NCBI GenBank assembly: GCA_029259655.1
Contig: JAJDET010000064.1
Span: 1 to 60,869 of the forward strand
Length of the DNA: 60,869 nt
Direction of reading: 5' to 3'
Source of the DNA: Planctomycetota bacterium
GTDB taxonomy: Bacteria; Planctomycetota; UBA1135; GCA-002686595
The notes beneath the pieces were generated by a model that had not been told where the DNA came from, ran no database searches, and saw only the letters and a list, made by a program, of their open reading frames with translations. Both the position numbers and the translations under genes were made by a program. Position 1 is the stretch's first letter, and the number at the start of each line of letters is the position of its first letter. Of the stretch, positions 1 through 60,869 are shown piece after piece.

Positions 1-72
1 AGGGGCCGAAAGGCCGGCGAAGCCGGCCGTTCGTGGTGTTCGGTCCGCGTGGTCATGAAGAGTCCGGGCTAG
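1..72. repeat. Partial copy of a dispersed inverted-repeat element (right half)
   Basis: Bases 1-72 match 48956-49026 almost base for base. They hold a GC-rich hairpin (ggccgaaaggcc, then ccggcgaagccgg) and end in tcatgaagagtccgggctag at 53-72. That end differs by one base from the 20-bp terminal repeat of the full copy at 48824-49026. The left half would lie upstream of the window. Like the full copy, it sits between genes. Confidence 0.8.
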
Positions 73-81
73 AGGCCGGAG

Positions 82-115
82 GGGCGAGTGACTTCCGTCC
101 GGAGGCCACTCGCCC
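82..115 (-). terminator. Hairpin downstream of the 146-814 gene
   Basis: gggcgagtg (82-90) pairs with cactcgccc (107-115). The stem is extended inside by cttcc (92-96) against ggagg (101-105), leaving a 4-nt loop. It lies 30 bp past the stop codon of the minus-strand gene. No T-run follows, so it is a likely but unproven transcription end. Confidence 0.45.
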
Positions 116-145
116 GCGGAGTGCATACCCAGCAGGAGATCCGCC

Positions 146-814
146 TCAACGAGTCGTGAAGGAGACCTCCACGAGGGTGCAGTTGCCGTTCTTGCCGACC
201 GTGCCCACCTCGACGTGGCTCTTCGTTCCGGGCATGAGGATGCCCGCCGGCACGCGCAAGGAGGTCCGGTCGGGGGGAAGGACGGCGGTCAGGTTGTCGT
301 TCTCGCCCTGCTCCACGACGATGCGATACTTCTTGGCGTCGGGATCGGGGTTCCAGGTGATCGTCAGCCCGTTGGCCGGGATGTCCTTGGCTCCCTCGAA
401 GGGAAAGTGGACGACGGGTCGGCGCGGGAGCTCGTGCGAGAGGAGCGCGCGTCCGCGTGCCACCTCGCCGTCGATGGTCTGGGCACTGAGGTCGTACACG
501 CCCGGAGGATAGGTCTCGAGGAGCGTCGCCGTGTCCGTCTCGCGCGTCTCGATGACGAAGCCCTGGAGCGCCATCCTGTCGGCGTTCGGAGCCGTGAGGC
601 GGAGGACCTCCTTGCCGTTCGGGCCACGCACGTCGATGCGCCGGAGGCTTCGCTCGCTCTCCGCCTCCACGACGATGACGGCCTCCTTCGTGTTCACCGT
701 GTATTCCAGCAGCATGCGCTCCTCCTTGAGGAGCGGGGCAGGTCCCGCCGGGCGCTGCTGCCACCCGAGGGCCGTCAGGGACAGGACCACGACGGTCAGG
801 GTCGACTTGAACAT
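146..814 (-). CDS. Exported protein with a C-terminal fibronectin-III-like domain
   Basis: A 222-residue protein of unknown function. It starts with a short basic and hydrophobic segment (MFKSTLTVVVLSLTALGW) that looks like a secretion signal. The C-terminal ~90 residues (PVVHFPFEGAKDIPANGL onward, then TITWNPDPDAKKYRIVVEQ) have the strand pattern of an Fn3-like domain that speaks of extracting a value from a 'difference' of strands, common in envelope proteins. The middle is beta-rich and no catalytic motif is visible. It is transcribed away from the beta-helix gene at 1186, with a 371-bp shared upstream region. Coding is supported by the signal peptide and coherent composition. Function is not assigned. 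Confidence 0.7.
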   Translation of the reverse strand: MFKSTLTVVVLSLTALGWQQRPAGPAPLLKEERMLLEYTVNTKEAVIVVEAESERSLRRIDVRGPNGKEVLRLTAPNADRMALQGFVIETRETDTATLLETYPPGVYDLSAQTIDGEVARGRALLSHELPRRPVVHFPFEGAKDIPANGLTITWNPDPDAKKYRIVVEQGENDNLTAVLPPDRTSLRVPAGILMPGTKSHVEVGTVGKNGNCTLVEVSFTTR

Positions 815-1185
815 GGTTGGGGTCTCCCGGTTGGGGTTTGCGTCCCTTCGAGTCGCAGGTCGCTACCGAAGGGCGCAATCCTCGACACAAATCGTACCCC
901 GCTCCGCGCGGCGTGGATTATCCGGGCATTACCGCCCCCATCCGAGGCGTCGAGAGCGCGTTCGCGCTCTCTTCGCGCACTCTCCCGGTCCCCGGCCTCG
1001 CCGCCGTCCGGACCGCGGGAGCGAGCGCAAGTGAACGCCTCACGAGCACTCTTGCACGAGACGAGGTGCCGCGAGCCCTCATCCCCACCGGCTCCGCTCG
1101 ACACCCGGTCCGCAACTGCGGACAATCACGGGGCAGCTCTCCGCTCTCGTACCCGCAACCACGTACCGAAACCGGGAGGTCCGCC
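815..1185. other. Divergent intergenic region (371 bp)
   Basis: This lies between two divergently transcribed exported-protein genes and should hold both promoters. I see no RNA gene, repeat or clear operator. The plus frame stays open upstream of 1186, but that translation is basic and low-complexity and lacks any export signal, so I take it as non-coding. A ribosome-binding-like gggaggt at about 1172-1178 precedes the start at 1186. Confidence 0.5.
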
Positions 1186-2460
1186 ATGGGGATTCGACTG
1201 CCCATCGCGCTCGCACTCTGCGCGCCTGTTGCGTCGGCACAAAGCGTGCTCGTCGTGGACGACGACGGAGGAGCGCCGTTCACGGAGATCCAGGCTGCAG
1301 TGGACGCCGCCGTCCTCGGGGACATGATCCTCGTCCACCCGGGCCTTTACGACGCGTTCACGATCTCGGCGAAGAGTCTCGTGATACACAGCGCCACGCC
1401 GACGCGGCCGTCGGTGATGGGCCCCGTGGTCATCGAGGATCTCGCGGCCACGGACAGCGTCGTCCTGCGAGGCCTCGAGATCAGCGAGGTCCCGGGCGAT
1501 CCGCCCTTCTTCTTCTTCGCCGACCCGGTGCTCTCCATCCTGCGCTGTGCCGGCCCCGTGTGGATAGAGGACGTCGCGACGAACACGACGGACTTCCCGA
1601 CCACCGTGACGAACGAGACGGGAACGTACGTGAGCGAATGCGCATCGGTCGTGTTCTCCGACTGCGAGCTCGAGGCGTTCGAGATCACGGGGTTCGCCTC
1701 CATGAACGACGAGGGGCTGCACGCCGTCGACTCGACAGTGTCGCTCTACGACACTCGCTTACAGGGCGCAGGCGGGAACGCGTTCGACACGACCCTGTTC
1801 GCAGGTGGAGCGGGGCTCCGCGCCGACGGAAGCACGGTCTTCGTCTCCGGCTGCGAGATCCGCGGAGGTCCGGGGCGAGACGGGTCCAACGGGCCGCCCT
1901 TCTGCATCGGGCTCGCGGACGGCTCCGATGGCGGCCCCGGAATGGTGGTCGACGGGGCCGGCTCCGACGTCGAGGTCCTCGACACGGCGTTCGTCCCGGG
2001 TTCCGGGGGCCTCGGCGATCAGACGCCCGGTTGCATCCCCGGTGTCTCCGGATCCCCCGGCGCGGGCATCCTCCACCGGGCGGGATCGCTCGCGGGCATC
2101 CCCGGCAACGCCCGGTCCATGCACTCGGTCTCCCCCGTCCGGGAAGGGGAGACGATCGTGGAGACCGCCATCGCCGATCCGGGAGACTTCGTCGTCTTCG
2201 TGTTCACGCTGGCGCAGATCCCCGCGACGCCGGTCCCGGACGCAGTCGGGCCCGCCATGGTGGGTTTCCCCGCCTGGTTCCAGAAGCTGGGCGTCGTCGA
2301 CGCGTCGGGAGAGATCGTGTTCACGCTCCCGAACACGGGCATCCTCCCGAGCCAGTTCGAGTACGCGATTCTCTACAAGCAGGCCGTCGTCTTCGACCCC
2401 ACGCTGGCGATCTCGATCAGCTCGCCCACGATGCTCTTGTTCCTGGGCGCGCCCTTCTGA
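1186..2460 (+). CDS. Secreted right-handed beta-helix protein
   Basis: A 424-residue protein. ATG 1186 was chosen because it directly precedes a signal peptide (MGIRLPIALALCAPVASAQ) and follows gggaggt. The mature start (VLVVDDDGGAPFTEIQAAVDAAVLGD) is the classic opening of pectate-lyase-like/DUF1565 beta-helices, followed by short repeating strand-turn units with many Asp, Ser and Gly. No lyase or glycosidase catalytic set is obvious. The last ~120 residues (from about GIPGNARS) form a separate beta domain ending YKQAVVFDPTLAISISSPTM. It resembles in layout the C-terminal domain of the SBBP protein at 4479-7130 and may be a shared surface or secretion module. Substrate is unknown. Confidence 0.8.
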   Translation: MGIRLPIALALCAPVASAQSVLVVDDDGGAPFTEIQAAVDAAVLGDMILVHPGLYDAFTISAKSLVIHSATPTRPSVMGPVVIEDLAATDSVVLRGLEISEVPGDPPFFFFADPVLSILRCAGPVWIEDVATNTTDFPTTVTNETGTYVSECASVVFSDCELEAFEITGFASMNDEGLHAVDSTVSLYDTRLQGAGGNAFDTTLFAGGAGLRADGSTVFVSGCEIRGGPGRDGSNGPPFCIGLADGSDGGPGMVVDGAGSDVEVLDTAFVPGSGGLGDQTPGCIPGVSGSPGAGILHRAGSLAGIPGNARSMHSVSPVREGETIVETAIADPGDFVVFVFTLAQIPATPVPDAVGPAMVGFPAWFQKLGVVDASGEIVFTLPNTGILPSQFEYAILYKQAVVFDPTLAISISSPTMLLFLGAPF

Positions 2461-2629
2461 GTCGCCCGGGCGACCCTCGGTCGACGAGCCCGGCGCTCTT
2501 CGCCTGCGCGTCATGCGTGGGGATCAGGCGCGCGAGGACGGCGACGCGTTGCCTGGAGGAGCCCTCCCCTGCCTGTACCATGGGCCTCCACCGGACCCAC
2601 TCGCGAAGATCACCGAAGAACCCACGCCA

Positions 2630-4105
2630 ATGACCGGCACCGCGCCCCAGGAGCCACCGGAGCCTGGCATCCCGGCCGCCCTCCTCCTCACCCTCTGCCC
2701 CGTCGCGCTCTCGTCCTGCGGTCCGAAACCGCCGGCGGACCTGCCGAACGTGGTGCTCGTGTGCGTGGACACGCTCCGCGCCGATCGCATGCCGTTCCAC
2801 GGCTGCGAGCTGGAGACGGCGCCCTTCCTGTCGTCCTTGGCGGCGCGCGGAGCGGTGGTCGAGCGCGCCTTCTCGACGAGCTCCATGACGGCTCCTTCGG
2901 TGGCGTCGATGTTCACGTCCGTCTATCCGTTCCAGCACGGCGTCGTGACGGGCTACGGCTGGGGTACGGCGCGCGGCGAGATCATCGTCAACGAGATCCC
3001 GGCGCGCATCGAGACGCTGGGCGAGCTGATGCGCGCGCGCGGGTACCGGACCTTCGCGATCACGGACAATCCGGTCGTCTCCGCGCCGGCGGGCTTCGCG
3101 CGCGGGTTCGACTCGTACTTCAACTTCCCGTACCGGGGGGCCGAGGCGGTCAACGGCAAGCTCGCGGAGTGGCTGGACGAGATCCGCTCGTCGGAGCCGT
3201 ACTTCCTCTACCTGCACTTCATGGACCCGCACGAACCGTACTTCGACCGCGAGGAGCACGCCTTCGAGATCGCGGTCGAGGACCTGCCGCTCCAGCCCCC
3301 CGGTCTGGGCGGCTCGTTCCTCGAGGACGAGCGCGACTCGCGCAGGTTGCGCCGTCGCCGTCACCTGCGCCGGTGGTTGGGCGAGGACCCGGAGGGCGAG
3401 CCGGCCTTCGTGCGCGAGGCGGCCGACAACTGGCGTTACTACCACAGCGAGATCCGTTACCTGGACGACCACGTGCGCGACGCTTTCGGGATGCTCGGCG
3501 TAGACGACGACGACTTCGTCCTGTTCACGGCCGATCACGGCGAGGAGTTCCTCGATCACGGCGACGTCTCGCACAAGTTCACGCTCTACCCGGAGCTCAC
3601 GCGCGTCCCGATGTTCCTCTTCTGGCCGAACGGCGGGGTCGAGCCGATGCGAATCGGGGGCGTCGCGAGCCTGATCGACGTCATGCCGACGCTACGCGAG
3701 GTCGTCGGGTTGCCCCCCTCCGCGCAAGACGCGGGCACGAGCCTCCTGCCGTTCGCGCGCGGCGCGTCCGTCCCGGACCGGATGTTGCTCGCGATGCGCA
3801 CGATCGAGCCGTCGCTCGAGGAGATCGACGAGGAGACGCGCGAGATGGCGGGTGTCCTCACCTACCCCCACTTCCTGACCTGGCTCAAGGGCGGGAGGCG
3901 CTTCGAGCTCTACGACCTCGAAGCGGACCCGAAGGCCTGGGTCGATCTCTACGAGGAGGGCTCGACCCGAGCGCGCGACATGTACGACGCCGCGCTGCGC
4001 TACATGGAGGAGGCGCGCACGTGGGAGCGCGCCTACTACGTCCCGGAGACCGCTGACCAGGACAAGGTCGATCGGCTGCAGGAGCTCGGGTACCTGGGCG
4101 AGTGA
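2630..4105 (+). CDS. Sulfatase-family lipoprotein, Thr-type active site
   Basis: A 491-residue protein starting at ATG 2630, just ahead of a lipoprotein signal with lipobox LSSC. The sulfatase/alkaline-phosphatase fold (PF00884) is shown by NVVLVCVDTLRADRM near the N terminus and VLFTADHGEEFLDHG in the second half, the metal-binding regions. The usual Cys/Ser-x-Pro-x-Arg motif is replaced by MTAPSVASMFTS. The nucleophile position is therefore Thr and the Arg is missing, so formylglycine maturation is not expected. Such Thr-type members may act as phospho- or sulfo-esterases or transferases; the substrate is unknown. A SUMF1-domain remnant follows at 4164-4388. A second Thr-type member lies at 38727 and a degenerate one at 59943. 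Confidence 0.85.
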   Translation: MTGTAPQEPPEPGIPAALLLTLCPVALSSCGPKPPADLPNVVLVCVDTLRADRMPFHGCELETAPFLSSLAARGAVVERAFSTSSMTAPSVASMFTSVYPFQHGVVTGYGWGTARGEIIVNEIPARIETLGELMRARGYRTFAITDNPVVSAPAGFARGFDSYFNFPYRGAEAVNGKLAEWLDEIRSSEPYFLYLHFMDPHEPYFDREEHAFEIAVEDLPLQPPGLGGSFLEDERDSRRLRRRRHLRRWLGEDPEGEPAFVREAADNWRYYHSEIRYLDDHVRDAFGMLGVDDDDFVLFTADHGEEFLDHGDVSHKFTLYPELTRVPMFLFWPNGGVEPMRIGGVASLIDVMPTLREVVGLPPSAQDAGTSLLPFARGASVPDRMLLAMRTIEPSLEEIDEETREMAGVLTYPHFLTWLKGGRRFELYDLEADPKAWVDLYEEGSTRARDMYDAALRYMEEARTWERAYYVPETADQDKVDRLQELGYLGE

Positions 4106-4163
4106 GGGGCTCGGCCCCACGCGGGCGACGGGTACGATACCCCGTGCTCGCCGCTGCACTCAT

Positions 4164-4388
4164 GTCGGATCAGTACGCCCGGACAACGGGAGCTCCTGGG
4201 GCGCGTTCGCGCCCTGGCTGGACGACGGAAGCACGGTGCACGCGAAGGTGGGTTCGTACCGTGCGAACGCATTCGGACTGCACGACGGCGCCGCGGGCGC
4301 GCGCACGGCGGATCGCGTCAACTACGCGCCGGAGTACCGCGGCGACAACACAGGTCTCCGCCCCGCCAGGGCCGTCACGGTCCCGTAG
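4164..4388 (+). pseudogene. Remnant of a SUMF1/formylglycine-generating-enzyme-like domain
   Basis: An open plus-strand frame with no start codon reads through NGSSWGAFAPWLDDG, then VGSYRANAFGLHD, and finally APEYRGDNTGLRPARAV before the stop at 4386. These are the late conserved blocks of SUMF1 domains (P-V-G-S-x-x-x-N-x-F-G-L-x-D and the D-N-x-G-x-R-x-A-R ending). The block normally between them (M-x-G-N-V-W-E-W and R-G-G) is absent, so there is an internal deletion. About 73 codons remain and no N-terminal part is seen in any frame. It ends close to the convergent SBBP gene. Confidence 0.65.
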
Positions 4389-4478
4389 GGGTCGGCGGGA
4401 CCAGGCTCGGGCGCTCGGCGTGCCACCGTCGATCGCGGAACGGAAGTGGCGGCTGGCCGAGTCCCTGCAAGCCTGCCC

Positions 4479-7130
4479 TCACATCCCCACGATCAGGTCG
4501 AGCGCGTTCGTCAGTGTGACGTCGTACTCGATCGGATTGGAGCCCGGCACGACCTGGATGATCAGGCCCTGGGTGAAGAGCACGGCGCCGTCGAGGGCCG
4601 GGTCGTCGGGCACCGAGACGCTGTGCACCGCCGGATCGGCGTTGCTGTTCCAGACGCCGGCGCCGCCCAGCCAGAACAGCGGAGCGAGGCTGACCATCAA
4701 GTCGCCCGACGCCCCGTTGATGCCCCACCCCGGAATCGGGACGCCGCAGGGGTAGCCCGTCGCGGGAGTCGACGACGCGAACCACCGCGTGATCGACCCC
4801 GGCTGGATGGAGAGATCGCCGAGGGGAGCACCGATCTCGACGCTGAGTCTCTGCCCCAGGACGGCGCCGGTGAGCGGGATCAGGCTGTTCCCCGGAAGTC
4901 CGCCGGCACAGGGCGCGCGCGTGTCCACGTCGGCGTTCGAGGCGAGCGACGTGAACTTGGCGAGGAAGCCGCCGCCGTAGAAGGCGTTCGACGGGTTCAG
5001 GGTCTGCATGCTCCCGGGTGTTCCGAGGTCCTTGGACGACGTCGAGCCCACCGCGAGCACGTTCCCGTCCCCGTCGATCGTCAGGCGCCCCGAGTCGGCC
5101 GAGCTGTAGGACTCCGCACCGCCGCCGCCCAGGTACGTGGAGAACACGGGCGTCCCCCCGGAGTCGAACGCGGTGACCGCGAGGTCTCCGAAGGGTTGAT
5201 CCCCCATCCACGGGTCGACCAGGTCGAAGTTGGTCGTGCTCGTGTTGCACAGGACCCACCCGTTGCCGAGCCCGTCGGTCTCGACGTCGAGCGCGATCTC
5301 CGGACCGTGACCTCCGAGATAGGTGGCCCACATGAGCGAGGCGTTGCCGGCGAGGCCGGTGTCGACGCACGCGACCGCGACGTCCTGGAAGTTGCTCGTC
5401 TCGCTGATGGTCGCCTGGAACGCGTTCTTCACCGGGAAGTCCATCGACCTCGTGGTGCACGTGAACCACGCCCGTCCCGTGTCGTCCGCAGCGACGCCGA
5501 ATCCGAGCGCGCTGTTCGAGTCCTCGTCCCCGCTGCCTCCCAGGTACGTGGAGTACTCGAAGGCCGAACCGTCCGCCGCGAGCCGGACGAGGATCCCGTC
5601 CAGGCCGACTCCACCGCCCCACGTCGTCTGTGCGCCGTTCACGATCGTGAAGTTCGACGTGTTGGTCCAACCGGCAACGTACGCGCGCCCCGCGGAGTCC
5701 AGGGCGAGGTCAGTCACGGCCGAGCGCGGGCTCCAGCCGAAGCCACCGGTGCCGAGCGAGCCGTTGAAGATCGTGGAGTAGACCAGGGAGTCCCCGGTCG
5801 CCGCGATCCGGGTGACGAACCCGAAGACACCGGTCGATCCACCGATGATGTTCGTCGTGGGGAACACACTCGACGCCTCACCGGCGACGACGACGTCTCC
5901 ACTCGCGTCGACCGCGAGGCCGAACACGTAGTCGTGGCCCCCGCCACCGAGGTACGTCGACCACACGAGTGCGTCACCGTTCGGCGAGAGCTTCGACACG
6001 AAACCGTCGAAGTCGTAGCCGCTGGTGTAGCTCGTGTCGAAGGCACCGGCGGTCGTCGGAAAATCCTCGTTGCTCGTCTTCCCGCCGACATACACATGCC
6101 CCGTGGCGTCCACCGCGATGGTCCAGGCGTTGTCGTTGGCCCAGGCATACGCGGGTGCCGCGCTCACGCCGCCGCCGAGGTACGTGCACCACTGGAGAGT
6201 GTCCCCACGGGGCGAGACCTTGGCGATGAGCGCGTCGGTCTCCACGTCCTTCGTCTCCTGGAAGGCGCCGACGGTGATCGGGAGACCGATCGACTCCGAG
6301 GCGCCGCAGACGTAGGTATTGCCCGCGGCGTCCGTCGCGACGTCCGTCAGCTCGTCGTCGAGCGCCCCGGCGAGGTAGGTGGAGTAGGCGAGGACGGGAT
6401 CGATGACGAGCGTCCGCGACCGGTCGTAGCTGCCGAGAGAGAAGCCGACCGATCCGTCCGCCTCGATACGGAAGGCGCCGGGCACGTACTCGCGACCGGC
6501 AGCGCCGTCCTGGTAGACGACCGGTTCGCTCAGGAAGAGGTCTCCGACGGGCGACACGAGACGGAGGCGACCGTCCGGCATCCGCTGGACACCCGCGACG
6601 TCGGCGACACCGTCATGGCGGACGCGAATCGCGGACGGATCCGCGCCCGGAGCGACCTCGAATTCGAGCTCCAGCTGGCCGTCCGTGTCGTACATCAAGA
6701 GATCGATACCCGGCCAGAGGCCGCGATACCGCGCGCGTCCGAAGGTGCGGTTGTCGGTGCTCCACTTGGACGGATCCTTGCCGCGCAGGTAGTGGATGCG
6801 GGTCACGAGCTCGTCCTCGCCGACGATCTCCGCGGCGGGGTCGGCGCCGAGAAAGACCGTGCGCAGCGCCGCCGCGAAGGGCGCCCCGTCCGTCCGGCTG
6901 TCGCGCAGCGCGAGCCTGTGCTCTCCCGGCAAGAGGAACATGCGGTAGCCGGGACCTCGAACCGTGAAGCTCACGTCGCGGTCGTAGCGCCCGCCGTTGG
7001 CCTCGAAGAAGAGCCCCTGAGCCCCGAGCGGGGGCGGCGTCGTCCCGCCGATCGGGTCCGGGGAGGCGGCGGAGGCGCCCTGGGTCAGAAGAGTCGTCAG
7101 CGCGAGAGCGGTCCATGTACTGCAGATCAT
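4479..7130 (-). CDS. Secreted SBBP-repeat (beta-propeller) protein
   Basis: 883 residues. The start at 7130 follows an aggag ribosome-binding site and begins a signal peptide (MICSTWTALALTTLLTQGASA). Residues ~40-290 form an N-terminal beta domain (LFFEANGGRYDRDVSFTV). The middle carries repeated YSTYLGGxxxD and VDATGHVYVGG-type units typical of SBBP repeats, which fold as a seven-bladed-type propeller. The last ~140 residues form a beta domain ending FTQGLIIQV and LTNALDLIVGM, a tail I recall from exported proteins of planctomycete-like bacteria. It probably acts on the cell surface or outside the cell. No enzyme motif is visible. It is convergent with the SUMF1 remnant. Confidence 0.85.
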   Translation of the reverse strand: MICSTWTALALTTLLTQGASAASPDPIGGTTPPPLGAQGLFFEANGGRYDRDVSFTVRGPGYRMFLLPGEHRLALRDSRTDGAPFAAALRTVFLGADPAAEIVGEDELVTRIHYLRGKDPSKWSTDNRTFGRARYRGLWPGIDLLMYDTDGQLELEFEVAPGADPSAIRVRHDGVADVAGVQRMPDGRLRLVSPVGDLFLSEPVVYQDGAAGREYVPGAFRIEADGSVGFSLGSYDRSRTLVIDPVLAYSTYLAGALDDELTDVATDAAGNTYVCGASESIGLPITVGAFQETKDVETDALIAKVSPRGDTLQWCTYLGGGVSAAPAYAWANDNAWTIAVDATGHVYVGGKTSNEDFPTTAGAFDTSYTSGYDFDGFVSKLSPNGDALVWSTYLGGGGHDYVFGLAVDASGDVVVAGEASSVFPTTNIIGGSTGVFGFVTRIAATGDSLVYSTIFNGSLGTGGFGWSPRSAVTDLALDSAGRAYVAGWTNTSNFTIVNGAQTTWGGGVGLDGILVRLAADGSAFEYSTYLGGSGDEDSNSALGFGVAADDTGRAWFTCTTRSMDFPVKNAFQATISETSNFQDVAVACVDTGLAGNASLMWATYLGGHGPEIALDVETDGLGNGWVLCNTSTTNFDLVDPWMGDQPFGDLAVTAFDSGGTPVFSTYLGGGGAESYSSADSGRLTIDGDGNVLAVGSTSSKDLGTPGSMQTLNPSNAFYGGGFLAKFTSLASNADVDTRAPCAGGLPGNSLIPLTGAVLGQRLSVEIGAPLGDLSIQPGSITRWFASSTPATGYPCGVPIPGWGINGASGDLMVSLAPLFWLGGAGVWNSNADPAVHSVSVPDDPALDGAVLFTQGLIIQVVPGSNPIEYDVTLTNALDLIVGM

Positions 7131-7565
7131 CCCTGTACTCCTGCCCAGTTGGTGGGCTCGCGGCGGCTTCGAGCCGGTCGTTCGAATTGCCTGTCGAGGA
7201 GTGGGAACGCGATCGGAAACCGGGACCCTTCAGCGGGGCGGGTTTTTCTTTGGCGGGGAGGGATGGGCCCGCATGACCGCCCCCAGGAGACCTGGGCTCA
7301 CGTTCGACCGGGAGATTGACTCGGTCCCCGCGGGGACCGCAGGCGCTTCATCGCGGAGGTCACCGCGCTGCACCGCCTGGACGACGCATCGCACGAGGGC
7401 CGCGACGGGATCGCGAACCGCGCTCGCGAGCGCGGCGAGCCACAGCGAGAAGCGGCAGCGGGAATGACGGGTCGTCCAGTTGGACGTCCGACCCCGCCGA
7501 ACCCTGCACCTCCATGCACCGAGGTGACACCCTCCCCCCACTCACCCCCCCGACAACCCCGATGG
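7131..7565. other. Non-coding stretch left of the tRNA-derived repeat
   Basis: No convincing gene. The part nearest the tRNA fragment (about 7450-7545) resembles 27745-27835, to the left of the intact tRNA-Met: both read ...cggcagcgg-aatg..., then gtccgaccccgccgaaccc or gtccaacccaccgaacccc. The similarity flanking both attachment sites therefore extends beyond the 49-bp core. A T-rich patch (gggtttttcttt, about 7240-7251) could be part of a terminator or promoter. Nothing else is identifiable. Confidence 0.5.
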
Positions 7566-7614
7566 TGGTAGCGGTGGAGGGACTCGAACCCCCGACACGC
7601 GGATTATGATTCCG
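7566..7614. repeat. Displaced tRNA-Met 3' fragment (left attachment site)
   Basis: Forty-nine bases identical to 27865-27913, the CCA end, T arm and 3' part of the anticodon arm of the intact tRNA-Met on the minus strand. The match stops abruptly after the anticodon stem, and no 5' half follows, so this is not a functional tRNA. A displaced 3' tRNA end at one boundary with an intact gene at the other is the expected trace of integrase-mediated insertion into the tRNA 3' region. The flanked region is 20.3 kb. Confidence 0.85.
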
Positions 7615-7716
7615 GGCGAGGGGAAGGGGGGTGTTTCGTCGGAAGGGCATTCGCGCGAACGAGTTGCAGCTGCGCAGAGCCTTGACGGTGACGAGCGTCT
7701 GGGCGTCCTGCTGGGC
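7599..7716 (+). repeat. Composite tRNA-arm repeat, copy A
   Basis: It begins with gcggattatgattccg (7599-7614, exact tRNA-Met anticodon arm, antisense). Ninety-five bases from its start comes the shared 23-bp motif at 7694-7716, containing gtctgggcgtcctgctgg. Copies with the same order and nearly the same spacing lie at 9973-10090, 20014-20131 and 27572-27686. Copy A continues into a conserved 73-codon reading frame. Confidence 0.75.
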
Positions 7717-7827
7717 ATGCTCCGTGCCGAAAAGCCCGAGCTGGCGTTGGTGATCGACAGCTGGGCCGGTCTACCGCCATCGGTGCGCGCCGGGATCGTC
7801 GCGATGGTCCGAGCAACCTCAAGGTAG
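7606..7827 (+). CDS. Short conserved ORF in repeat copy A (possible integrase-tail remnant)
   Basis: 73 codons. The second half (DERLGVLLGMLRAEKPELAL, then WAGLPPSVRAGIVAMVRA) is conserved in the equally long frame at 9980-10201, with about 45 of 73 residues identical by eye. Its start overlaps the tRNA-like core, so the first residues are dictated by the attachment sequence. The ending resembles from memory short C-terminal tails near planctomycete tyrosine recombinases, but no catalytic R-H-R-Y region is present. It may be a real small protein or a preserved fragment of a lost integrase reading frame. Function is not assigned. Confidence 0.4.
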   Translation: MIPGEGKGGVSSEGHSRERVAAAQSLDGDERLGVLLGMLRAEKPELALVIDSWAGLPPSVRAGIVAMVRATSR

Positions 7828-8205
7828 ACAAGATGACCACGCCTTCGCCGAAGGCCGCGATGATCGTCACCCTCGCGACCGACTAGGTGCAATGGTCCTC
7901 ACACTCAACACACACGCGGGGTGGCTGATGCTGAGGGAAGGACGCGAGCTCACAGGAACAAGAAGGACTGGCTCAGACCTCCTTGATCCGTCCCGGGGCA
8001 TTGAGTGACCTGCACCCGAAACCGGTACCAAAGTCTATGTGAGTCCTGGCACGCTGGATCCGGACTCGGGCTCGGCTAGACGCTAGATTCCGGCAGATTC
8101 CAAGGCCACTGCTGAGGCCGTTCCGCCCCGACTTCCCTCCTACGCCCAACGCACGGAACTGACGTCGAGCACCCGCCAACTCAAACACCGACGAAGTAAC
8201 CACCC
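7828..8205. other. Intergenic stretch upstream of the hydrolase lipoprotein
   Basis: 378 bp with lower GC than the core genes. I see no open frame with coding character, tRNA or clear hairpin. It should contain the promoter of the gene at 8206. No strong ribosome-binding site precedes that start. Confidence 0.4.
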
Positions 8206-9879
8206 ATGAAGACGACTCTGGGGATAACCACCATTCTCCTACTCAACCAAGTGCTCGCCGGATGCCTGTCTTGTCCGGAGCCGACGAAATGCGCGGACCA
8301 GACGTTCCTAGACCCTCGTCGATACTCAGTCGCGACGTACGACAACGAGGGGTATCTCTTGAGTTTTCCACTCGAAGAGGCTCGCGCCGACATTGAAGCG
8401 CTAGGTCAGGGTGGAGACGCCGTACCCAACCACATCTACATAGTTGCACACGGTTGGAACTTCACACTCGCAGATTCTCTCAAGAACTACCGGCACTACC
8501 TCGCCCTTATTGACGAAGAGATTGAACCCGGGTTCAGCCCATACTTCGTCTTCATCAACTACCCGTCAACCGCTCGCCCGACCCAGGATCTGGCAGCCTC
8601 CCTACTCCCTCTCGGCCTTGACTGGGTCCTTTGGCCCGCAACCTGGATCATCGACCGAGTTGCCTTCCATCTTCCATCTGCCTGGAACCAGTCCCTCAAG
8701 GCTACACGCATCGCCGTCAGCGACGGCTGCCGGCCGACCCTGCGCGCGGATGACTATGACTCCGCGGTCGCTCGAGGCCAGGGTCGTGCCTTAGTTCCCG
8801 TTTCGATGTTCCTACGTTCACTGAGCAAGGAGTTCGGTGGGTCCGGCGGCGCGCGTATTCACTGTGTCGGTCACAGCTATGGAGGGAAGTTGATCACGCT
8901 CGCCGCGATTGAAGCAATCGTTTGTTCCTTTCAAGACGAAGCTGGAGGGTCCCTCTCCGTCCCTCCGCCTGGCGTTGAGGGTCCGATTGACTCTCTGGTC
9001 GTATTCAACGGCGCGTTCCATCCTTCGGAGTTGACGTATGACGCCAGCGTAGACGACTCCATGGTGAGAGCGGCCCTCGGGACTATATCGCGTAAGGCAG
9101 TTGTCTTCAGCCGGAGAGACTTTGCCACCGGCTTCGCGTTCGACGTGAGTGAGTTCGCGGCAACGCGCAAGGGTCTGGACGGCATCGATTCGGCCCTAGG
9201 AGCGGCCTCGCGTGCTCTGGATGAGCAGAACGGCATCGTACGAGAAGCGGGTAGGCCCGTCGTTGCTCTCAGCGCTTACGTGGTAGGGTCCGGCTTCTCG
9301 GCGATTAGCTGGATATGCGGAGTAGTGACTAAGGTGCTCTCTCTTCCAGCTGATTGGATGCACCACGTGAAATCCAACGACACGTTCGGAGGGGACGGCG
9401 AGGAGGCTCCAGGGTGGGCCATGCCCCTGAATGCTCTGCACTTCTTCCTGCCGGTCGACAAGATCATCAGCGCCGAGTCCGACAAGATGGGTATCCTCCG
9501 TCATACGCGCCCCGCGGTAGGACGGACAGGACTCGCGACGCTGTACAGAGGCCGCGGAGTTCTGATGAACATTCAGGCCAGTTGGATGGCAGGTATGACG
9601 CCTCGCTCCTCAGGGGTGTCAGCCAAGGAGTTCGTCCGGATCGTTGATGAGAGTAGGCCGACGAGTTTCTCGGAATGGGACCCGAACACCTTTTATTCGT
9701 TCGACGCCACGTCCGTCTATGACACGCTCTGCAGCATCGTCGGAGCACACGGTGATATTCGATCGACCGAGTCCGCGGGGAATCGCCTCGGTTGTCGGAA
9801 GATCGACGCCACGATCAGGTTCATCCGCTGGGCCACGACCGAACCCTTGAGCGGCCTTAGCCGGGTCGTCGCACAATAG
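8206..9879 (+). CDS. Lipoprotein alpha/beta-hydrolase
   Basis: 557 residues. The N terminus (MKTTLGITTILLLNQVLAGC) is a lipoprotein signal with lipobox VLAGC. Residues ~80-95 hold IYIVAHGWNF, an oxyanion-hole-like HG motif. GGARIHCVGHSYGGKL around residue 222 is the nucleophile elbow G-H-S-Y-G of esterases and lipases. The C-terminal half is poorly conserved in my reading and may hold the acid and His. It is the only gene between repeat copies A and B, so it forms a one-gene module. Its base composition is lower in GC than the core (a sample at 8461-8520 is 50% GC against 72% at 44461-44520), which suggests acquisition. Substrate is unknown; lipase/esterase-like is the limit of the evidence. 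Confidence 0.8.
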   Translation: MKTTLGITTILLLNQVLAGCLSCPEPTKCADQTFLDPRRYSVATYDNEGYLLSFPLEEARADIEALGQGGDAVPNHIYIVAHGWNFTLADSLKNYRHYLALIDEEIEPGFSPYFVFINYPSTARPTQDLAASLLPLGLDWVLWPATWIIDRVAFHLPSAWNQSLKATRIAVSDGCRPTLRADDYDSAVARGQGRALVPVSMFLRSLSKEFGGSGGARIHCVGHSYGGKLITLAAIEAIVCSFQDEAGGSLSVPPPGVEGPIDSLVVFNGAFHPSELTYDASVDDSMVRAALGTISRKAVVFSRRDFATGFAFDVSEFAATRKGLDGIDSALGAASRALDEQNGIVREAGRPVVALSAYVVGSGFSAISWICGVVTKVLSLPADWMHHVKSNDTFGGDGEEAPGWAMPLNALHFFLPVDKIISAESDKMGILRHTRPAVGRTGLATLYRGRGVLMNIQASWMAGMTPRSSGVSAKEFVRIVDESRPTSFSEWDPNTFYSFDATSVYDTLCSIVGAHGDIRSTESAGNRLGCRKIDATIRFIRWATTEPLSGLSRVVAQ

Positions 9880-9972
9880 CTGCGGTCTTCGACGTTCAAG
9901 CGATCCGGGTGGTAGCGCCACGTCAGGCCGTCGTGTCAGGAGGGCGATAGCGCTCAAGTCCAGCGGCCCGTC

Positions 9973-10090
9973 GCGGATCATGATTCTGGGAGGGGGAGAG
10001 GCAGTCGTTTCGTCGGAAGCGACTTCGCCCGAACAGGTTGAGGTGACGCAGAGCCTCGACGATGACGAGCGTCTGGGCGTCCTGCTGGGC
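9973..10090 (+). repeat. Composite tRNA-arm repeat, copy B
   Basis: gcggatcatgattctg (9973-9988) differs from the tRNA-Met arm core by two bases. The shared motif follows exactly 95 bases after the core start, at 10068-10090. Similarity to copy A continues to about 10198, so the full repeat is roughly 225 bp. Together with copy A it brackets the lipoprotein hydrolase gene. Confidence 0.7.
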
Positions 10091-10201
10091 GTACTTCGCG
10101 ATGAGGCCCCCGATCTGGCGCTGATCGTCGAACCTTGGGACCGTCTTCCTCTCTCTGTACGCGTCGGAATTGTCGCGATGGTCCGATCGACCTACGGCTG
10201 A
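9980..10201 (+). CDS. Short conserved ORF in repeat copy B
   Basis: 73 codons, the same length and position relative to the repeat as 7606-7827. It contains DERLGVLLGVLRDEAPDLAL and LPLSVRVGIVAMVRS. The divergence from copy A keeps frame and length and many changes are conservative, which argues that the frame was under selection at some time. No promoter or ribosome site is evident and the start lies in the tRNA-like core. It is probably a remnant of a gene that ended at the attachment site. Its function is unknown. Confidence 0.4.
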   Translation: MILGGGEAVVSSEATSPEQVEVTQSLDDDERLGVLLGVLRDEAPDLALIVEPWDRLPLSVRVGIVAMVRSTYG

Positions 10202-10445
10202 CTTGGCATGAGAGGATCGATCCCGTCCGCCTTTGCTCTGGCCCACGCTAACCATGCGCGCCTTCGTCACTCACGGTCCCCTCCTCTTGAGCCACCCGTT
10301 CGAACTCATCCACGAACCGCCTGACCTCGCCAGCGCGCCTCCTGCCGCATTCGATCCGGGAGACCATGGCCACGCTCGTAAAGACGGGCCGAGGACCCAC
10401 AAACTAGCGCGGCTGGGGATCTCCTGCCCGAAAGAGGTGACATCG

Positions 10446-13400
10446 TCACGGCACGCTGAGCCAGGCGATGACCCCCGGCGCGTTCGCCGGATGGCTCGTC
10501 TGGGTATTGGGCGGCATGTAGGTTGGATCGACGAGCAGGGCCACGATCGTGTTCCAGGGGTGCGTGAAGTTCGACCAAGACCCATCCAGACAGATGGAGG
10601 TGAACTTGTTGTTCGTGAAGGGTTGCACGTACCACTTGTTCGTGCGGGCCCAGAGCACGACTCGGATGACGCCGTTGTCGATGTTGTCGGCGATGCCCGA
10701 GATCCGGGACGGGAGAGCCGAGGTGATCTGAATCGTCGGAAGCTCGGCAGGGTCGCCGATGAAGCCGGTTCCGAGACACTTGTTCGGAAACTCGTCCCAG
10801 GCGAGCACCCCGGAGTCCAAGGAAGGGTGTTGCTGCGTGGGCAAAACCGGTACGTAGGAGCCGTCCACCAGGAGGGCGAGTATGCGGTTCCAGGGTGCGG
10901 TGGTGTTCGACCAGCTCCCGTCGCTGCAGATCGCCGTGAAGGGATCCAGCTGGAACGGCTGCGCGTACCACTTGTCCGTGAGTGCGTAGAGGACGACGCC
11001 CGCCTGGCTCGCGTCGACGTTGTCGACTCGGCCCTGCACGGTCGGGTCACCCGGAGTCAGGTCGAGGATCTCGATCTCCGGAGGCAACTGGAGATCACCG
11101 AGCTTGCGGACGTCCGCGCAGCCGCCCGGAAACTCGTCCCACGCGAGAACACCCGGCGTCGTGGACGGGTGTGGGACGAGCCTGGGAGCAGGCGTGTACG
11201 TGTCGTCCACGAGAATGGCCACGATACGGTCCCACGGGTTCGTAGACGTGGCCCAAGATCCGTCGCTGCAGACGTCCGTGAACGGACTCTGCGTCGTGGG
11301 CTGCACGAACCAGTGGTTCGTCTTCGCGTAGACGACGACCTTCTGCGCGCTGGCGTCTAGGTTGACGGCCGTCCCGCGTACGATCGAGCTGCCCGGCTGC
11401 AGGCCGACGATCGACACTTCGGGAGCCTGCATCGGGTCCCCCACGATGCCGCCGGGGCACGAGGGGCCGGCGATGGGTGCGTAGTTGAAGTCTCGCACGA
11501 CAACTTCGTCCGCCTTGGCCGGATCGTTCCCGCCGATCAGCCACAGGTTGAACCTCATCCGCTCGCCACCGGCGGGCGGAACGTCTGGACCCACGTAGGT
11601 CCAGGAGTCGATCGACGTGAACGGGTCCGGGGCCGGCGCCTCTCCACGCCAGCTCTCGAACGTGATCTGGTTGGCCGCCCACACGAACCGGTGCGTGGTC
11701 ACCTGGTCGGCGCCGATAGTGAACGTCCGGAGATTCCCAGGTATGAAGTACGGTTGAACGACGAACTGGGCATTGTCGGGATTGGCAAGCCCGAGCGAGA
11801 ACTCGATGTCTATCTCACGCGTCGCCGACTCGTAGACGAAACCCGCGAACACGGCTTGCGGATCCAACGTGTCCAGGCGCCCGATCACGGTAAAGCGGTA
11901 CTCGCCGTACCCCAACGAGGCGGGTAGCAACACCTCCGAGGCGTACCATTTCCCCTGCTCGGCGCGTGTGCTCAGGTGCAGGCCGAACTCGTCGACCCAG
12001 ACGCTCCCGGGGTCGTCGGAGAAGTAGTTGGGCCCGGGACCCACGAGGCTCCCGGTCTTGACCACCCAGTTATGGCCGCTGAAAAGCACGGTGCGCCGCG
12101 GCGGGAACTCCGTCCACGCGCGAACTCCGGGCTCGTCGGACGGGTGTGTATCCAGGATGGCCGCGGGGACGAACGTCTCGTCCACGAGCAACGCCGCCAA
12201 CCGGTCCCAGGGATGCGTGGTCGTCGTCCACGAGCCGGCGTTGTCGAGCGACGTGAAAGGCGCTTGAACGGTGGGCTGGACGTACCACCGGTCGGTCATG
12301 GCGTAAAGGACGACCCGGGCCTGTCCCGGACCGTAGTTCTTCGCCACACCCGAGACCGTCGAATCCCCGAGCTCCAGGTCCTCGAAGACGATCTCCGCTG
12401 AGAGCCCAGTGGGAAAGGACCCCGCATCGGTCGGGCTCGTGCCGTGCTCCACCTCGACGCCATCGCTGAACCCGTCGGCGTCGGTGTCGAAGACCATGAG
12501 ATCGGAACCAGCGACGACTTCGCCGCAGTTCGAGAGGCCGTCGGCGTCGGGATCTAGGTCCCCGTCGGGAACGACGCCCGTCACGCGCCGGAAGGGATCC
12601 AACCCGAGCGCGACCTCCAGCGTATCGGGCAAGCAGTCGGCGTCCGTGTCGCCCGCGCGATCGATGACGCCGAAGGTCCACTGGTGTGGGAACACGAGCG
12701 GATTCCCGGCCAGGTCCTGAACGAGGCCGTCGATCCTCGCGCGGTAACGGCCGGGAGTCAGCGGGGCGCGGAACCGCATCGACGCCACGAGGACGTCCTC
12801 GTCGAACTCGATCGTCCCCGTGATCGGCGTGGAGTCGTCCGCCGTCTCGAAGAGCCCGTCGGGGCCGCCCCCCACGAGGAAAAACCCGCCGTCGAGGAGG
12901 TCGTCGACCACGACGGCTTCGCTGAGCTCAGCGGTGACGAGCGACAGGTTGGACACGTAGGTCGAGTCGGCCGGGCTCACGGCAACGACCTGCGGGAGCG
13001 TGAGGTCACTCGGCAGGGAGCGCACCGGGCTCTCGAACACGTTGGTGTCCAGATCGGCGAACACGGCCCACGCGCTCGCCGCGAGAGATACTCGCTCCGG
13101 AATGCACTGGAAGGGAGTCTGCAAGCACTGCTGCCGCACCGGCAGCGTCTCGGACTCCTCAAGCGTGCTGCCGACGAGCCCCCGACCATCCCCGAAGGGG
13201 TCGGAAGCCTGCGCCCAGGCCAGCTCCTCGAGCAGGTCCCACATCGAGTCCTGGTACTTGGCGTCGCCGTAGATTTCCCCCACCAGGCTCATGGCCACGA
13301 CCGCCTGCGCCGTGAACTCCCATGCGATCCCCTCGGTCTGAGGATCGGGCGGACCCGACCGCGGGACCAGCCCCAACCCGGCATGCATCTCGCCGTTCAG

Positions 13401-15398
13401 CTCGATCTCGGAGCAAAACGCCGACATGACGAAGTCCATGACCGCCCTCCAGTCAATCGCATTGCGGTACGGGTCGTGGGGTGCGAGCGACAGCACGGCG
13501 AAGGTGTTGCTGTCGAGGAAGTCACAGTCGTTGAGGAAGTCGGCTCCGATCTGAGGCCCTGCCGGACACAACCCGGGACCCGCCGCCGGTCCGTCCGGCC
13601 CGTCGGGCAGGGTCCCCGCGCGGAAACGACCCGAATTGGAGTCGAACATGCGCAGCACGAAGTCGCCCGCTTCCGTTGCTGCATCTCGCCACCTGCCGGC
13701 CTCGCCCCCCCTGCCCAGGGATTCTTCGACCTCCGCGAGGGCGCGCATCGCCGCGAAGACGTCGGCGTTGTTTTCGGTCGACTTCGACCGGACGAGCAAC
13801 TGCTCGCCCTGTTCTTGAGAGAAGGCGTAGCCGAGGAAATACCCGCCGTAGCCGGCGACCGCCCGGTCGCGGAGGTTCTCGACGATCCAGGTCGCGATCT
13901 CGCGCGCGGCATCCAGGTAGGCCACGTCCCCGAGGGCGTCATAGGCGTCGAGCAGAGCCAGCTGCGCGAACGCGTTCGCGCCCCCCGTGGCGCCCTCCAG
14001 CACGAGGCAGTACCCGGTCGGCCCGCAGGGAAGCCCGCCGCTGTAGCCCGCCAGCCGGATCTCTCCGCGCTTGCCGTCGCCGAGCAGCTGGTCGTTCCTG
14101 AGGGGCAGCTCCCCGCTGCTGTATCCGTCATGGAGCCCGCGCGCCCCCGACGGGCTCGGGGGGATTCCGTACGGCCCGCTGACGTCGTTCTCGAGCGCGT
14201 AGACGAAGGTGTCGGCGAGCCGGCGCGCGCTCGTGAGGTCCGCCGCAGCGCCCCTCCGCAGGAGAGCAATCAGGACCAGAGCCGAGTCGTAGGTCGTCGC
14301 CAGATTGCGCAGACCTTGGTCCGGGCCGACCCCCGCCGGATCCGCGGAGGGAATCACTCCTACGGTCGCGAAGCTGTTGGGAAAGCCAATCGCATTCGCG
14401 TTGGAGGCCGGCACGGGCTCGAAACGGATGTTGTCCAGAAGGACCGTTCCGGCTCCCGGGCCCTGGTCCGCGGCCATGGACACGCTGAAGAGATTGTGAA
14501 CGTCGTCGCGCGGGGCCGATCCGAAGTCCAGCTGATTCAGCTCGAGCGAGATCTCCTGGAACGTCGAGCTTTGCGGGAGGTTGAGGTAGGTCGGCTTTCC
14601 GGCCCCGACTCCGATCCCCACGGAGACGCCGCCCGGAGTCGGCGTGCGAATCTCGAAGACGACGCGCTCGGCCCCGTCGAGGTCGTAGCCGAACCCCGAT
14701 GGACTCGACGCGTAGCCCTCGGGCTCCTCGAAGTTCACGCCGGCGAACTCGCCGGGAGCGAGAGGAGCGAACGTGATGCGCAGGGCGGTTCCGCGATCCG
14801 AATCACTCGCGTTCGCGGACGACGAGCACCCGAGCGGCGCGAGCGGGTCATCGATGCAAGCCGCGTCCAAGGAGATCTTCGAGGTGATTCCGTACCACCC
14901 CGAGGGGACTCCGCGGTTCGACCCGGCATCGGCGTTGACGTAGACGTCGAAGGCCGCGCGAACGCGATCGACTCGCTCCGACAAGAGCGAGAGCGAGGGC
15001 CCGGCAACGGGATTGGTACCCCGGACCTGGACCACGACCGCATCGGTGCACTGCGCCCCGAAGGTGTCCTGCGCCCGGAACTCGAACTCGAGAGCTCGAG
15101 GTTCCCCTACGTTGGGGGCGCGGAACGAGGCGACACCCGCATTCGAGGACAGAGAGACGGGAGTGCCCGACTCCTGACTCCACTCGGCGAGCGGGACGGC
15201 GCCCGTGTCCACGGCCGTTCCGTCCAGGAGCACGTCCGTGGATTCGTCGACGACCTGGCCCGGCCCCGCCAGACAGACGGGCGCCAGGTTGAGCGCCGCC
15301 TCTCCCAGATTCGGTTCTCGGTGACAGGCGCCGACGTACAGCGCGCACGAGATCACAACCGTCGTCGCGACGACGAAGACCCGCAATCGACTAATCAT
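10446..15398 (-). CDS. Giant multidomain lipoprotein with (alpha/alpha)-barrel and lectin/GH16-like domains
   Basis: 1650 residues from ATG 15398, chosen because it opens the signal MISRLRVFVVATTVVISCALYVGAC (lipobox VGAC). Domains in order: Ig/PKD-like (~30-130); a jelly-roll carbohydrate-binding-like module (~140-340, GTVLLDNIRFEP); an alpha-helical barrel region (~365-780) with STENNADVFAAMRAL and EGIAWEFTAQAVVAMSL, as in (alpha/alpha)6 glycan-active enzymes; a Big_5-like Ig domain (~800-900); thrombospondin-type-3 Ca-binding motifs (DTDADCLPD, DPDADGLSN, DTDADGFSD, ~910-990); then four ~100-residue repeats with an inserted domain carrying EIDIEFSLG near residue 1195, a GH16-like motif. 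It is divergent from the operon at 15552, whose third gene shares the binding-plus-barrel layout. It is probably a surface glycan-binding or glycan-cleaving protein; the activity is inferred. Confidence 0.8.
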   Translation of the reverse strand: MISRLRVFVVATTVVISCALYVGACHREPNLGEAALNLAPVCLAGPGQVVDESTDVLLDGTAVDTGAVPLAEWSQESGTPVSLSSNAGVASFRAPNVGEPRALEFEFRAQDTFGAQCTDAVVVQVRGTNPVAGPSLSLLSERVDRVRAAFDVYVNADAGSNRGVPSGWYGITSKISLDAACIDDPLAPLGCSSSANASDSDRGTALRITFAPLAPGEFAGVNFEEPEGYASSPSGFGYDLDGAERVVFEIRTPTPGGVSVGIGVGAGKPTYLNLPQSSTFQEISLELNQLDFGSAPRDDVHNLFSVSMAADQGPGAGTVLLDNIRFEPVPASNANAIGFPNSFATVGVIPSADPAGVGPDQGLRNLATTYDSALVLIALLRRGAAADLTSARRLADTFVYALENDVSGPYGIPPSPSGARGLHDGYSSGELPLRNDQLLGDGKRGEIRLAGYSGGLPCGPTGYCLVLEGATGGANAFAQLALLDAYDALGDVAYLDAAREIATWIVENLRDRAVAGYGGYFLGYAFSQEQGEQLLVRSKSTENNADVFAAMRALAEVEESLGRGGEAGRWRDAATEAGDFVLRMFDSNSGRFRAGTLPDGPDGPAAGPGLCPAGPQIGADFLNDCDFLDSNTFAVLSLAPHDPYRNAIDWRAVMDFVMSAFCSEIELNGEMHAGLGLVPRSGPPDPQTEGIAWEFTAQAVVAMSLVGEIYGDAKYQDSMWDLLEELAWAQASDPFGDGRGLVGSTLEESETLPVRQQCLQTPFQCIPERVSLAASAWAVFADLDTNVFESPVRSLPSDLTLPQVVAVSPADSTYVSNLSLVTAELSEAVVVDDLLDGGFFLVGGGPDGLFETADDSTPITGTIEFDEDVLVASMRFRAPLTPGRYRARIDGLVQDLAGNPLVFPHQWTFGVIDRAGDTDADCLPDTLEVALGLDPFRRVTGVVPDGDLDPDADGLSNCGEVVAGSDLMVFDTDADGFSDGVEVEHGTSPTDAGSFPTGLSAEIVFEDLELGDSTVSGVAKNYGPGQARVVLYAMTDRWYVQPTVQAPFTSLDNAGSWTTTTHPWDRLAALLVDETFVPAAILDTHPSDEPGVRAWTEFPPRRTVLFSGHNWVVKTGSLVGPGPNYFSDDPGSVWVDEFGLHLSTRAEQGKWYASEVLLPASLGYGEYRFTVIGRLDTLDPQAVFAGFVYESATREIDIEFSLGLANPDNAQFVVQPYFIPGNLRTFTIGADQVTTHRFVWAANQITFESWRGEAPAPDPFTSIDSWTYVGPDVPPAGGERMRFNLWLIGGNDPAKADEVVVRDFNYAPIAGPSCPGGIVGDPMQAPEVSIVGLQPGSSIVRGTAVNLDASAQKVVVYAKTNHWFVQPTTQSPFTDVCSDGSWATSTNPWDRIVAILVDDTYTPAPRLVPHPSTTPGVLAWDEFPGGCADVRKLGDLQLPPEIEILDLTPGDPTVQGRVDNVDASQAGVVLYALTDKWYAQPFQLDPFTAICSDGSWSNTTAPWNRILALLVDGSYVPVLPTQQHPSLDSGVLAWDEFPNKCLGTGFIGDPAELPTIQITSALPSRISGIADNIDNGVIRVVLWARTNKWYVQPFTNNKFTSICLDGSWSNFTHPWNTIVALLVDPTYMPPNTQTSHPANAPGVIAWLSVP

Positions 15399-15551
15399 CC
15401 TCCGCTCTCCTTCGATGTCGGGAGGACCGGCGGCACGGCACTCCCTCGGTAGCGCGGCCGTGGGCACATCTCACTCGATGCGGCGAACCCCGATCGACAC
15501 CGCTCACCAGGTCCACTACGATAGCACCGTAGCGCCCGGAGAGGGGAGGCT
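15399..15551. promoter_or_regulatory. Divergent promoter region of the glycan module
   Basis: 153 bp between two divergent starts, the giant lipoprotein (minus) and the outer-membrane protein (plus). It must hold both promoters. Ribosome-binding-like sequences sit at each end (gagaggggaggct just before 15552; ggagagcgg read on the minus strand before 15398). No palindromic operator stands out. Shared control of the two transcription units is inferred from the arrangement. Confidence 0.4.
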
Positions 15552-17231
15552 ATGAGCTCGATACACACCTCGCTGGCAGTCTTGCTGGCGTTGGCCCTGG
15601 CGTCGACGACGTGGGGTCAAGGCCGGACCGTGCCCCCCGACCGGGAACGTCAGGAGATCGCCGCCGAGCTCGAACGCGTGAAGCGATCGGAAGTCGCCGA
15701 GCGCCGCGGGCGTCTGTCCGAGCTCGTGGAACGGATCCTGCGCCTCCCGAAGTCCCCCGATCAGGTGCGGCTGCTACTCCACGCGGCGGATCAGTATCGG
15801 GACATCGGCAGCTACCGAGCCGAGTCGCTCTACCGGCAAGCCGTGCGGCGCGCACCGGATGATCCCTATGCCCTCCACGCCATCGGCCGCTACTTCCGCC
15901 TCTTTCGCGGGGCCAAGGGGCTCTACTCGGAGGCGCAACGCTACTACACCCGGGCGGAGGAGGTGGTCGAGGCCCGTCTGAGGGAAGAGGAGGAGAAGCT
16001 CTCGGTGGACGTCATCGAGAACGACGCCGACAGGCAGGCGAGCATCGCCGAGCTGAGACACCTGCGCGAAGTGATTCGACGGGGCCAAATCGAGCTGCAG
16101 AAGAGGGAGGGCTACTCGCTCGGCCGCCCCTTCGGCGGCGACGGGTTCTCGATCTCCTATCAGACCGATGCCACGGCTGGATCCGCTTTCCCAGGCCACA
16201 ACGACTTGGCGACTCCCGCGCGCGCCATCCTGAAGGTCGACCCGGCTTTCGACCCGCGCCTTCTCCTGCGCGAGCGCGAGATCGTCCGCCACGAGCACAC
16301 GCTGCGCGTCCGCGCGGGCTCCTGGCCCTGGCTGGACGTGTTCTGGACCGGGATCGCCGACGACGAGGCCATCGCCAGCCAGACGTCCCCCCCGACGTTC
16401 TCCGATGTCGACGTCTCTGACGGTGGCGTCGCCCTAGAGGACGACGTGCGACTGGGACCCCTCGGAGACCTACTCTGGCGGCTCGAATACCGTAAGACGA
16501 AGCTCGACATCGTGGGTATGCCCGACGAGGACATCGAGCGCTGGACCACCCGGCTCGTTTGGACGCGGAACTTCGGCCGCGTGAAGAGCGATCTCGAGCT
16601 GATCGGCTCCGTCGCGGACGTCGAGCTGCCGGGCGGAGCGGAGGATCTGGACGACCTCTGGGCCGCCAACCTCACGCTCCTCTTTTTTCCCCAGCAGCGG
16701 AGGTACGACGACCAGATCGACGTGCGCGGGTACGAGCTGGGCATGGGGTTCGTCCGCAATGTCCGGACCTTCGGCCCGAACGTCGACCTCGTCCGGGACA
16801 CCTACTTCACCTCGGCCGAGATCCGCGACGTCCTCCCACGAACGGACGTGCGGCTCGTCGAGAACTTCTTCGACACGCAGGTCGAGGGGAGCCCGAACGA
16901 GGACAGCTCCAGCTTGGAGTCGAACCTGATCCTCACGCACCGTCTCGTGGACAGGGTCAACAAGATCCGAGTCGGCGACAGCGAGCGCGCGGTGGGGCTG
17001 GCGCAATGGGCACTCGTGCTGCGCGGGTTCGACGATCAGGCGCTGGGTGACCTGAAGCAGTTCGAGAGCCGCGGCGGCCGGTTCGGCACGTTCGTCGAGC
17101 TGTACAGCGGCCCCGCTCGCCGGAGCACGGCGATCCTCGAGGTGGCCTACGAGTACCGTGACTACTACGAACTTTCCGAGGAGGAGAGTGTGATCATGTT
17201 CACGCTGAAGCTCGGCATCGGCAACTCATGA
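15552..17231 (+). CDS. TPR plus beta-barrel outer-membrane protein
   Basis: 559 residues with signal peptide MSSIHTSLAVLLALALASTTWGQ. Residues ~25-200 are helical with TPR-like repeats (YRDIGSYRAESLYRQAVRRAPDDPYALHAIGRYFRL). From ~200 on, alternating beta strands dominate (LEYRKTKLDIVG, TTRLVWTRNFGRVKSDLELIGS) and the protein ends in an aromatic/hydrophobic strand (VIMFTLKLGIG), as outer-membrane barrels do. The TPR-then-barrel order recalls exopolysaccharide exporters such as PgaA and BcsC, but it is much shorter and no synthase is present here. It is the first gene of a three-gene operon joined by 4-bp ATGA overlaps. Confidence 0.7.
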   Translation: MSSIHTSLAVLLALALASTTWGQGRTVPPDRERQEIAAELERVKRSEVAERRGRLSELVERILRLPKSPDQVRLLLHAADQYRDIGSYRAESLYRQAVRRAPDDPYALHAIGRYFRLFRGAKGLYSEAQRYYTRAEEVVEARLREEEEKLSVDVIENDADRQASIAELRHLREVIRRGQIELQKREGYSLGRPFGGDGFSISYQTDATAGSAFPGHNDLATPARAILKVDPAFDPRLLLREREIVRHEHTLRVRAGSWPWLDVFWTGIADDEAIASQTSPPTFSDVDVSDGGVALEDDVRLGPLGDLLWRLEYRKTKLDIVGMPDEDIERWTTRLVWTRNFGRVKSDLELIGSVADVELPGGAEDLDDLWAANLTLLFFPQQRRYDDQIDVRGYELGMGFVRNVRTFGPNVDLVRDTYFTSAEIRDVLPRTDVRLVENFFDTQVEGSPNEDSSSLESNLILTHRLVDRVNKIRVGDSERAVGLAQWALVLRGFDDQALGDLKQFESRGGRFGTFVELYSGPARRSTAILEVAYEYRDYYELSEEESVIMFTLKLGIGNS

Positions 17232-18052
17232 AGCCCCTGCACCTGACGATCCTGTTGATCCTGGCTGCCTTCGCCCTGCAGGTCGACGTACTGACGATGA
17301 TCTGTCCCGCGGAGATGCCCGCTCCCGAGGATCCCGTTCGGATGACCACGGACGAGCGGAACGCCCTCCTCGAGGAGTACCGCTCGGCGGCAGCGGAGAT
17401 CCGTGGACGCATCTCGGAGGAGAACACGCTCTTCAGCTTCAAGTTCACACTGGTCGGGGCGATTCTCGCGCTGCTGCTCGCGGAAACCCTGCGCACGAAG
17501 GCGGAATCGGACGCCTCGCCCGGCGAGCAGTTTCGACGACTGAGGTCTCCGTTGGCGGCCTGCTTCCTTTGGGCCGCGGTCATCACGAGCGCCATCATCG
17601 ATACTCGCATCGAGTACCACGTGGGCCTTATCAAGACGCTCGGGGACTGGGTGCGGCTGGTCGTGGAGCCGACCCTGCTCGCCGAGGAGCAGGGATGGGA
17701 GCACTTCTTGAGCAACAGCTCACTAATGACGAGTCGTCTCTATCCTCTGCTTCGGAGCAACGTGCACCTCTTGACGCTAGTGCTCTTTGTCCTCGGCATC
17801 CTCACGTACAGAAAGAGCAGTCGACTCGGCAGTGAACAGGCGTTGGGCGAAAGCACGGCGTGGATTTGCCGCGCCGGCTGCTGGGGCACGATCCTGGTCT
17901 TCGCCATCGCGGGGCTCCACAACTACCACGCACGGTCTGGAGCGTTCCTGGTCGTACCCGCGCTCTTGGTTCTCTTCGCCATGTATGCGGCCTCCAAGCT
18001 GTGGCCGACCGGGAGCCCGGAGTCGCCGAGCAGTAGAGGAGTTGCAGGATGA
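17228..18052 (+). CDS. Inner-membrane protein of the glycan operon
   Basis: 274 residues of unknown family. Five hydrophobic segments are visible: residues ~5-25 (LTILLILAAFALQVDVLTMI), ~75-90 (TLVGAILALLLAE), ~110-122 (LAACFLWAAVITSAI), ~180-195 (LLTLVLFVLGILTY) and two near the C terminus (GTILVFAIAGL, AFLVVPALLVLFAMYA). A helical loop with many charged residues (TDERNALLEEYRSAAAEIRG) follows the first. Its ATG overlaps the stop of the barrel gene and its stop overlaps the next start, so the three are translationally coupled. It probably bridges the outer-membrane protein and the lipoprotein; the role is unknown. Confidence 0.7.
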   Translation: MKPLHLTILLILAAFALQVDVLTMICPAEMPAPEDPVRMTTDERNALLEEYRSAAAEIRGRISEENTLFSFKFTLVGAILALLLAETLRTKAESDASPGEQFRRLRSPLAACFLWAAVITSAIIDTRIEYHVGLIKTLGDWVRLVVEPTLLAEEQGWEHFLSNSSLMTSRLYPLLRSNVHLLTLVLFVLGILTYRKSSRLGSEQALGESTAWICRAGCWGTILVFAIAGLHNYHARSGAFLVVPALLVLFAMYAASKLWPTGSPESPSSRGVAG

Positions 18053-19884
18053 GATGCTGGACTCTTCTCGCGTTGCTCTGGGCAAGCTGCGCAGCGCCGG
18101 ACCTTACGCCGCTTCAACCGGTCGACCCCCGCGTGACCGCCGCGCTCGACTACTTGGGCCGCGAGATGGACGCCTTCCACGCCGCCAGCGTCGTCTACGA
18201 CGACGTCGAATCCGGCGGGGCGTGCTTCTATCCGTCAGGGTGGATGGGCAAGCCCGACCCGTGGATCGACGATCGCCTGACCGTCGCGGACGTCACTTCC
18301 ACGCGCAACTCTGGAAACACCTCGCTCCGCATCTCGTGGAAGCCCGCGACGCGCAACGCCTGGGCCGGAATCTACTGGCTGTATCCCCAGAGCTCTTCGG
18401 AGGTCGAGCGGGGATCCGACGAACTCGACTGGAAGGAGTATCCGGGTCGCGACCTCTCGGGAGCCACGAAGTTGACCTTCTGGGCGCGGGGCGAGTGGGG
18501 CGGCGAGATCGCGGAGTTCAAGTTCGGCGGCATTCGAGCGCAGGTCAGCGTGCTCGGTCCCGTGGTTCTTGAGCGCGAGTGGAGGCGATACGAGATCCCC
18601 ATCACAGGAGGAGATCTGACGCGTGTCGTCGGGGGCTTCTGTTGGGTGACGAACGCGTTACAGAATCCGCGGGGGTGCACGATCTACGTCGACGACGTTG
18701 TGATCGACTGCGACAGACGGGAAGAGCCAAGGTTGATCCGCTCGTACCACGTGGGTATGCGGACGCTGGAACGCGACACGGAGCATCTGCGCAACACGTG
18801 CTTCGTCTACGACAATGCGGTTGCAGTGTGCGCCTTCTTGAGCACGGGGAGACAACACCACCGTCGTCGCGCGCTCTTGATCGCCGATGCGCTGCTCGAG
18901 CTGATCGAGCTCGAAGGGGACGGGAGCCTCTGCAGTGCGTATTCGTGCGGCGACCTCGCGGGGAACGAATGGCGCGACGAATCGTTCGAGGTAGCGCCGC
19001 GCTACCCGTGGAGGGTCAATCCCGCCGGAGAGCCCCCGATCCTGCAGGACACGTACTCGCTGCGGAAGGACACGGGCAACATGGCGTGGGCGGCGCTCGC
19101 CCTGCTTCATTGTTGGAGGGCCACAGATGATCTGCGTTACCGAGAGGGTGCTCAGTCTCTTGCGCAGTGGATTCTCGGCAACGCCGAATCGGGTGGCTCC
19201 GGCTACGCCGGTGGCCGGGAGCTCGGAGTCCCCGGGACGGAGTACAAGAGAATCCAATGGCAGTCGACGGAGCACAACATCGATCTCGTCGCCATCTTTC
19301 GGCAGTTGGCGGCCGACGAGACGTTGATCCTGAGCCGTCGGGAGCAGTACGCCCGGGCCGCCGAGTCGTGCGAGCAGTTCTTGGGTTGGGCGGCGACTCG
19401 GTCCACGGACTACCTCGTCACCGGCACGATCGAAGCCTCGGGGAGCCCGCGCTTGGAGCCCATCCCCTTGGACCCTCAGACCTGGTCCGTCCTGCTCTCC
19501 CCGGGAGAGGAACGGTACGAGAGGGCGCTCCGCTTCGCGTTGAAGCACCTCACCTGGCGGGATGGATCGTTCCCCCGCGCTCGCTACAGCATCGCAGAGG
19601 CCAGCGCGAGCCCCTCCGCCATTTCGGGCATGTGGCCCGAGGGCATGGCGCAAGTTGCGCTCGCCTTGCAGACGATGGGTGAGCCTCACGAGGCTTGGCT
19701 CGAATCGATCGAGAGCGTCATCGACGCCACAGCTGGGCCGCATGCGAGAGACGGCGTCGTCGCCGCCCATCCCGAGTCCTTCGTCACCGACTTCGACTGG
19801 AGCTACCTGAACCTCCCCCACGTCGGTGCCACGGCCTGGTACGTCCTGGCGAAGCAGGGGTGGAACCCCTTCGCTGAACATTGA
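18049..19884 (+). CDS. Lipoprotein with carbohydrate-binding and (alpha/alpha)-barrel domains
   Basis: 611 residues. The signal MRCWTLLALLWASC has a lipobox-like end (WASC). Residues ~45-225 form a jelly-roll module (TSLRISWKPATRNAWAGIYW, ATKLTFWARGEWGG, CTIYVDDVVID) of the CBM11/CBM30 type. Residues ~240-600 are helical hairpins with conserved acidic and aromatic residues (TCFVYDNAVAVCAFL, WQSTEHNIDLVAIFRQL, MWPEGMAQVALAL), the pattern of (alpha/alpha)6 glycan-active enzymes. The STEHNIDLVAIF block matches STENNADVFAAM of the divergent giant lipoprotein, so the two are related. It is the last gene of the coupled operon. Likely an outer-membrane-anchored glycoside hydrolase, lyase or glycan-binding protein; substrate unknown. 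Confidence 0.75.
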   Translation: MRCWTLLALLWASCAAPDLTPLQPVDPRVTAALDYLGREMDAFHAASVVYDDVESGGACFYPSGWMGKPDPWIDDRLTVADVTSTRNSGNTSLRISWKPATRNAWAGIYWLYPQSSSEVERGSDELDWKEYPGRDLSGATKLTFWARGEWGGEIAEFKFGGIRAQVSVLGPVVLEREWRRYEIPITGGDLTRVVGGFCWVTNALQNPRGCTIYVDDVVIDCDRREEPRLIRSYHVGMRTLERDTEHLRNTCFVYDNAVAVCAFLSTGRQHHRRRALLIADALLELIELEGDGSLCSAYSCGDLAGNEWRDESFEVAPRYPWRVNPAGEPPILQDTYSLRKDTGNMAWAALALLHCWRATDDLRYREGAQSLAQWILGNAESGGSGYAGGRELGVPGTEYKRIQWQSTEHNIDLVAIFRQLAADETLILSRREQYARAAESCEQFLGWAATRSTDYLVTGTIEASGSPRLEPIPLDPQTWSVLLSPGEERYERALRFALKHLTWRDGSFPRARYSIAEASASPSAISGMWPEGMAQVALALQTMGEPHEAWLESIESVIDATAGPHARDGVVAAHPESFVTDFDWSYLNLPHVGATAWYVLAKQGWNPFAEH

Positions 19885-20013
19885 ATGGAGCTGGTGTGCC
19901 TCGATCGATGCGTTGAAATCGTCGGCGTATCCAGGCGGGCGCGACGGCTAGTCTAGGACGATCTACCACTACTCGCCCGCGTCGCGGTCGAGGAAGAGGC
20001 CGAGCCTTCCCCA

Positions 20014-20131
20014 GCGGACATGGGTTCCGCTGCGGGTGCCGTGCCCCCGGTCGTCTCAAGTCCGGTTGGGGAAGGATGGTATGCCTGATCGATCTCTCGG
20101 TGCTTCGCAGCGTCTGGGTGCCCTGCTGGGC
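20014..20131 (+). repeat. Composite tRNA-arm repeat, copy C
   Basis: This is the recognisable content of the 396-bp gene-free stretch 19885-20280. gcggacatgggttccg (20014-20029) is a degenerate tRNA-Met arm core and continues gctgcgggt, as copy D does (gctg also continues the tRNA itself). The shared motif follows 95 bases after the core start, at 20109-20131. After it comes gtcaccgcccccaacccc, similar to the sequence left of the intact tRNA (27781 on). No coding sequence is seen. The copy separates the glycan module from the MACPF-like module. Confidence 0.65.
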
Positions 20132-20280
20132 GTCACCGCCCCCAACCCCGTTCGATTGCACGAGGCGTGCATTACAAGGCCACGATCGCGCCGCTCATGC
20201 GGCTAGCACAACAGTGAGGCGGTCCACCGCGGGATCGCGGTGGACCGCCAGACATTCCAGCGGCGGGCGCGAACTACCCG

Positions 20281-22101
20281 CTAGAATTCCCAGTGCCCCA
20301 TGCCGATGCGCTGCAGGTGATCGATCAGCCTGACCCGGAGCACCGCAGAACATGCGCTCAGGCCCACGCTTCCCTCGATCTGGAGGTCCCGCAGCCCGGC
20401 GCTCGGGCCGCTCGGCACGAGATCGTCGTACGGAACGTCCAGGTTCTTGACCCAGTATTGCGGGGGTGCCGTTGTGTTGGGCGCGTTGTACTGCGCTTCA
20501 TACGACCACGGATAGCCGCTGCAGTTCTGGTCCTCGAAGATCACGAGCATGTCCCCGACTACCTGAACAGGGTCGACGTCAAAGAGGGCGAGGTTTCGGA
20601 CATCCAGGATGAACCCAGTCTCGTTCGTACCGTTCAGGCCGGGGAAGTTCGTCATGGTCACGTCCACCTCGACCGGAGGAAGTTGCTGAACGTGGTCCCG
20701 GATCTGGTCAAGCAGGAGATCGAGATCCAGTTGAGCCCTCTGAAGATCCAGAACTTCAGCGATGAGGTCGGAGCTGGGTGCCAGACCACTGACGAAGTCT
20801 TGGGCGACGCCCCACACGTCATTGATCTCCGCGAAGACGGCGAGGCGCTGAGTCGCGAGCTTGTTCGGAGCCGGATAATCCGGGAACCGCAAGCCCAGGA
20901 ACGTCTGCAGGCCCACCGATCGGAACCAAGCGTCAGAGGCACGCACGGCCCTCATCGCGGCGTGAGCCTCGCGCGCTGCAGCAGCGACTTGAAAGGACTC
21001 CAGCGGAGGTACGGATACGGAGGGAACGCCAGGGAAGGCAGACATCGGGATGGCGATCACGCCCACTCCCTCGTAGTTCGCGACCATCAGCTGGGTCAAC
21101 GCTTCGATGAACTGCCTCTTCTCGGCCGGATGATCGATGGACTCCGGGTTCGTCAGGTGCGAGTACAGGTGATCGACGCTGACCCCATTCGCTTTGAGAT
21201 CGAGATCGTAGAAAGAGTTCGACGCACGCTCTTCGACAAGGTCCGCGAAGCTAGCTGACGCCGCCACCGCTCCATACTCGCCCTTGAGCGCGGTGAAGCT
21301 CTGCGCCTGTGATGTTGACGCAGACTGCTGAAGGCTCACTTTCATGGTCAAGTTGGAGCGCATCTTCCTACCCACAGCAACGAAACGGCCGAACTCCTGC
21401 TTCCAAAGAGCCTCCTTGGCAGGACCGTCTGGCATCAGGAGGATCCCAAGTGCCTGCGAGCTGAATTGAAGGCTGGGCCCGAAGAAGTCGATGATCTCGT
21501 CGCCGAAGTCCATTGTCCATCGGAGCTCGAAACTGTTCGAAACCGTGACCTGACTGTTCGTGTTGGCGCTGGCCTCCTCGGCTGAGAACTTGAGCAGATC
21601 CATCGCTCCCTCGATCGTGAACCGTGACTCATTCGTAGAGAAGGTCGTTGACTCGGAGAGGCGATCATGAATCTCGAGCCCGGAGTCATAGGTACTCAGG
21701 TCGGCTGGGCGAAGAGACGCGTAGCCGAGGATTCCTCTGGAGACCGGTGCACCCGCGATCGGGTCCCAATCGAAAGTACGGAGGGCATACACGCCCGGAG
21801 TCTGAACCGACGTCACCAGTTCCTCGTCGGGGAGGAAGAGGCACGTACTCGAGCCGGCGAGCGCCGTTGACGCGATTGCGGTGAACGAGGCCTCGTCGAA
21901 CGGTTCCTCGGCAGGGAGACTCCTCCGGCCGCTCCCCGGTTGGGGAGCAACCGCGGGCACCGAGGGATAGTCAGCTCGAAGCGGGGTTTGCGCGTACTTC
22001 GAAGCACTGGACTGCGCAGAGGTCGAGCTCGTCTGGAGCAGGGTGGCGAAAAGGAGCAGGGAGATACGAAGGGGACCTTGCGAGAAGTTGGGCAGTTTCA
22101 T
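20281..22101 (-). CDS. Secreted MACPF-like protein, paralogue 1
   Basis: 606 residues; the start at 22101 precedes signal peptide MKLPNFSQGPLRISLLLFATLLQ...SAQ. The central part has the order seen in membrane-attack-complex/perforin domains: a Ser/Thr/Asn-rich amphipathic stretch (STTFSTNESRFTIEGAMDLLKFSAEEA), a helix ending in KQEFGRFVAVGRK near residue 236 in the place of the MACPF Y-G-T-H-F/Y signature, another Ser-rich stretch (TMKVSLQQSASTSQAQSF), then LKGEYG and KANGVSV. The canonical His and Gly-Gly are not kept, so the call is structural guesswork. The C-terminal domain (NFPGLNGTNETGF, IFEDQNCSGYPW, LIDHLQRIG) is clearly shared with the gene at 22253. It is probably extracellular. Confidence 0.6.
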   Translation of the reverse strand: MKLPNFSQGPLRISLLLFATLLQTSSTSAQSSASKYAQTPLRADYPSVPAVAPQPGSGRRSLPAEEPFDEASFTAIASTALAGSSTCLFLPDEELVTSVQTPGVYALRTFDWDPIAGAPVSRGILGYASLRPADLSTYDSGLEIHDRLSESTTFSTNESRFTIEGAMDLLKFSAEEASANTNSQVTVSNSFELRWTMDFGDEIIDFFGPSLQFSSQALGILLMPDGPAKEALWKQEFGRFVAVGRKMRSNLTMKVSLQQSASTSQAQSFTALKGEYGAVAASASFADLVEERASNSFYDLDLKANGVSVDHLYSHLTNPESIDHPAEKRQFIEALTQLMVANYEGVGVIAIPMSAFPGVPSVSVPPLESFQVAAAAREAHAAMRAVRASDAWFRSVGLQTFLGLRFPDYPAPNKLATQRLAVFAEINDVWGVAQDFVSGLAPSSDLIAEVLDLQRAQLDLDLLLDQIRDHVQQLPPVEVDVTMTNFPGLNGTNETGFILDVRNLALFDVDPVQVVGDMLVIFEDQNCSGYPWSYEAQYNAPNTTAPPQYWVKNLDVPYDDLVPSGPSAGLRDLQIEGSVGLSACSAVLRVRLIDHLQRIGMGHWEF

Positions 22102-22252
22102 GACTCGTGTCCGTGGGGTTGGTTGTTCTTGATTGACGTGGCCCACTCGTGGAAGGCGGGACCGTGACTCTGGGAAGAGCAGACGAGGGGAGTACCGGTG
22201 CAATGGAGGCTGGGCATCGGCTGAGTTGAGGCGGTCCTGAGGACCGTCGCGG

Positions 22253-23914
22253 CTAGAAGGGAACGCCGATCTGACCGGCGTGTCCCGGCAGATGGTCCTT
22301 CAGAGCAACACGCTCTTCGATGGCACATCCGTCGAGCCCGCACTCGAATCGGAACACGATGTCGAGAAGGCCCTCCGCGCCGGGGGCTGCGGCCGGCGCG
22401 ATGGAGTCGATACTCAGGCGTCGAATCCAACCCGAGGCGACCGTTGCCGGAGAGTTGTTCGTGGGCGGATGGTAGAAAGGGAGACCCGAGCAGTTCGTGT
22501 CCTCGTAGACGGTCAGGTGCTCAGCGATCTGTCGTTCGATTGCTTCGACGGTCCCATCCACGAAGAAACCGACATTGGTCGCAACCACCTCGAACCCCGT
22601 CCAGTTAGTGCCTTCGACGCCTTGGAAGTTCTCGGTCACCACCGACAGGTTCATGTCCGGAATGGACGTCTGCACGTAGATATGGATCGCCTGTCTGACG
22701 CTGTCGAGCGCTACGTTTGCATTCGTCACGGCGAGAGTGGCCTGCTGCAGCTTGGCCTCCTTCGCGGTTGATCCGGTGTCTTTCAGATACTCGTCTGCAC
22801 TCAGCCAGACGTCGTCCATAGCCAGAACCAGCGCATTCCGTGCGTCTTCGAGTTGGTTCCACAGAGAGTCTCCTCCCGGTGCTGTGAATTGCTGGGCTAG
22901 GAATGCGCGGTAGCTGTAGGGCTCTTCGTACGCTGAGGCGCGAAGAAGCGTTCCCACGGCGCTACGAACCTGGTTCGCTGCATCGCGAATGACGAAGTAG
23001 TAGCCCGAAGGGGGCGAGACCTTCGTCGTGACCCCGTCCAGTTCGCCGGCGGGAACCAGAACGAGACCATGCCGGTTTCCGGAGGTGTCCATGGCAGATG
23101 CAATCTGACCGAGGAGCAGTCCCTGGTCGTAGTCATCGACGGAGGAAGGGAAGTTGATTTGGCTGATGTCCACCCCTACGCCCTGAAACGAGAAGCTGAG
23201 TGACTTCTCCGAGAGCGCCTCGGAGAGCAACGAGCCGATGGTCGCCGTGGCGTCTGTCGATGCGAAGATGCTGCTGTAACTGCCGTAGAGGTCGGCGAAG
23301 CTGCTCTGGGTGGAGTAGCTGGCTTCTGAGATCAGAGCAACGTCGAGAATCACGGATGCCATCGACTTGTACGCGACGGCTACGTATTCCCCGAACATCT
23401 CTCTCCAGAGCTGAGCCTGGAGATCGGAGTCCATGAGGGCACGCAGAGTGTCCGCCTCGAGCGTGAAGGGAGCGGTCGGCGTGAAGTAGTTGATGTACTG
23501 GTTTCCGTAGTCCTCGGTCCACGCGAGAGAGATTGACTTCGAGTACGAGCTCTGGCCGCTCTCGGAGCTTGTTGCCAGCAATGCGGCCAACTTGAGGAAG
23601 TCGACATCCGCGGTGAGGCTCAGCTGGGTACTGCTGGCGTGGTAGCTCGACGTCTCCAGGGTCTTCTCGTGGAAGTCGATGTGGGTTGTCCCATTCGAGT
23701 TGACCGGGCTCGGAGGCAGTGCCGCGAAGACCGGCTTCATCTTGACGAAGCTGTTCAGGATGGGGTCGTAGTGGAATCCCCAGCCGATGAACTGGGGGCT
23801 CACGTTGGGGAGAAAGAGCTCCGTCGATTCCTCGGCTAACGCGGGCTGGAGGGTCTGACAGAGGATCGCCGTGGTCAGGAACCAGGCGAGGCCCGAGCTG
23901 GTCGTTGTGCGCAT
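22253..23914 (-). CDS. Secreted MACPF-like protein, paralogue 2
   Basis: 553 residues with signal peptide MRTTTSSGLAWFLTTAILCQ...ALA. It is homologous to the downstream gene at the C terminus (NFQGVEGTNWTGF, VYEDTNCSGLPF, LKDHLPGHAGQIG) and centrally: MFGEYVAVAYKS near residue 173 matches EFGRFVAVGRK. On both sides lie long Ser/Thr/Tyr-rich amphipathic stretches (TSSYHASSTQLSL, SEASYSTQSSFADLYG), where MACPF proteins have their membrane-inserting hairpins. The two genes are 151 bp apart on the same strand and probably form one unit, upstream gene first. A two-component pore is one possible reading. The divergent sigma factor starts 253 bp away. Confidence 0.6.
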   Translation of the reverse strand: MRTTTSSGLAWFLTTAILCQTLQPALAEESTELFLPNVSPQFIGWGFHYDPILNSFVKMKPVFAALPPSPVNSNGTTHIDFHEKTLETSSYHASSTQLSLTADVDFLKLAALLATSSESGQSSYSKSISLAWTEDYGNQYINYFTPTAPFTLEADTLRALMDSDLQAQLWREMFGEYVAVAYKSMASVILDVALISEASYSTQSSFADLYGSYSSIFASTDATATIGSLLSEALSEKSLSFSFQGVGVDISQINFPSSVDDYDQGLLLGQIASAMDTSGNRHGLVLVPAGELDGVTTKVSPPSGYYFVIRDAANQVRSAVGTLLRASAYEEPYSYRAFLAQQFTAPGGDSLWNQLEDARNALVLAMDDVWLSADEYLKDTGSTAKEAKLQQATLAVTNANVALDSVRQAIHIYVQTSIPDMNLSVVTENFQGVEGTNWTGFEVVATNVGFFVDGTVEAIERQIAEHLTVYEDTNCSGLPFYHPPTNNSPATVASGWIRRLSIDSIAPAAAPGAEGLLDIVFRFECGLDGCAIEERVALKDHLPGHAGQIGVPF

Positions 23915-24167
23915 GACTTCCGTCCGGATCTGCGGCCAGGGCCGCGGGGTTAGGTTCGTTCAGGAACCGCGAGCCGGTCTCGCGGTCGTTTCCTCAGGAG
24001 GCACGGCGCAGACGTCGCTACCTGGGGAGGGCAGAATCCGGGGTTCCGACTACAAGCTCGTCCACGGTCGGACATATCTCCCCTCTTCCCAGTGGCTTGC
24101 ATCCACCACGAATGGTGTCCGGGGCGGCATGAGGGCCGGAGGACCTGCACGCTCCTCCTCCGCTACC

Positions 24168-24758
24168 ATGGCCCTCGTGGAGAGCCAGCCCAGGCTGGGA
24201 ACGGACGCGCTCGCAGCGTCCGTCTCAGGAGACCTCGTTGCTCAGGAGCACCTGATCGGCCTCATCTACGAGGACCTCCGGGCGCTAGCGGCCAAGCACC
24301 TGCGCGGCGAGCGCGTGGACCACACTCTCCAGCCGACGGCCCTCGCTCACGAGGCGTTACTGCGCCTGATCGACATCGACCAGATCGACTGGAAGGAGAA
24401 GTCCCACTTCTTCGCGATGGCCGCCACCAGCCTGCGCCGGGTGCTCGTCGATCACGCAAGGGCGAAGGCCGCAAAAAAGCGCGGCGGAGACGCGAAGAGG
24501 GAGAGATTGACAGGGGCCGATACCTCCTTCTGGGAAGACCAGTTGCAGGTCCTGGCTCTCGACATGGCCCTCCATGACCTCGAGAAGACGAACCCTCGAC
24601 AAGTACGGGTCGTCGAATTGCGTTTCTTCTCTGGGTTGAGCGTGGAGGAAACCGCAGCAGCGCTGGACATCAGCAAGGACACGGTCAAAGCCGACTGGCG
24701 CTTCGCTCGAGCATGGCTGAATCACGAGCTCACGAAGGGTGAGTCCGGAGATGACTGA
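24168..24758 (+). CDS. ECF-like RNA polymerase sigma factor (PF07638/TIGR02999 type)
   Basis: 196 residues from ATG 24168. The frame is open further upstream but that part has no sigma-like sequence, and 196 is the usual family length. Region 2 reads LIGLIYEDLRALAAKHLRGERVDHTLQPTALAHEALLRLI with the family hallmark HTLQPTALAHEA. Region 4 reads RVVELRFFSGLSVEETAAALDISKDTVKADWRFARAWL, the -35-recognising helix-turn-helix. It overlaps the kinase start by 8 bp, so the two are co-translated; kinase-controlled ECF sigma factors of this kind are frequent in planctomycetes. It is divergent from the MACPF-like pair and may drive it; that is inferred from position. Confidence 0.9.
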   Translation: MALVESQPRLGTDALAASVSGDLVAQEHLIGLIYEDLRALAAKHLRGERVDHTLQPTALAHEALLRLIDIDQIDWKEKSHFFAMAATSLRRVLVDHARAKAAKKRGGDAKRERLTGADTSFWEDQLQVLALDMALHDLEKTNPRQVRVVELRFFSGLSVEETAAALDISKDTVKADWRFARAWLNHELTKGESGDD

Positions 24759-27534
24759 CGGCAGCGAGGAACTCCTGGCACTCTTTGGACAGGCACACGG
24801 GCAATCCACGGAGGAGAAGGCGGAGTTCATTCGAGGAGTCCTTGCGAGGGATCCGTCCCTCGGTGAACAACTCGCGGCACTTCTTGCCCAGGACGATCGC
24901 CCTGGCCCTGTACCTGTAGATCCAACTGCAACTCCCCTACCGAAGCCGGGATCCGACGCGCCTCGTCTCAAACTCGAGCCAGGCATGCGCCTGGGTGAGT
25001 TCGTCCTCGTGACGGCAATCGGGAGAGGCGGTCAGGCCGTGGTCTGGGAGGCCGAACAGCCCGAGTTGGGCCGTCGCGTGGCCCTCAAGCTCCTGCACCC
25101 CGGCCGCATCGACGAACGCTCGCTGGAGCGCTTCCGCCGAGAGGCGGTCGCCGGAGCCCGGCTCACGCATCCGAACCTGGTGACGGTCCTGGACTGGGGT
25201 GAGGACGACGGCTTCTCGTGGCTCGCGCAGGAACTCGTCCCCGGTGGCAGGACCCTGCGGCACGTGATCGAGAACGCTCGTGTTCAGCTCGCAACGCCCC
25301 CTGACTGGTACCGCCATGTCGCCACCATCACGCGCGACGTAGCGGACGCCCTCCAAGCCATCCACGCGGCGGGAATCCTCCACCGCGACGTCAAGCCTCA
25401 GAACATCCTCCAGGCTCCCGACGGCACGCCCAAGCTCACCGACTTTGGCATCGCGCATCTCCAGAATGAACCGACCCTTTCCGGATCCGGAGAGATGATG
25501 CCGGGCACATGCCTGTACATGAGCCCCGAACAAGTTCGCGCGCGCAGGACCGAGATCGACGCACGCACGGACATCTTCTCGCTTGGGGTTGTGCTCTACG
25601 AACTCCTGACGCTCCAAAGGCCGTTCGAGGGGGATACCGCGCCCCAGATCTGCATGCGGATCCTGAACCACGATCCTCAGGATCCCCGAAAGCTGCGTTC
25701 TCAAGTGCCGCGGGACCTTTCCGTGATCTGCTGCAAGGCCCTCGAGAAAGATCGCGGTCGCCGCTACACGACGATGTCGGAGCTTTCCGACGACTTGAAG
25801 CGCTGGCTCACGCACGAGCCGATCCACGCAACCCCGCCGACGCGGCTCGACCGAGTGTCGAAGTGGTGCCGACGCAACCCCACAAAGAGCGTAGCAGCCG
25901 GACTTGCAAGTGCAGCGCTGGCGGTGATCTGGGTGCTAATGGCGGCCTACCTGGGGGAGGTAGCGGCGTCCTCGCGACGAGCGGAGGAAGTTCTGAGGCT
26001 GTCAGCCTTGCAGGAGCTGGAGGACTTGCTTGTTGAAGCGAGGACCTTGTGGCCGGCACATCCGGCGTTGATCCCCGGCTTCGAGGCGTGGATCGAGCGG
26101 TCTTGCGCCCTTGTGGAGGACCTCCCGTACTACGAGGCGAAACGAAGTGAGCTACGCGCCCTGGCGCGGCCGCGTACGCAGAAGGAGCATCAGCAGGAAC
26201 GGGAGACCCATCCTGACTACGGTCAGTGGCAAGAGGTGGTGGCCTCGTTGAGCGAGAGGACGGTGGCACTAGCACACGCCGGCAACGCGGAGGAGGAGCG
26301 CGCGATCGAGCATGAGGTTGCGCGACTGAAGGCCGAACGAATCGAGCTCGACCTGCGCCTGAATGAGCGCCGCGAGTGGCACTTCACTGAACAGGAGGGG
26401 GATGCGCGTTGGCGGGAGAAGCAACTCTCGAAGTTGATTGCTGGCCTTCGCGTCTTTGAATCGGACCTACTGGCCGAGGGCGAAGTCACCGAGGAGCACG
26501 GGTGGAGCGTCACGCGACGGCTTGAGTTCGCTCGAACGATCAGCAGCGCCGAAGGTAACGAGAGTCGGGCGCGCTGGTCGGAGGCGATCGCCACGGTTTC
26601 TTCGTCGACAGCGTATGGCGATCTCGAACTCTCGCCGCAAGTAGGTCTCTGGCCGATCGGTGAGGACCCTCGATCGGGGCTCATGGAATTCGGTCACCTG
26701 CCTACGGGGGAGCCTCCAGGGCGGGACGAAGATGGCCGGCTAGTATTGACCCCGGAAACGGGGCTGGTACTCGTGCTGATCCCCGGCGGGACTTTTCGAA
26801 TGGGGGCACAGGCTTCGAATCCCGCCGCCCCCAACTACGACCCGAGGGCACGGAGCAGCGAGGGTCCCGTGCACGAAGTAAGCCTCTCGCCGTACTTCTT
26901 GTCGAAGTATGAGATGACGCAGGAGCAGTGGACCCGTATCTGCGGCGTGAATCCCAGCCGCTTCTCGGCAACTGAATACGATCCGCTTTTCTCTCTCGGC
27001 GACAATGAGCACTCCCCTCTGTTACCCGTGGAAGAGGTCAACTGGTACGAGTGCCAAGAAGTGCTTCGGCGGGTTGCTCTTGCGTTTCCATCCGAGGCAC
27101 AGTGGGAGTTTGCGGCCGCGGGAGCAGACCGAACTCACTGGCCGTTCCCTCCAGACGAAGTTGTTGAGAAGGTCGCCAACTTCGCCGATGCGCGGACGTC
27201 CAAGTTCTTCCCGGCCCTCACATGTGACCCGTGGGACGACGGATGGGCGGCAACGGCGCCGGTGGGCAGCCTTCTTCCCAATGGGCTCGGCTTGCATGAC
27301 ATGTTCGGAAACGTGTTCGAGTGGTGCCTCGACGGATACGATCCGGGTTTCTACTCTCGCTTTCCCGCCGTCGATCCTGTCGGTCCCAACTCTGCCCAGG
27401 ACCGGATCCGACGTGGCGGAGCTTGGGACTACTCCAGGGACTTCGCACAGGTCTTTCATCGAAATCACGGGAACCCGGCCGACGCCGACCTCGATATGGG
27501 CCTTCGTCCCGCTCGTGCGGTCGCTGCGGACTGA
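24751..27534 (+). CDS. Transmembrane Ser/Thr kinase with C-terminal SUMF1-like domain
   Basis: 927 residues from ATG 24751 (a GTG 12 bp upstream is an alternative; either overlaps the sigma gene). Kinase domain ~80-350: Gly-rich loop IGRGGQAVVWEAEQ, Lys113, catalytic HRDVKPQN at 211, DFG at 231, APE-like MSPEQ. A transmembrane helix lies at ~380-402, then a charged, partly coiled-coil region to ~630. The SUMF1/FGE-type domain runs from ~670 (VLIPGGTFRMG) through GNVFEWC (Cys859) to DMGLRPARAV. The active-site Cys pair of true FGEs, expected after the R-G-G block, is missing (RRGGAWDYSRDFAQ), so it is probably a sensing or binding domain outside the membrane. Likely regulates the co-encoded sigma factor. 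Confidence 0.9.
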   Translation: MTDGSEELLALFGQAHGQSTEEKAEFIRGVLARDPSLGEQLAALLAQDDRPGPVPVDPTATPLPKPGSDAPRLKLEPGMRLGEFVLVTAIGRGGQAVVWEAEQPELGRRVALKLLHPGRIDERSLERFRREAVAGARLTHPNLVTVLDWGEDDGFSWLAQELVPGGRTLRHVIENARVQLATPPDWYRHVATITRDVADALQAIHAAGILHRDVKPQNILQAPDGTPKLTDFGIAHLQNEPTLSGSGEMMPGTCLYMSPEQVRARRTEIDARTDIFSLGVVLYELLTLQRPFEGDTAPQICMRILNHDPQDPRKLRSQVPRDLSVICCKALEKDRGRRYTTMSELSDDLKRWLTHEPIHATPPTRLDRVSKWCRRNPTKSVAAGLASAALAVIWVLMAAYLGEVAASSRRAEEVLRLSALQELEDLLVEARTLWPAHPALIPGFEAWIERSCALVEDLPYYEAKRSELRALARPRTQKEHQQERETHPDYGQWQEVVASLSERTVALAHAGNAEEERAIEHEVARLKAERIELDLRLNERREWHFTEQEGDARWREKQLSKLIAGLRVFESDLLAEGEVTEEHGWSVTRRLEFARTISSAEGNESRARWSEAIATVSSSTAYGDLELSPQVGLWPIGEDPRSGLMEFGHLPTGEPPGRDEDGRLVLTPETGLVLVLIPGGTFRMGAQASNPAAPNYDPRARSSEGPVHEVSLSPYFLSKYEMTQEQWTRICGVNPSRFSATEYDPLFSLGDNEHSPLLPVEEVNWYECQEVLRRVALAFPSEAQWEFAAAGADRTHWPFPPDEVVEKVANFADARTSKFFPALTCDPWDDGWAATAPVGSLLPNGLGLHDMFGNVFEWCLDGYDPGFYSRFPAVDPVGPNSAQDRIRRGGAWDYSRDFAQVFHRNHGNPADADLDMGLRPARAVAAD

Positions 27535-27571
27535 GGACCTGCATCGCCGCCGCCTCCCCTCCCTGCGCCCA

Positions 27572-27686
27572 GCGGACTATGGTTCCGCTGCGGGTACATC
27601 CACGCGGACGACCCAAGCTCCCTCGAGACAACATGATCTGTCCGTAGTCACTTGCGGCCACAGAGCGTCTGGGCGCCTTGCTGGGC
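27572..27686 (+). repeat. Composite tRNA-arm repeat, copy D, within the gene-free stretch before the tRNA
   Basis: gcggactatggttccg (27572-27587) differs from the tRNA-Met arm by two bases. The shared motif follows at 27664-27686, 92 bases after the core start. Copy D is most like copy C. A further partial motif (tctctgcgtcctgctgggc, 27762-27780) follows, then cgtccaacccaccgaacccc up to the intact tRNA. This accounts for the 330-bp gap 27535-27864; no gene is seen there. Confidence 0.65.
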
Positions 27687-27864
27687 TGACGTGCGAGACC
27701 TCCCGATCTCGACTCTCCTGCTGAGTCGGAGGAGTGCGAGCGAGCGCCGGCAGCGGAAATGTCTCTGCGTCCTGCTGGGCGTCCAACCCACCGAACCCCG
27801 CACTTCTATGCCCGGAGGCGACGCCCTCGTCCCACCTCGCGCTACTGAGAACGCGCCCCGACCC

Positions 27865-27913
27865 TGGTAGCGGTGGAGGGACTCGAACCCCCGACACGCG
27901 GATTATGATTCCG
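27865..27913. repeat. Right attachment repeat within tRNA-Met
   Basis: Forty-nine bases identical to 7566-7614. The identity covers the 3' end of the tRNA up to and including the anticodon stem and ends within it. The tRNA 3' end points into the flanked region, so insertion would have rebuilt an intact tRNA here and left the old 3' end at 7566. Confidence 0.85.
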
Positions 27914-27941
27914 CTGCTCTAACCAGCTGAGCTACACCGCC
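27865..27941 (-). tRNA. tRNA-Met (anticodon CAU)
   Basis: The minus strand gives a complete 77-nt cloverleaf with encoded CCA. Acceptor GGCGGTG pairs with CACCGCT (G1 against T72 is a wobble). The D arm is GCTC/GAGC, the anticodon stem GCGGA/TCCGC holds loop ATCATAA with CAU at its centre, the variable loop has 5 nt, and the T arm is GGGGG-TTCGAGT-CCCTC. The sequence is typical of elongator tRNA-Met, though a CAU anticodon alone does not exclude the Ile2 type. Its 3' 49 nt recur at 7566-7614, so this gene marks the right boundary of an inserted region. Confidence 0.95.
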
Positions 27942-28007
27942 AGGTGGGGCGGGGACTCTAGCGGGGGCGGCGGGGGCCGGTCAAGCGGGCGCGGGGCGCC
28001 CCCCGGC

Positions 28008-28574
28008 TCACGCGTCGGCGGCCTGCAGGACTCCGCGCACCGAGTGGTAGGTCAACGGCGTTCGCGTGACCTTGCCCGTGACCTCGCAGTAGCAGTTGCA
28101 CTGGCCGTAGGGCTTCGCATAGAGGTGCAGGGAGGCCGCCGCACGGCCGTCCACGGCACGGACCTGGTGCAACGCGATCTCGTCCTTGATGAAGGCCACC
28201 TCGCCCCGCGCGAAAGTGCGCACCGGGCCGGCGTCGAGCGGGCCCGGGGCCTTCGGGAACGGGAAGTGCACCTCCTCGATCGGACCGTCGAGGACGGCCA
28301 TCCAGCAGTCCTGACCCTCGTGGTTGTGGACCGGGCTCCGCTGGCCACTCCCCCAGCACAGGAGCAAGAGCTCGTACTCGTCGTTGAGCTCGAGCAGGTT
28401 GCGCGTGTACCCCTCGTCCTCCGCGAACGCGTAGTCGCGCCAGTCGTCGTGCGCCTTCGCGTACTCGCCCAGCAAGGAGGCGATGCGACGACCCGTATCC
28501 TCGGCTCGGATCGCCGCCAGGAGGTCGCCGGTCAGGGCGGTGAGGTGAGGAGAGAGGTCGCTCATGAGAGGCAT
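28008..28574 (-). CDS. Cysteine dioxygenase-like protein (cupin)
   Basis: About 188 residues. It probably oxidises cysteine to cysteine sulfinate with Fe(II) and O2 in the cytoplasm. The metal site is visible as SPVHNHEGQDCWMAVLDG (H-x-H, with the Cys that is cross-linked to Tyr in mammalian CDO) and HQVRAVDG as the third His. LHLYAKPYGQCNCYC lies in the Tyr-containing region. Two ATGs nine bases apart (28574 and 28565) can start it and neither has a clear ribosome site. It follows the cupin gene 28613-29029 on the same strand, suggesting a two-gene unit. Other thiol dioxygenases cannot be excluded. Confidence 0.85.
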   Translation of the reverse strand: MPLMSDLSPHLTALTGDLLAAIRAEDTGRRIASLLGEYAKAHDDWRDYAFAEDEGYTRNLLELNDEYELLLLCWGSGQRSPVHNHEGQDCWMAVLDGPIEEVHFPFPKAPGPLDAGPVRTFARGEVAFIKDEIALHQVRAVDGRAAASLHLYAKPYGQCNCYCEVTGKVTRTPLTYHSVRGVLQAADA

Positions 28575-28612
28575 GGATTGAAGGGACAAGGGAGCAGTAT
28601 ACCGCGCCCGTC

Positions 28613-29029
28613 TCAACCGTCCCCGACGAGCTCGACCCCGTCGCGCGCCACCGCGAAGAGCACGCAGGCCGGGTTCTCCGCCGAGACCTGCCGCGACGCG
28701 TCGCCGAGGGCCACGGGAGCGTGCGTGCTCCCCTCAGGATAGCGGACGTACTCACCGGTCGCGTAGGTCCCGCGCTCGTCGGTGTAGCCGCCGGCCAGCA
28801 CCAGGACCTCCTCGACACCGACGTGGCGGTGCGCCGGATACCCGCAGCCCGGGTCCATCCGGATCAGCACGGTCGCGTCGCCGCGATCGCCCTCTCCCCC
28901 ACTGCGGCCGCCGGCCTCCGCCTCCAGGAAGAGCGGGATCCACGAGACGCCGCGCTCGCGCGTCGCCCGCCACTCCAGGCCGGCGGCGAGCGCGAGGTCG
29001 AGGTCGAAAGCGAGGCCGGGGATGCGCAT
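28613..29029 (-). CDS. Small cupin (ChrR-like) protein
   Basis: 138 residues, one cupin domain. GYPAHRHVGVEEVLVLAGGYTDERGTY carries the cupin metal motif H-x-H-x(3,4)-E and a following G, and YPEGSTHAPV supplies the later His. This is the pattern of ChrR/anti-sigma cupins and of small single-domain dioxygenases. No zinc-finger anti-sigma part is attached. It lies directly upstream of the cysteine dioxygenase-like gene, so the two may handle related small thiols. Substrate is unknown. Confidence 0.8.
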   Translation of the reverse strand: MRIPGLAFDLDLALAAGLEWRATRERGVSWIPLFLEAEAGGRSGGEGDRGDATVLIRMDPGCGYPAHRHVGVEEVLVLAGGYTDERGTYATGEYVRYPEGSTHAPVALGDASRQVSAENPACVLFAVARDGVELVGDG

Positions 29030-29088
29030 GGACCGGCGAGCCTAGCTCTCCTCACGCATTCCCGCGAGAGCGCCGATACAGACTCGGG

Positions 29089-30072
29089 ATGCCGCCCCCC
29101 GCCGAGAGCCACGAGGTCCCGAGGACGCGCGAGTCCGGACTCAGCGACGCGGCCGATGCATGCGCGGCATGCGCGCGCTGGATGGAGCTCCTCGTTCGCC
29201 GGACCACAGCGCGCCGCGTCGACCGGATCGTCGTCGAGGCCGTGGCGGCGATGGTCGCCTCCCCGCCCGGCAGAGCGGCGGAGCTCCGGTCGACTGAGGC
29301 GTTGCTCGATCACTGGCGCAGCGCGACGACGGTCGAGCGGAGCGATGTCGATCGCATCCCCGCCGCGCTCCCGCGCAGCGACCTGGATCCGGAGGAGCGA
29401 CGCGCCCGCCACGACATGAACAACCACCTCGCGGCCCTCGCGACGACGCACGAGGTGCTCGAGCTCGACCTCGAGGAGGAGGAGCGCGGACACTACGCGG
29501 CGGTCCTCGAGCGCGAGTACGCCCGCGCCGGGGAGCTCCTCGCGAACGCCATCACCGCCGAGCGCGCGCGGGAGGCCACGGACGGGGAGCGGATCGTGCT
29601 CGTGCTGCGCGATGTCGCGCGCTCCGAGGAGTCGGCGTTTCGCGCCGAGGGGATCGCGTTCGAGACGAAGGTCGAAGCGGAGCTCGGTCGTGCGCACTAC
29701 GCCGTGTCCGAGACGGAGCTCGGCCGCATCGCGCGCAACCTGCTGATCAACGCCCGCGAGGCCTGCGCCGCCGCTTCGACGGGAAGCGTGCGCCTCACGG
29801 CGAGCCCGGCCGAGGCCGACCGCCCGGGGCTCGTCCTGACCGTGGACGACGACGGTCCCGGGATCGCGCCGGACGTCCTTGCGCGGCTCTTCGAGGACGG
29901 AGTCAGTACGCGCCGGCGAGAGGACGCAGGCGAGCGCCAGGGCGGCCTGGGCCTCGGCTCCGTGCGCCAGCTCGTCGAACGTGCAGGCGGGAGCGTGGGA
30001 GCCGAGAACCGGTCCCGGGGAGGCGCGCGGTTCCGCGTCTGGCTCCCGTCGTCCGCGTCTTCCCGCTTTTGA
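29089..30072 (+). CDS. Cytoplasmic sensor histidine kinase
   Basis: 327 residues without a signal or membrane segment. After an unassigned N-terminal helical part (~1-105), RHDMNNHLAALATTHEVLEL near 107 is the dimerisation/phospho-acceptor helix with His followed by D-x-x-N. The ATPase domain follows: N box NLLINAREAC, G1 box VDDDGPGIAPD, F/G2 region LGLGSVRQLVERAGG, and a GGARFRVWLP end. It is transcribed away from the cupin pair, 59 bp from its start. No response regulator is adjacent, so the partner is unknown. It is convergent with the giant DUF11 gene, with two RNA hairpins between. Confidence 0.9.
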   Translation: MPPPAESHEVPRTRESGLSDAADACAACARWMELLVRRTTARRVDRIVVEAVAAMVASPPGRAAELRSTEALLDHWRSATTVERSDVDRIPAALPRSDLDPEERRARHDMNNHLAALATTHEVLELDLEEEERGHYAAVLEREYARAGELLANAITAERAREATDGERIVLVLRDVARSEESAFRAEGIAFETKVEAELGRAHYAVSETELGRIARNLLINAREACAAASTGSVRLTASPAEADRPGLVLTVDDDGPGIAPDVLARLFEDGVSTRRREDAGERQGGLGLGSVRQLVERAGGSVGAENRSRGGARFRVWLPSSASSRF

Positions 30073-30164
30073 TACCGATGCGCACCCGTGCAGGCCGGCA
30101 CGGCTTCGGGGCGAAAGACCACGGCTATAGTCCGGGTCGGGGGGCAACCCCGAGGGAGCTCGAT

Positions 30165-30252
30165 GCCCGGTAGATCTCTCCGGAAATTTAGGGGGCCGGT
30201 GACTCGCGTGAACGAATCACCGGCCCGAGGGAGAGAGGAGGATCTGCCGGGC
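30165..30252 (+). other. Nested hairpin, candidate structured RNA
   Basis: gcccggtagatc (30165-30176) pairs with gatctgccgggc (30241-30252), 12 bp with one G-U. Inside, tctcc (30177-30181) can pair with ggaga (30230-30234), and gggccggtga (30193-30202) with tcaccggccc (30217-30226) closing a 14-nt loop. The 88-nt fold lies between convergent genes. It may be a bidirectional terminator or an undescribed RNA. It does not match tmRNA, RNase P, SRP or 6S as I know them. The rest of 30073-30441 holds only the terminator at 30329. Confidence 0.4.
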
Positions 30253-30328
30253 TTCCCGGGCACAAGCGCCGCTCGCAAAGCGCCATGCACCTCCCGACAG
30301 ATCAGTACTCAATGTAGCGGTCGTCGCG

Positions 30329-30358
30329 TCCGTTCGACACCGCGAGACGGATTTTTTT
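30329..30358 (+). terminator. Rho-independent terminator
   Basis: tccgt (30329-30333) pairs with acgga (30347-30351). tcg and cga extend the stem around a bulge, and seven T follow (30352-30358). It is oriented to stop transcription of the histidine kinase gene and lies between the convergent genes. Confidence 0.6.
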
Positions 30359-30441
30359 GGCGCCGAAACGTGGGCAATTAACCCCATGAACGCTGTGCGT
30401 TTGCGCGCAACTTATCAGGAAGCGCGCGGACGCGAATCCGT

Positions 30442-33400
30442 TCAGTTGACCGTGAGGGTCACGGACCCTACGTCGTTCGACGCAGTCGGATCGTTCTGAT
30501 CGGCCGTCAGGGCGGATGTCTGGTTGGTGATCATCTGCCCGGTCGTTCCGGTGTCCACGGTGACCGTGATGTCGAGCGTGGCGTTGGAGCCGCTGTTGAT
30601 GGTCCCCACGGTCCAGACCCCCGTCCCGCTGACGAAACTGCCCTGACTCGGGTTGTCGGAGGAGTACGTCACGCCCGTCGGCAGGACGTCCGTGATGGAG
30701 ACGTTCGTCGCCTGGGCTCCCCCGCTCGTGTTGGTCACGGTGATCGTGTAGACGATCGTGTCGGTCTCGTCCGGGGTCGAGTCGTCGACGACCTTCGAGA
30801 CGGAGATGTCCGCGTCGTCCTCGACGTCGATCTGCGCCGTGTCCGAGTCGTTGCCGGCCGTCGGATCGTTCTGGTCGAGCGTCAAGCCGTTCGCCGTGTT
30901 CACGATCGCGTCACCACCGGTTCCGACGTCCACCGTCGCGGTGATCTCTAGCGTCTCGTTCGAGTTGGCGTCGACCGTTCCGACCGTCCAGACGCCGGTG
31001 CCCGAAACGTAGGAGCCCTGGCTCGGGTTGTCGGAGACGTAGGTAACGCCGCTCGGCAGGAGATCCGTGAGCGAGACGTTCGTGGCCTGTGCCGCTCCCG
31101 CAGGGCTCGCGACGGTGATCGTGTAGACGACCGTCCCCTGCTCGATCGGCGTCGCGTCGTCCACGGTCTTGGTCACCGACAGGTCTGCGTCGTCCTCGAC
31201 GTCGATCTGGGCCGTGTCCGAGTCGTTCCCGGCGGCCGGATCGTTCTGGTCGAGCGTCAGACCGTTCGCCGTGTTGACGATCGCGTCCCCGCCGGTCGCC
31301 ACGTCGACCGTCGCGGTGATCTCGAGCGTCTCGTTCGAGCTCGCGTCGACCGTCCCGACGGTCCAGACCCCCGTGCCCGGGACATAGGTCCCCTGGCTCG
31401 GGTTGTCGGAGACGTAGGTCACGCCGCTCGGCAGGAGGTCCGTCAGCGACACGTTCGTCGCCTGCGCCGCGCCCACCGGGCTCGCGACCGTGATCGTGTA
31501 GACGACCGTCCCCTGCTCGGTCGGCGTCGCGTCGTCCACGACCTTCGTCACCGACAGGTCCGCGTCGTTCTCGACGTCGATCTGGGCCGTGTCCGAGTCG
31601 TTGGTCGCGTTGGAGTCGGTCTGATCGAGCGTCAGACCGTTCGCCGTGTTGACGATCGCCGTCCCACCGGTCGCCACGTCGACCGTGGCGGTGATCGCGA
31701 GCGTCTCGTTCGAGTTCGCGTCCACCGTACCGACGGTCCACACGCCCGTGCCCGGGACGTAGCTGCCCTGGCTCGGGACGTCCGAGACGTAGGTCACCCC
31801 GCTCGGCAGGAGGTCCGTCAGCGAGACGTTCGTCGCCTGCGCCGCGCCCACCGGGCTCGCGACCGTGATCGTGTAGACGACCGTCCCCTGCTCGGTCGGC
31901 GTCGCGTCGTCCACGACCTTCGTAACCGACAGGTCCGCGTCGTTCTCGACGTCGATCTGGGCCGTGTCCGAGTCGTTGGTCGCGTTGGGGTCGGTCTGAT
32001 CGAGCGTCAGACCGTTCGCCGTGTTGACGATTGCCGTCCCGCCGGTCGCCACGTCCACCGTGGCGGTGATCGCGAGCGTTTCGTTCGAGTTGGCGTCCAC
32101 CGTACCGACGGTCCACACGCCCGTGCCCGGGACGTAGCTGCCCTGGCTCGGGACGTCCGAGACGTAGGTCACGCCGCTCGGCAGGAGGTCCGTCAGCGAC
32201 ACGTTCGTCGCCTGCGCCGCGCCGACCGGGCTCGCGACCGTGATCGTGTAGACGACCGTCCCCTGCTCGGTCGGCGTCGCGTCGTCCACGACCTTCGTAA
32301 CCGACAGGTCCGCGTCGTCCTCGACCGTGATCGACGCCTGGTCCGAATCGTTGGCGGAGGTGGAGTCCGTCTGGTCCAGCGCGGTAACCGTCGCCGTGTT
32401 CGCGATGACGTCGCCGCCGGATCCGACGTCGACGGAGGCCGTGATGCCCAGCGTCGCGTTGTTGCCGGTGTCGACCGTCCCGACCGTCCAGACGCCCGTC
32501 CCCGGGACGTAGCTGCCCTGGCTCGGGTTGTCGGACACGTAGGTCACGCCGCTCGGTAGCAGGTCGGTCAGCGAGACGTTCGTCGCCTGCGCCCCGCCGG
32601 CCGTGTTCTCGAGAGTAATCGTGTAGACGACCTGCTGCTGCTCGGCCGGCGTCGCGTCGTCGACGATCTTCATGACCGAGAGGTCGGCCTCGTCGTCCAC
32701 GTCGATCTGGGCCGTATCCGAATCATTCGTCGCGTTCGGGTCGGTCTGGTCGAGCGCGGTGAGCGTCGCCGTGTTCACGATCGCGGAGCCGCCGGTCGCG
32801 ACGTCGACCGTGGCGGTGATGTCGAGCGTCGCGTCCGAGCCGGCGTCGATCGTTCCGATCGTCCACACGCCCGTGCCCGAGACGTAGCCGCCCTGGCTCG
32901 GCACGTCGCTGACGTAGGTCACGCCGCTCGGCAGGAGGTCCGTGAGCGATACGTTGGTGGCGCGCGCCCCGCCGACCGGGTTCGCGACGGTCACGGTGTA
33001 GATCACCGTGTCGGACTCCAGGGGCGCCGGGACGTCCACGACCTTCGTGACGGCGAGGTCGGCATCGTTCTCGACGTCGATCTGAGCCGTGTCCGAGTCG
33101 TTCGTCGCGTTCGGATCGGTCTGGTCGAGCGCCAGGCCGTTCGCGGTGTTCACGATCGCCGAACCGCCCGTCGCCACGTCGACCGTGGCCGTGATGGCGA
33201 GCGTCTCGTTCGAGCTCGCGTCGACCGTACCGATCGTCCACACGCCCGTGCCCGGGACGTAGCTCCCCTGGCTCGGCACGTCGCTGACGTAGGTCACGCC
33301 GGTCGGCAGGAGATCCGTCAGCGACACGTTCGTCGCCTGCGCCGCACCGGCCGGGCTCGCGACCGTGATCGTGTAGACGACCGTCCCCTGCTCGGCGGGC

Positions 33401-36400
33401 ACCGCGTCGTCGACGACCTTCGTCACCGACAGGTCCGCGTCGTTCTCGACGTCGATCTGCGCCGTGTCCGAGTCGTTCCCGGCCGCGGGATCGTCTTGAT
33501 CCAACGTCAGACCGTTCGCCGTGTTGACGATCGCGTCGCCGCCGGTCGCAACGTCGACCGTCGCCGTGATCTCGAGCGTCTCGTTCGAGCTCGCGTCGAC
33601 CGTCCCGATCGTCCACACGCCCGTGCCCGGGACGTAGGTCCCCTGGCTCGGGTTGTCGGAGACGTAGGTCACTCCGCTCGGCAGGAGGTCCGTCAGCGAC
33701 ACGTTCGTCGCCTGCGCCGCCCCGACCGGGCTCGCGACCGTGATCGTGTAGACGATCGTCTGCTGCTCGGTCGGCGTCGCGTCGTCCACGACCTTCGTGA
33801 CCGACAGGTCCGCGTCGTTCTCGACGTCGATCTGGACGCTGTCCGAGTCGTTGGTCGCGTTCGGGTCGGGCTGGTCGAGGCCCGTGATCGAGGCCGAGTC
33901 GATGATCGACGTGCCGCCGGTCGCGACGTCGACCGAGACCGTGATGTCGAGCGTCGCGTCCGCGAGCCCCGCGATCGTGCCCACCGTCCAGACGCCGGTC
34001 CCGTCGACGTAGGAGCCCTGGCTCGGCACGTCGCTGACGTAGGTCACGCCGGCCGGCAAGAGGTCGCTCACGGTCACGTTCGTCGCGGACGCCGTCGCGT
34101 GCGTGTTCGTCACGGTGATCGTGTAGACGACGCTCGACTGCTCCGTGGGTGTCACGTCGTCGGCCACGACGACGATGGACAGGTCGATGTCATCGACGAC
34201 GAGCAGCGAGGCCGAGTCGCTGTCGTTCGTGGCGTTCGGATCGGTCTGATCGAGCGCCAGACCGTTCGCCGTGTTGACGATCGTCTGTCCGATCGTGGCG
34301 ACGTCGACCGTGGCCGTGATGTCGAGCGTCGCGTTGGAACCCGTGTCGATCGTCCCGACCGTCCATGCGCCCGTCCCCGGGACGTAGCTGCCCTGGCTCG
34401 GGTTGTCGGAGAAGTACGTGAGCCCGGTCGGAAGCAGGTCGGTGAGCGACACGTTCGAGGCCTGGGCGCCGCCCGACGCGTTGGCGACGGTGATCGTGAA
34501 GACGACCTGCTCGGTCTCCTTGGGCTTGTCGTCGTCGACGGTCTTGGTGACGGAGAGGTCCGCGTTGTCGTCGACGTCGATCTGCGCCGTGTCGGAATCG
34601 TTCGTCCCGTTCGGATCGGGCTGATCGGCGGCAGTGATCGAGCCGGAGTTGACGATCGCCTGCCCGCCCGTACCGACGTCGACCGAGGCCGTGATGGCCA
34701 GCGTCGCGTTCGAGCCGGCGTTCAGCGCGCCGACCGTCCAGACCCCGGTGCCGTCCACGTAGGAGCCCTGGCTCGGGACGTCGGAGACGTACGTGACCCC
34801 GGCGGGCAGCAGGTCCGTGACGACGACGCTGGTCGCCTGTGCCCCGCCGACCGGGTTCGAGATCGTGAGCGTGTAGACGACCTGGTCCTGCTCGAGCGGC
34901 GTGGCGTCGTCGACGACGACCGTGAGCGCCAGGTCGGCGTCGGGATCGACGTCGATCTGCGCCGAGTCGGAGTCGTTGGTCGCGTTCGGGTCGGGCTGGT
35001 CGGAGCCGGTGATCGAGGCCGAGTTGACGATCGCCGAGCCACCGGTCCCTTCGTCCGCGGTCGCGGTGATGTCGAGGGTCGCGTTGCCGAGCGCGGCGAG
35101 CATGCCGACGTTCCAGACCCCCGTCTGGAAGATGTACTGGCCCTGGCTGGGCGAGCCGTTGACGAACGTCACGCCCGCGGGGAGGAGGTCGGTGACCTGG
35201 ATGCTCGACCCGAGCAGGGTCGCGCTCGTGTTCGTGATGGTCAGGGTGTAGACGACGGTCCCCTGCTCGACGGGTGTCGCGTCGTCGACGATCTTGGTCA
35301 GCGAGAAGTCGATGTCATCGACCACCAGGAGCGCCTGGGTACCGGTGTTGTTCGCGCCGTTCCGGTCCAGCTGGTCGACCTGCAGGTTCGAGGTCGTGTT
35401 GATGATCGTGTTCCCGACGGTCCCGAGGTCCACGCTGGCGGTGAGCTGGAGCGTCTCCACCTGGTCGCTGTCGAGCGTCCCGATCGTCCAGATCCCGGTT
35501 CCGGAGGCGTAGCTCCCCTGGGTCGGGTTGTCCGAGACGTAGGTCAAGCCGCTCGGCAAGACGTCGGTGAGGGAGACGTTCGTCGCCTGCGCACTGGGAT
35601 CGATGTTCCTGACGCCGATCGAGAAGACCACCTGCTCGCCCTCCTTCGGGCGGTCGTTGTCCACGGTCTTCGCGACGGCGATGTCGACCTTGTCGTCGAC
35701 GACGATGGAGACGGTGTCGCTGTCGTTGGTGGCGTCGGAGTCCAGCTGGGTCGCGCTCGCGGTCGCCGTGTTGAGGATCGTCGCTCCCCCCGAAGCGACG
35801 TCGGTCGTCAGCGCGAGGACGAGCGTCTCGCGCGCCGCCCACGCCATGGCGCCCACGGTCCAGATCCCGGTCTGGTCGTCATACGTCCCCTGGCTGGGAG
35901 TCGCGCTCAGGAACGTGAGTCCCGCGGGAACCAGGTCCGTCACCTGCACGCCGGTAGCCTCGACGGGACCGCCGTTCGTGAGCGTGATCCTGTAGGAGAC
36001 CGTCTGGTTCTCGAGCGGAACGGTGTCGTCGACGCTCATGCGGACCCCCAGGTCCGCGGTGGCCTCCTCGGCGTAGACCTTCCACGTGTTGACCGCCGGG
36101 TCCGTGTCCGTGAGGGTCAGCCGCCCGGTCTGCGCATCGTGCGACCAGGACGCCGTGGTGACGTCGTCCAGGAGCACCTCGACGGGCGGGTCCCAGAAGT
36201 CCTCCACGATGAAGAGGTCGGTCGTCGCGTCCCCCGACGCCAGGTCGAAACGCAGGATGCGCGTGTAGTCGAGCCCCGCATCGAGAGGACTGAGCGCGAG
36301 GCTCGTGAGGTTGCTCGTGGTGTCGACGTTCACCCGGTTGCCGCGCGTGCCGATGGACCACGTGAAGGGCGAGAACGCCCCGCCGGCGTCCTGCACGACG

Positions 36401-37677
36401 TCGAAGTGGAAGAAGCGCGCATCCCGGTCCGCCAGCGTCCTGCCCGACGTCGGCATCTCGAGCCTGTGCTGCTCGAGGAAGTCGAGGGCGTCCCGCTCGT
36501 GGAGCGTCGACCAGTTGTGGACCGCCTGGGTCTTGATCTCGGTGGTGATGTCGGCGCCGAGCGTCGCCATGAAGGTCTCGAAGATCTCGTTCTGCTCGAT
36601 CAGGGTGGCCTGCGGATCGTTCTCGGACCGAACGTCGTAGATCGGCATGTAGACGAGGTTCCTGCACATGCTCTCGTCGGGGAACACGATCTTGGTCCCC
36701 AGCGTGTAGTCGATCACCGAGGAGCGCCGGTAGTTGAACGCCTCGTCGATCGGCCCGCCGCCGAACCAGAACTCCAGGATGGTCCGGATCGTCGGGCTCG
36801 CTGTCGCGTACGTGTGCCGCAGAGCGACCCCGCCCGTGTGGTTGACGAACGCCGCGAACATGAGACCCGCCGGGTCCACGTGACGCGCGGCGAAGTTCAT
36901 TCCCGTGGCCGCGCCCATCGAGAACCCGACGCCGTAGACCCGCTCCCGGTCGATGTAGTTCCCGAAGGTGTTCATCACGAGGTCCAGGACGAACTCGGTG
37001 TTGAGCTGGGAATCGATCGAGGCGAAGTTCTCGTCCGCTGCCCCGAGGGGCGCGAGGAAGAACCACCCGCGGGCGTGCACCGTGTTGACGAAGTTCGTCT
37101 GGCCCAGGAGCTCGCCGGGCCCGGAAGCGAAGCTGTGGAAGCCGACGAAGAGCGGGGCCGGTCCGTCGCCGAGCGTCGCGGGAGCCCGCAGGATGAACTC
37201 CTCGGCCCAGGCGGTGGGCGTTGCCCTCTCGCCGATCAGGATGACGAAGACATCGTCCGGCAGATCGATCGGATCGGGGTTGGACTTCGGCGCCAGGAAG
37301 GGCCCCGAGAAGATCTGGTAGCGATCGTTCTGGACGAGCGGAACGCCCAGGATGGGGTTCCCGTCGACGTGGAAGGGCGCGTGAGCGTCGAGCGAGGTGA
37401 GCCCGAAGTCGCCCGGGACCTCGGTCACGACCTCCTGCCGGCCCCCCCTGCCGGTCGGCCCCGGGGGAGTCGCCGGGGGTCCAGCAGCAGGCCCTTGCGG
37501 CGGGGCGACCTTCGGAGAGCCGGGGACGACCGCCACTCCGCCGCCGGTCTTCCCATGTCCGCCGGTACCGGTCTTGCCCAGACCGCCGCCAGGGAGCTGA
37601 ACGGGCGCGAGCACGGCCAGAGCCCCTGACAGAGCCAGAGACCCCGCCAGGTGGAGAGTGGACGGTCCGAGGAGCAT
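30442..37677 (-). CDS. Giant secreted hydrolase-like protein with 15 DUF11 repeats
   Basis: 2411 residues from ATG 37677, which opens the signal MLLGPSTLHLAGSLALSGALAVLAP. The frame is open upstream but not signal-like. A Gly/Pro-rich linker (~30-80) precedes an alpha/beta-hydrolase-like domain (~90-440) with YGVGFSMGAATGMNFAARH (Ser near 253) as the G-x-S-x-G elbow, as in PHB-depolymerase/feruloyl-esterase-type proteins. A small beta domain follows to ~535. Then come fifteen ~125-residue DUF11 Ig-like repeats, each with VVYTITVxN, ATNVSLTDLLPSGVTYVSD, PSQGSY, GTGVWTVGT and NDSDTAQIDV. The protein ends after the last repeat with no anchor or sorting domain. It is probably a surface stalk presenting a hydrolase. 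The acid and His of the triad were not located. Confidence 0.9.
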   Translation of the reverse strand: MLLGPSTLHLAGSLALSGALAVLAPVQLPGGGLGKTGTGGHGKTGGGVAVVPGSPKVAPPQGPAAGPPATPPGPTGRGGRQEVVTEVPGDFGLTSLDAHAPFHVDGNPILGVPLVQNDRYQIFSGPFLAPKSNPDPIDLPDDVFVILIGERATPTAWAEEFILRAPATLGDGPAPLFVGFHSFASGPGELLGQTNFVNTVHARGWFFLAPLGAADENFASIDSQLNTEFVLDLVMNTFGNYIDRERVYGVGFSMGAATGMNFAARHVDPAGLMFAAFVNHTGGVALRHTYATASPTIRTILEFWFGGGPIDEAFNYRRSSVIDYTLGTKIVFPDESMCRNLVYMPIYDVRSENDPQATLIEQNEIFETFMATLGADITTEIKTQAVHNWSTLHERDALDFLEQHRLEMPTSGRTLADRDARFFHFDVVQDAGGAFSPFTWSIGTRGNRVNVDTTSNLTSLALSPLDAGLDYTRILRFDLASGDATTDLFIVEDFWDPPVEVLLDDVTTASWSHDAQTGRLTLTDTDPAVNTWKVYAEEATADLGVRMSVDDTVPLENQTVSYRITLTNGGPVEATGVQVTDLVPAGLTFLSATPSQGTYDDQTGIWTVGAMAWAARETLVLALTTDVASGGATILNTATASATQLDSDATNDSDTVSIVVDDKVDIAVAKTVDNDRPKEGEQVVFSIGVRNIDPSAQATNVSLTDVLPSGLTYVSDNPTQGSYASGTGIWTIGTLDSDQVETLQLTASVDLGTVGNTIINTTSNLQVDQLDRNGANNTGTQALLVVDDIDFSLTKIVDDATPVEQGTVVYTLTITNTSATLLGSSIQVTDLLPAGVTFVNGSPSQGQYIFQTGVWNVGMLAALGNATLDITATADEGTGGSAIVNSASITGSDQPDPNATNDSDSAQIDVDPDADLALTVVVDDATPLEQDQVVYTLTISNPVGGAQATSVVVTDLLPAGVTYVSDVPSQGSYVDGTGVWTVGALNAGSNATLAITASVDVGTGGQAIVNSGSITAADQPDPNGTNDSDTAQIDVDDNADLSVTKTVDDDKPKETEQVVFTITVANASGGAQASNVSLTDLLPTGLTYFSDNPSQGSYVPGTGAWTVGTIDTGSNATLDITATVDVATIGQTIVNTANGLALDQTDPNATNDSDSASLLVVDDIDLSIVVVADDVTPTEQSSVVYTITVTNTHATASATNVTVSDLLPAGVTYVSDVPSQGSYVDGTGVWTVGTIAGLADATLDITVSVDVATGGTSIIDSASITGLDQPDPNATNDSDSVQIDVENDADLSVTKVVDDATPTEQQTIVYTITVASPVGAAQATNVSLTDLLPSGVTYVSDNPSQGTYVPGTGVWTIGTVDASSNETLEITATVDVATGGDAIVNTANGLTLDQDDPAAGNDSDTAQIDVENDADLSVTKVVDDAVPAEQGTVVYTITVASPAGAAQATNVSLTDLLPTGVTYVSDVPSQGSYVPGTGVWTIGTVDASSNETLAITATVDVATGGSAIVNTANGLALDQTDPNATNDSDTAQIDVENDADLAVTKVVDVPAPLESDTVIYTVTVANPVGGARATNVSLTDLLPSGVTYVSDVPSQGGYVSGTGVWTIGTIDAGSDATLDITATVDVATGGSAIVNTATLTALDQTDPNATNDSDTAQIDVDDEADLSVMKIVDDATPAEQQQVVYTITLENTAGGAQATNVSLTDLLPSGVTYVSDNPSQGSYVPGTGVWTVGTVDTGNNATLGITASVDVGSGGDVIANTATVTALDQTDSTSANDSDQASITVEDDADLSVTKVVDDATPTEQGTVVYTITVASPVGAAQATNVSLTDLLPSGVTYVSDVPSQGSYVPGTGVWTVGTVDANSNETLAITATVDVATGGTAIVNTANGLTLDQTDPNATNDSDTAQIDVENDADLSVTKVVDDATPTEQGTVVYTITVASPVGAAQATNVSLTDLLPSGVTYVSDVPSQGSYVPGTGVWTVGTVDANSNETLAITATVDVATGGTAIVNTANGLTLDQTDSNATNDSDTAQIDVENDADLSVTKVVDDATPTEQGTVVYTITVASPVGAAQATNVSLTDLLPSGVTYVSDNPSQGTYVPGTGVWTVGTVDASSNETLEITATVDVATGGDAIVNTANGLTLDQNDPAAGNDSDTAQIDVEDDADLSVTKTVDDATPIEQGTVVYTITVASPAGAAQATNVSLTDLLPSGVTYVSDNPSQGSYVSGTGVWTVGTVDANSNETLEITATVDVGTGGDAIVNTANGLTLDQNDPTAGNDSDTAQIDVEDDADISVSKVVDDSTPDETDTIVYTITVTNTSGGAQATNVSITDVLPTGVTYSSDNPSQGSFVSGTGVWTVGTINSGSNATLDITVTVDTGTTGQMITNQTSALTADQNDPTASNDVGSVTLTVN
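31170..32294. repeat. Tandem 375-bp DUF11 repeats of very high similarity
   Basis: Three consecutive coding repeats (11th-13th of the protein) have a period of 375 bp, marked by the same ctcggtcggcgtcgcgtcgt at about 31515, 31890 and 32265. Repeats 11 and 12 encode proteins that differ by one residue (Pro to Ser in the DPNATNDSD block). This is recent duplication within the array, and a likely place for unequal recombination or assembly error. Confidence 0.8.
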
Positions 37678-37851
37678 GCGTCGAGGAGGAGTTGGACGGC
37701 CAATCACTATCCAAGGTTCCCCCCCGAAGACCAATGTCGCCCTAAGACATTGCGGGTGGAGAGCTGTCAGGAAGCGATTTCCCCCTGCGGTGGGAGACGC
37801 CTCGGCCGCCACGCAACAATACCCCGTAGGGCGGATTTAGGGGGGGGACGA

Positions 37852-38709
37852 TCAGAGGTCCTCGAAGGCCCCGTAGCAGCGGCCCTCGAGGTTGAAGACC
37901 TGGATCCGCCCTCCGTCCCGGTCGAGCACGAAGAGACGGCTCTCGCGGTCGCTCACGCCTTCCGCCAGCGCGAGGTCGCCGGGTTCCTCGATCCCGCCGT
38001 CCCCGGCCCCGGGGCCGGCCAGCACCTCCCGCGGCCGCCCACCCCGGTCGAAGACGACCAGCCGCGAGGCGGGCCCGGCCGAGGCCACGACCAGCCGCCC
38101 ATCCGAGGTCGGCGCCGCCGCCACGGGCCGGAAGGCGCGCTCGCCGGCCCCCAGCGCGAAGTGGAAGTCGAGGTCCCGGAACACCTGGACCCGCCCGGCG
38201 GTCGCCTCGCAGACGTAGGCGAAGCGCCCTCCGGCCGCGACGCCGCGGACGTCGTGGAAGCTGCCCTGCGGATCGCCGAGCGGGCGCAGCGAGGTGACCA
38301 GCGGCCCGGCCGCCTCCAGGACGCGTGCGGCGTGGCGCCGACGCCCGCCGGACCCCACCAGGACGAACGGTTCGTCGAGGTCGTCGCCGACCAGACAGAC
38401 GTCCGTCGGATCGGAGATCGGGAGCGGCCGATCCCTGTCAGTCCCGGATTCCAGGGCTCCGTGGCTCGCGACCTCCGCGCCGAACAAGGTGAAGACCCGC
38501 ACGCGCGACGCGGGTCGATCCGCGACCCAGATCCTGTGGTCGGGGTCGACGGCGAGGCCCGTCACGGCCGTATGCGGGAAGCGCTCGTCGCGGAACGAGA
38601 ACCCGCGCCCGAGCGAGCGGCCGTCGAGGTCGAAGGCGCGCACGTGAGCCGTCTTCTCATGGCTCCCCACCCACAAGACGCCGCTCGCGAGCGCGAGGCT
38701 ACCGTGCAC
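37852..38709 (-). CDS. NHL/beta-propeller repeat protein
   Basis: 285 residues with repeated four-strand blades: HTAVTGLAVDPDHRIWVADRPASRVRVF, DVRGVAAGGRFAYVCEATAGRVQVF, DGRLVVASAGPASRLVVFD, SRLFVLDRDGGRIQVFN. The D-x-x-x-x-I/L-x-V-A-D plus R-V-x-V-F pattern is that of NHL-like propellers. No signal peptide is present at the chosen ATG, so it may be cytoplasmic or the second part of a coupled unit. It starts 17 bp after the stop of the sulfatase-like gene 38727-40154 on the same strand, so it is co-transcribed with it. Probably a binding scaffold. Confidence 0.8.
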   Translation of the reverse strand: MHGSLALASGVLWVGSHEKTAHVRAFDLDGRSLGRGFSFRDERFPHTAVTGLAVDPDHRIWVADRPASRVRVFTLFGAEVASHGALESGTDRDRPLPISDPTDVCLVGDDLDEPFVLVGSGGRRRHAARVLEAAGPLVTSLRPLGDPQGSFHDVRGVAAGGRFAYVCEATAGRVQVFRDLDFHFALGAGERAFRPVAAAPTSDGRLVVASAGPASRLVVFDRGGRPREVLAGPGAGDGGIEEPGDLALAEGVSDRESRLFVLDRDGGRIQVFNLEGRCYGAFEDL

Positions 38710-38726
38710 GGTTCAGTGCACCCGGG

Positions 38727-40154
38727 TCACTCATCCGGATGAGTCTCGTCGCCGTCCTCTTCCTGCTCGGCGTCCTCCCCCATCATGTCCTCGATCGTGT
38801 AGCCGAGCGCGCCGAGGTCGCGCTCGACGTCCTCGAGGCTGAGGGGTTCCGCGTCCCAGTCGATGTCCTCGTGTGCCGCGAGCCAGGCCTCGATCCGGGC
38901 GCCGAGCTCGCGCTCGCGCTCGGCGTCCTGGAGCCGCTCGAGCTCGGCGGGGTCGGCCCCGAGGTCGTAGAGCTCCGGAGCGATCCCCTTCTTCAGCCGG
39001 TAGTCGCGCGGCTGGTGCAGGCGGAAGCGCCCATCGGCCTTGACCGTCGTGCCCCGCGAGCAGATCGAGAAGATCGAGCGCCCCGACGGAGGCAGCTCGG
39101 GGAGGAGCGCCTCGCCCACCATCGCACCCGGCCGCGGGAGGTCCAGGAGGGAGAGCATCGTCGGAGCCACGTCGAGCAACGAGACGTCGTCGTCCACCCG
39201 CAGGCCGTTCGGCACGCCCGGACCGCGCAGGACCAGCGGCACGTGCACCTGCTCCTCGTAGAGCTGGGTGCCGTGCTCGAAGTAGAGGAACGGGAAGAAC
39301 CCCTCCTTGAGCTTGTCGTCCTTGTTGACGGCCCGCTGCCAGAGCCCCTCGCCGTGGTCGGCCGTCACGATCACGAGCGTGTTGTCGGCGAGGCCCTCGC
39401 GGTCGAGCCGGGTCATGAGCTCCGCGAACGCTTCGTCGACCTGCCGCACCTCGGCGTCGTAGAGCGCGATCCGGTCCTCGATCCCCGCGTAGGCCGCGTC
39501 GTCCAGTCGCCCGGCATGCTCGGCGGCCATGGCATCCCGGAAGGCGCGCCGGCGGTCGGGGCGATTCCAGGGGTCGAAGCGGTGCTCTCCGATCGGCCGG
39601 TAGGGGTTGTGCGGATCGAAGTAGTGGAGGAAGAGGAAGAAGGGCTCGCGGCCGCGATCGAGGAACTCGAAGGCCCGCGCGTTGACCTGCGGTGCGAGCC
39701 AGTGCGCAACCGGTTGCCCCTTCACCTTCGGCTCGAGGACGCGGTAGTCGTCGAAGCCGCTCGAGAAGCCGCGCTCGTCGGTGAGCAGCCGGTTCGCGAC
39801 CACGGCACCGGTGCGGTAGCCGCGCTCGCGGAAGACCTCGGCCAGGCTCGTCTGCACGGGGAAGATGCGCCCCTCGTTCTTCACCTGGACCTGGCCCGTG
39901 AGGATCATGCTCATCGCGGGCAGGGTCCACGAGCTCGGGGAGTAGGCCCTCTCGAAGACCGTCCCGCCGCGTGCCCACTCCGCCAGGAAGGGAGTCGTGT
40001 CGCGCTCGTAGCCGTGGAGGCTCGTGTGGTCCGCACGCAGGGTGTCGATCGTGATCAGCACCACGTTCGGCGGGCGCGGATCGCCGCACGCGGGGACCAC
40101 GATGCCGAGCACACACGCGCTCGCCGCGATCCACGCACTGCCTCGGGAAACCAT
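38727..40154 (-). CDS. Sulfatase-family lipoprotein, Thr-type active site
   Basis: 475 residues. The N terminus MVSRGSAWIAASACVLGIVVPAC is a lipoprotein signal (lipobox VPAC). PF00884 features: PNVVLITIDTLRADHTSLHGYERDTTPFL, VIVTADHGEGLW, and the sequence SSWTLPAMSMILTG in the position of the formylglycine motif. Thr stands where Cys/Ser is expected and the following Arg is absent, as in the gene at 2630. The C-terminal part is very acidic (EDMMGEDAEQEEDGDETHPDE). It heads a two-gene unit with the NHL propeller. Hydrolysis of a sulfate or phosphate ester at the outer membrane is a family-level inference. Confidence 0.85.
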   Translation of the reverse strand: MVSRGSAWIAASACVLGIVVPACGDPRPPNVVLITIDTLRADHTSLHGYERDTTPFLAEWARGGTVFERAYSPSSWTLPAMSMILTGQVQVKNEGRIFPVQTSLAEVFRERGYRTGAVVANRLLTDERGFSSGFDDYRVLEPKVKGQPVAHWLAPQVNARAFEFLDRGREPFFLFLHYFDPHNPYRPIGEHRFDPWNRPDRRRAFRDAMAAEHAGRLDDAAYAGIEDRIALYDAEVRQVDEAFAELMTRLDREGLADNTLVIVTADHGEGLWQRAVNKDDKLKEGFFPFLYFEHGTQLYEEQVHVPLVLRGPGVPNGLRVDDDVSLLDVAPTMLSLLDLPRPGAMVGEALLPELPPSGRSIFSICSRGTTVKADGRFRLHQPRDYRLKKGIAPELYDLGADPAELERLQDAERERELGARIEAWLAAHEDIDWDAEPLSLEDVERDLGALGYTIEDMMGEDAEQEEDGDETHPDE

Positions 40155-40199
40155 CGCGGACCACGATACGGACTGCCGATCGGGCCGTGAAGGCGAGCT

Positions 40200-41000
40200 T
40201 CACTTCAGTGCGAGCGGTGGATCGCCGGGGCCGAGACGATGGCGCACCTCGGCGTTGTGGACGGCGAGCTTGCCGCCCAGGCTGCGCACGACGAGCTCGC
40301 GGTCGCGGTAGGCGACCTCGCCGCTCCCGCTCTCGACGGAGACGACCCCGAGCGGCGTGGTGACCTCGCACGACCCATCCACGGTCAGGCTCCCCCTCCT
40401 CAGGAGGAGGCGCGGTCCCCTCTGGTCCTCGAGGAGCAGCTGGGTATCGGAGTCGAGCGCGACCTCGACACCTCCACCCTCGATGCGGGCAGCCCCGTCG
40501 GCGCCGGTCCAGCACCACTGGCCCCCGATCATCTGCGCCTCGGTGTGGTATCGACTCAGGTCGCTGTCGGCGACGTTCACCGAGCCGCTCTTCCACGAGA
40601 CGTCGAAGGGCCGCGGCGGCTGCTGGATGCCCGCGATCTGGGTGATGAGGAAGACGATTGCCGCGGGCAGGAGCGCGAGGCGCAGGAACGCACCTCGATG
40701 CACCCCGCGCTTGCTCTTGGATGCGGCCTCGATGGCGAGCCTGCGGTGGCGCTCGCGCAGGCCCTCGCGCTCTTCCGTGACGCGCTCCTCGCGCGCCGCT
40801 CGCACGTTCGCTCCGAGCTTGCCCGCGGTCTCGAGGTTCGCGCGGTAGGCCGTCCGGCAGGGCTCGCAGCTCCCGACGTGCCGCACGAGGAGCTGTCGCC
40901 CCGGCGCGGAGAGACCGCCGTCGACGAAGGCCGAGAGAAGTCGTCGCGCGTCCTCGCAGCTCACGCCGCGGGCGGCGGATGCTCGATCGGGCGTCTGCAT
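40200..41000 (-). CDS. zf-HC2 anti-sigma-like protein with FecR-like outer domain
   Basis: 266 residues. The N-terminal zinc-binding motif is C15...H41-V-G-S-C45-E-P-C48 within SCEDARRLLSAFVDGGLS...HVGSCEPCRTAYR, the putative zinc finger of anti-sigma factors. A single transmembrane segment follows (~106-122, FLRLALLPAAIVFLITQIAGI). The outer part (~130-266) is FecR-like (LLLRRGSLTVDGSCEVTTPLGVVSVESGSGEVAYRDRELVV). Such proteins hold a sigma factor at the membrane and respond to an outer signal. No sigma gene is next to it, so the partner is unknown. It lies between the sulfatase-like gene and gltX. Confidence 0.8.
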   Translation of the reverse strand: MQTPDRASAARGVSCEDARRLLSAFVDGGLSAPGRQLLVRHVGSCEPCRTAYRANLETAGKLGANVRAAREERVTEEREGLRERHRRLAIEAASKSKRGVHRGAFLRLALLPAAIVFLITQIAGIQQPPRPFDVSWKSGSVNVADSDLSRYHTEAQMIGGQWCWTGADGAARIEGGGVEVALDSDTQLLLEDQRGPRLLLRRGSLTVDGSCEVTTPLGVVSVESGSGEVAYRDRELVVRSLGGKLAVHNAEVRHRLGPGDPPLALK

Positions 41001-41041
41001 ACCGAATCCCGTATGAACATCGGCGCGAACGGGCGAGACCT

Positions 41042-41066
41042 TGACCCGCCCCCGCCGGCGGGGTCA
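41042..41066 (-). terminator. GC-rich hairpin at the end of gltX
   Basis: tgaccc (41042-41047) pairs with gggtca (41061-41066), with gcc/ggc pairs further in. It overlaps the gltX stop codon. There is no T-run. It could end gltX transcription or simply be a GC palindrome. Confidence 0.3.
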
Positions 41067-42530
41067 GCCGAGGCGCTCGAGGCCGGCCCCGACGCGGGCC
41101 AGCGTCCGCTCGGGACCGAGCAGCGCGATCACCTCGAAGAGGTCGGGGCCTCCCGGCGCGCCCGTCAAGGCGCAGCGCAGGGGCGCGAAGAGCGCGGGCA
41201 TCTTGTCCCCGCGTTCGGCGACCCAGGCCTTCGTCGCATCGCGCAGCTCGTCCGCCGAGGCCCGCTGTGCGAGCCGATCGGTGAGCCACGGAAGGTAGGC
41301 GGAGAGCGCATCGTTTCCCTGCTTCCGCGCGTTCTTCTCGCCCTTCTCCGAGTACTCGACCGCGTCGTCGGGGACGAACAGGTACGCGAGCTGCTCCGCG
41401 ACCTCCGCGTAGGTCCGCGAGCGCTCCTGAACGGTCGCAACGGCAGCGCGTACGAACTCCGCGCGGTCTGCGAGCTCGGACTCCGCGAGGTATCCCGCTC
41501 GGACGAGGAACGGCCCCGCCCGCTCCACCAGGTGGTCGAGGTCCTCGTCGCGCAGGTACTGACCCGCGAGCCACAAGAGCTTCTCCGCGTCGAAGATGGA
41601 CCCGCCCTTCGAGACGTCCACGACGTCGAAGTGCGAAGCGAGCTGGTCGATCGAGAAGACCTCGGTCTCGCCGTCGAGCGCCCAGCCCTGGAGGCTGAGG
41701 AAGTTGAGCACGGCCTCCGGAGGGAAGCCCTTGTCCTTGTAGTCGTCGAGCGCCGTGTCGCCAGTGCGCTTGCTGAGCTTCTTCTTGTCCTGGCCGAGGA
41801 TCAGCGGGAGGTGTGCGAACTCCGGGACCTCGAGCTCCAGCGCGCGATAGAGCAGGACCTGCTTCGGCGTGTTGGTCAGGTGCTCCTCGCCGCGGATCAC
41901 GTGTGTGATCGCCATGTGAGCGTCGTCGCAGACCACGACGAAGTTGTAGGTCGGCGAGCCGTCGGCGCGCACCGTGACCCAGTCGTCGACCTCGCGGTTC
42001 TGGAACGCGACGTCGCCGCGGATCAGGTCGGAGAAGCGCGTCTCGCCGGCCGGCACCCGGAAGCGCAGGACGGGCGCCTCGCCCGCATTCACACGGCCGT
42101 CGCACTCCTCCGCGGTGAGCTCCCGGCAGCGTCCGTCGTAGGCGGCGGTCTCCTTCCGCGCGATCTGCTCCTCGCGTAGGGAGGCGAGGCGCTCCGGACT
42201 GCAGAAACAGCGGTACAACCAGCCCGCCTCGGCCAGCTTCCCCGCCGTGGCGAGGTGCGCCTCGCGACGCTCGGACTGCCGGTACGGTCCGCGGTCGCCA
42301 CCGACGATCGGCCCCTCGTCCCAGTCGATTCCGAGCCAGCTGAGGCCGTCGAGGATCGCCTGTTCGAATTCGGGAGTCGAGCGCTGGCGATCCGTGTCCT
42401 CGACTCGCAGCACGAACCGGCCGCCGCGGCGGCGGGCGTAGGCCCAGTTGAAGAGCGCCGTGCGGGCACCGCCGATGTGCAGGCGGCCCGTCGGGCTCGG
42501 AGCGAAACGCACGCGGACGTCGTCGGACAT
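41064..42530 (-). CDS. gltX: Glutamate-tRNA ligase
   Basis: 488 residues; ATG 42530 (MSDDVRVRFAPSPTG) fits the family N terminus better than the upstream start. It charges tRNA with glutamate in the cytoplasm. The class I signatures are clear: PSPTGRLHIGGARTALFNW for HIGH and DKKKLSKRTGDTAL for KMSKS. Zinc-type Cys residues occur in YRCFCSPERL. The C-terminal anticodon-binding helical domain ends in GPERTLARVGAGLERLG. The length is normal. Whether it is discriminating (Glu only) or also charges tRNA-Gln cannot be read here. It is divergent from the AlkD-like gene with 89 bp between. Confidence 0.95.
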   Translation of the reverse strand: MSDDVRVRFAPSPTGRLHIGGARTALFNWAYARRRGGRFVLRVEDTDRQRSTPEFEQAILDGLSWLGIDWDEGPIVGGDRGPYRQSERREAHLATAGKLAEAGWLYRCFCSPERLASLREEQIARKETAAYDGRCRELTAEECDGRVNAGEAPVLRFRVPAGETRFSDLIRGDVAFQNREVDDWVTVRADGSPTYNFVVVCDDAHMAITHVIRGEEHLTNTPKQVLLYRALELEVPEFAHLPLILGQDKKKLSKRTGDTALDDYKDKGFPPEAVLNFLSLQGWALDGETEVFSIDQLASHFDVVDVSKGGSIFDAEKLLWLAGQYLRDEDLDHLVERAGPFLVRAGYLAESELADRAEFVRAAVATVQERSRTYAEVAEQLAYLFVPDDAVEYSEKGEKNARKQGNDALSAYLPWLTDRLAQRASADELRDATKAWVAERGDKMPALFAPLRCALTGAPGGPDLFEVIALLGPERTLARVGAGLERLG

Positions 42531-42619
42531 GGCGCGCGAGGGTACGGCGGGCACCGGCCCGGCTCAATCGCCCTTCCCGCGAGGGCTCCGCGGAGCGAGA
42601 ATCTCCCGCGGAGGATGCA

Positions 42620-43306
42620 ATGAACCGGACGCAGGCGATGAAGCGGCTGAAGGCCTACGGGACCGCGCAGAACCGAAAGGTGTACGCGCGGCACGGGGTT
42701 CCGAAAGACATGTTCGGCGTGAGCCACGCGAACCTCGGCAAGCTCGCGCGCGAGATCAAGACGGACCAGGGCCTCGCGCTCGAGCTGTTCGACACGAGCA
42801 ACCACGACGCGCGCGTGCTCGCGACCATGATCGCCGATCCGGCAGAGATGAAGGCGAAGACGCTCGACGCCTGGGCCAGGGCCTGCGACCACGGACTCTC
42901 CTGGGCTGTGGCGGAAGTCGCCGGGAAGTCGCCCTCCGCTCGAGCGCGTGCGGAGAAGTGGACGAAGGCGAAGAACGAGTTCCAGGCGTCGGCGGGCTGG
43001 AAGCTCGTGGCAGTCCTGGCCGGCGGCGACGAGGTCTCGGACGCGTGGTGCACCGATCACCTCGAGACGATCGAGGCGGACATCCACTCGAGCAAGAACC
43101 ACGTGCGCTACTCGATGAACACGGCGCTGATCGCGCTCGGCTGCCGGGCGAAGCTCACGAAGGCCGCGCTGGCGGCCGCGAAGCGCATCGGCGTCGTGGA
43201 AGTCGATCACGGAGAGACCTCGTGCACGACCCCCGATGCGGCCTCCCACATCGCGAAGAGGGTCGCCAAGAAGAAGAAGGCACGCAAGAAGCCCGCTCGC
43301 ACCTGA
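42620..43306 (+). CDS. DNA alkylation repair enzyme-like protein (AlkD/HEAT-like)
   Basis: 228 residues. NRTQAMKRLKAYGTAQNRKVYARHGVPKDMFGVSHANLGKLAREIKTDQGLALELFDTSNHDARVLATMIADP matches the N-terminal helical repeats of PF08713 proteins, which grip damaged DNA and excise alkylated bases. The C terminus is Lys-rich (KKKKARKKPART), a likely DNA-contacting tail. Whether the AlkD active-site Trp/Asp are present was not settled; SAGWKLVAVLAGG and DLETIEADIHSSKNHVRYSMN hold candidates. Members of this branch may lack glycosylase activity. Confidence 0.75.
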   Translation: MNRTQAMKRLKAYGTAQNRKVYARHGVPKDMFGVSHANLGKLAREIKTDQGLALELFDTSNHDARVLATMIADPAEMKAKTLDAWARACDHGLSWAVAEVAGKSPSARARAEKWTKAKNEFQASAGWKLVAVLAGGDEVSDAWCTDHLETIEADIHSSKNHVRYSMNTALIALGCRAKLTKAALAAAKRIGVVEVDHGETSCTTPDAASHIAKRVAKKKKARKKPART

Positions 43307-43332
43307 CCCGGCCGGGCGGTACCGTGCCGCCC

Positions 43333-44463
43333 ATGAGCGATCTCGCCACCCGGCCCACACGCGAGCTCGTGGCGCGCGTGCCCAAGGTCCTCCTCCACGA
43401 GCACCTCGACGGCGGACTGCGGCCGGAGACGGTGATCGAGCTCGCGGAGACCGCGGGCTACGAGCTCCCCCGTAAAGAGCCCGGTCCGCTCGCGGAGTGG
43501 TTCTTCGCCGGAGCCTCGCGCGGGAGCCTGTCCCAGTACCTCGAGGGGTTCCGCCACACGATCGCGGTGATGCAGACCGCCGATGCGCTCGAGCGCGTGG
43601 CCTACGAGTTCGTTGAGGACATGGCGCGCGAGAACGTGGTCTACGCCGAGGTTCGCTTCGCCCCTCATTTGCACACGACAGAGGGGCTCGGCCTGGACGC
43701 GGTCATGCTCGCCGCCCTGCGCGGCCTGAGGCGCGGGAGCGAGGACTTCAATGTCGGCACGGGGCTCATCGTGTGCGCGCTGCGGAACCAGGAGCCCGAG
43801 CTGTCGACCCAGCTCGTCGAGCTCGCCCTCGCCTATCGCGAGCAGGGTTGCGTCGGCTTCGACCTGGCGGGCGAGGAGGCCGGCAACCCGGCCAAGGAGC
43901 ACCTCGAGGCGTTCCAGCTCGCCAAGCGCATGAACTTCTCGATCACCATCCACGCCGGCGAGAGCTTCGGGCCCGACAGCATCTGGCAGGCGCTGCAGTA
44001 CTGCGGCGCGCACCGCATCGGGCACGGCACGCGACTCGTCGAGGACGTCGTGATCTACGACGGGAAGGTCATCAAGGTGGGTTCGCTCGCCCAGTACGTG
44101 CTCGACCACCGGATCCCGCTCGAGATCTGCCTGTCGTCCAACGTCCACACGGGCGCCGTGACGTCCCTCGCCGAGCACCCGTTCCCGCTGTTCCGCGACC
44201 TCGGGTTCCGGGTCACGCTCAACACCGACAACCGGTTGATGAGCCGGACGACCATGACCGAGGAGTACACGCTCGCGGTCGAGGAGTTCGGCTGCACGTT
44301 CGACGACCTCGAGATCATCTCGATCAACGGGATGAAGTCCGCCTTCGCGCACTACGACGAGCGCTGCGAGGCGATCTTCGACCGTCTCAAGTCCGGGTTC
44401 CGGGCTCTGCGCGATGAGCACGGAATCCCTCCGCGGCTCTCCTACGGAGAGCGGCGCCAGTGA
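43333..44463 (+). CDS. add: Adenosine deaminase
   Basis: 376 residues from ATG 43333, which is 10 bp after a ggccggg-rich stretch and starts MSDLATRPTRELVARVPKVLLHEHLDG. It converts adenosine or deoxyadenosine to inosine in purine salvage. Zinc and catalytic motifs of the family are visible: HEHLDGG near 21 (H-x-H), ITIHAGESFGP (His and catalytic Glu region), GAHRIGHGTRL, and LNTDNRLMS (Asp of zinc site). The usual SLNTDDP is changed to LNTDNRLMS, which is common in bacterial members. The next gene overlaps it by 4 bp. A related amidohydrolase substrate cannot be ruled out. Confidence 0.9.
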   Translation: MSDLATRPTRELVARVPKVLLHEHLDGGLRPETVIELAETAGYELPRKEPGPLAEWFFAGASRGSLSQYLEGFRHTIAVMQTADALERVAYEFVEDMARENVVYAEVRFAPHLHTTEGLGLDAVMLAALRGLRRGSEDFNVGTGLIVCALRNQEPELSTQLVELALAYREQGCVGFDLAGEEAGNPAKEHLEAFQLAKRMNFSITIHAGESFGPDSIWQALQYCGAHRIGHGTRLVEDVVIYDGKVIKVGSLAQYVLDHRIPLEICLSSNVHTGAVTSLAEHPFPLFRDLGFRVTLNTDNRLMSRTTMTEEYTLAVEEFGCTFDDLEIISINGMKSAFAHYDERCEAIFDRLKSGFRALRDEHGIPPRLSYGERRQ

Positions 44464-45491
44464 GACGCGAGATCGGACTGCGCGACCCGCTCGCCTTCGC
44501 CGGGCGGGTCGAGCTCCATCCGATCGAGAGCGACGTCCTGCGCGGGAACGCCCTCGGAGATCCCCACCAGCGCGAGCTCCCGGTGTACCTCCCGCCGGGC
44601 GCCGAGGCCGGTGACCGGCGATACCCGGTGATCTTCGTGCTCGCGGGCCTCACCGGACGCGGGCACAAGATGCTCGGCACGGAGCGCTGGAAGCCCGGCC
44701 TCGTGCTCCGTTACGACCGCCTGGTCGACGCGGGCGAGGCGGCGCCGGCGATCCTGGTCCTGCCGGACTGCTTCACGCGCTACGGGGGCAGTCAGTACGT
44801 GAACTCGAGCGCGGTCGGGCGCTACGAGGACCACGTCGTGCAGGAGCTCGTACCGTACGTGGATCGCACCTTCCGCGTACTGGACGGACGACGTGGAGTC
44901 GTCGGCAAGTCCTCCGGCGGTTTCGGCGCCCTGCACCTCGCGATGCACCACCCCGGCTTGTTCGCGGCGTGCGCGTCGATCAGCGGCGACTGCTGCTTCG
45001 AGTACTGCTTCGGAAGCGAGCTCCTGCCGGCCCTGCGCGGGCTCGTGGCCCACGACATGGACCCCCTGAAGTTCTGGACCGCCTTCGAGGAGTCCCACGA
45101 GCTCTCGGGGGACGACCACGCTGTGGTCAACGTCCTCTGCATGTCGGCCTGCTACTCCCCCAACCCCGACTCCGCTCTGGGCTTCGACCTCCCCATGGAC
45201 CTCGACACGGGCGCGCGAAAGGGAGGGGTCTGGAAGCGCTGGCTGGCCTTCGATCCCGTGCACGCCTGCGAGGAACACGCCGCCGCGCTGCGCACCCTCG
45301 AGTGGCTGCACCTAGAGTGCGGCCTCGCCGACCAGTTCCATCTCCAGTGGGGCCTCCGGGTGCTCGCCCGGAGGCTCGACGAGCTCGGCGTTCCGTTCGC
45401 GCACGAGGAACACGAGGGCAGCCACTTCGGCCTCGACGACAGGCAACTCGCGGTGATCGCCGGCGCAGCGGAACGGCTGGCGGACGGGTAG
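44460..45491 (+). CDS. Esterase (PF00756-like)
   Basis: 343 residues starting with GTG 44460, overlapping the adenosine deaminase stop as GTGA, so translation is coupled. YPVIFVLAGLTGRGH (oxyanion region) and GRRGVVGKSSGGFGALHLAM, with G-K-S-S-G-G as the nucleophile elbow, mark the esterase-D/antigen-85 type alpha/beta hydrolase. The late EEHEGSHFGLDDR supplies the His. There is no signal peptide, so it is cytoplasmic. Substrate is unknown. The coupling with purine salvage may be accidental. Confidence 0.85.
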   Translation: MRREIGLRDPLAFAGRVELHPIESDVLRGNALGDPHQRELPVYLPPGAEAGDRRYPVIFVLAGLTGRGHKMLGTERWKPGLVLRYDRLVDAGEAAPAILVLPDCFTRYGGSQYVNSSAVGRYEDHVVQELVPYVDRTFRVLDGRRGVVGKSSGGFGALHLAMHHPGLFAACASISGDCCFEYCFGSELLPALRGLVAHDMDPLKFWTAFEESHELSGDDHAVVNVLCMSACYSPNPDSALGFDLPMDLDTGARKGGVWKRWLAFDPVHACEEHAAALRTLEWLHLECGLADQFHLQWGLRVLARRLDELGVPFAHEEHEGSHFGLDDRQLAVIAGAAERLADG

Positions 45492-45514
45492 ACGCAGGGG
45501 GGGGGGCGCGGGGG

Positions 45515-45640
45515 TCGTGGAATGCGCATGGAGGGTACGTGGACAGACACTTCCGCTCGGCGAAGCTTTGCCTGCGATGAGAGCGCGCTCGCTTCGCCGC
45601 GCAGCTGCCTGTCCACGAACCCTCCACACGCATACCACGA
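45515..45640. repeat. REP-like hairpin upstream of the RAYT gene
   Basis: The 32-bp arms 45515-45546 and 45609-45640 are inverted copies with 28 of 32 bases matching. Inside, cggcgaagc and gcttcgccg can pair too, so most of the 126 bp can fold into one stem. The arms share cgtggacag with the hairpin on the other side of the transposase gene. Such flanking palindromes are the substrates of REP-associated transposases. The remaining bases to 45757 show no other signal. Confidence 0.7.
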
Positions 45641-45757
45641 CAAGCTATCCGAGTACTTCGCACCGACGTCTGCACACCCACCAGACGCTTGAACACGATG
45701 CAAGTCGCGAGTGTTTTCGCGTGAGTTGCTGATACGAATCGCCCCCTCGTTCGTCCT

Positions 45758-46474
45758 GTGAATAGGTGCGCATTCAAGCGCGCGCGCCGAGGAGGACGAG
45801 TGGCACGCAAGAAGAAGTGTTCGCGACAGGAGCTCTTCGAGTTCAAGAGCTGGGGCGGTGCGCGGAAGGGAGCGGGGCGGAAGAGGCAAGGTGAACGTGC
45901 GCGCGTTTCGCACCGCACGCGCGAGAGGCTCGCTTCGCGCTTTCCGGTGCATGTCACTACGCGCTTGCGCGCGGGCTTGCCGAGTCTCAGGCGCGTACGG
46001 GAACGCAGGGTGCTGGAGCGTGCTTTCGGTGCCGGTTCCGATCGTTTCGGTTTCCGGCTGACCGAGTACTCGATCCAGAGCAACCACCTCCACTTGCTCG
46101 TCGAGGCCAGGGACAGGAACGCGCTGACGCGCGGGATGCAGGGCCTCTCGATCCGGGTCGCGAAGGCGCTGAGCAAGCTCTGGGGGCGAAAGGGCAAGGT
46201 GTTCGCGGACCGCTATCACGATCGAATCCTGCGCTCGCCTCGAGAGGTGCGGAACGCGCTCGTCTACGTGCTGAAGAACCACGCGCGCCACGGCATCCGT
46301 TTGCTCGGTGTGGATGCGTGGTCGTCGGGGCGGTGGTTCGAGGGCTGGAAAGAGAGCCGTGGAGTCCCCCCCACGCTCGCTCCGCGAGCGATCGCACGGG
46401 CCCGCACCTGGCTCCTGAACGTCGGCTGGCGCCGTCGGGGCCGCATCGCCCTCACCGATTCCCCCGCACGCTGA
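45758..46474 (+). CDS. REP-associated tyrosine transposase (RAYT, Y1_Tnp)
   Basis: 238 residues starting at GTG 45758. The N-terminal part (SWGGARKGAGRKRQ, then VSHRTRERLASRFPVHVTTRLRAGLPSLR) is typical of chromosomal RAYTs. The HUH motif is SNHLHLLVEA (H-L-H) near residue 112. The catalytic Tyr lies in VRNALVYVLKNHARHG near 170. Single-strand nicking and joining at REP hairpins is the expected activity. The gene is intact, single-copy in the window and sits between two imperfect palindromes, as non-mobile domesticated RAYTs usually do. No IS200-type tnpB is present. Confidence 0.85.
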   Translation: MNRCAFKRARRGGRVARKKKCSRQELFEFKSWGGARKGAGRKRQGERARVSHRTRERLASRFPVHVTTRLRAGLPSLRRVRERRVLERAFGAGSDRFGFRLTEYSIQSNHLHLLVEARDRNALTRGMQGLSIRVAKALSKLWGRKGKVFADRYHDRILRSPREVRNALVYVLKNHARHGIRLLGVDAWSSGRWFEGWKESRGVPPTLAPRAIARARTWLLNVGWRRRGRIALTDSPAR

Positions 46475-46480
46475 CAGGTC

Positions 46481-46590
46481 GGTGTGTGCAACCGGTGGTC
46501 AGCCGCCTGCGCGTCCGAAGCGCGCGCGCGTTCAGCCGCTGGCAAGCTTCGGTACGCGCAGAGAGCGGCTGTCCACGGGTTGTGCACACC
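46481..46590. repeat. REP-like hairpin downstream of the RAYT gene
   Basis: The arms 46481-46506 and 46565-46590 are inverted with 22 of 26 bases matching. Inner ctgcgcgtccgaagc and gcttcggtacgcgcag continue the stem. It starts 7 bp after the RAYT stop. The shared cgtgg-acagc core links it to the palindrome at 45515-45640. Confidence 0.7.
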
Positions 46591-46604
46591 CCCCGTGTCC
46601 CTGC

Positions 46605-48818
46605 CTACTCCTCCCTCGACCCCAACCGCCCGATCCGCCGCCCGTGCGCGCGCGCCACCGCGACCCCATCCACGAGCAGATCGAGGTGCCACGCGACCGG
46701 CCCCCCCGTATCCCGCACGAAGCTCCGCACGCGGGCGGCGGCGTCCTGCACGAGCACGGTGCCCGAGGGGAGGACCGTGCCGTCGATCTGCACGTACTCG
46801 AAGCTGTAGAGGTCGAGCAGACCGACGCGCCAGGCGGCGCGGTCACGCGAGGCGAGGACCCGGCTCGCGAGCGGCTCCTCGAGCTCCATCCCGAAGTACC
46901 AGTCGCCACCATCGGGCTCGGGCCGGAACGCCGGGCCCAGCGGCATGAGCTCCTCGAGGAGCTCGACCTGACCCAGCGTCGCCGGTCCCGACTCGAACCA
47001 CGCCCGACGCACACGGTCCGAGAGACGCCAGGCGAGCGAGGACGACAGGTCGAACTCGACGACCGGCACCGGCTCGTCGCTCCACCAGGTCCCCTCGCAC
47101 GAGAGCGGGAGAGCGATCGGCGCCGTCGCGCGCCACTCGACCCGGAGAACTCCGTCCCTCGTCGCCGTTCCGACGGGCGCTGTCGCGCGGAGCGCATCGA
47201 TCGAGAGCGCCTCGACGTCGAGATCCGGTGACCGGGACTCCCGCCGCCAGCCCTTGATGCCACGGGTCGGCTGGGCAGGCCCGAGGAGGACCGATCGCCG
47301 CGTCGGACCGACGCCGCGCACGCGGCGTTCGTTCGTCGGAAAAACGACCAGCAACGAGTCCGCGCGCAGCTCGTCGAACTCGCGCTCCCGGGTGAGCGCC
47401 AGGAACGCCGGCTCCGTCAGGACCGTGAGCTCGAGCTCGGCAGGGTGGAGGAGCGCGGCGACCTCGGGGCCGAGCGGATCCACGCCGCGCACGGGCTCCC
47501 GCGAGTCGATCATCAGGATCGCCGCGTCGCGCCCGTGCCTCTGCCGAGCCTCGACGAGGTCGCGCTTGACCTCCCCGGCGTAGCGCGCCGACTCGGCCAG
47601 TGGGCGTGCGTTTCCGTGCGCGAGCACTGCAAAGCCCACGGCAAGGACGGCCGGCCGCACCTGACGCACCACACCCGATACCGCGGTCGCCGCCACTCCG
47701 AGCCCGACGCACATGACGGCACTCGCGGCGAACAGCACGCCGGCCGGTCCCAGGTGCCCCGGATTCACGCGCAGTTCCGCACCGCGGAAGCCGGCGACGA
47801 CGAGGGCAGCGAGCCACCCGAAGAGCAGCCAACCCCACAGTCGCGGAGCCGTTCGCGCGGCGACCAGAGCCGGCTGCAGCGCGAACAGGAAGAGGAGGCC
47901 CCCGAGCGCCGTCCCGAAGACGCCCGTGCTGTGCACGTTGGACGGCAGGATCAAGACGCCGAGCTTCTCGACGGCCAGGAGCGCGACGCCGGCCGCGGCC
48001 TCCGGATCGTCGAGGGCGCGGACGGTCGCGACGAGCCCGGGCGCCGGGAGCGCACCGGTCTCCGCCACACGCAGGAACGCGGTCAGTGCGACGGCGCCGC
48101 CGTAGACGAGCACCGTCGTGACGGTCGTGCGCAGCCGCTCGCGACGTTTGCGGTAGCGGTGCGCGGAGATGTACTCGGAGAAGCCCAGGACGACGGGTAG
48201 AAGCAGCCCGAGCTCGCCGGACAGACCCGCGAGGAGCGCGAGTCCGAACGCGATCACGGTGAGCACACCCTTGCGGTCCTGCCGCCCCCTGAGGAACGCC
48301 GCCGCGGCCCACACCAGGAACAGGACCGAGAGCAGGTCCGATCGTGCGGAGAGTGAGAACACGATCGCGGGCGCGAGGGGATGGAGCAGGAACAGAGCTG
48401 CGGCAGTGCGCGAAGCCTCGGTCGTCTGCTCGTTCCCGATCCAGGGCTGGAGCAGCCGCCTCAGGAAACGGTGCAGACCGATCGCCGCCAGCGCGAGCAG
48501 CACGAGGTTCTGCAGGCGATAGGGCCACGGACCCTTGCCGCCCTCGAGCCCGCCGATGCCGAACAGGCGCCGCGAGATCGCGAGCGAGAGACCGGACAGG
48601 GGCCATCCGGGCTCGTCCCCCACCGTGTCTACCCGGAACAGGTCCGCGGTGGAGAGCTCGAGGAGCGGCGCCGGAGCGGTCGAGTCCGCGAGTCCGGCCC
48701 GGGCAAGGATGCCGTGATCCCCCACCGAGGCCTCGGCGACCAGCACGGGGCCGTGAGCCAGAGCCGCGAGTCCCCCCAGGATGAGGAGCAAGAGTGCTCT
48801 TCGAAACCAGACCGGCAT
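46605..48818 (-). CDS. Polytopic membrane protein, GT39/TMTC-like N-terminal part
   Basis: 737 residues. The first ~390 residues hold about ten hydrophobic helices (LLLLILGGLAALAHGPVLV, NLVLLALAAIGLH, VLTVIAFGLALLAGLSGELGLLLPVVLGF, and others). SLSARSDLLSVLFLVWAAAAFL is like the G-R-A-D-L-L motif of TMTC/PMT-family glycosyltransferase proteins. The DE/DD catalytic motif in the first loop is not clear (GDHGILARAGLADST). The C-terminal ~350 residues are soluble and beta-rich, probably periplasmic. A glycan or lipid-linked-sugar role is possible but unproven. Confidence 0.7.
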   Translation of the reverse strand: MPVWFRRALLLLILGGLAALAHGPVLVAEASVGDHGILARAGLADSTAPAPLLELSTADLFRVDTVGDEPGWPLSGLSLAISRRLFGIGGLEGGKGPWPYRLQNLVLLALAAIGLHRFLRRLLQPWIGNEQTTEASRTAAALFLLHPLAPAIVFSLSARSDLLSVLFLVWAAAAFLRGRQDRKGVLTVIAFGLALLAGLSGELGLLLPVVLGFSEYISAHRYRKRRERLRTTVTTVLVYGGAVALTAFLRVAETGALPAPGLVATVRALDDPEAAAGVALLAVEKLGVLILPSNVHSTGVFGTALGGLLFLFALQPALVAARTAPRLWGWLLFGWLAALVVAGFRGAELRVNPGHLGPAGVLFAASAVMCVGLGVAATAVSGVVRQVRPAVLAVGFAVLAHGNARPLAESARYAGEVKRDLVEARQRHGRDAAILMIDSREPVRGVDPLGPEVAALLHPAELELTVLTEPAFLALTREREFDELRADSLLVVFPTNERRVRGVGPTRRSVLLGPAQPTRGIKGWRRESRSPDLDVEALSIDALRATAPVGTATRDGVLRVEWRATAPIALPLSCEGTWWSDEPVPVVEFDLSSSLAWRLSDRVRRAWFESGPATLGQVELLEELMPLGPAFRPEPDGGDWYFGMELEEPLASRVLASRDRAAWRVGLLDLYSFEYVQIDGTVLPSGTVLVQDAAARVRSFVRDTGGPVAWHLDLLVDGVAVARAHGRRIGRLGSREE

Positions 48819-48823
48819 AGCGG

Positions 48824-49026
48824 CTAGCCCGGACTATTCATGAGCCGCGAGGCAGAACGCCTCGATTCGGTTCCTGCCGGTACCTTGCGCGTGCCGGCCC
48901 CGCAGGCGACCTTGATGGGTCATCGAGGACGCCGGTGCGTGCAAGGTGCCGGCAGGGGCCGAAAGGCCGGCGAAAGCCGGCCGTTCGTGGTGTTCGGTCC
49001 GCGTGGTCATGAATAGTCCGGGCTAG
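48824..49026. mobile_element. 203-bp inverted-repeat element (MITE-like)
   Basis: It is bounded by a perfect 20-bp inverted repeat: ctagcccggactattcatga (48824-48843) and its reverse complement at 49007-49026. Inside, two ~25-bp arms (about 48872-48896 and 48929-48953) pair with a few mismatches, and smaller GC hairpins follow at 48956-48983. It has no coding capacity. The right half of a second copy is at 1-72. CTAG borders all three known ends, either as part of the repeat or as a preferred target. It is likely mobilised in trans; an IS1380-like source is only a guess from the end sequence. Confidence 0.75.
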
Positions 49027-49048
49027 GGCGCGCCCGCCGGGCGCCTCA

Positions 49049-49897
49049 CTAGTCCTCGCTCTCGCGCTCGGAACGCTCGGAGCGCTCCTCGCTCGCCGAC
49101 TCCCACGCGTCGAGGAGCCAGTTCGGGAGCTGCTCGCAGCGCTCCACCACGGCGCGCGCCGGCGAGTAAGCAACGTGCGGTTCGAGCAGAGTGCGCACGA
49201 TCACGCGCTCCGACTGACCGACGACGGGACAGACGAGGTCCGGTGCGCGACAGATGTCGTCGCGGTCGGTGAGGTAGATCGGGAGGAAGTGTCCGCGCCC
49301 GCCACCGTGGATCTGGCGCACCGCGAGCCCGCGAAAGAGCGCCCAGTGAACGGCTCCCGCGATTGCGCTCACGAGCGCGGTGGACGGCGCCCCGTCGATG
49401 TGGGGAACACGCACCTTGCGCTCGGGGTCCGCGGGGTCGCAGGCCACGACGATCTCCGTTCCCGCTTTGAGCTCGGGCCACTCGCCGAGGTCGGGCGGTT
49501 CGGGCAACACGCCGGAGCTGGGCCGCTCTCCGACCCAGTTCAGGACCCAGGGGTTGTCCTCGGGTGTGCTGTTCGCGACCACGCCGACGTAGATCGGCGC
49601 GCCGCCGCGACTGAGGAGGCGGCCGGCGGTCATCACGATCTGATCGCCGTTCCACACGTAGGCACCCTGCTCCACCGCCAGCCGCAGGTGCACGGCCAGA
49701 TACTTGAGCAGGACGAAGTTGTTGACGCCCCACTCCTCGTCGAGCGCCAAGTCCTTCAGGAGCCCGAGGCGCCCGCTGGGCACGAAGCAGAAGCGGAACA
49801 GGGATTGGATGGAGAGGTACTCCTCACCGAAATCGGCGAGGAGCTCTTCGCGCGTCGGGTGGACCCGTTGCGCGGTCTCGGCCTCGGCGGTCGTCAT
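49049..49897 (-). CDS. DUF3825-like protein, function unknown
   Basis: 282 residues from ATG 49897 (MTTAEAETAQRVHPTREELL). WGVNNFVLLKYLAVHLRLAVEQGAYVWNGDQIVMTAGRLLSRGGAPIYVGVVANSTPEDNPWVL has the order of DUF3825 proteins (a helix, a strand, N/A-x-G-L-L, I-Y-x-x-x-x-N, P-W). I recall that family only as uncharacterised and phage- or stress-associated. The match is partial. The C terminus is charged and low-complexity (SERSERESED). It is divergent from the DUF4863 gene with 134 bp between starts. Function is not assigned. Confidence 0.5.
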   Translation of the reverse strand: MTTAEAETAQRVHPTREELLADFGEEYLSIQSLFRFCFVPSGRLGLLKDLALDEEWGVNNFVLLKYLAVHLRLAVEQGAYVWNGDQIVMTAGRLLSRGGAPIYVGVVANSTPEDNPWVLNWVGERPSSGVLPEPPDLGEWPELKAGTEIVVACDPADPERKVRVPHIDGAPSTALVSAIAGAVHWALFRGLAVRQIHGGGRGHFLPIYLTDRDDICRAPDLVCPVVGQSERVIVRTLLEPHVAYSPARAVVERCEQLPNWLLDAWESASEERSERSERESED

Positions 49898-50031
49898 CGC
49901 TTCGATAAGAAAGAGGTCGTAGGGAAAAGAGGGTGTCGTCGCGGCACGCGACGAGCAGGAGAGTATAGGGATCGCCGGCACCGCGTCCCACCGACGGTCG
50001 CTTCGTGCATAATCCGGGCAGGAGACGAATC

Positions 50032-50484
50032 ATGGAGGAGACCTTTCTGCCGCTGATCGAGGCCGCGTACGGCCTCGACCTGTCCGATGCCGCCGCTGCG
50101 GAGGCCGAGCTCACGCGTCGGCTCCCCCCCGACGGCGAAAAGGCCCGAGAGATCAACGCGGGCCTGGCCGCCTTGCTCGAACAGGGCGTGATCGCCGGAG
50201 AGGGCGAGCTCCCGGTGCGCTACAGTCGCATCGCGAAGGCCGGCCCCGAGACCTCGGGCTTCTCGGTCGACGTGGTCGTCATGAACGGTCCGGGACCGCT
50301 CCACCGACACCCGCTGGGCGAGGTCGACTGGTGCGTGCCGCTGGAGGGCAGTCCGACGTTCGACGGACGGCCGCCCGGGTGGGTCGTCTGCCCGACGGAC
50401 TCGGTCCACGTGCCGACGGTGGCCGACGGGACGATGCTGGTCGTGTTCCTGCTCCCCGAGGGCTCGATCGAGTTCATGGAGTAG
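50032..50484 (+). CDS. DUF4863 family protein (PnbB-like)
   Basis: 150 residues from ATG 50032, preceded by ggagacgaatc with a ribosome site. YSRIAKAGPETSGFSVDVVVMNGPGPLHRHPLGEVDWCVPLEG shows a cupin-like H-R-H and Glu set, and GWVVCPTDSVHVPTV another His. The YSRIxKAGPxTxGFSVDVVxM pattern is that of DUF4863, which I recall as including 4-hydroxylaminobenzoate lyase PnbB of nitrobenzoate degradation. The genome context does not support an aromatic pathway, so the reaction is unknown. A metal-dependent cytoplasmic enzyme is the likely type. Confidence 0.7.
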   Translation: MEETFLPLIEAAYGLDLSDAAAAEAELTRRLPPDGEKAREINAGLAALLEQGVIAGEGELPVRYSRIAKAGPETSGFSVDVVVMNGPGPLHRHPLGEVDWCVPLEGSPTFDGRPPGWVVCPTDSVHVPTVADGTMLVVFLLPEGSIEFME

Positions 50485-50618
50485 GCTTCACCCGTAGGGG
50501 TCCGCCTGCGTAGCGACCCACCTCAACCCGCGCGCCCGATAGCGCCGAAGAGGCTCTCCGGGGGTCCGAGGGCGGCCCCTTGCCGCGGGCAGCCGGCGCT
50601 GCTACTCCATATAGACAC

Positions 50619-51101
50619 GTGTCTCTTCGAGCCCAAGCCCACCGTCGACCGGCCCTGCGGGCCTTGATCGCGGCCCTGATCCTCGGGTCGCAGGTGCAGA
50701 TCGCGGTCGCGAGCGCAGCGCCGTGCGTTCCCGCGCCGCCGGTGGTCGAGACGGCGTGCTGCTGCGGTCCCGAGTCATCCGGGTCGCCCTGCGCTCCCAC
50801 CGAGGAACCCGCCGGGACCTGCGACTGCGAGCTCTCGACGGACTCCTCGCCGGAGACGCCCGAGCTCTCGCCGAGTCCGGATGCGGGGCGAGTCGGAGAG
50901 GACCTCTGGAGCCGACTCCTCGTCGCGGGTCGCACGCCGACTCACGTGGCGAGCACCCCGACGCGCGTCCCGGAAGGGGCGCTCGACCCACCAGGTCGCG
51001 ATCCGGCACGCGAGCCCACGGGCTCGCCGACGAGCGCGACCCGGCTGGCGCAGGGCGGTACGTCGCGTCTCTGCGCGTCGCTGTCGCTCCTCCTCTGCTG
51101 A
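50619..51101 (+). CDS. Small exported Cys-containing protein at the head of the efflux operon
   Basis: About 160 residues; the start is uncertain (GTG 50619 here, TTG 50580 also possible). A hydrophobic stretch (LRALIAALILGSQVQIAVASAA) looks like a secretion signal or anchor. The mature part is Pro-, Ser- and Thr-rich with Cys clusters (ETACCCGPESSGSPC, TCDCELS) that could bind soft metals. It lies 84 bp upstream of the TolC-like gene on the same strand. In several Cus-type operons a small periplasmic metal carrier (CusF) sits in this place; this protein is not CusF by sequence. Function is inferred from position. Confidence 0.4.
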   Translation: MSLRAQAHRRPALRALIAALILGSQVQIAVASAAPCVPAPPVVETACCCGPESSGSPCAPTEEPAGTCDCELSTDSSPETPELSPSPDAGRVGEDLWSRLLVAGRTPTHVASTPTRVPEGALDPPGRDPAREPTGSPTSATRLAQGGTSRLCASLSLLLC

Positions 51102-51185
51102 TTCGACGGCACCGTTCCCGCCGCCCGAGCCAACGGTCCGGGTGCGGGAGGAACCGTCCGACGAATCGCCTCGAGGAGTGTCCGC

Positions 51186-52652
51186 ATGTGGACTCCGTCA
51201 CGCGCGCGCTCGCCGCGCCTCTCCAGAACAGAATCGACTCACCGCCCCGGAAGACGACTCACCGGCTCCCTGAGCACGGTGTCGCTCGCCGTGCTCGCCG
51301 CCTGCGCGTCGCAGGAGCGTCCGCAGAGGCTGGCCGAGGTCCGGGCACTGCTCGACCGCACGTCCGTCGCGACGGCCGGAGCATCGAGTCGGGCGGACGA
51401 GCCCGCCGCGCTCACCGCCGACTCCGGTCCTGACGACTACATCCTCTACGCGCTCCTGAGCAATCCGGGGCTCGAAGCGGCCTACGCCGAGTACCACGCC
51501 GCGACGGAGGAAGTCGCACAGGCGACGGCCCTCCCCGATCCGCGCCTCGCCTACCGGTACTACGTCGAGGAGGTCGAGACGCGCGTGGGTCCGCAGCGCC
51601 AGGCGTTCGGCCTCACCCAGGCCCTGCCCTGGTTCGGGACGCTGTCCCTCAGGGGTGAGGTCGCCGAACAGGCCGCGCTCGCGCTCCGCGAGCGCTTCGA
51701 GTCGCGGAAGCTCTCGCTCGTGCTCGAAGTGCGCGACGCCTTCCACGAGTACTACTACCTCGCGCGTGCGATCGAAGTCGTGCGCGAGAACCGGGACCTC
51801 GTGCGCTACCTCGAGGGAGTCGCCCGCGTGCGCTACAGCGCGGGAAGCGTCGATTACCCCGACGTGATCCGCGCGCAGGTCGAGCTCGGCAAGCTCGAGG
51901 ACCGGTTGACGTCGCTCGAGGACCGGCGCGCTCCCGTGCGGGCCCGGCTGAACGCGGCGCTCAACCGTCCGTCGACGGCCGAGCTCCCCTTCCCGCGCAC
52001 GATCGTCCGCCAGACCCTCGACGTCGACGAGGCCCGGGTGGTCGCGTGGATGGAAGAGAACAATCCCGAGCTCCTCGCACTGCACCACGAGGTCGAGGGC
52101 GCCGAACGCTCCATCGACCTCGCGAAGAAGCAGTTCTTCCCCGATCTCGCGGTCGGCGTGGATCTGGTGGACACCGGAGATGCCCGGATGCCCGGGATCT
52201 CCGGGAGCGGAGACGACGCGCTCATGTTCGGGGTGACGCTCTCGCTACCCGTTCAGCGGAAGAAGTACGGCGGCGCGGTGCGCGAGGCCGAGTCGCGGCT
52301 CCGGGCGGCGACGATGCGTCGCGAGGACCTCGCGAACACGCTCGCCGCCCGCGTGGCGAGCGCGCTCTACGGCCTGCGCGACTCCGAGCGGAAGATCGAC
52401 CTCTTCGGGACGACGCTCTTGCCGCGCGCCGAGCAATCGCTCGCGGCGACCGAGACGGCCTACCGCGGCGGGTCGGCGACGTTCTCGGACCTGGTGGACG
52501 CAGAACGCGTCCTGCTCGAGTTCGAGCTCTCCTACGAACGAGCGCTCGCCGACCAGGGGCGAGCGCGCGCGGAGCTCGAGCGGCTCGTGGGTCGCCCGCT
52601 CCCCTTCAGGACGATCGAAGACGACGACACGACGACGGAGACCGACGGATGA
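51186..52652 (+). CDS. Outer-membrane efflux lipoprotein, TolC/CusC family
   Basis: 488 residues starting at ATG 51186 after gaggagtgtccgc. The signal ends in the lipobox VLAAC (residues ~36-40), as in lipid-anchored CusC proteins. The two helical repeat halves of TolC-family proteins are visible: ILYALLSNPGLEAAYAEYHAATEEVAQATALPDPRLAYRY and LLALHHEVEGAERSIDLAKKQFFPDLAVGVDLV, the latter with the conserved P-D-L-x-V-G strand. TAYRGGSATFSDLVDAERVLLE is the usual late helix. It forms the outer-membrane exit duct of the tripartite pump encoded next. Its stop overlaps the cusB-like start by 4 bp. Confidence 0.9.
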   Translation: MWTPSRARSPRLSRTESTHRPGRRLTGSLSTVSLAVLAACASQERPQRLAEVRALLDRTSVATAGASSRADEPAALTADSGPDDYILYALLSNPGLEAAYAEYHAATEEVAQATALPDPRLAYRYYVEEVETRVGPQRQAFGLTQALPWFGTLSLRGEVAEQAALALRERFESRKLSLVLEVRDAFHEYYYLARAIEVVRENRDLVRYLEGVARVRYSAGSVDYPDVIRAQVELGKLEDRLTSLEDRRAPVRARLNAALNRPSTAELPFPRTIVRQTLDVDEARVVAWMEENNPELLALHHEVEGAERSIDLAKKQFFPDLAVGVDLVDTGDARMPGISGSGDDALMFGVTLSLPVQRKKYGGAVREAESRLRAATMRREDLANTLAARVASALYGLRDSERKIDLFGTTLLPRAEQSLAATETAYRGGSATFSDLVDAERVLLEFELSYERALADQGRARAELERLVGRPLPFRTIEDDDTTTETDG

Positions 52653-54968
52653 AGAAGACGACCAGCAGACTCAAGGGCCTGAGAGTGATCGCGATCCTGA
52701 TCCTGGGCCTCGCGATCGGGTACGCACTCGGGGGTGGCGACGCCACCGAGCACCGGAGCCCCGATGACGCCGCCAGTGCGGAGTCCGGCGAGCCCGAGGT
52801 CTGGACCTGCTCGATGCACCCTCAGATCCAGCTCCCGAACCCGGGCCAGTGCCCCCTCTGCGGGATGGACCTGATCCCGGTTCGGACAAAGAGCGGCGGG
52901 GGGCTCCGGCGCCTCGTCGTCAGCCCCGAGGACCGCCAGCTGATGCGCGTCCGGACCGTCCCCGTCGAGCGGCGTTTCGCGGAGGCCGAGATCCGCATGG
53001 TCGGCAAGGTCGCGTACGACGAGACCCGACTGTCGTACATCACGGCCTGGGTCGGAGGGCGGATCGACCGCCTGTACGTCGACTTCACGGGGATCACGGT
53101 TCGGGCGGGCGACCACATGGTCTACCTCTTCAGCCCGGAGCTCTTCGGCGCCCAGGAGGAGCTCCTGCAGGTGAAGCGGTCCCTCGGAGAGATCGAGGGT
53201 CACGAGGTCGGCGCGTTGCGCGGCTCGGCGCGTGCGACGCTCGACGCGGCGCGCGAGAGGTTGCGCCTGGCCGGCCTGACCGAGGCCCAGATCCGCGAGG
53301 TCGAGGAGCGCGGGACCGCAGACGAGCACGTGACGATCAACGCACCGATCGGCGGGCTCGTGATCCACAAGAACGCCCAGGAAGGAATGTACGTCGAGAC
53401 GGGGACGCGCATCTTCACGATCGCGGACCTGAGCCGCGTCTGGATCCAGCTCGACGCCTACGAGTCGGACCTGACCTGGCTGCGCTACGGCCAGCGCGTC
53501 ACCTTCGAGACCGCCGCGCACGCGGGCGAGGAGTTCACCGGCGTGATCTCCTTCATCGACCCCGTGCTCGATCCCCGGACGCGGACCGTGAAAGTCCGCG
53601 TGATCGTGGACAACACCGAGGGTCGCCTGAAGCCCGAGATGTTCGTGAACGCCGTCGTCCGCGCCCACGTGGCCGGCGGAGGGAGGGTCATGGACCCGAG
53701 CCTGTCGGGGAAGTGGGTCTCCCCCATGCACCCGGAGATCGTGAAGGACGAGGCCGGCTCCTGCGACGTGTGCGGGATGGCGCTCGTCCCGGCCGAGGAG
53801 CTCGGGTACCTGCCTGCCGAGGGGCTCGAGAAGCCACTCGTGATCCCGGTCTCCGCTGCGCTGGTGACCGGGACGAGAGCGATCGTGTACGTGGAGCTTC
53901 CCGACACAGTGGAGCCGACATATGAGGGACGCGAGGTGGTACTCGGTCCACGGGCCGGCAACCACTACCTCGTACGTCACGGCCTGGACGAAGGCGATCT
54001 GGTGGTCGTCGAGGGCAACTTCAAGATCGACAGTGCGCTGCAGATCCAGGCACGGCCGAGCATGATGAGCTCCAAGGGCGGGGCAGCAGGAAGCGGGCAT
54101 GCCCACCATCACGGGGGCGAGGCCGAGGAGACCGAGGCTCCCTCCTCCTCCAAGATGCCGGACGTGTCACCGGCTGCCGCCCACAGACTGCAACGCATCG
54201 AGAGAGACTTTGCCGCGGTATCCCGTGCCCGCGAGGAGCACGACGAGAGAGAGCTCCGGGCCACGCTTGCGCAGCTCGAGTCGAGCCTGGCGCAGACCGA
54301 CATGAGCCTCTTCGAGGGCGACGCCCACGCCATGTGGATGGAGCTCTCCATGCGGCTCGGGAACGACACGTTCGAGGCCCGCGAGGCGGGAACCCACGAG
54401 GAACGAGAGCGCGCGCTGGACCTGCTCCATGGGACGATTCGCGAGATACGCGCACAGCTGGGCTCGAGACCGGAAGAGCCGCAAGCCCGACCGTCGGCCG
54501 TGCCGGATGGTCTGGCCCGCGCCCTCGAGGTCGTCTGGGACCGGTACCTCGTGCTCCACGGCTCACTCGCCGAGGACGACGAGATCGGAGCCCGCACGGC
54601 TCTCGAGGCGCTGAGCGACGCGTGGGGCGACGTTCCGATGGACGGCCTCGACGTGGCCGCGCATGCACGCTGGATGCCGCTCTCGAAAGGGCTCGCGCAG
54701 GCGATTGCAGGGTTCGACGCCGCGAGCGGTATCGACACCATGCGAGCTGGCTTCGAGTCCGTCTCCGAGAAGCTCGAGGAGACTCTCCGAGCCTTCGGAT
54801 CCGAGCACGCGGGCCCCGTGCTCATCATGCGATGTCCGATGGCCTTCGGAGGGCGGGGTGCGACCTGGCTCCAGAACGGTCCCGAGGTCGTGAACCCCTA
54901 CTTCGGCAGCTCGATGCTCGAGTGCGGAGCCGTGATCGAGACGCTGGTCGCAGCGGCGGAGGAAGACC

Positions 54969-54979
<11 letters not shown>
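52649..54979 (+). CDS. cusB: Periplasmic adaptor of a heavy-metal pump, CusB-like, with two metal-binding and DUF3347 domains
   Basis: 776 residues from ATG 52649 (ATGA overlap with cusC). A membrane anchor (IAILILGLAIGYALGG) is followed by a heavy-metal-binding domain WTCSMHPQIQLPNPGQCPLCGMDL (~50-75). The CusB barrel and hairpin follow (VAYDETRLSYITAWVGGRIDRLYVDFTG, INAPIGGLVIHKNAQEGMYVETG). A second metal-binding domain, WVSPMHPEIVKDEAGSCDVCGMAL, lies near residues 353-378. The C-terminal ~250 residues are DUF3347-type helices ending in CPMAFGGRGATWLQNGPEVVNPYFGSSMLECG. Adaptors with extra C-terminal DUF3347 domains occur in several phyla. Cu(I)/Ag(I) is the likely substrate. Confidence 0.9.
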
Positions 54980-58916
<3,937 letters not shown>

Positions 58917-58923
58917 TCCGGTC

Positions 58924-59946
58924 GTGCCTCGCCCCGTCTCGAACCCGCCGAACCCCTGGGACGCCTACACCGTCGAGTGGATCGGCCCTCCCCCGGACGC
59001 GGAGCTCACCGTGCTCGAAGAAGAGGCGAAGTCGATGCTCTCGACGAACGAGAGCCCCGACGTCCCCTTCCGCTTCAGCGTCAATCCCTATCGCGGCTGC
59101 ACGCACGCCTGCGGTTACTGCTACGCGCGCCGGACGCACCCCTACCTCGGCTACGGAGCCGGGACCGACTTCGACCGCGTGATCGTGGTCAAGACGAACG
59201 CGCCGGACGTCCTCGCCCGCGAGCTCGCGCGACCCTCGTGGAAGCGCGAGCAGGTCGTCTTCTCGGGCAACACCGACTGCTACCAGCCGCTCGAGGCGCG
59301 CTACGAGCTGACGCGGCGCTGCCTCGAGGCCTGTCGTCGCTTCGAGACGCCCGTGGGCGTGATCACCAAGGGCGTCCTCGTGCGGCGGGACGCGGAGCTC
59401 CTGGCCGACCTCGCGGCGGGGCCCGGCGCCGAGGCGCACGTCAGCGTGGCCTTCACGGACGCCGACGCGAGCCGGCGCATGGAACCCGGCTGTCCGACGC
59501 CCGCGGAACGCTTCGAGACGATCCGCATCCTCGCCGCGGCGGGCGTCCCGACCTCCGTCGCGGTCTCCCCCGTCATCCCCGGGCTCAACGACAGTGCCGT
59601 GCCGGGCGTGCTCGAGCGCGCGGCCGAGGCCGGTGCGCAGCGCGCGTTCCTGACGCTGCTCCGACTGCCCGGCGAGGTGCGACCCGTGTTCGAGGAGCGC
59701 CTCCGCGAGGGGTTCCCGGGACGCGCGTCCAAGGTGCTCTCGACGCTCGCCGGACTGCGAGCGAAGCAGGCCGGCGCGGGTGATTTCGGCGAGCGCATGC
59801 GCGGAGGGGGCCCGCGCTGGGAAGCGATCACGCGCATGTTCGAGGTCGCCTGCCGGCGCTTCGGCCTCGACGCGCAGGGGAGCCCCACACCGTCGCCGCT
59901 CCCGACCACGCCCGACCCCGTCCAGGGCTCGCTCTTCGACGCATGA
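58924..59946 (+). CDS. Radical SAM protein, SplB-like/PA0069 family
   Basis: 340 residues from GTG 58924, 7 bp after the RND gene. The 4Fe-4S/SAM-binding motif is CTHACGYCYARRTHPYLG near residue 59. SVNPYRGCTHACGYCYA, KTNAPDVLARELARP and FSGNTDCYQPLEARYELTRRCLEACRRF match the family of spore-photolyase-like rSAM proteins (Rv2578c, PA0069). ITKGVLVRRDAELLADLA follows. The family's reaction is not established. It is cytoplasmic and shares an ATGA overlap with the next gene. Confidence 0.85.
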   Translation: MPRPVSNPPNPWDAYTVEWIGPPPDAELTVLEEEAKSMLSTNESPDVPFRFSVNPYRGCTHACGYCYARRTHPYLGYGAGTDFDRVIVVKTNAPDVLARELARPSWKREQVVFSGNTDCYQPLEARYELTRRCLEACRRFETPVGVITKGVLVRRDAELLADLAAGPGAEAHVSVAFTDADASRRMEPGCPTPAERFETIRILAAAGVPTSVAVSPVIPGLNDSAVPGVLERAAEAGAQRAFLTLLRLPGEVRPVFEERLREGFPGRASKVLSTLAGLRAKQAGAGDFGERMRGGGPRWEAITRMFEVACRRFGLDAQGSPTPSPLPTTPDPVQGSLFDA

Positions 59947-60869
59947 GGTGGCTCATCGCAGCGGCGCTCGTCTCGGCGGGCTGCGGCGACGTCGCAACGC
60001 GCGCCGATTCCCTGCGGCGCGAGCTCGCGGGCGCGAGCGTCGTGGTGGTGGCCGTCGACTCCCTCGCCGCCTTGCACACGACACCCTGGGGGCACGCGCG
60101 CGACACGACTCCGTACCTCGCGCGGCTCGCGGCACGCGGCGTGCGGTTCACGGACACGAACGCGGCATCGCCGTCGGCCATCGCTTCGCTGGCGTCGCTC
60201 TTGTCGGGAGAGGCGGTGGACGTCCACCGCGTGCGCATGCCCGGCCAGCGGATCCCCGACGACGTCGCGGCGGCTCCGGAGGCCTTCCGCGCCCTCGGGT
60301 ACCGCACGCTCGGCATCTCGACGCATCCGGGCGCGGTCGCGGACGCGGGCTTCGGGCGGGGCTTCGACACGTTCCGGACCGTGGAGCGCGGAGACGCCGG
60401 TCGCGCACCCGATGCAGTCCACGACTTCGTCGCGAGCGCGCTCGACGGAGAGCGCCCCTTCCTCGCGCTCGTGCACCTCACGCTCCTCACGCCTCCGCGT
60501 CGGGCGGACGCCGAGGCGGCCGACGACCTCCTCGGCTACCTCCCCGATCCGGAGCTGGGTCGCCCCGAGACCCTCGCCGCGCAGGGCCGGCGACGCGACG
60601 AGGGGACCGTCCTCGCGCTCGTCGACCACTACGACGCCGGCGTCCGCGCTCTGGACGCCGAGCTCGCGCGCATCGGCGAGCTCGTCGAGCGCAACGATCG
60701 CGGCGACACGATCCTGGTCGTGGTCGGCACATGCGGCCAGGCCTTCGGACAGCACGGCCGCTACGGCGCCGGTTCGGACGTCCACCAGGAGCAGCTCGCC
60801 GTCCCGCTCGTCCTGGCACTGCCCGACGACTTCATGGCGGGAACGGCGCTGGCCGATCCGGTCGGTGTC
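59943..60869 (+). CDS. Degenerate sulfatase-fold lipoprotein, incomplete at window end
   Basis: The reading frame is open for 309 codons from ATG 59943 to the last base, so the 3' end lies outside. The start overlaps the rSAM stop (ATGA). The signal MRWLIAAALVSAGC has a lipobox-like SAGC. The fold is recognisable from VVVVAVDSLAALHTTPWGHARDTTPYLARLAARGV and TILVVVGTCGQAFGQHG, the positions of D-T-L-R-A-D and of T-A-D-H-G-E-x-x. The nucleophile block reads NAASPSAIASLASLLSG, with Ala where Cys/Ser/Thr is needed, and the Asp-His metal ligands are replaced by Thr-Cys. It is probably catalytically inactive and may bind rather than cleave. Confidence 0.7.
   Translation, partial: MRWLIAAALVSAGCGDVATRADSLRRELAGASVVVVAVDSLAALHTTPWGHARDTTPYLARLAARGVRFTDTNAASPSAIASLASLLSGEAVDVHRVRMPGQRIPDDVAAAPEAFRALGYRTLGISTHPGAVADAGFGRGFDTFRTVERGDAGRAPDAVHDFVASALDGERPFLALVHLTLLTPPRRADAEAADDLLGYLPDPELGRPETLAAQGRRRDEGTVLALVDHYDAGVRALDAELARIGELVERNDRGDTILVVVGTCGQAFGQHGRYGAGSDVHQEQLAVPLVLALPDDFMAGTALADPVGV

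Follow-up and report, generated by a model that had tools for sequence, protein, structure and literature searches.

Layout of the tRNA-Met island

The window, by which we mean the whole 60,869-nucleotide stretch of Planctomycetota DNA analysed here, contains an intact tRNA-Met(CAT) gene on the minus strand at 27865–27941, reported by the earlier note and called by both ARAGORN and Rfam. A known RNA element was dropped as a candidate for the repeats, this tRNA being the sole Rfam match within the window. A displaced 3′ fragment of the same gene lies at 7566–7614 in the same orientation, with 49/49 bases identical to 27865–27913; it was also detected as a 58-nt repeat of 95% identity. The fragment (attL, the left end) and the intact tRNA (the right end) enclose an island of 20.3 kb, whose GC content was 0.598 over 7830–9960, 0.662 over 10210–20000 and 0.624 over 20140–27560, below the 0.69 and 0.695 of the flanks.

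The island carries three cargo modules. The first is a single 557-aa gene on the plus strand (8206–9879) without a Pfam match. The second (10446–19884) comprises a 1673-aa surface-type protein, with matches to Big_5, TSP3 and PKD, and three genes without a Pfam match, and the third (20281–27534) consists of an ECF sigma factor, a kinase with an FGE-sulfatase domain and two genes without a Pfam match. In a defence-gene scan of nine island proteins, the kinase protein was the sole match. No PF00589 match at E 0.001 was detected on the window contig, so the integrase that adjoins the array in an integron was not found here. Nor was a tRNA-Met-specific integrase acting in trans, as the earlier note had envisaged, found among the seven integrase matches of the same genome, five of which were translated, none ending in a tRNA-Met antisense peptide. 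A search for an unoccupied tRNA-Met locus was equally negative, the left flank of the island being absent beside tRNA-Met at the 29 loci compared, which included flanks of up to 1.5 kb, and a search of phage records with the left island end gave no result.

Four composite repeats, each a core followed downstream by a 23-bp motif, were confirmed at 7599–7716, 9973–10090, 20014–20131 and 27572–27686. The 16-bp core previously described for copy 1 is present, but it is the end of the 49-bp stretch that matches the 3′ part of the tRNA exactly. In the 6.41-Mb genome, a 22-mer of the motif matched with 0–1 mismatch solely at these four sites, and a fifth match had three mismatches. Reversed-pattern controls yielded 2 and 2 matches for the 22-mer with up to three mismatches, and 0 and 0 for a 20-mer with up to one.

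Reading frame of the motif and its counterparts in relatives

Translation of the repeats, all on the plus strand, placed the motif within a longer coding sequence. It encodes DERLGVLLG, part of a tail of approximately 70 residues that lies in frame after the 3′ fragment of tRNA-Met read backwards. The core and complete tail 1 occupy 7600–7827, within an open frame of 7528–7827, and tail 1 matched the tail profile at E 1.5e-32, the profile itself containing tail 1. A degenerate core and complete tail 2 follow at 9974–10201; the two tails are 64% identical as proteins, and copies 1 and 2 have 222 nt in common at 75% identity. At 20012–20206, a degenerate core precedes the altered tail 3, in which QRLGALLG is kept and the C-terminal part is unrecognizable, and at 27567–27689 a degenerate core precedes the broken tail 4, which has an internal stop and retains ERLGALLG. 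Copies 3 and 4, each truncated or interrupted by a stop, share a 28-nt repeat of 89% identity. A possible further remnant, consisting of the motif only (79% match), lies at 27757–27780. The cores of copies 2–4, although followed by tails, have no recognizable tRNA T-arm (p 0.08, 0.08 and 0.95, respectively).

Because core and motif belong to one reading frame, the spacings of 95, 95, 95 and 92 bases differ by a multiple of three. The earlier note had linked the motif to an attachment site or to the border of a cassette; judged from its translation, it belongs to the coding sequence of an integrase tail that has been displaced and is not a free attachment motif. The spacing being explained by the reading frame, we rejected an arm-type or cassette site as the leading explanation and retained it as an alternative. 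The proposal of a cassette array is likewise unsupported, since the boundaries are integrase-tail coding sequence.

Within the class, 24 of 154 genomes gave a match to the tail profile; for the phylum, Planctomycetota, the figure was 102 of 392 sampled genomes. The expectation that the motif should stand beside tRNAs in relatives was borne out for the tails, which adjoin a reversed tRNA or tmRNA fragment, with an antisense T-loop just upstream, in 20/27 class loci; in the phylum, the antisense T-loop was directly upstream of the tail in 11/25 loci (background per 360 nt, 0.017 for the class and 0.020 for the phylum). Opposite-strand T-loops occurred near tails in 4/27 class and 5/25 phylum loci, which the integrase-tail reading leaves unexplained. 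An intact cognate tRNA or tmRNA was located downstream of the tail in 7 of the 17 class stretches and for 10 of 17 tails from near-complete genomes; the cognate tRNA fragment was absent from the other 10 class stretches, many of which end at a contig edge, and for the remaining 7 tails within the 20–40 kb fetched.

Of 18 islands, a set that includes the one in the window, 14 have at the far end an integrase whose frame runs into the intact tRNA; the remaining four, the window's island among them, have no integrase. The tail correctly predicted the reading frame of 13 of the 14 integrases entering the cognate tRNA, the mismatch occurring in a single island (G035). When the three islands that had contributed bodies to the profile were set aside, 10/11 were in frame, for which the probability is approximately 1e-4 at one third each. 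One relative, G437, carries the integrase body, a tRNA-Ser core and the tail as a single open frame of 390 aa; further on, another integrase runs into the intact tRNA-Ser. An integrase reading into tRNA-Met was seen in one relative, G005; tandem arrangements are present in both G437 and G005. A tRNA-His island in the same genome as the window showed the same kind of split with a different tail.

The tails mostly stand apart from the integrase body, in open frames of mostly ~40–300 aa. From a 24-row alignment, the tail was predicted to fold into three helices (block pLDDT 88–97), and the best of five PDB matches to this fold had an E value of 5.5. Single-sequence folding of the unsplit frame gave a poor model (mean pLDDT 39.4), and a joint alignment of bodies and tails was discarded because the tails were misplaced. 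Database searches for a full-length protein of integrase plus tail returned 578 candidates, none at E 0.01, and a second search 153 candidates, none at E 10; the tail is so short that these are a weak test. The unsplit frame was not found in plasmids or the tail in phage records, and 186 pattern matches to the tail in viral contigs yielded 0 confirmed cases. The body of the G041 integrase had 192 matches in phage records, all with identities below 60% and with less than 80% of the query aligned; these are uninformative about the tail.

Proposed origin of the repeats and competing explanations

Taken together, we consider the four repeats to be scars marking the left ends of elements that integrated one after another at tRNA-Met, with attP predicted inside the integrase gene of these elements, and put the probability of this reading at roughly 85%. 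That body, core and tail form one frame in G437, and that integrases enter the tRNA, makes a position of attP inside the integrase gene likely. In the putative circular form, the integrase would run from the catalytic body through a stretch encoded by the reversed 3′ half of the tRNA to the conserved tail; the joined frame was observed in G437. Recombination at the core would lead the body into the restored tRNA and leave the tail stranded next to the displaced fragment; relatives show both of these ends. Were another element to insert at this tRNA, the older body would become joined to the newer tail, the arrangement seen in G437. Integration thereby likely exchanges the C-terminus of the integrase, as in phage Mx8. 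The earlier proposal of stacked tRNA-targeted insertions is supported in outline by the 49-bp fragment, the tails at tRNA fragments of relatives and the tandems of G437 and G005; the inner copies, in which no T-arm is recognizable, may at best represent decayed junctions. As the window lacks an integrase body and its inner cores are decayed, the island is likely a relic, that is, a decayed integrase-less stack, or an integrase-less passenger.

The best-preserved copy is the outermost and those nearest the tRNA are broken, a direction of decay contrary to simple stacking at the tRNA. This order, together with the identity of the outer pair and the degenerate inner cores, also agrees with a serious competitor, to which we assign somewhat less than an even chance, namely, that a composite element of 20.3 kb inserted at tRNA-Met recently and in a single step, the inner repeats being relics of older insertions elsewhere. 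Neither the motif nor the composite has a further copy in the genome, however, the same composite was not found in any relative, and gene conversion could also have kept the tRNA copy alike. This explanation departs from successive integration solely in the time and place at which the stack formed.

It is unlikely that the tails were kept as DNA, with the motif serving as a binding site of the arm type and integrases from other elements moving the modules in trans, as integrase-less satellites, in a cassette-like manner. Such retention would agree with the motif codons of copies 1 and 2, which are 8/8 identical against 25/40 elsewhere at positions of the same translation (the stop being counted), with the persistence of the motif in copies 3 and 4 despite decay of the remaining tail and with the islands that have no integrase. 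However, alignment showed that most of the related tails do not conserve the motif as DNA or protein, although their position is unchanged, and the frame test suits a protein part. Slightly less probable still is local duplication of a single scar without separate insertions, in favour of which are the stretches common to copies 1 and 2 and to copies 3 and 4; against it, the modules are unlike in GC, and tails 1 and 2 differ at 59/225 bases, mostly third positions (12, 18 and 29 at the first, second and third positions), suggesting divergence as coding sequence. Finally, a small independent protein, or a chance fusion to a reversed tRNA outside any integrase, would account for tails apart from bodies and for a large protein database without a full-length integrase–tail protein, but it is very improbable in view of the 13/14 frame agreement and the one unsplit frame that joins body and tail.

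Comparison with known systems and significance

The closest parallel to successive integration with exchange of the integrase end is IntP of the Myxococcus phage Mx8, whose attP is described as lying within the integrase coding sequence (PMC4701971; see also PMC6070905). Integration there swaps a 112-residue C-terminus for 13 residues, and the altered enzyme is reported to be less active (PMC4701971). In relatives, the target core likewise lies within the integrase frame (13/14 islands and the unsplit frame), and the window itself retains the tail half only. The C-terminal part of Mx8 Int contains ARSTGLEPV, which by eye resembles a reversed-tRNA peptide. However, the tails are not detectably homologous (the best piece, 15 residues at 1.8 bits, is not C-terminal), and the integrase profile built here did not match Mx8 Int. 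From sequence comparison, the planctomycete system appears to work like Mx8 without membership by descent, and it differs in targeting many tRNAs and tmRNA across a phylum with a conserved tail. By analogy with Mx8, the tail would most likely favour integration, and its loss would stabilize the inserted element.

The archaeal SSV-type (suicidal) integrases also carry the site in the integrase gene, which integration splits into pieces that are described as persisting as markers (PMC8371274). In these, the catalytic domain is severed from the N-terminal part, whereas the planctomycete body stays intact and exchanges its tail; in the three tRNA-entering bodies scanned, the Phage_integrase domain was whole and no such separation was found. 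Streptococcal ICEs in rumA are reported to have attR within the integrase gene and an excised form with another C-terminus (PMC4701971), but they use a serine integrase and a protein-gene target. For Dehalococcoides, tandem islands at one tmRNA gene (ssrA) between target-gene repeats have been described, with accretion proposed, 15 of the islands being without an integration module and the repeat in a related fosmid sitting within an integrase gene (PMC3146451). Those islands rely on a serine recombinase and are marked by numerous clean direct repeats, whereas the inner boundaries in the window are remnants of tyrosine-integrase tails.

In the open-licence literature searched, at listing level, this arrangement was not found described for Planctomycetota. 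The tail profile provides a marker for likely left ends of tRNA islands, including those without an integrase. The gene of the integrase likely contains the landing site, and every insertion would then exchange the tail; relatives across the phylum appear alike in this respect. A broader generalization is tentative and, in our estimate, has well under an even chance: that tRNA-targeting tyrosine integrases of Planctomycetota possess a conserved three-helix tail in the circle only, that integration swaps in a tRNA-encoded end as a one-way switch, and that stacking may re-arm an older integrase, so that arrays would be mobilized or reshuffled. The role of the tail as a directionality switch and the re-arming of older elements by stacking become testable.

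Composite repeats as parts of one reading frame

The four composite repeats described in the earlier note (copies 1–4; 7599–7716, 9973–10090, 20014–20131 and 27572–27686), each comprising a tRNA-Met-like core and a downstream 23-bp motif, were confirmed at these positions. The tRNA-Met(CAT) at 27865–27941 on the minus strand was the sole tRNA detected in the window, as well as its sole Rfam match at the gathering score, and copy 1 belongs to a 49-bp stretch identical to the 3′ part of this tRNA. At 0–1 mismatch, the genome of the window (6.41 Mb) contains only the four window copies of the motif. A weaker copy at 27757–27780 occupies a similar place relative to tRNA-Met as the motif of a relative, G015 (L006:1501–1520), in which an exact 20-base motif lies 81 bases from the intact tRNA-Met and has no visible tRNA fragment next to it.

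Upon translation, copies 1 and 2 were found to be open frames on the plus strand. The copy 1 frame starts within the reversed tRNA (GGSGGGTRTPDTRIMIP), and the two frames pass through the motif-encoded DERLGVLLG to the C-terminal ends LALVIDSWAGLPPSVRAGIVAMVRATSR and LALIVEPWDRLPLSVRVGIVAMVRSTYG, respectively, each followed by a stop. Over 75 codons, the two copies differ 12, 18 and 29 times at codon positions 1, 2 and 3. Copies 3 and 4 retain QRLGALLG and ERLGALLG, respectively, in frame with the core; the C-terminal part typical of the tail is missing from copy 3, and stops interrupt copy 4. The constant core–motif spacing emphasized previously (95, 95, 95 and 92 bases) is real and is explained as distances inside one reading frame. 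The motif codons of copy 1 (7693–7716) and copy 2 (10067–10090) are identical at 8/8 positions, and outside the motif 25 of the 40 positions with an identical translation, counting the stop, share the codon; the identity within the motif possibly reflects constraint on the DNA, or chance.

Distribution of the probable integrase tail and the two ends of the islands

These frames are read as the C-terminal end (tail, about 70 residues) of a tyrosine integrase whose attachment site would lie inside its own gene, integration exchanging the C-terminus of the catalytic part (body). A single tail as query gave matches in 7 of 81 family genomes, including that of the window; a profile of 7 rows matched 24 of 154 class genomes, and one of 24 rows at least 102 of 392 genomes of the phylum sample (E 1e-4; at most 15 candidates scored per genome). 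Both tail loci matched in a named collection were Planctomycetota assemblies, one being a 4,584-base contig of G046. An antisense tRNA T-loop was located upstream of the tail on the same strand in 20/27 class loci and on the opposite strand in 4/27 (two window rows excluded; background 0.017 per 360 nt). The corresponding numbers for the phylum were 11/25 and 5/25 (25 of 30 fetched loci, after removal of one window locus and of four that had been counted before; background 0.020). The opposite-strand loci perhaps represent integrases reading the tRNA from the other side; tails with such a T-loop nearby include G033:C497 and G040:C23. The peptides encoded by the reversed tRNA vary between loci, and the tRNA-Met antisense peptide DTRIMIP occurs in four relatives (G056, G033, G057 and G023).

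In class genomes, 7 of 17 stretches downstream of tails contain the cognate intact tRNA or tmRNA, of which a 33–64-base fragment lies at the tail; several other stretches stop at a contig edge. In near-complete genomes, the cognate intact tRNA or tmRNA was present within the fetched 20–40 kb for 10 of 17 tails (one match of just 14 bases) and absent from it for seven (five in G482, one each in G385 and G424). Considering these 17 islands together with that of the window, an integrase frame enters the intact tRNA in 14 of 18, the remainder, without such a frame, being G491_a, G043, G002 and the window. The frame agrees with the prediction from the tail in 13 of the 14, the exception (G035) having a 158-aa remnant and a stop ahead of the tail. 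Three of the four bodies used for the integrase profile came from the tested islands, and agreement was 10/11 without those three. All three bodies scanned matched Phage_integrase, and the R, H-x-x-R and Y positions, which we take to be the catalytic residues, were invariant or almost so across 14 bodies.

Probable stacked islands and the possible origin of the window's island

In G437, body, antisense tRNA-Ser core and tail form a single 390-aa frame with its N-terminal part absent, and a second body about 6.5 kb onward, 71% identical, reads through an intact tRNA-Ser(tga). Stacking predicts just this arrangement, in which an older body would be attached to a more recent tail. The contig yielded no second tail, so that the outer left end of the pair was not seen. 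Another integrase-like frame directly follows the unsplit integrase (G437:C270:28866–29945; profile E 3.5e-9). The tRNA-Met region of G005 is likely a two-step stack: the outer tRNA fragment carries a decayed tail, the frame of the inner fragment, about 18 kb onward, is interrupted by a stop in its tRNA part and its tail differs in sequence, and the integrase terminates in GGSGGRTRTADPRIMIPLL followed by a stop within intact tRNA-Met. About 71 kb adjoining this tRNA (G005:C1:3626300–3698100) holds the two fragments and the integrase. The genome of the window itself carries a 15.6-kb tRNA-His island (G000:C374:13259–28966; L052–L054) split likewise, in which the integrase ends within tRNA-His and the opposite end bears a short tail of another kind.

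The three modules of the window's 20.3-kb island have GC contents of 0.598, 0.662 and 0.624, against flanks of 0.69 and 0.695. No integrase match was obtained on the window contig, and an integrase reads into tRNA-Met at 1 of 29 family loci, at three of which the available flank, under 200 bases, was too short to show one. The sequence to the right of tRNA-Met has DNA similarity beside tRNA-Met in 20/29 relative loci, and one of its frames has protein similarity in 17/29. The left flank was not found at these 29 loci, and therefore the unoccupied tRNA-Met site sought from the earlier note was not demonstrated. The best-preserved copy is the outermost, the opposite of the expectation for simple stacking, and the inner cores are without the tRNA T-arm (p 0.08, 0.08 and 0.95). 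Both features would be accounted for if the island were a composite element that entered tRNA-Met as one unit, a serious possibility to which we give somewhat less than even odds. The protein at 24739–27534 (kinase and FGE-sulfatase), adjoining an ECF sigma factor, matches PD-T4-6 defence kinase models, probably due to the kinase domain alone.

Proposed role of the tail and comparison with known systems

Neither Pfam nor NCBIfam contained a match to the tail at E 1. AlphaFold, with 24 rows, predicted three helices (30–44, 46–52 and 60–74) at high confidence, and the model had no significant match in the PDB. For the Myxococcus phage Mx8, the exchanged integrase is described as less active in one paper (PMC4701971), and C-terminal exchange as altering specificity in a review (PMC6070905). 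From this analogy, the most likely role of the tail would be to promote integration.

Integrase genes that contain the attachment site are known from Mx8 and the archaeal virus SSV, according to the Islander paper (PMC4383910), and from streptococcal ICEs in rumA, according to PMC4701971; such an internal site is predicted for the planctomycete islands. The open-licence literature searched yielded no report of this arrangement or tail in Planctomycetota. What is new relative to the known systems is the phylum-wide spread, the use of many tRNAs, the conservation of the tail that is exchanged, and probable relic stacks, that of the window among them.
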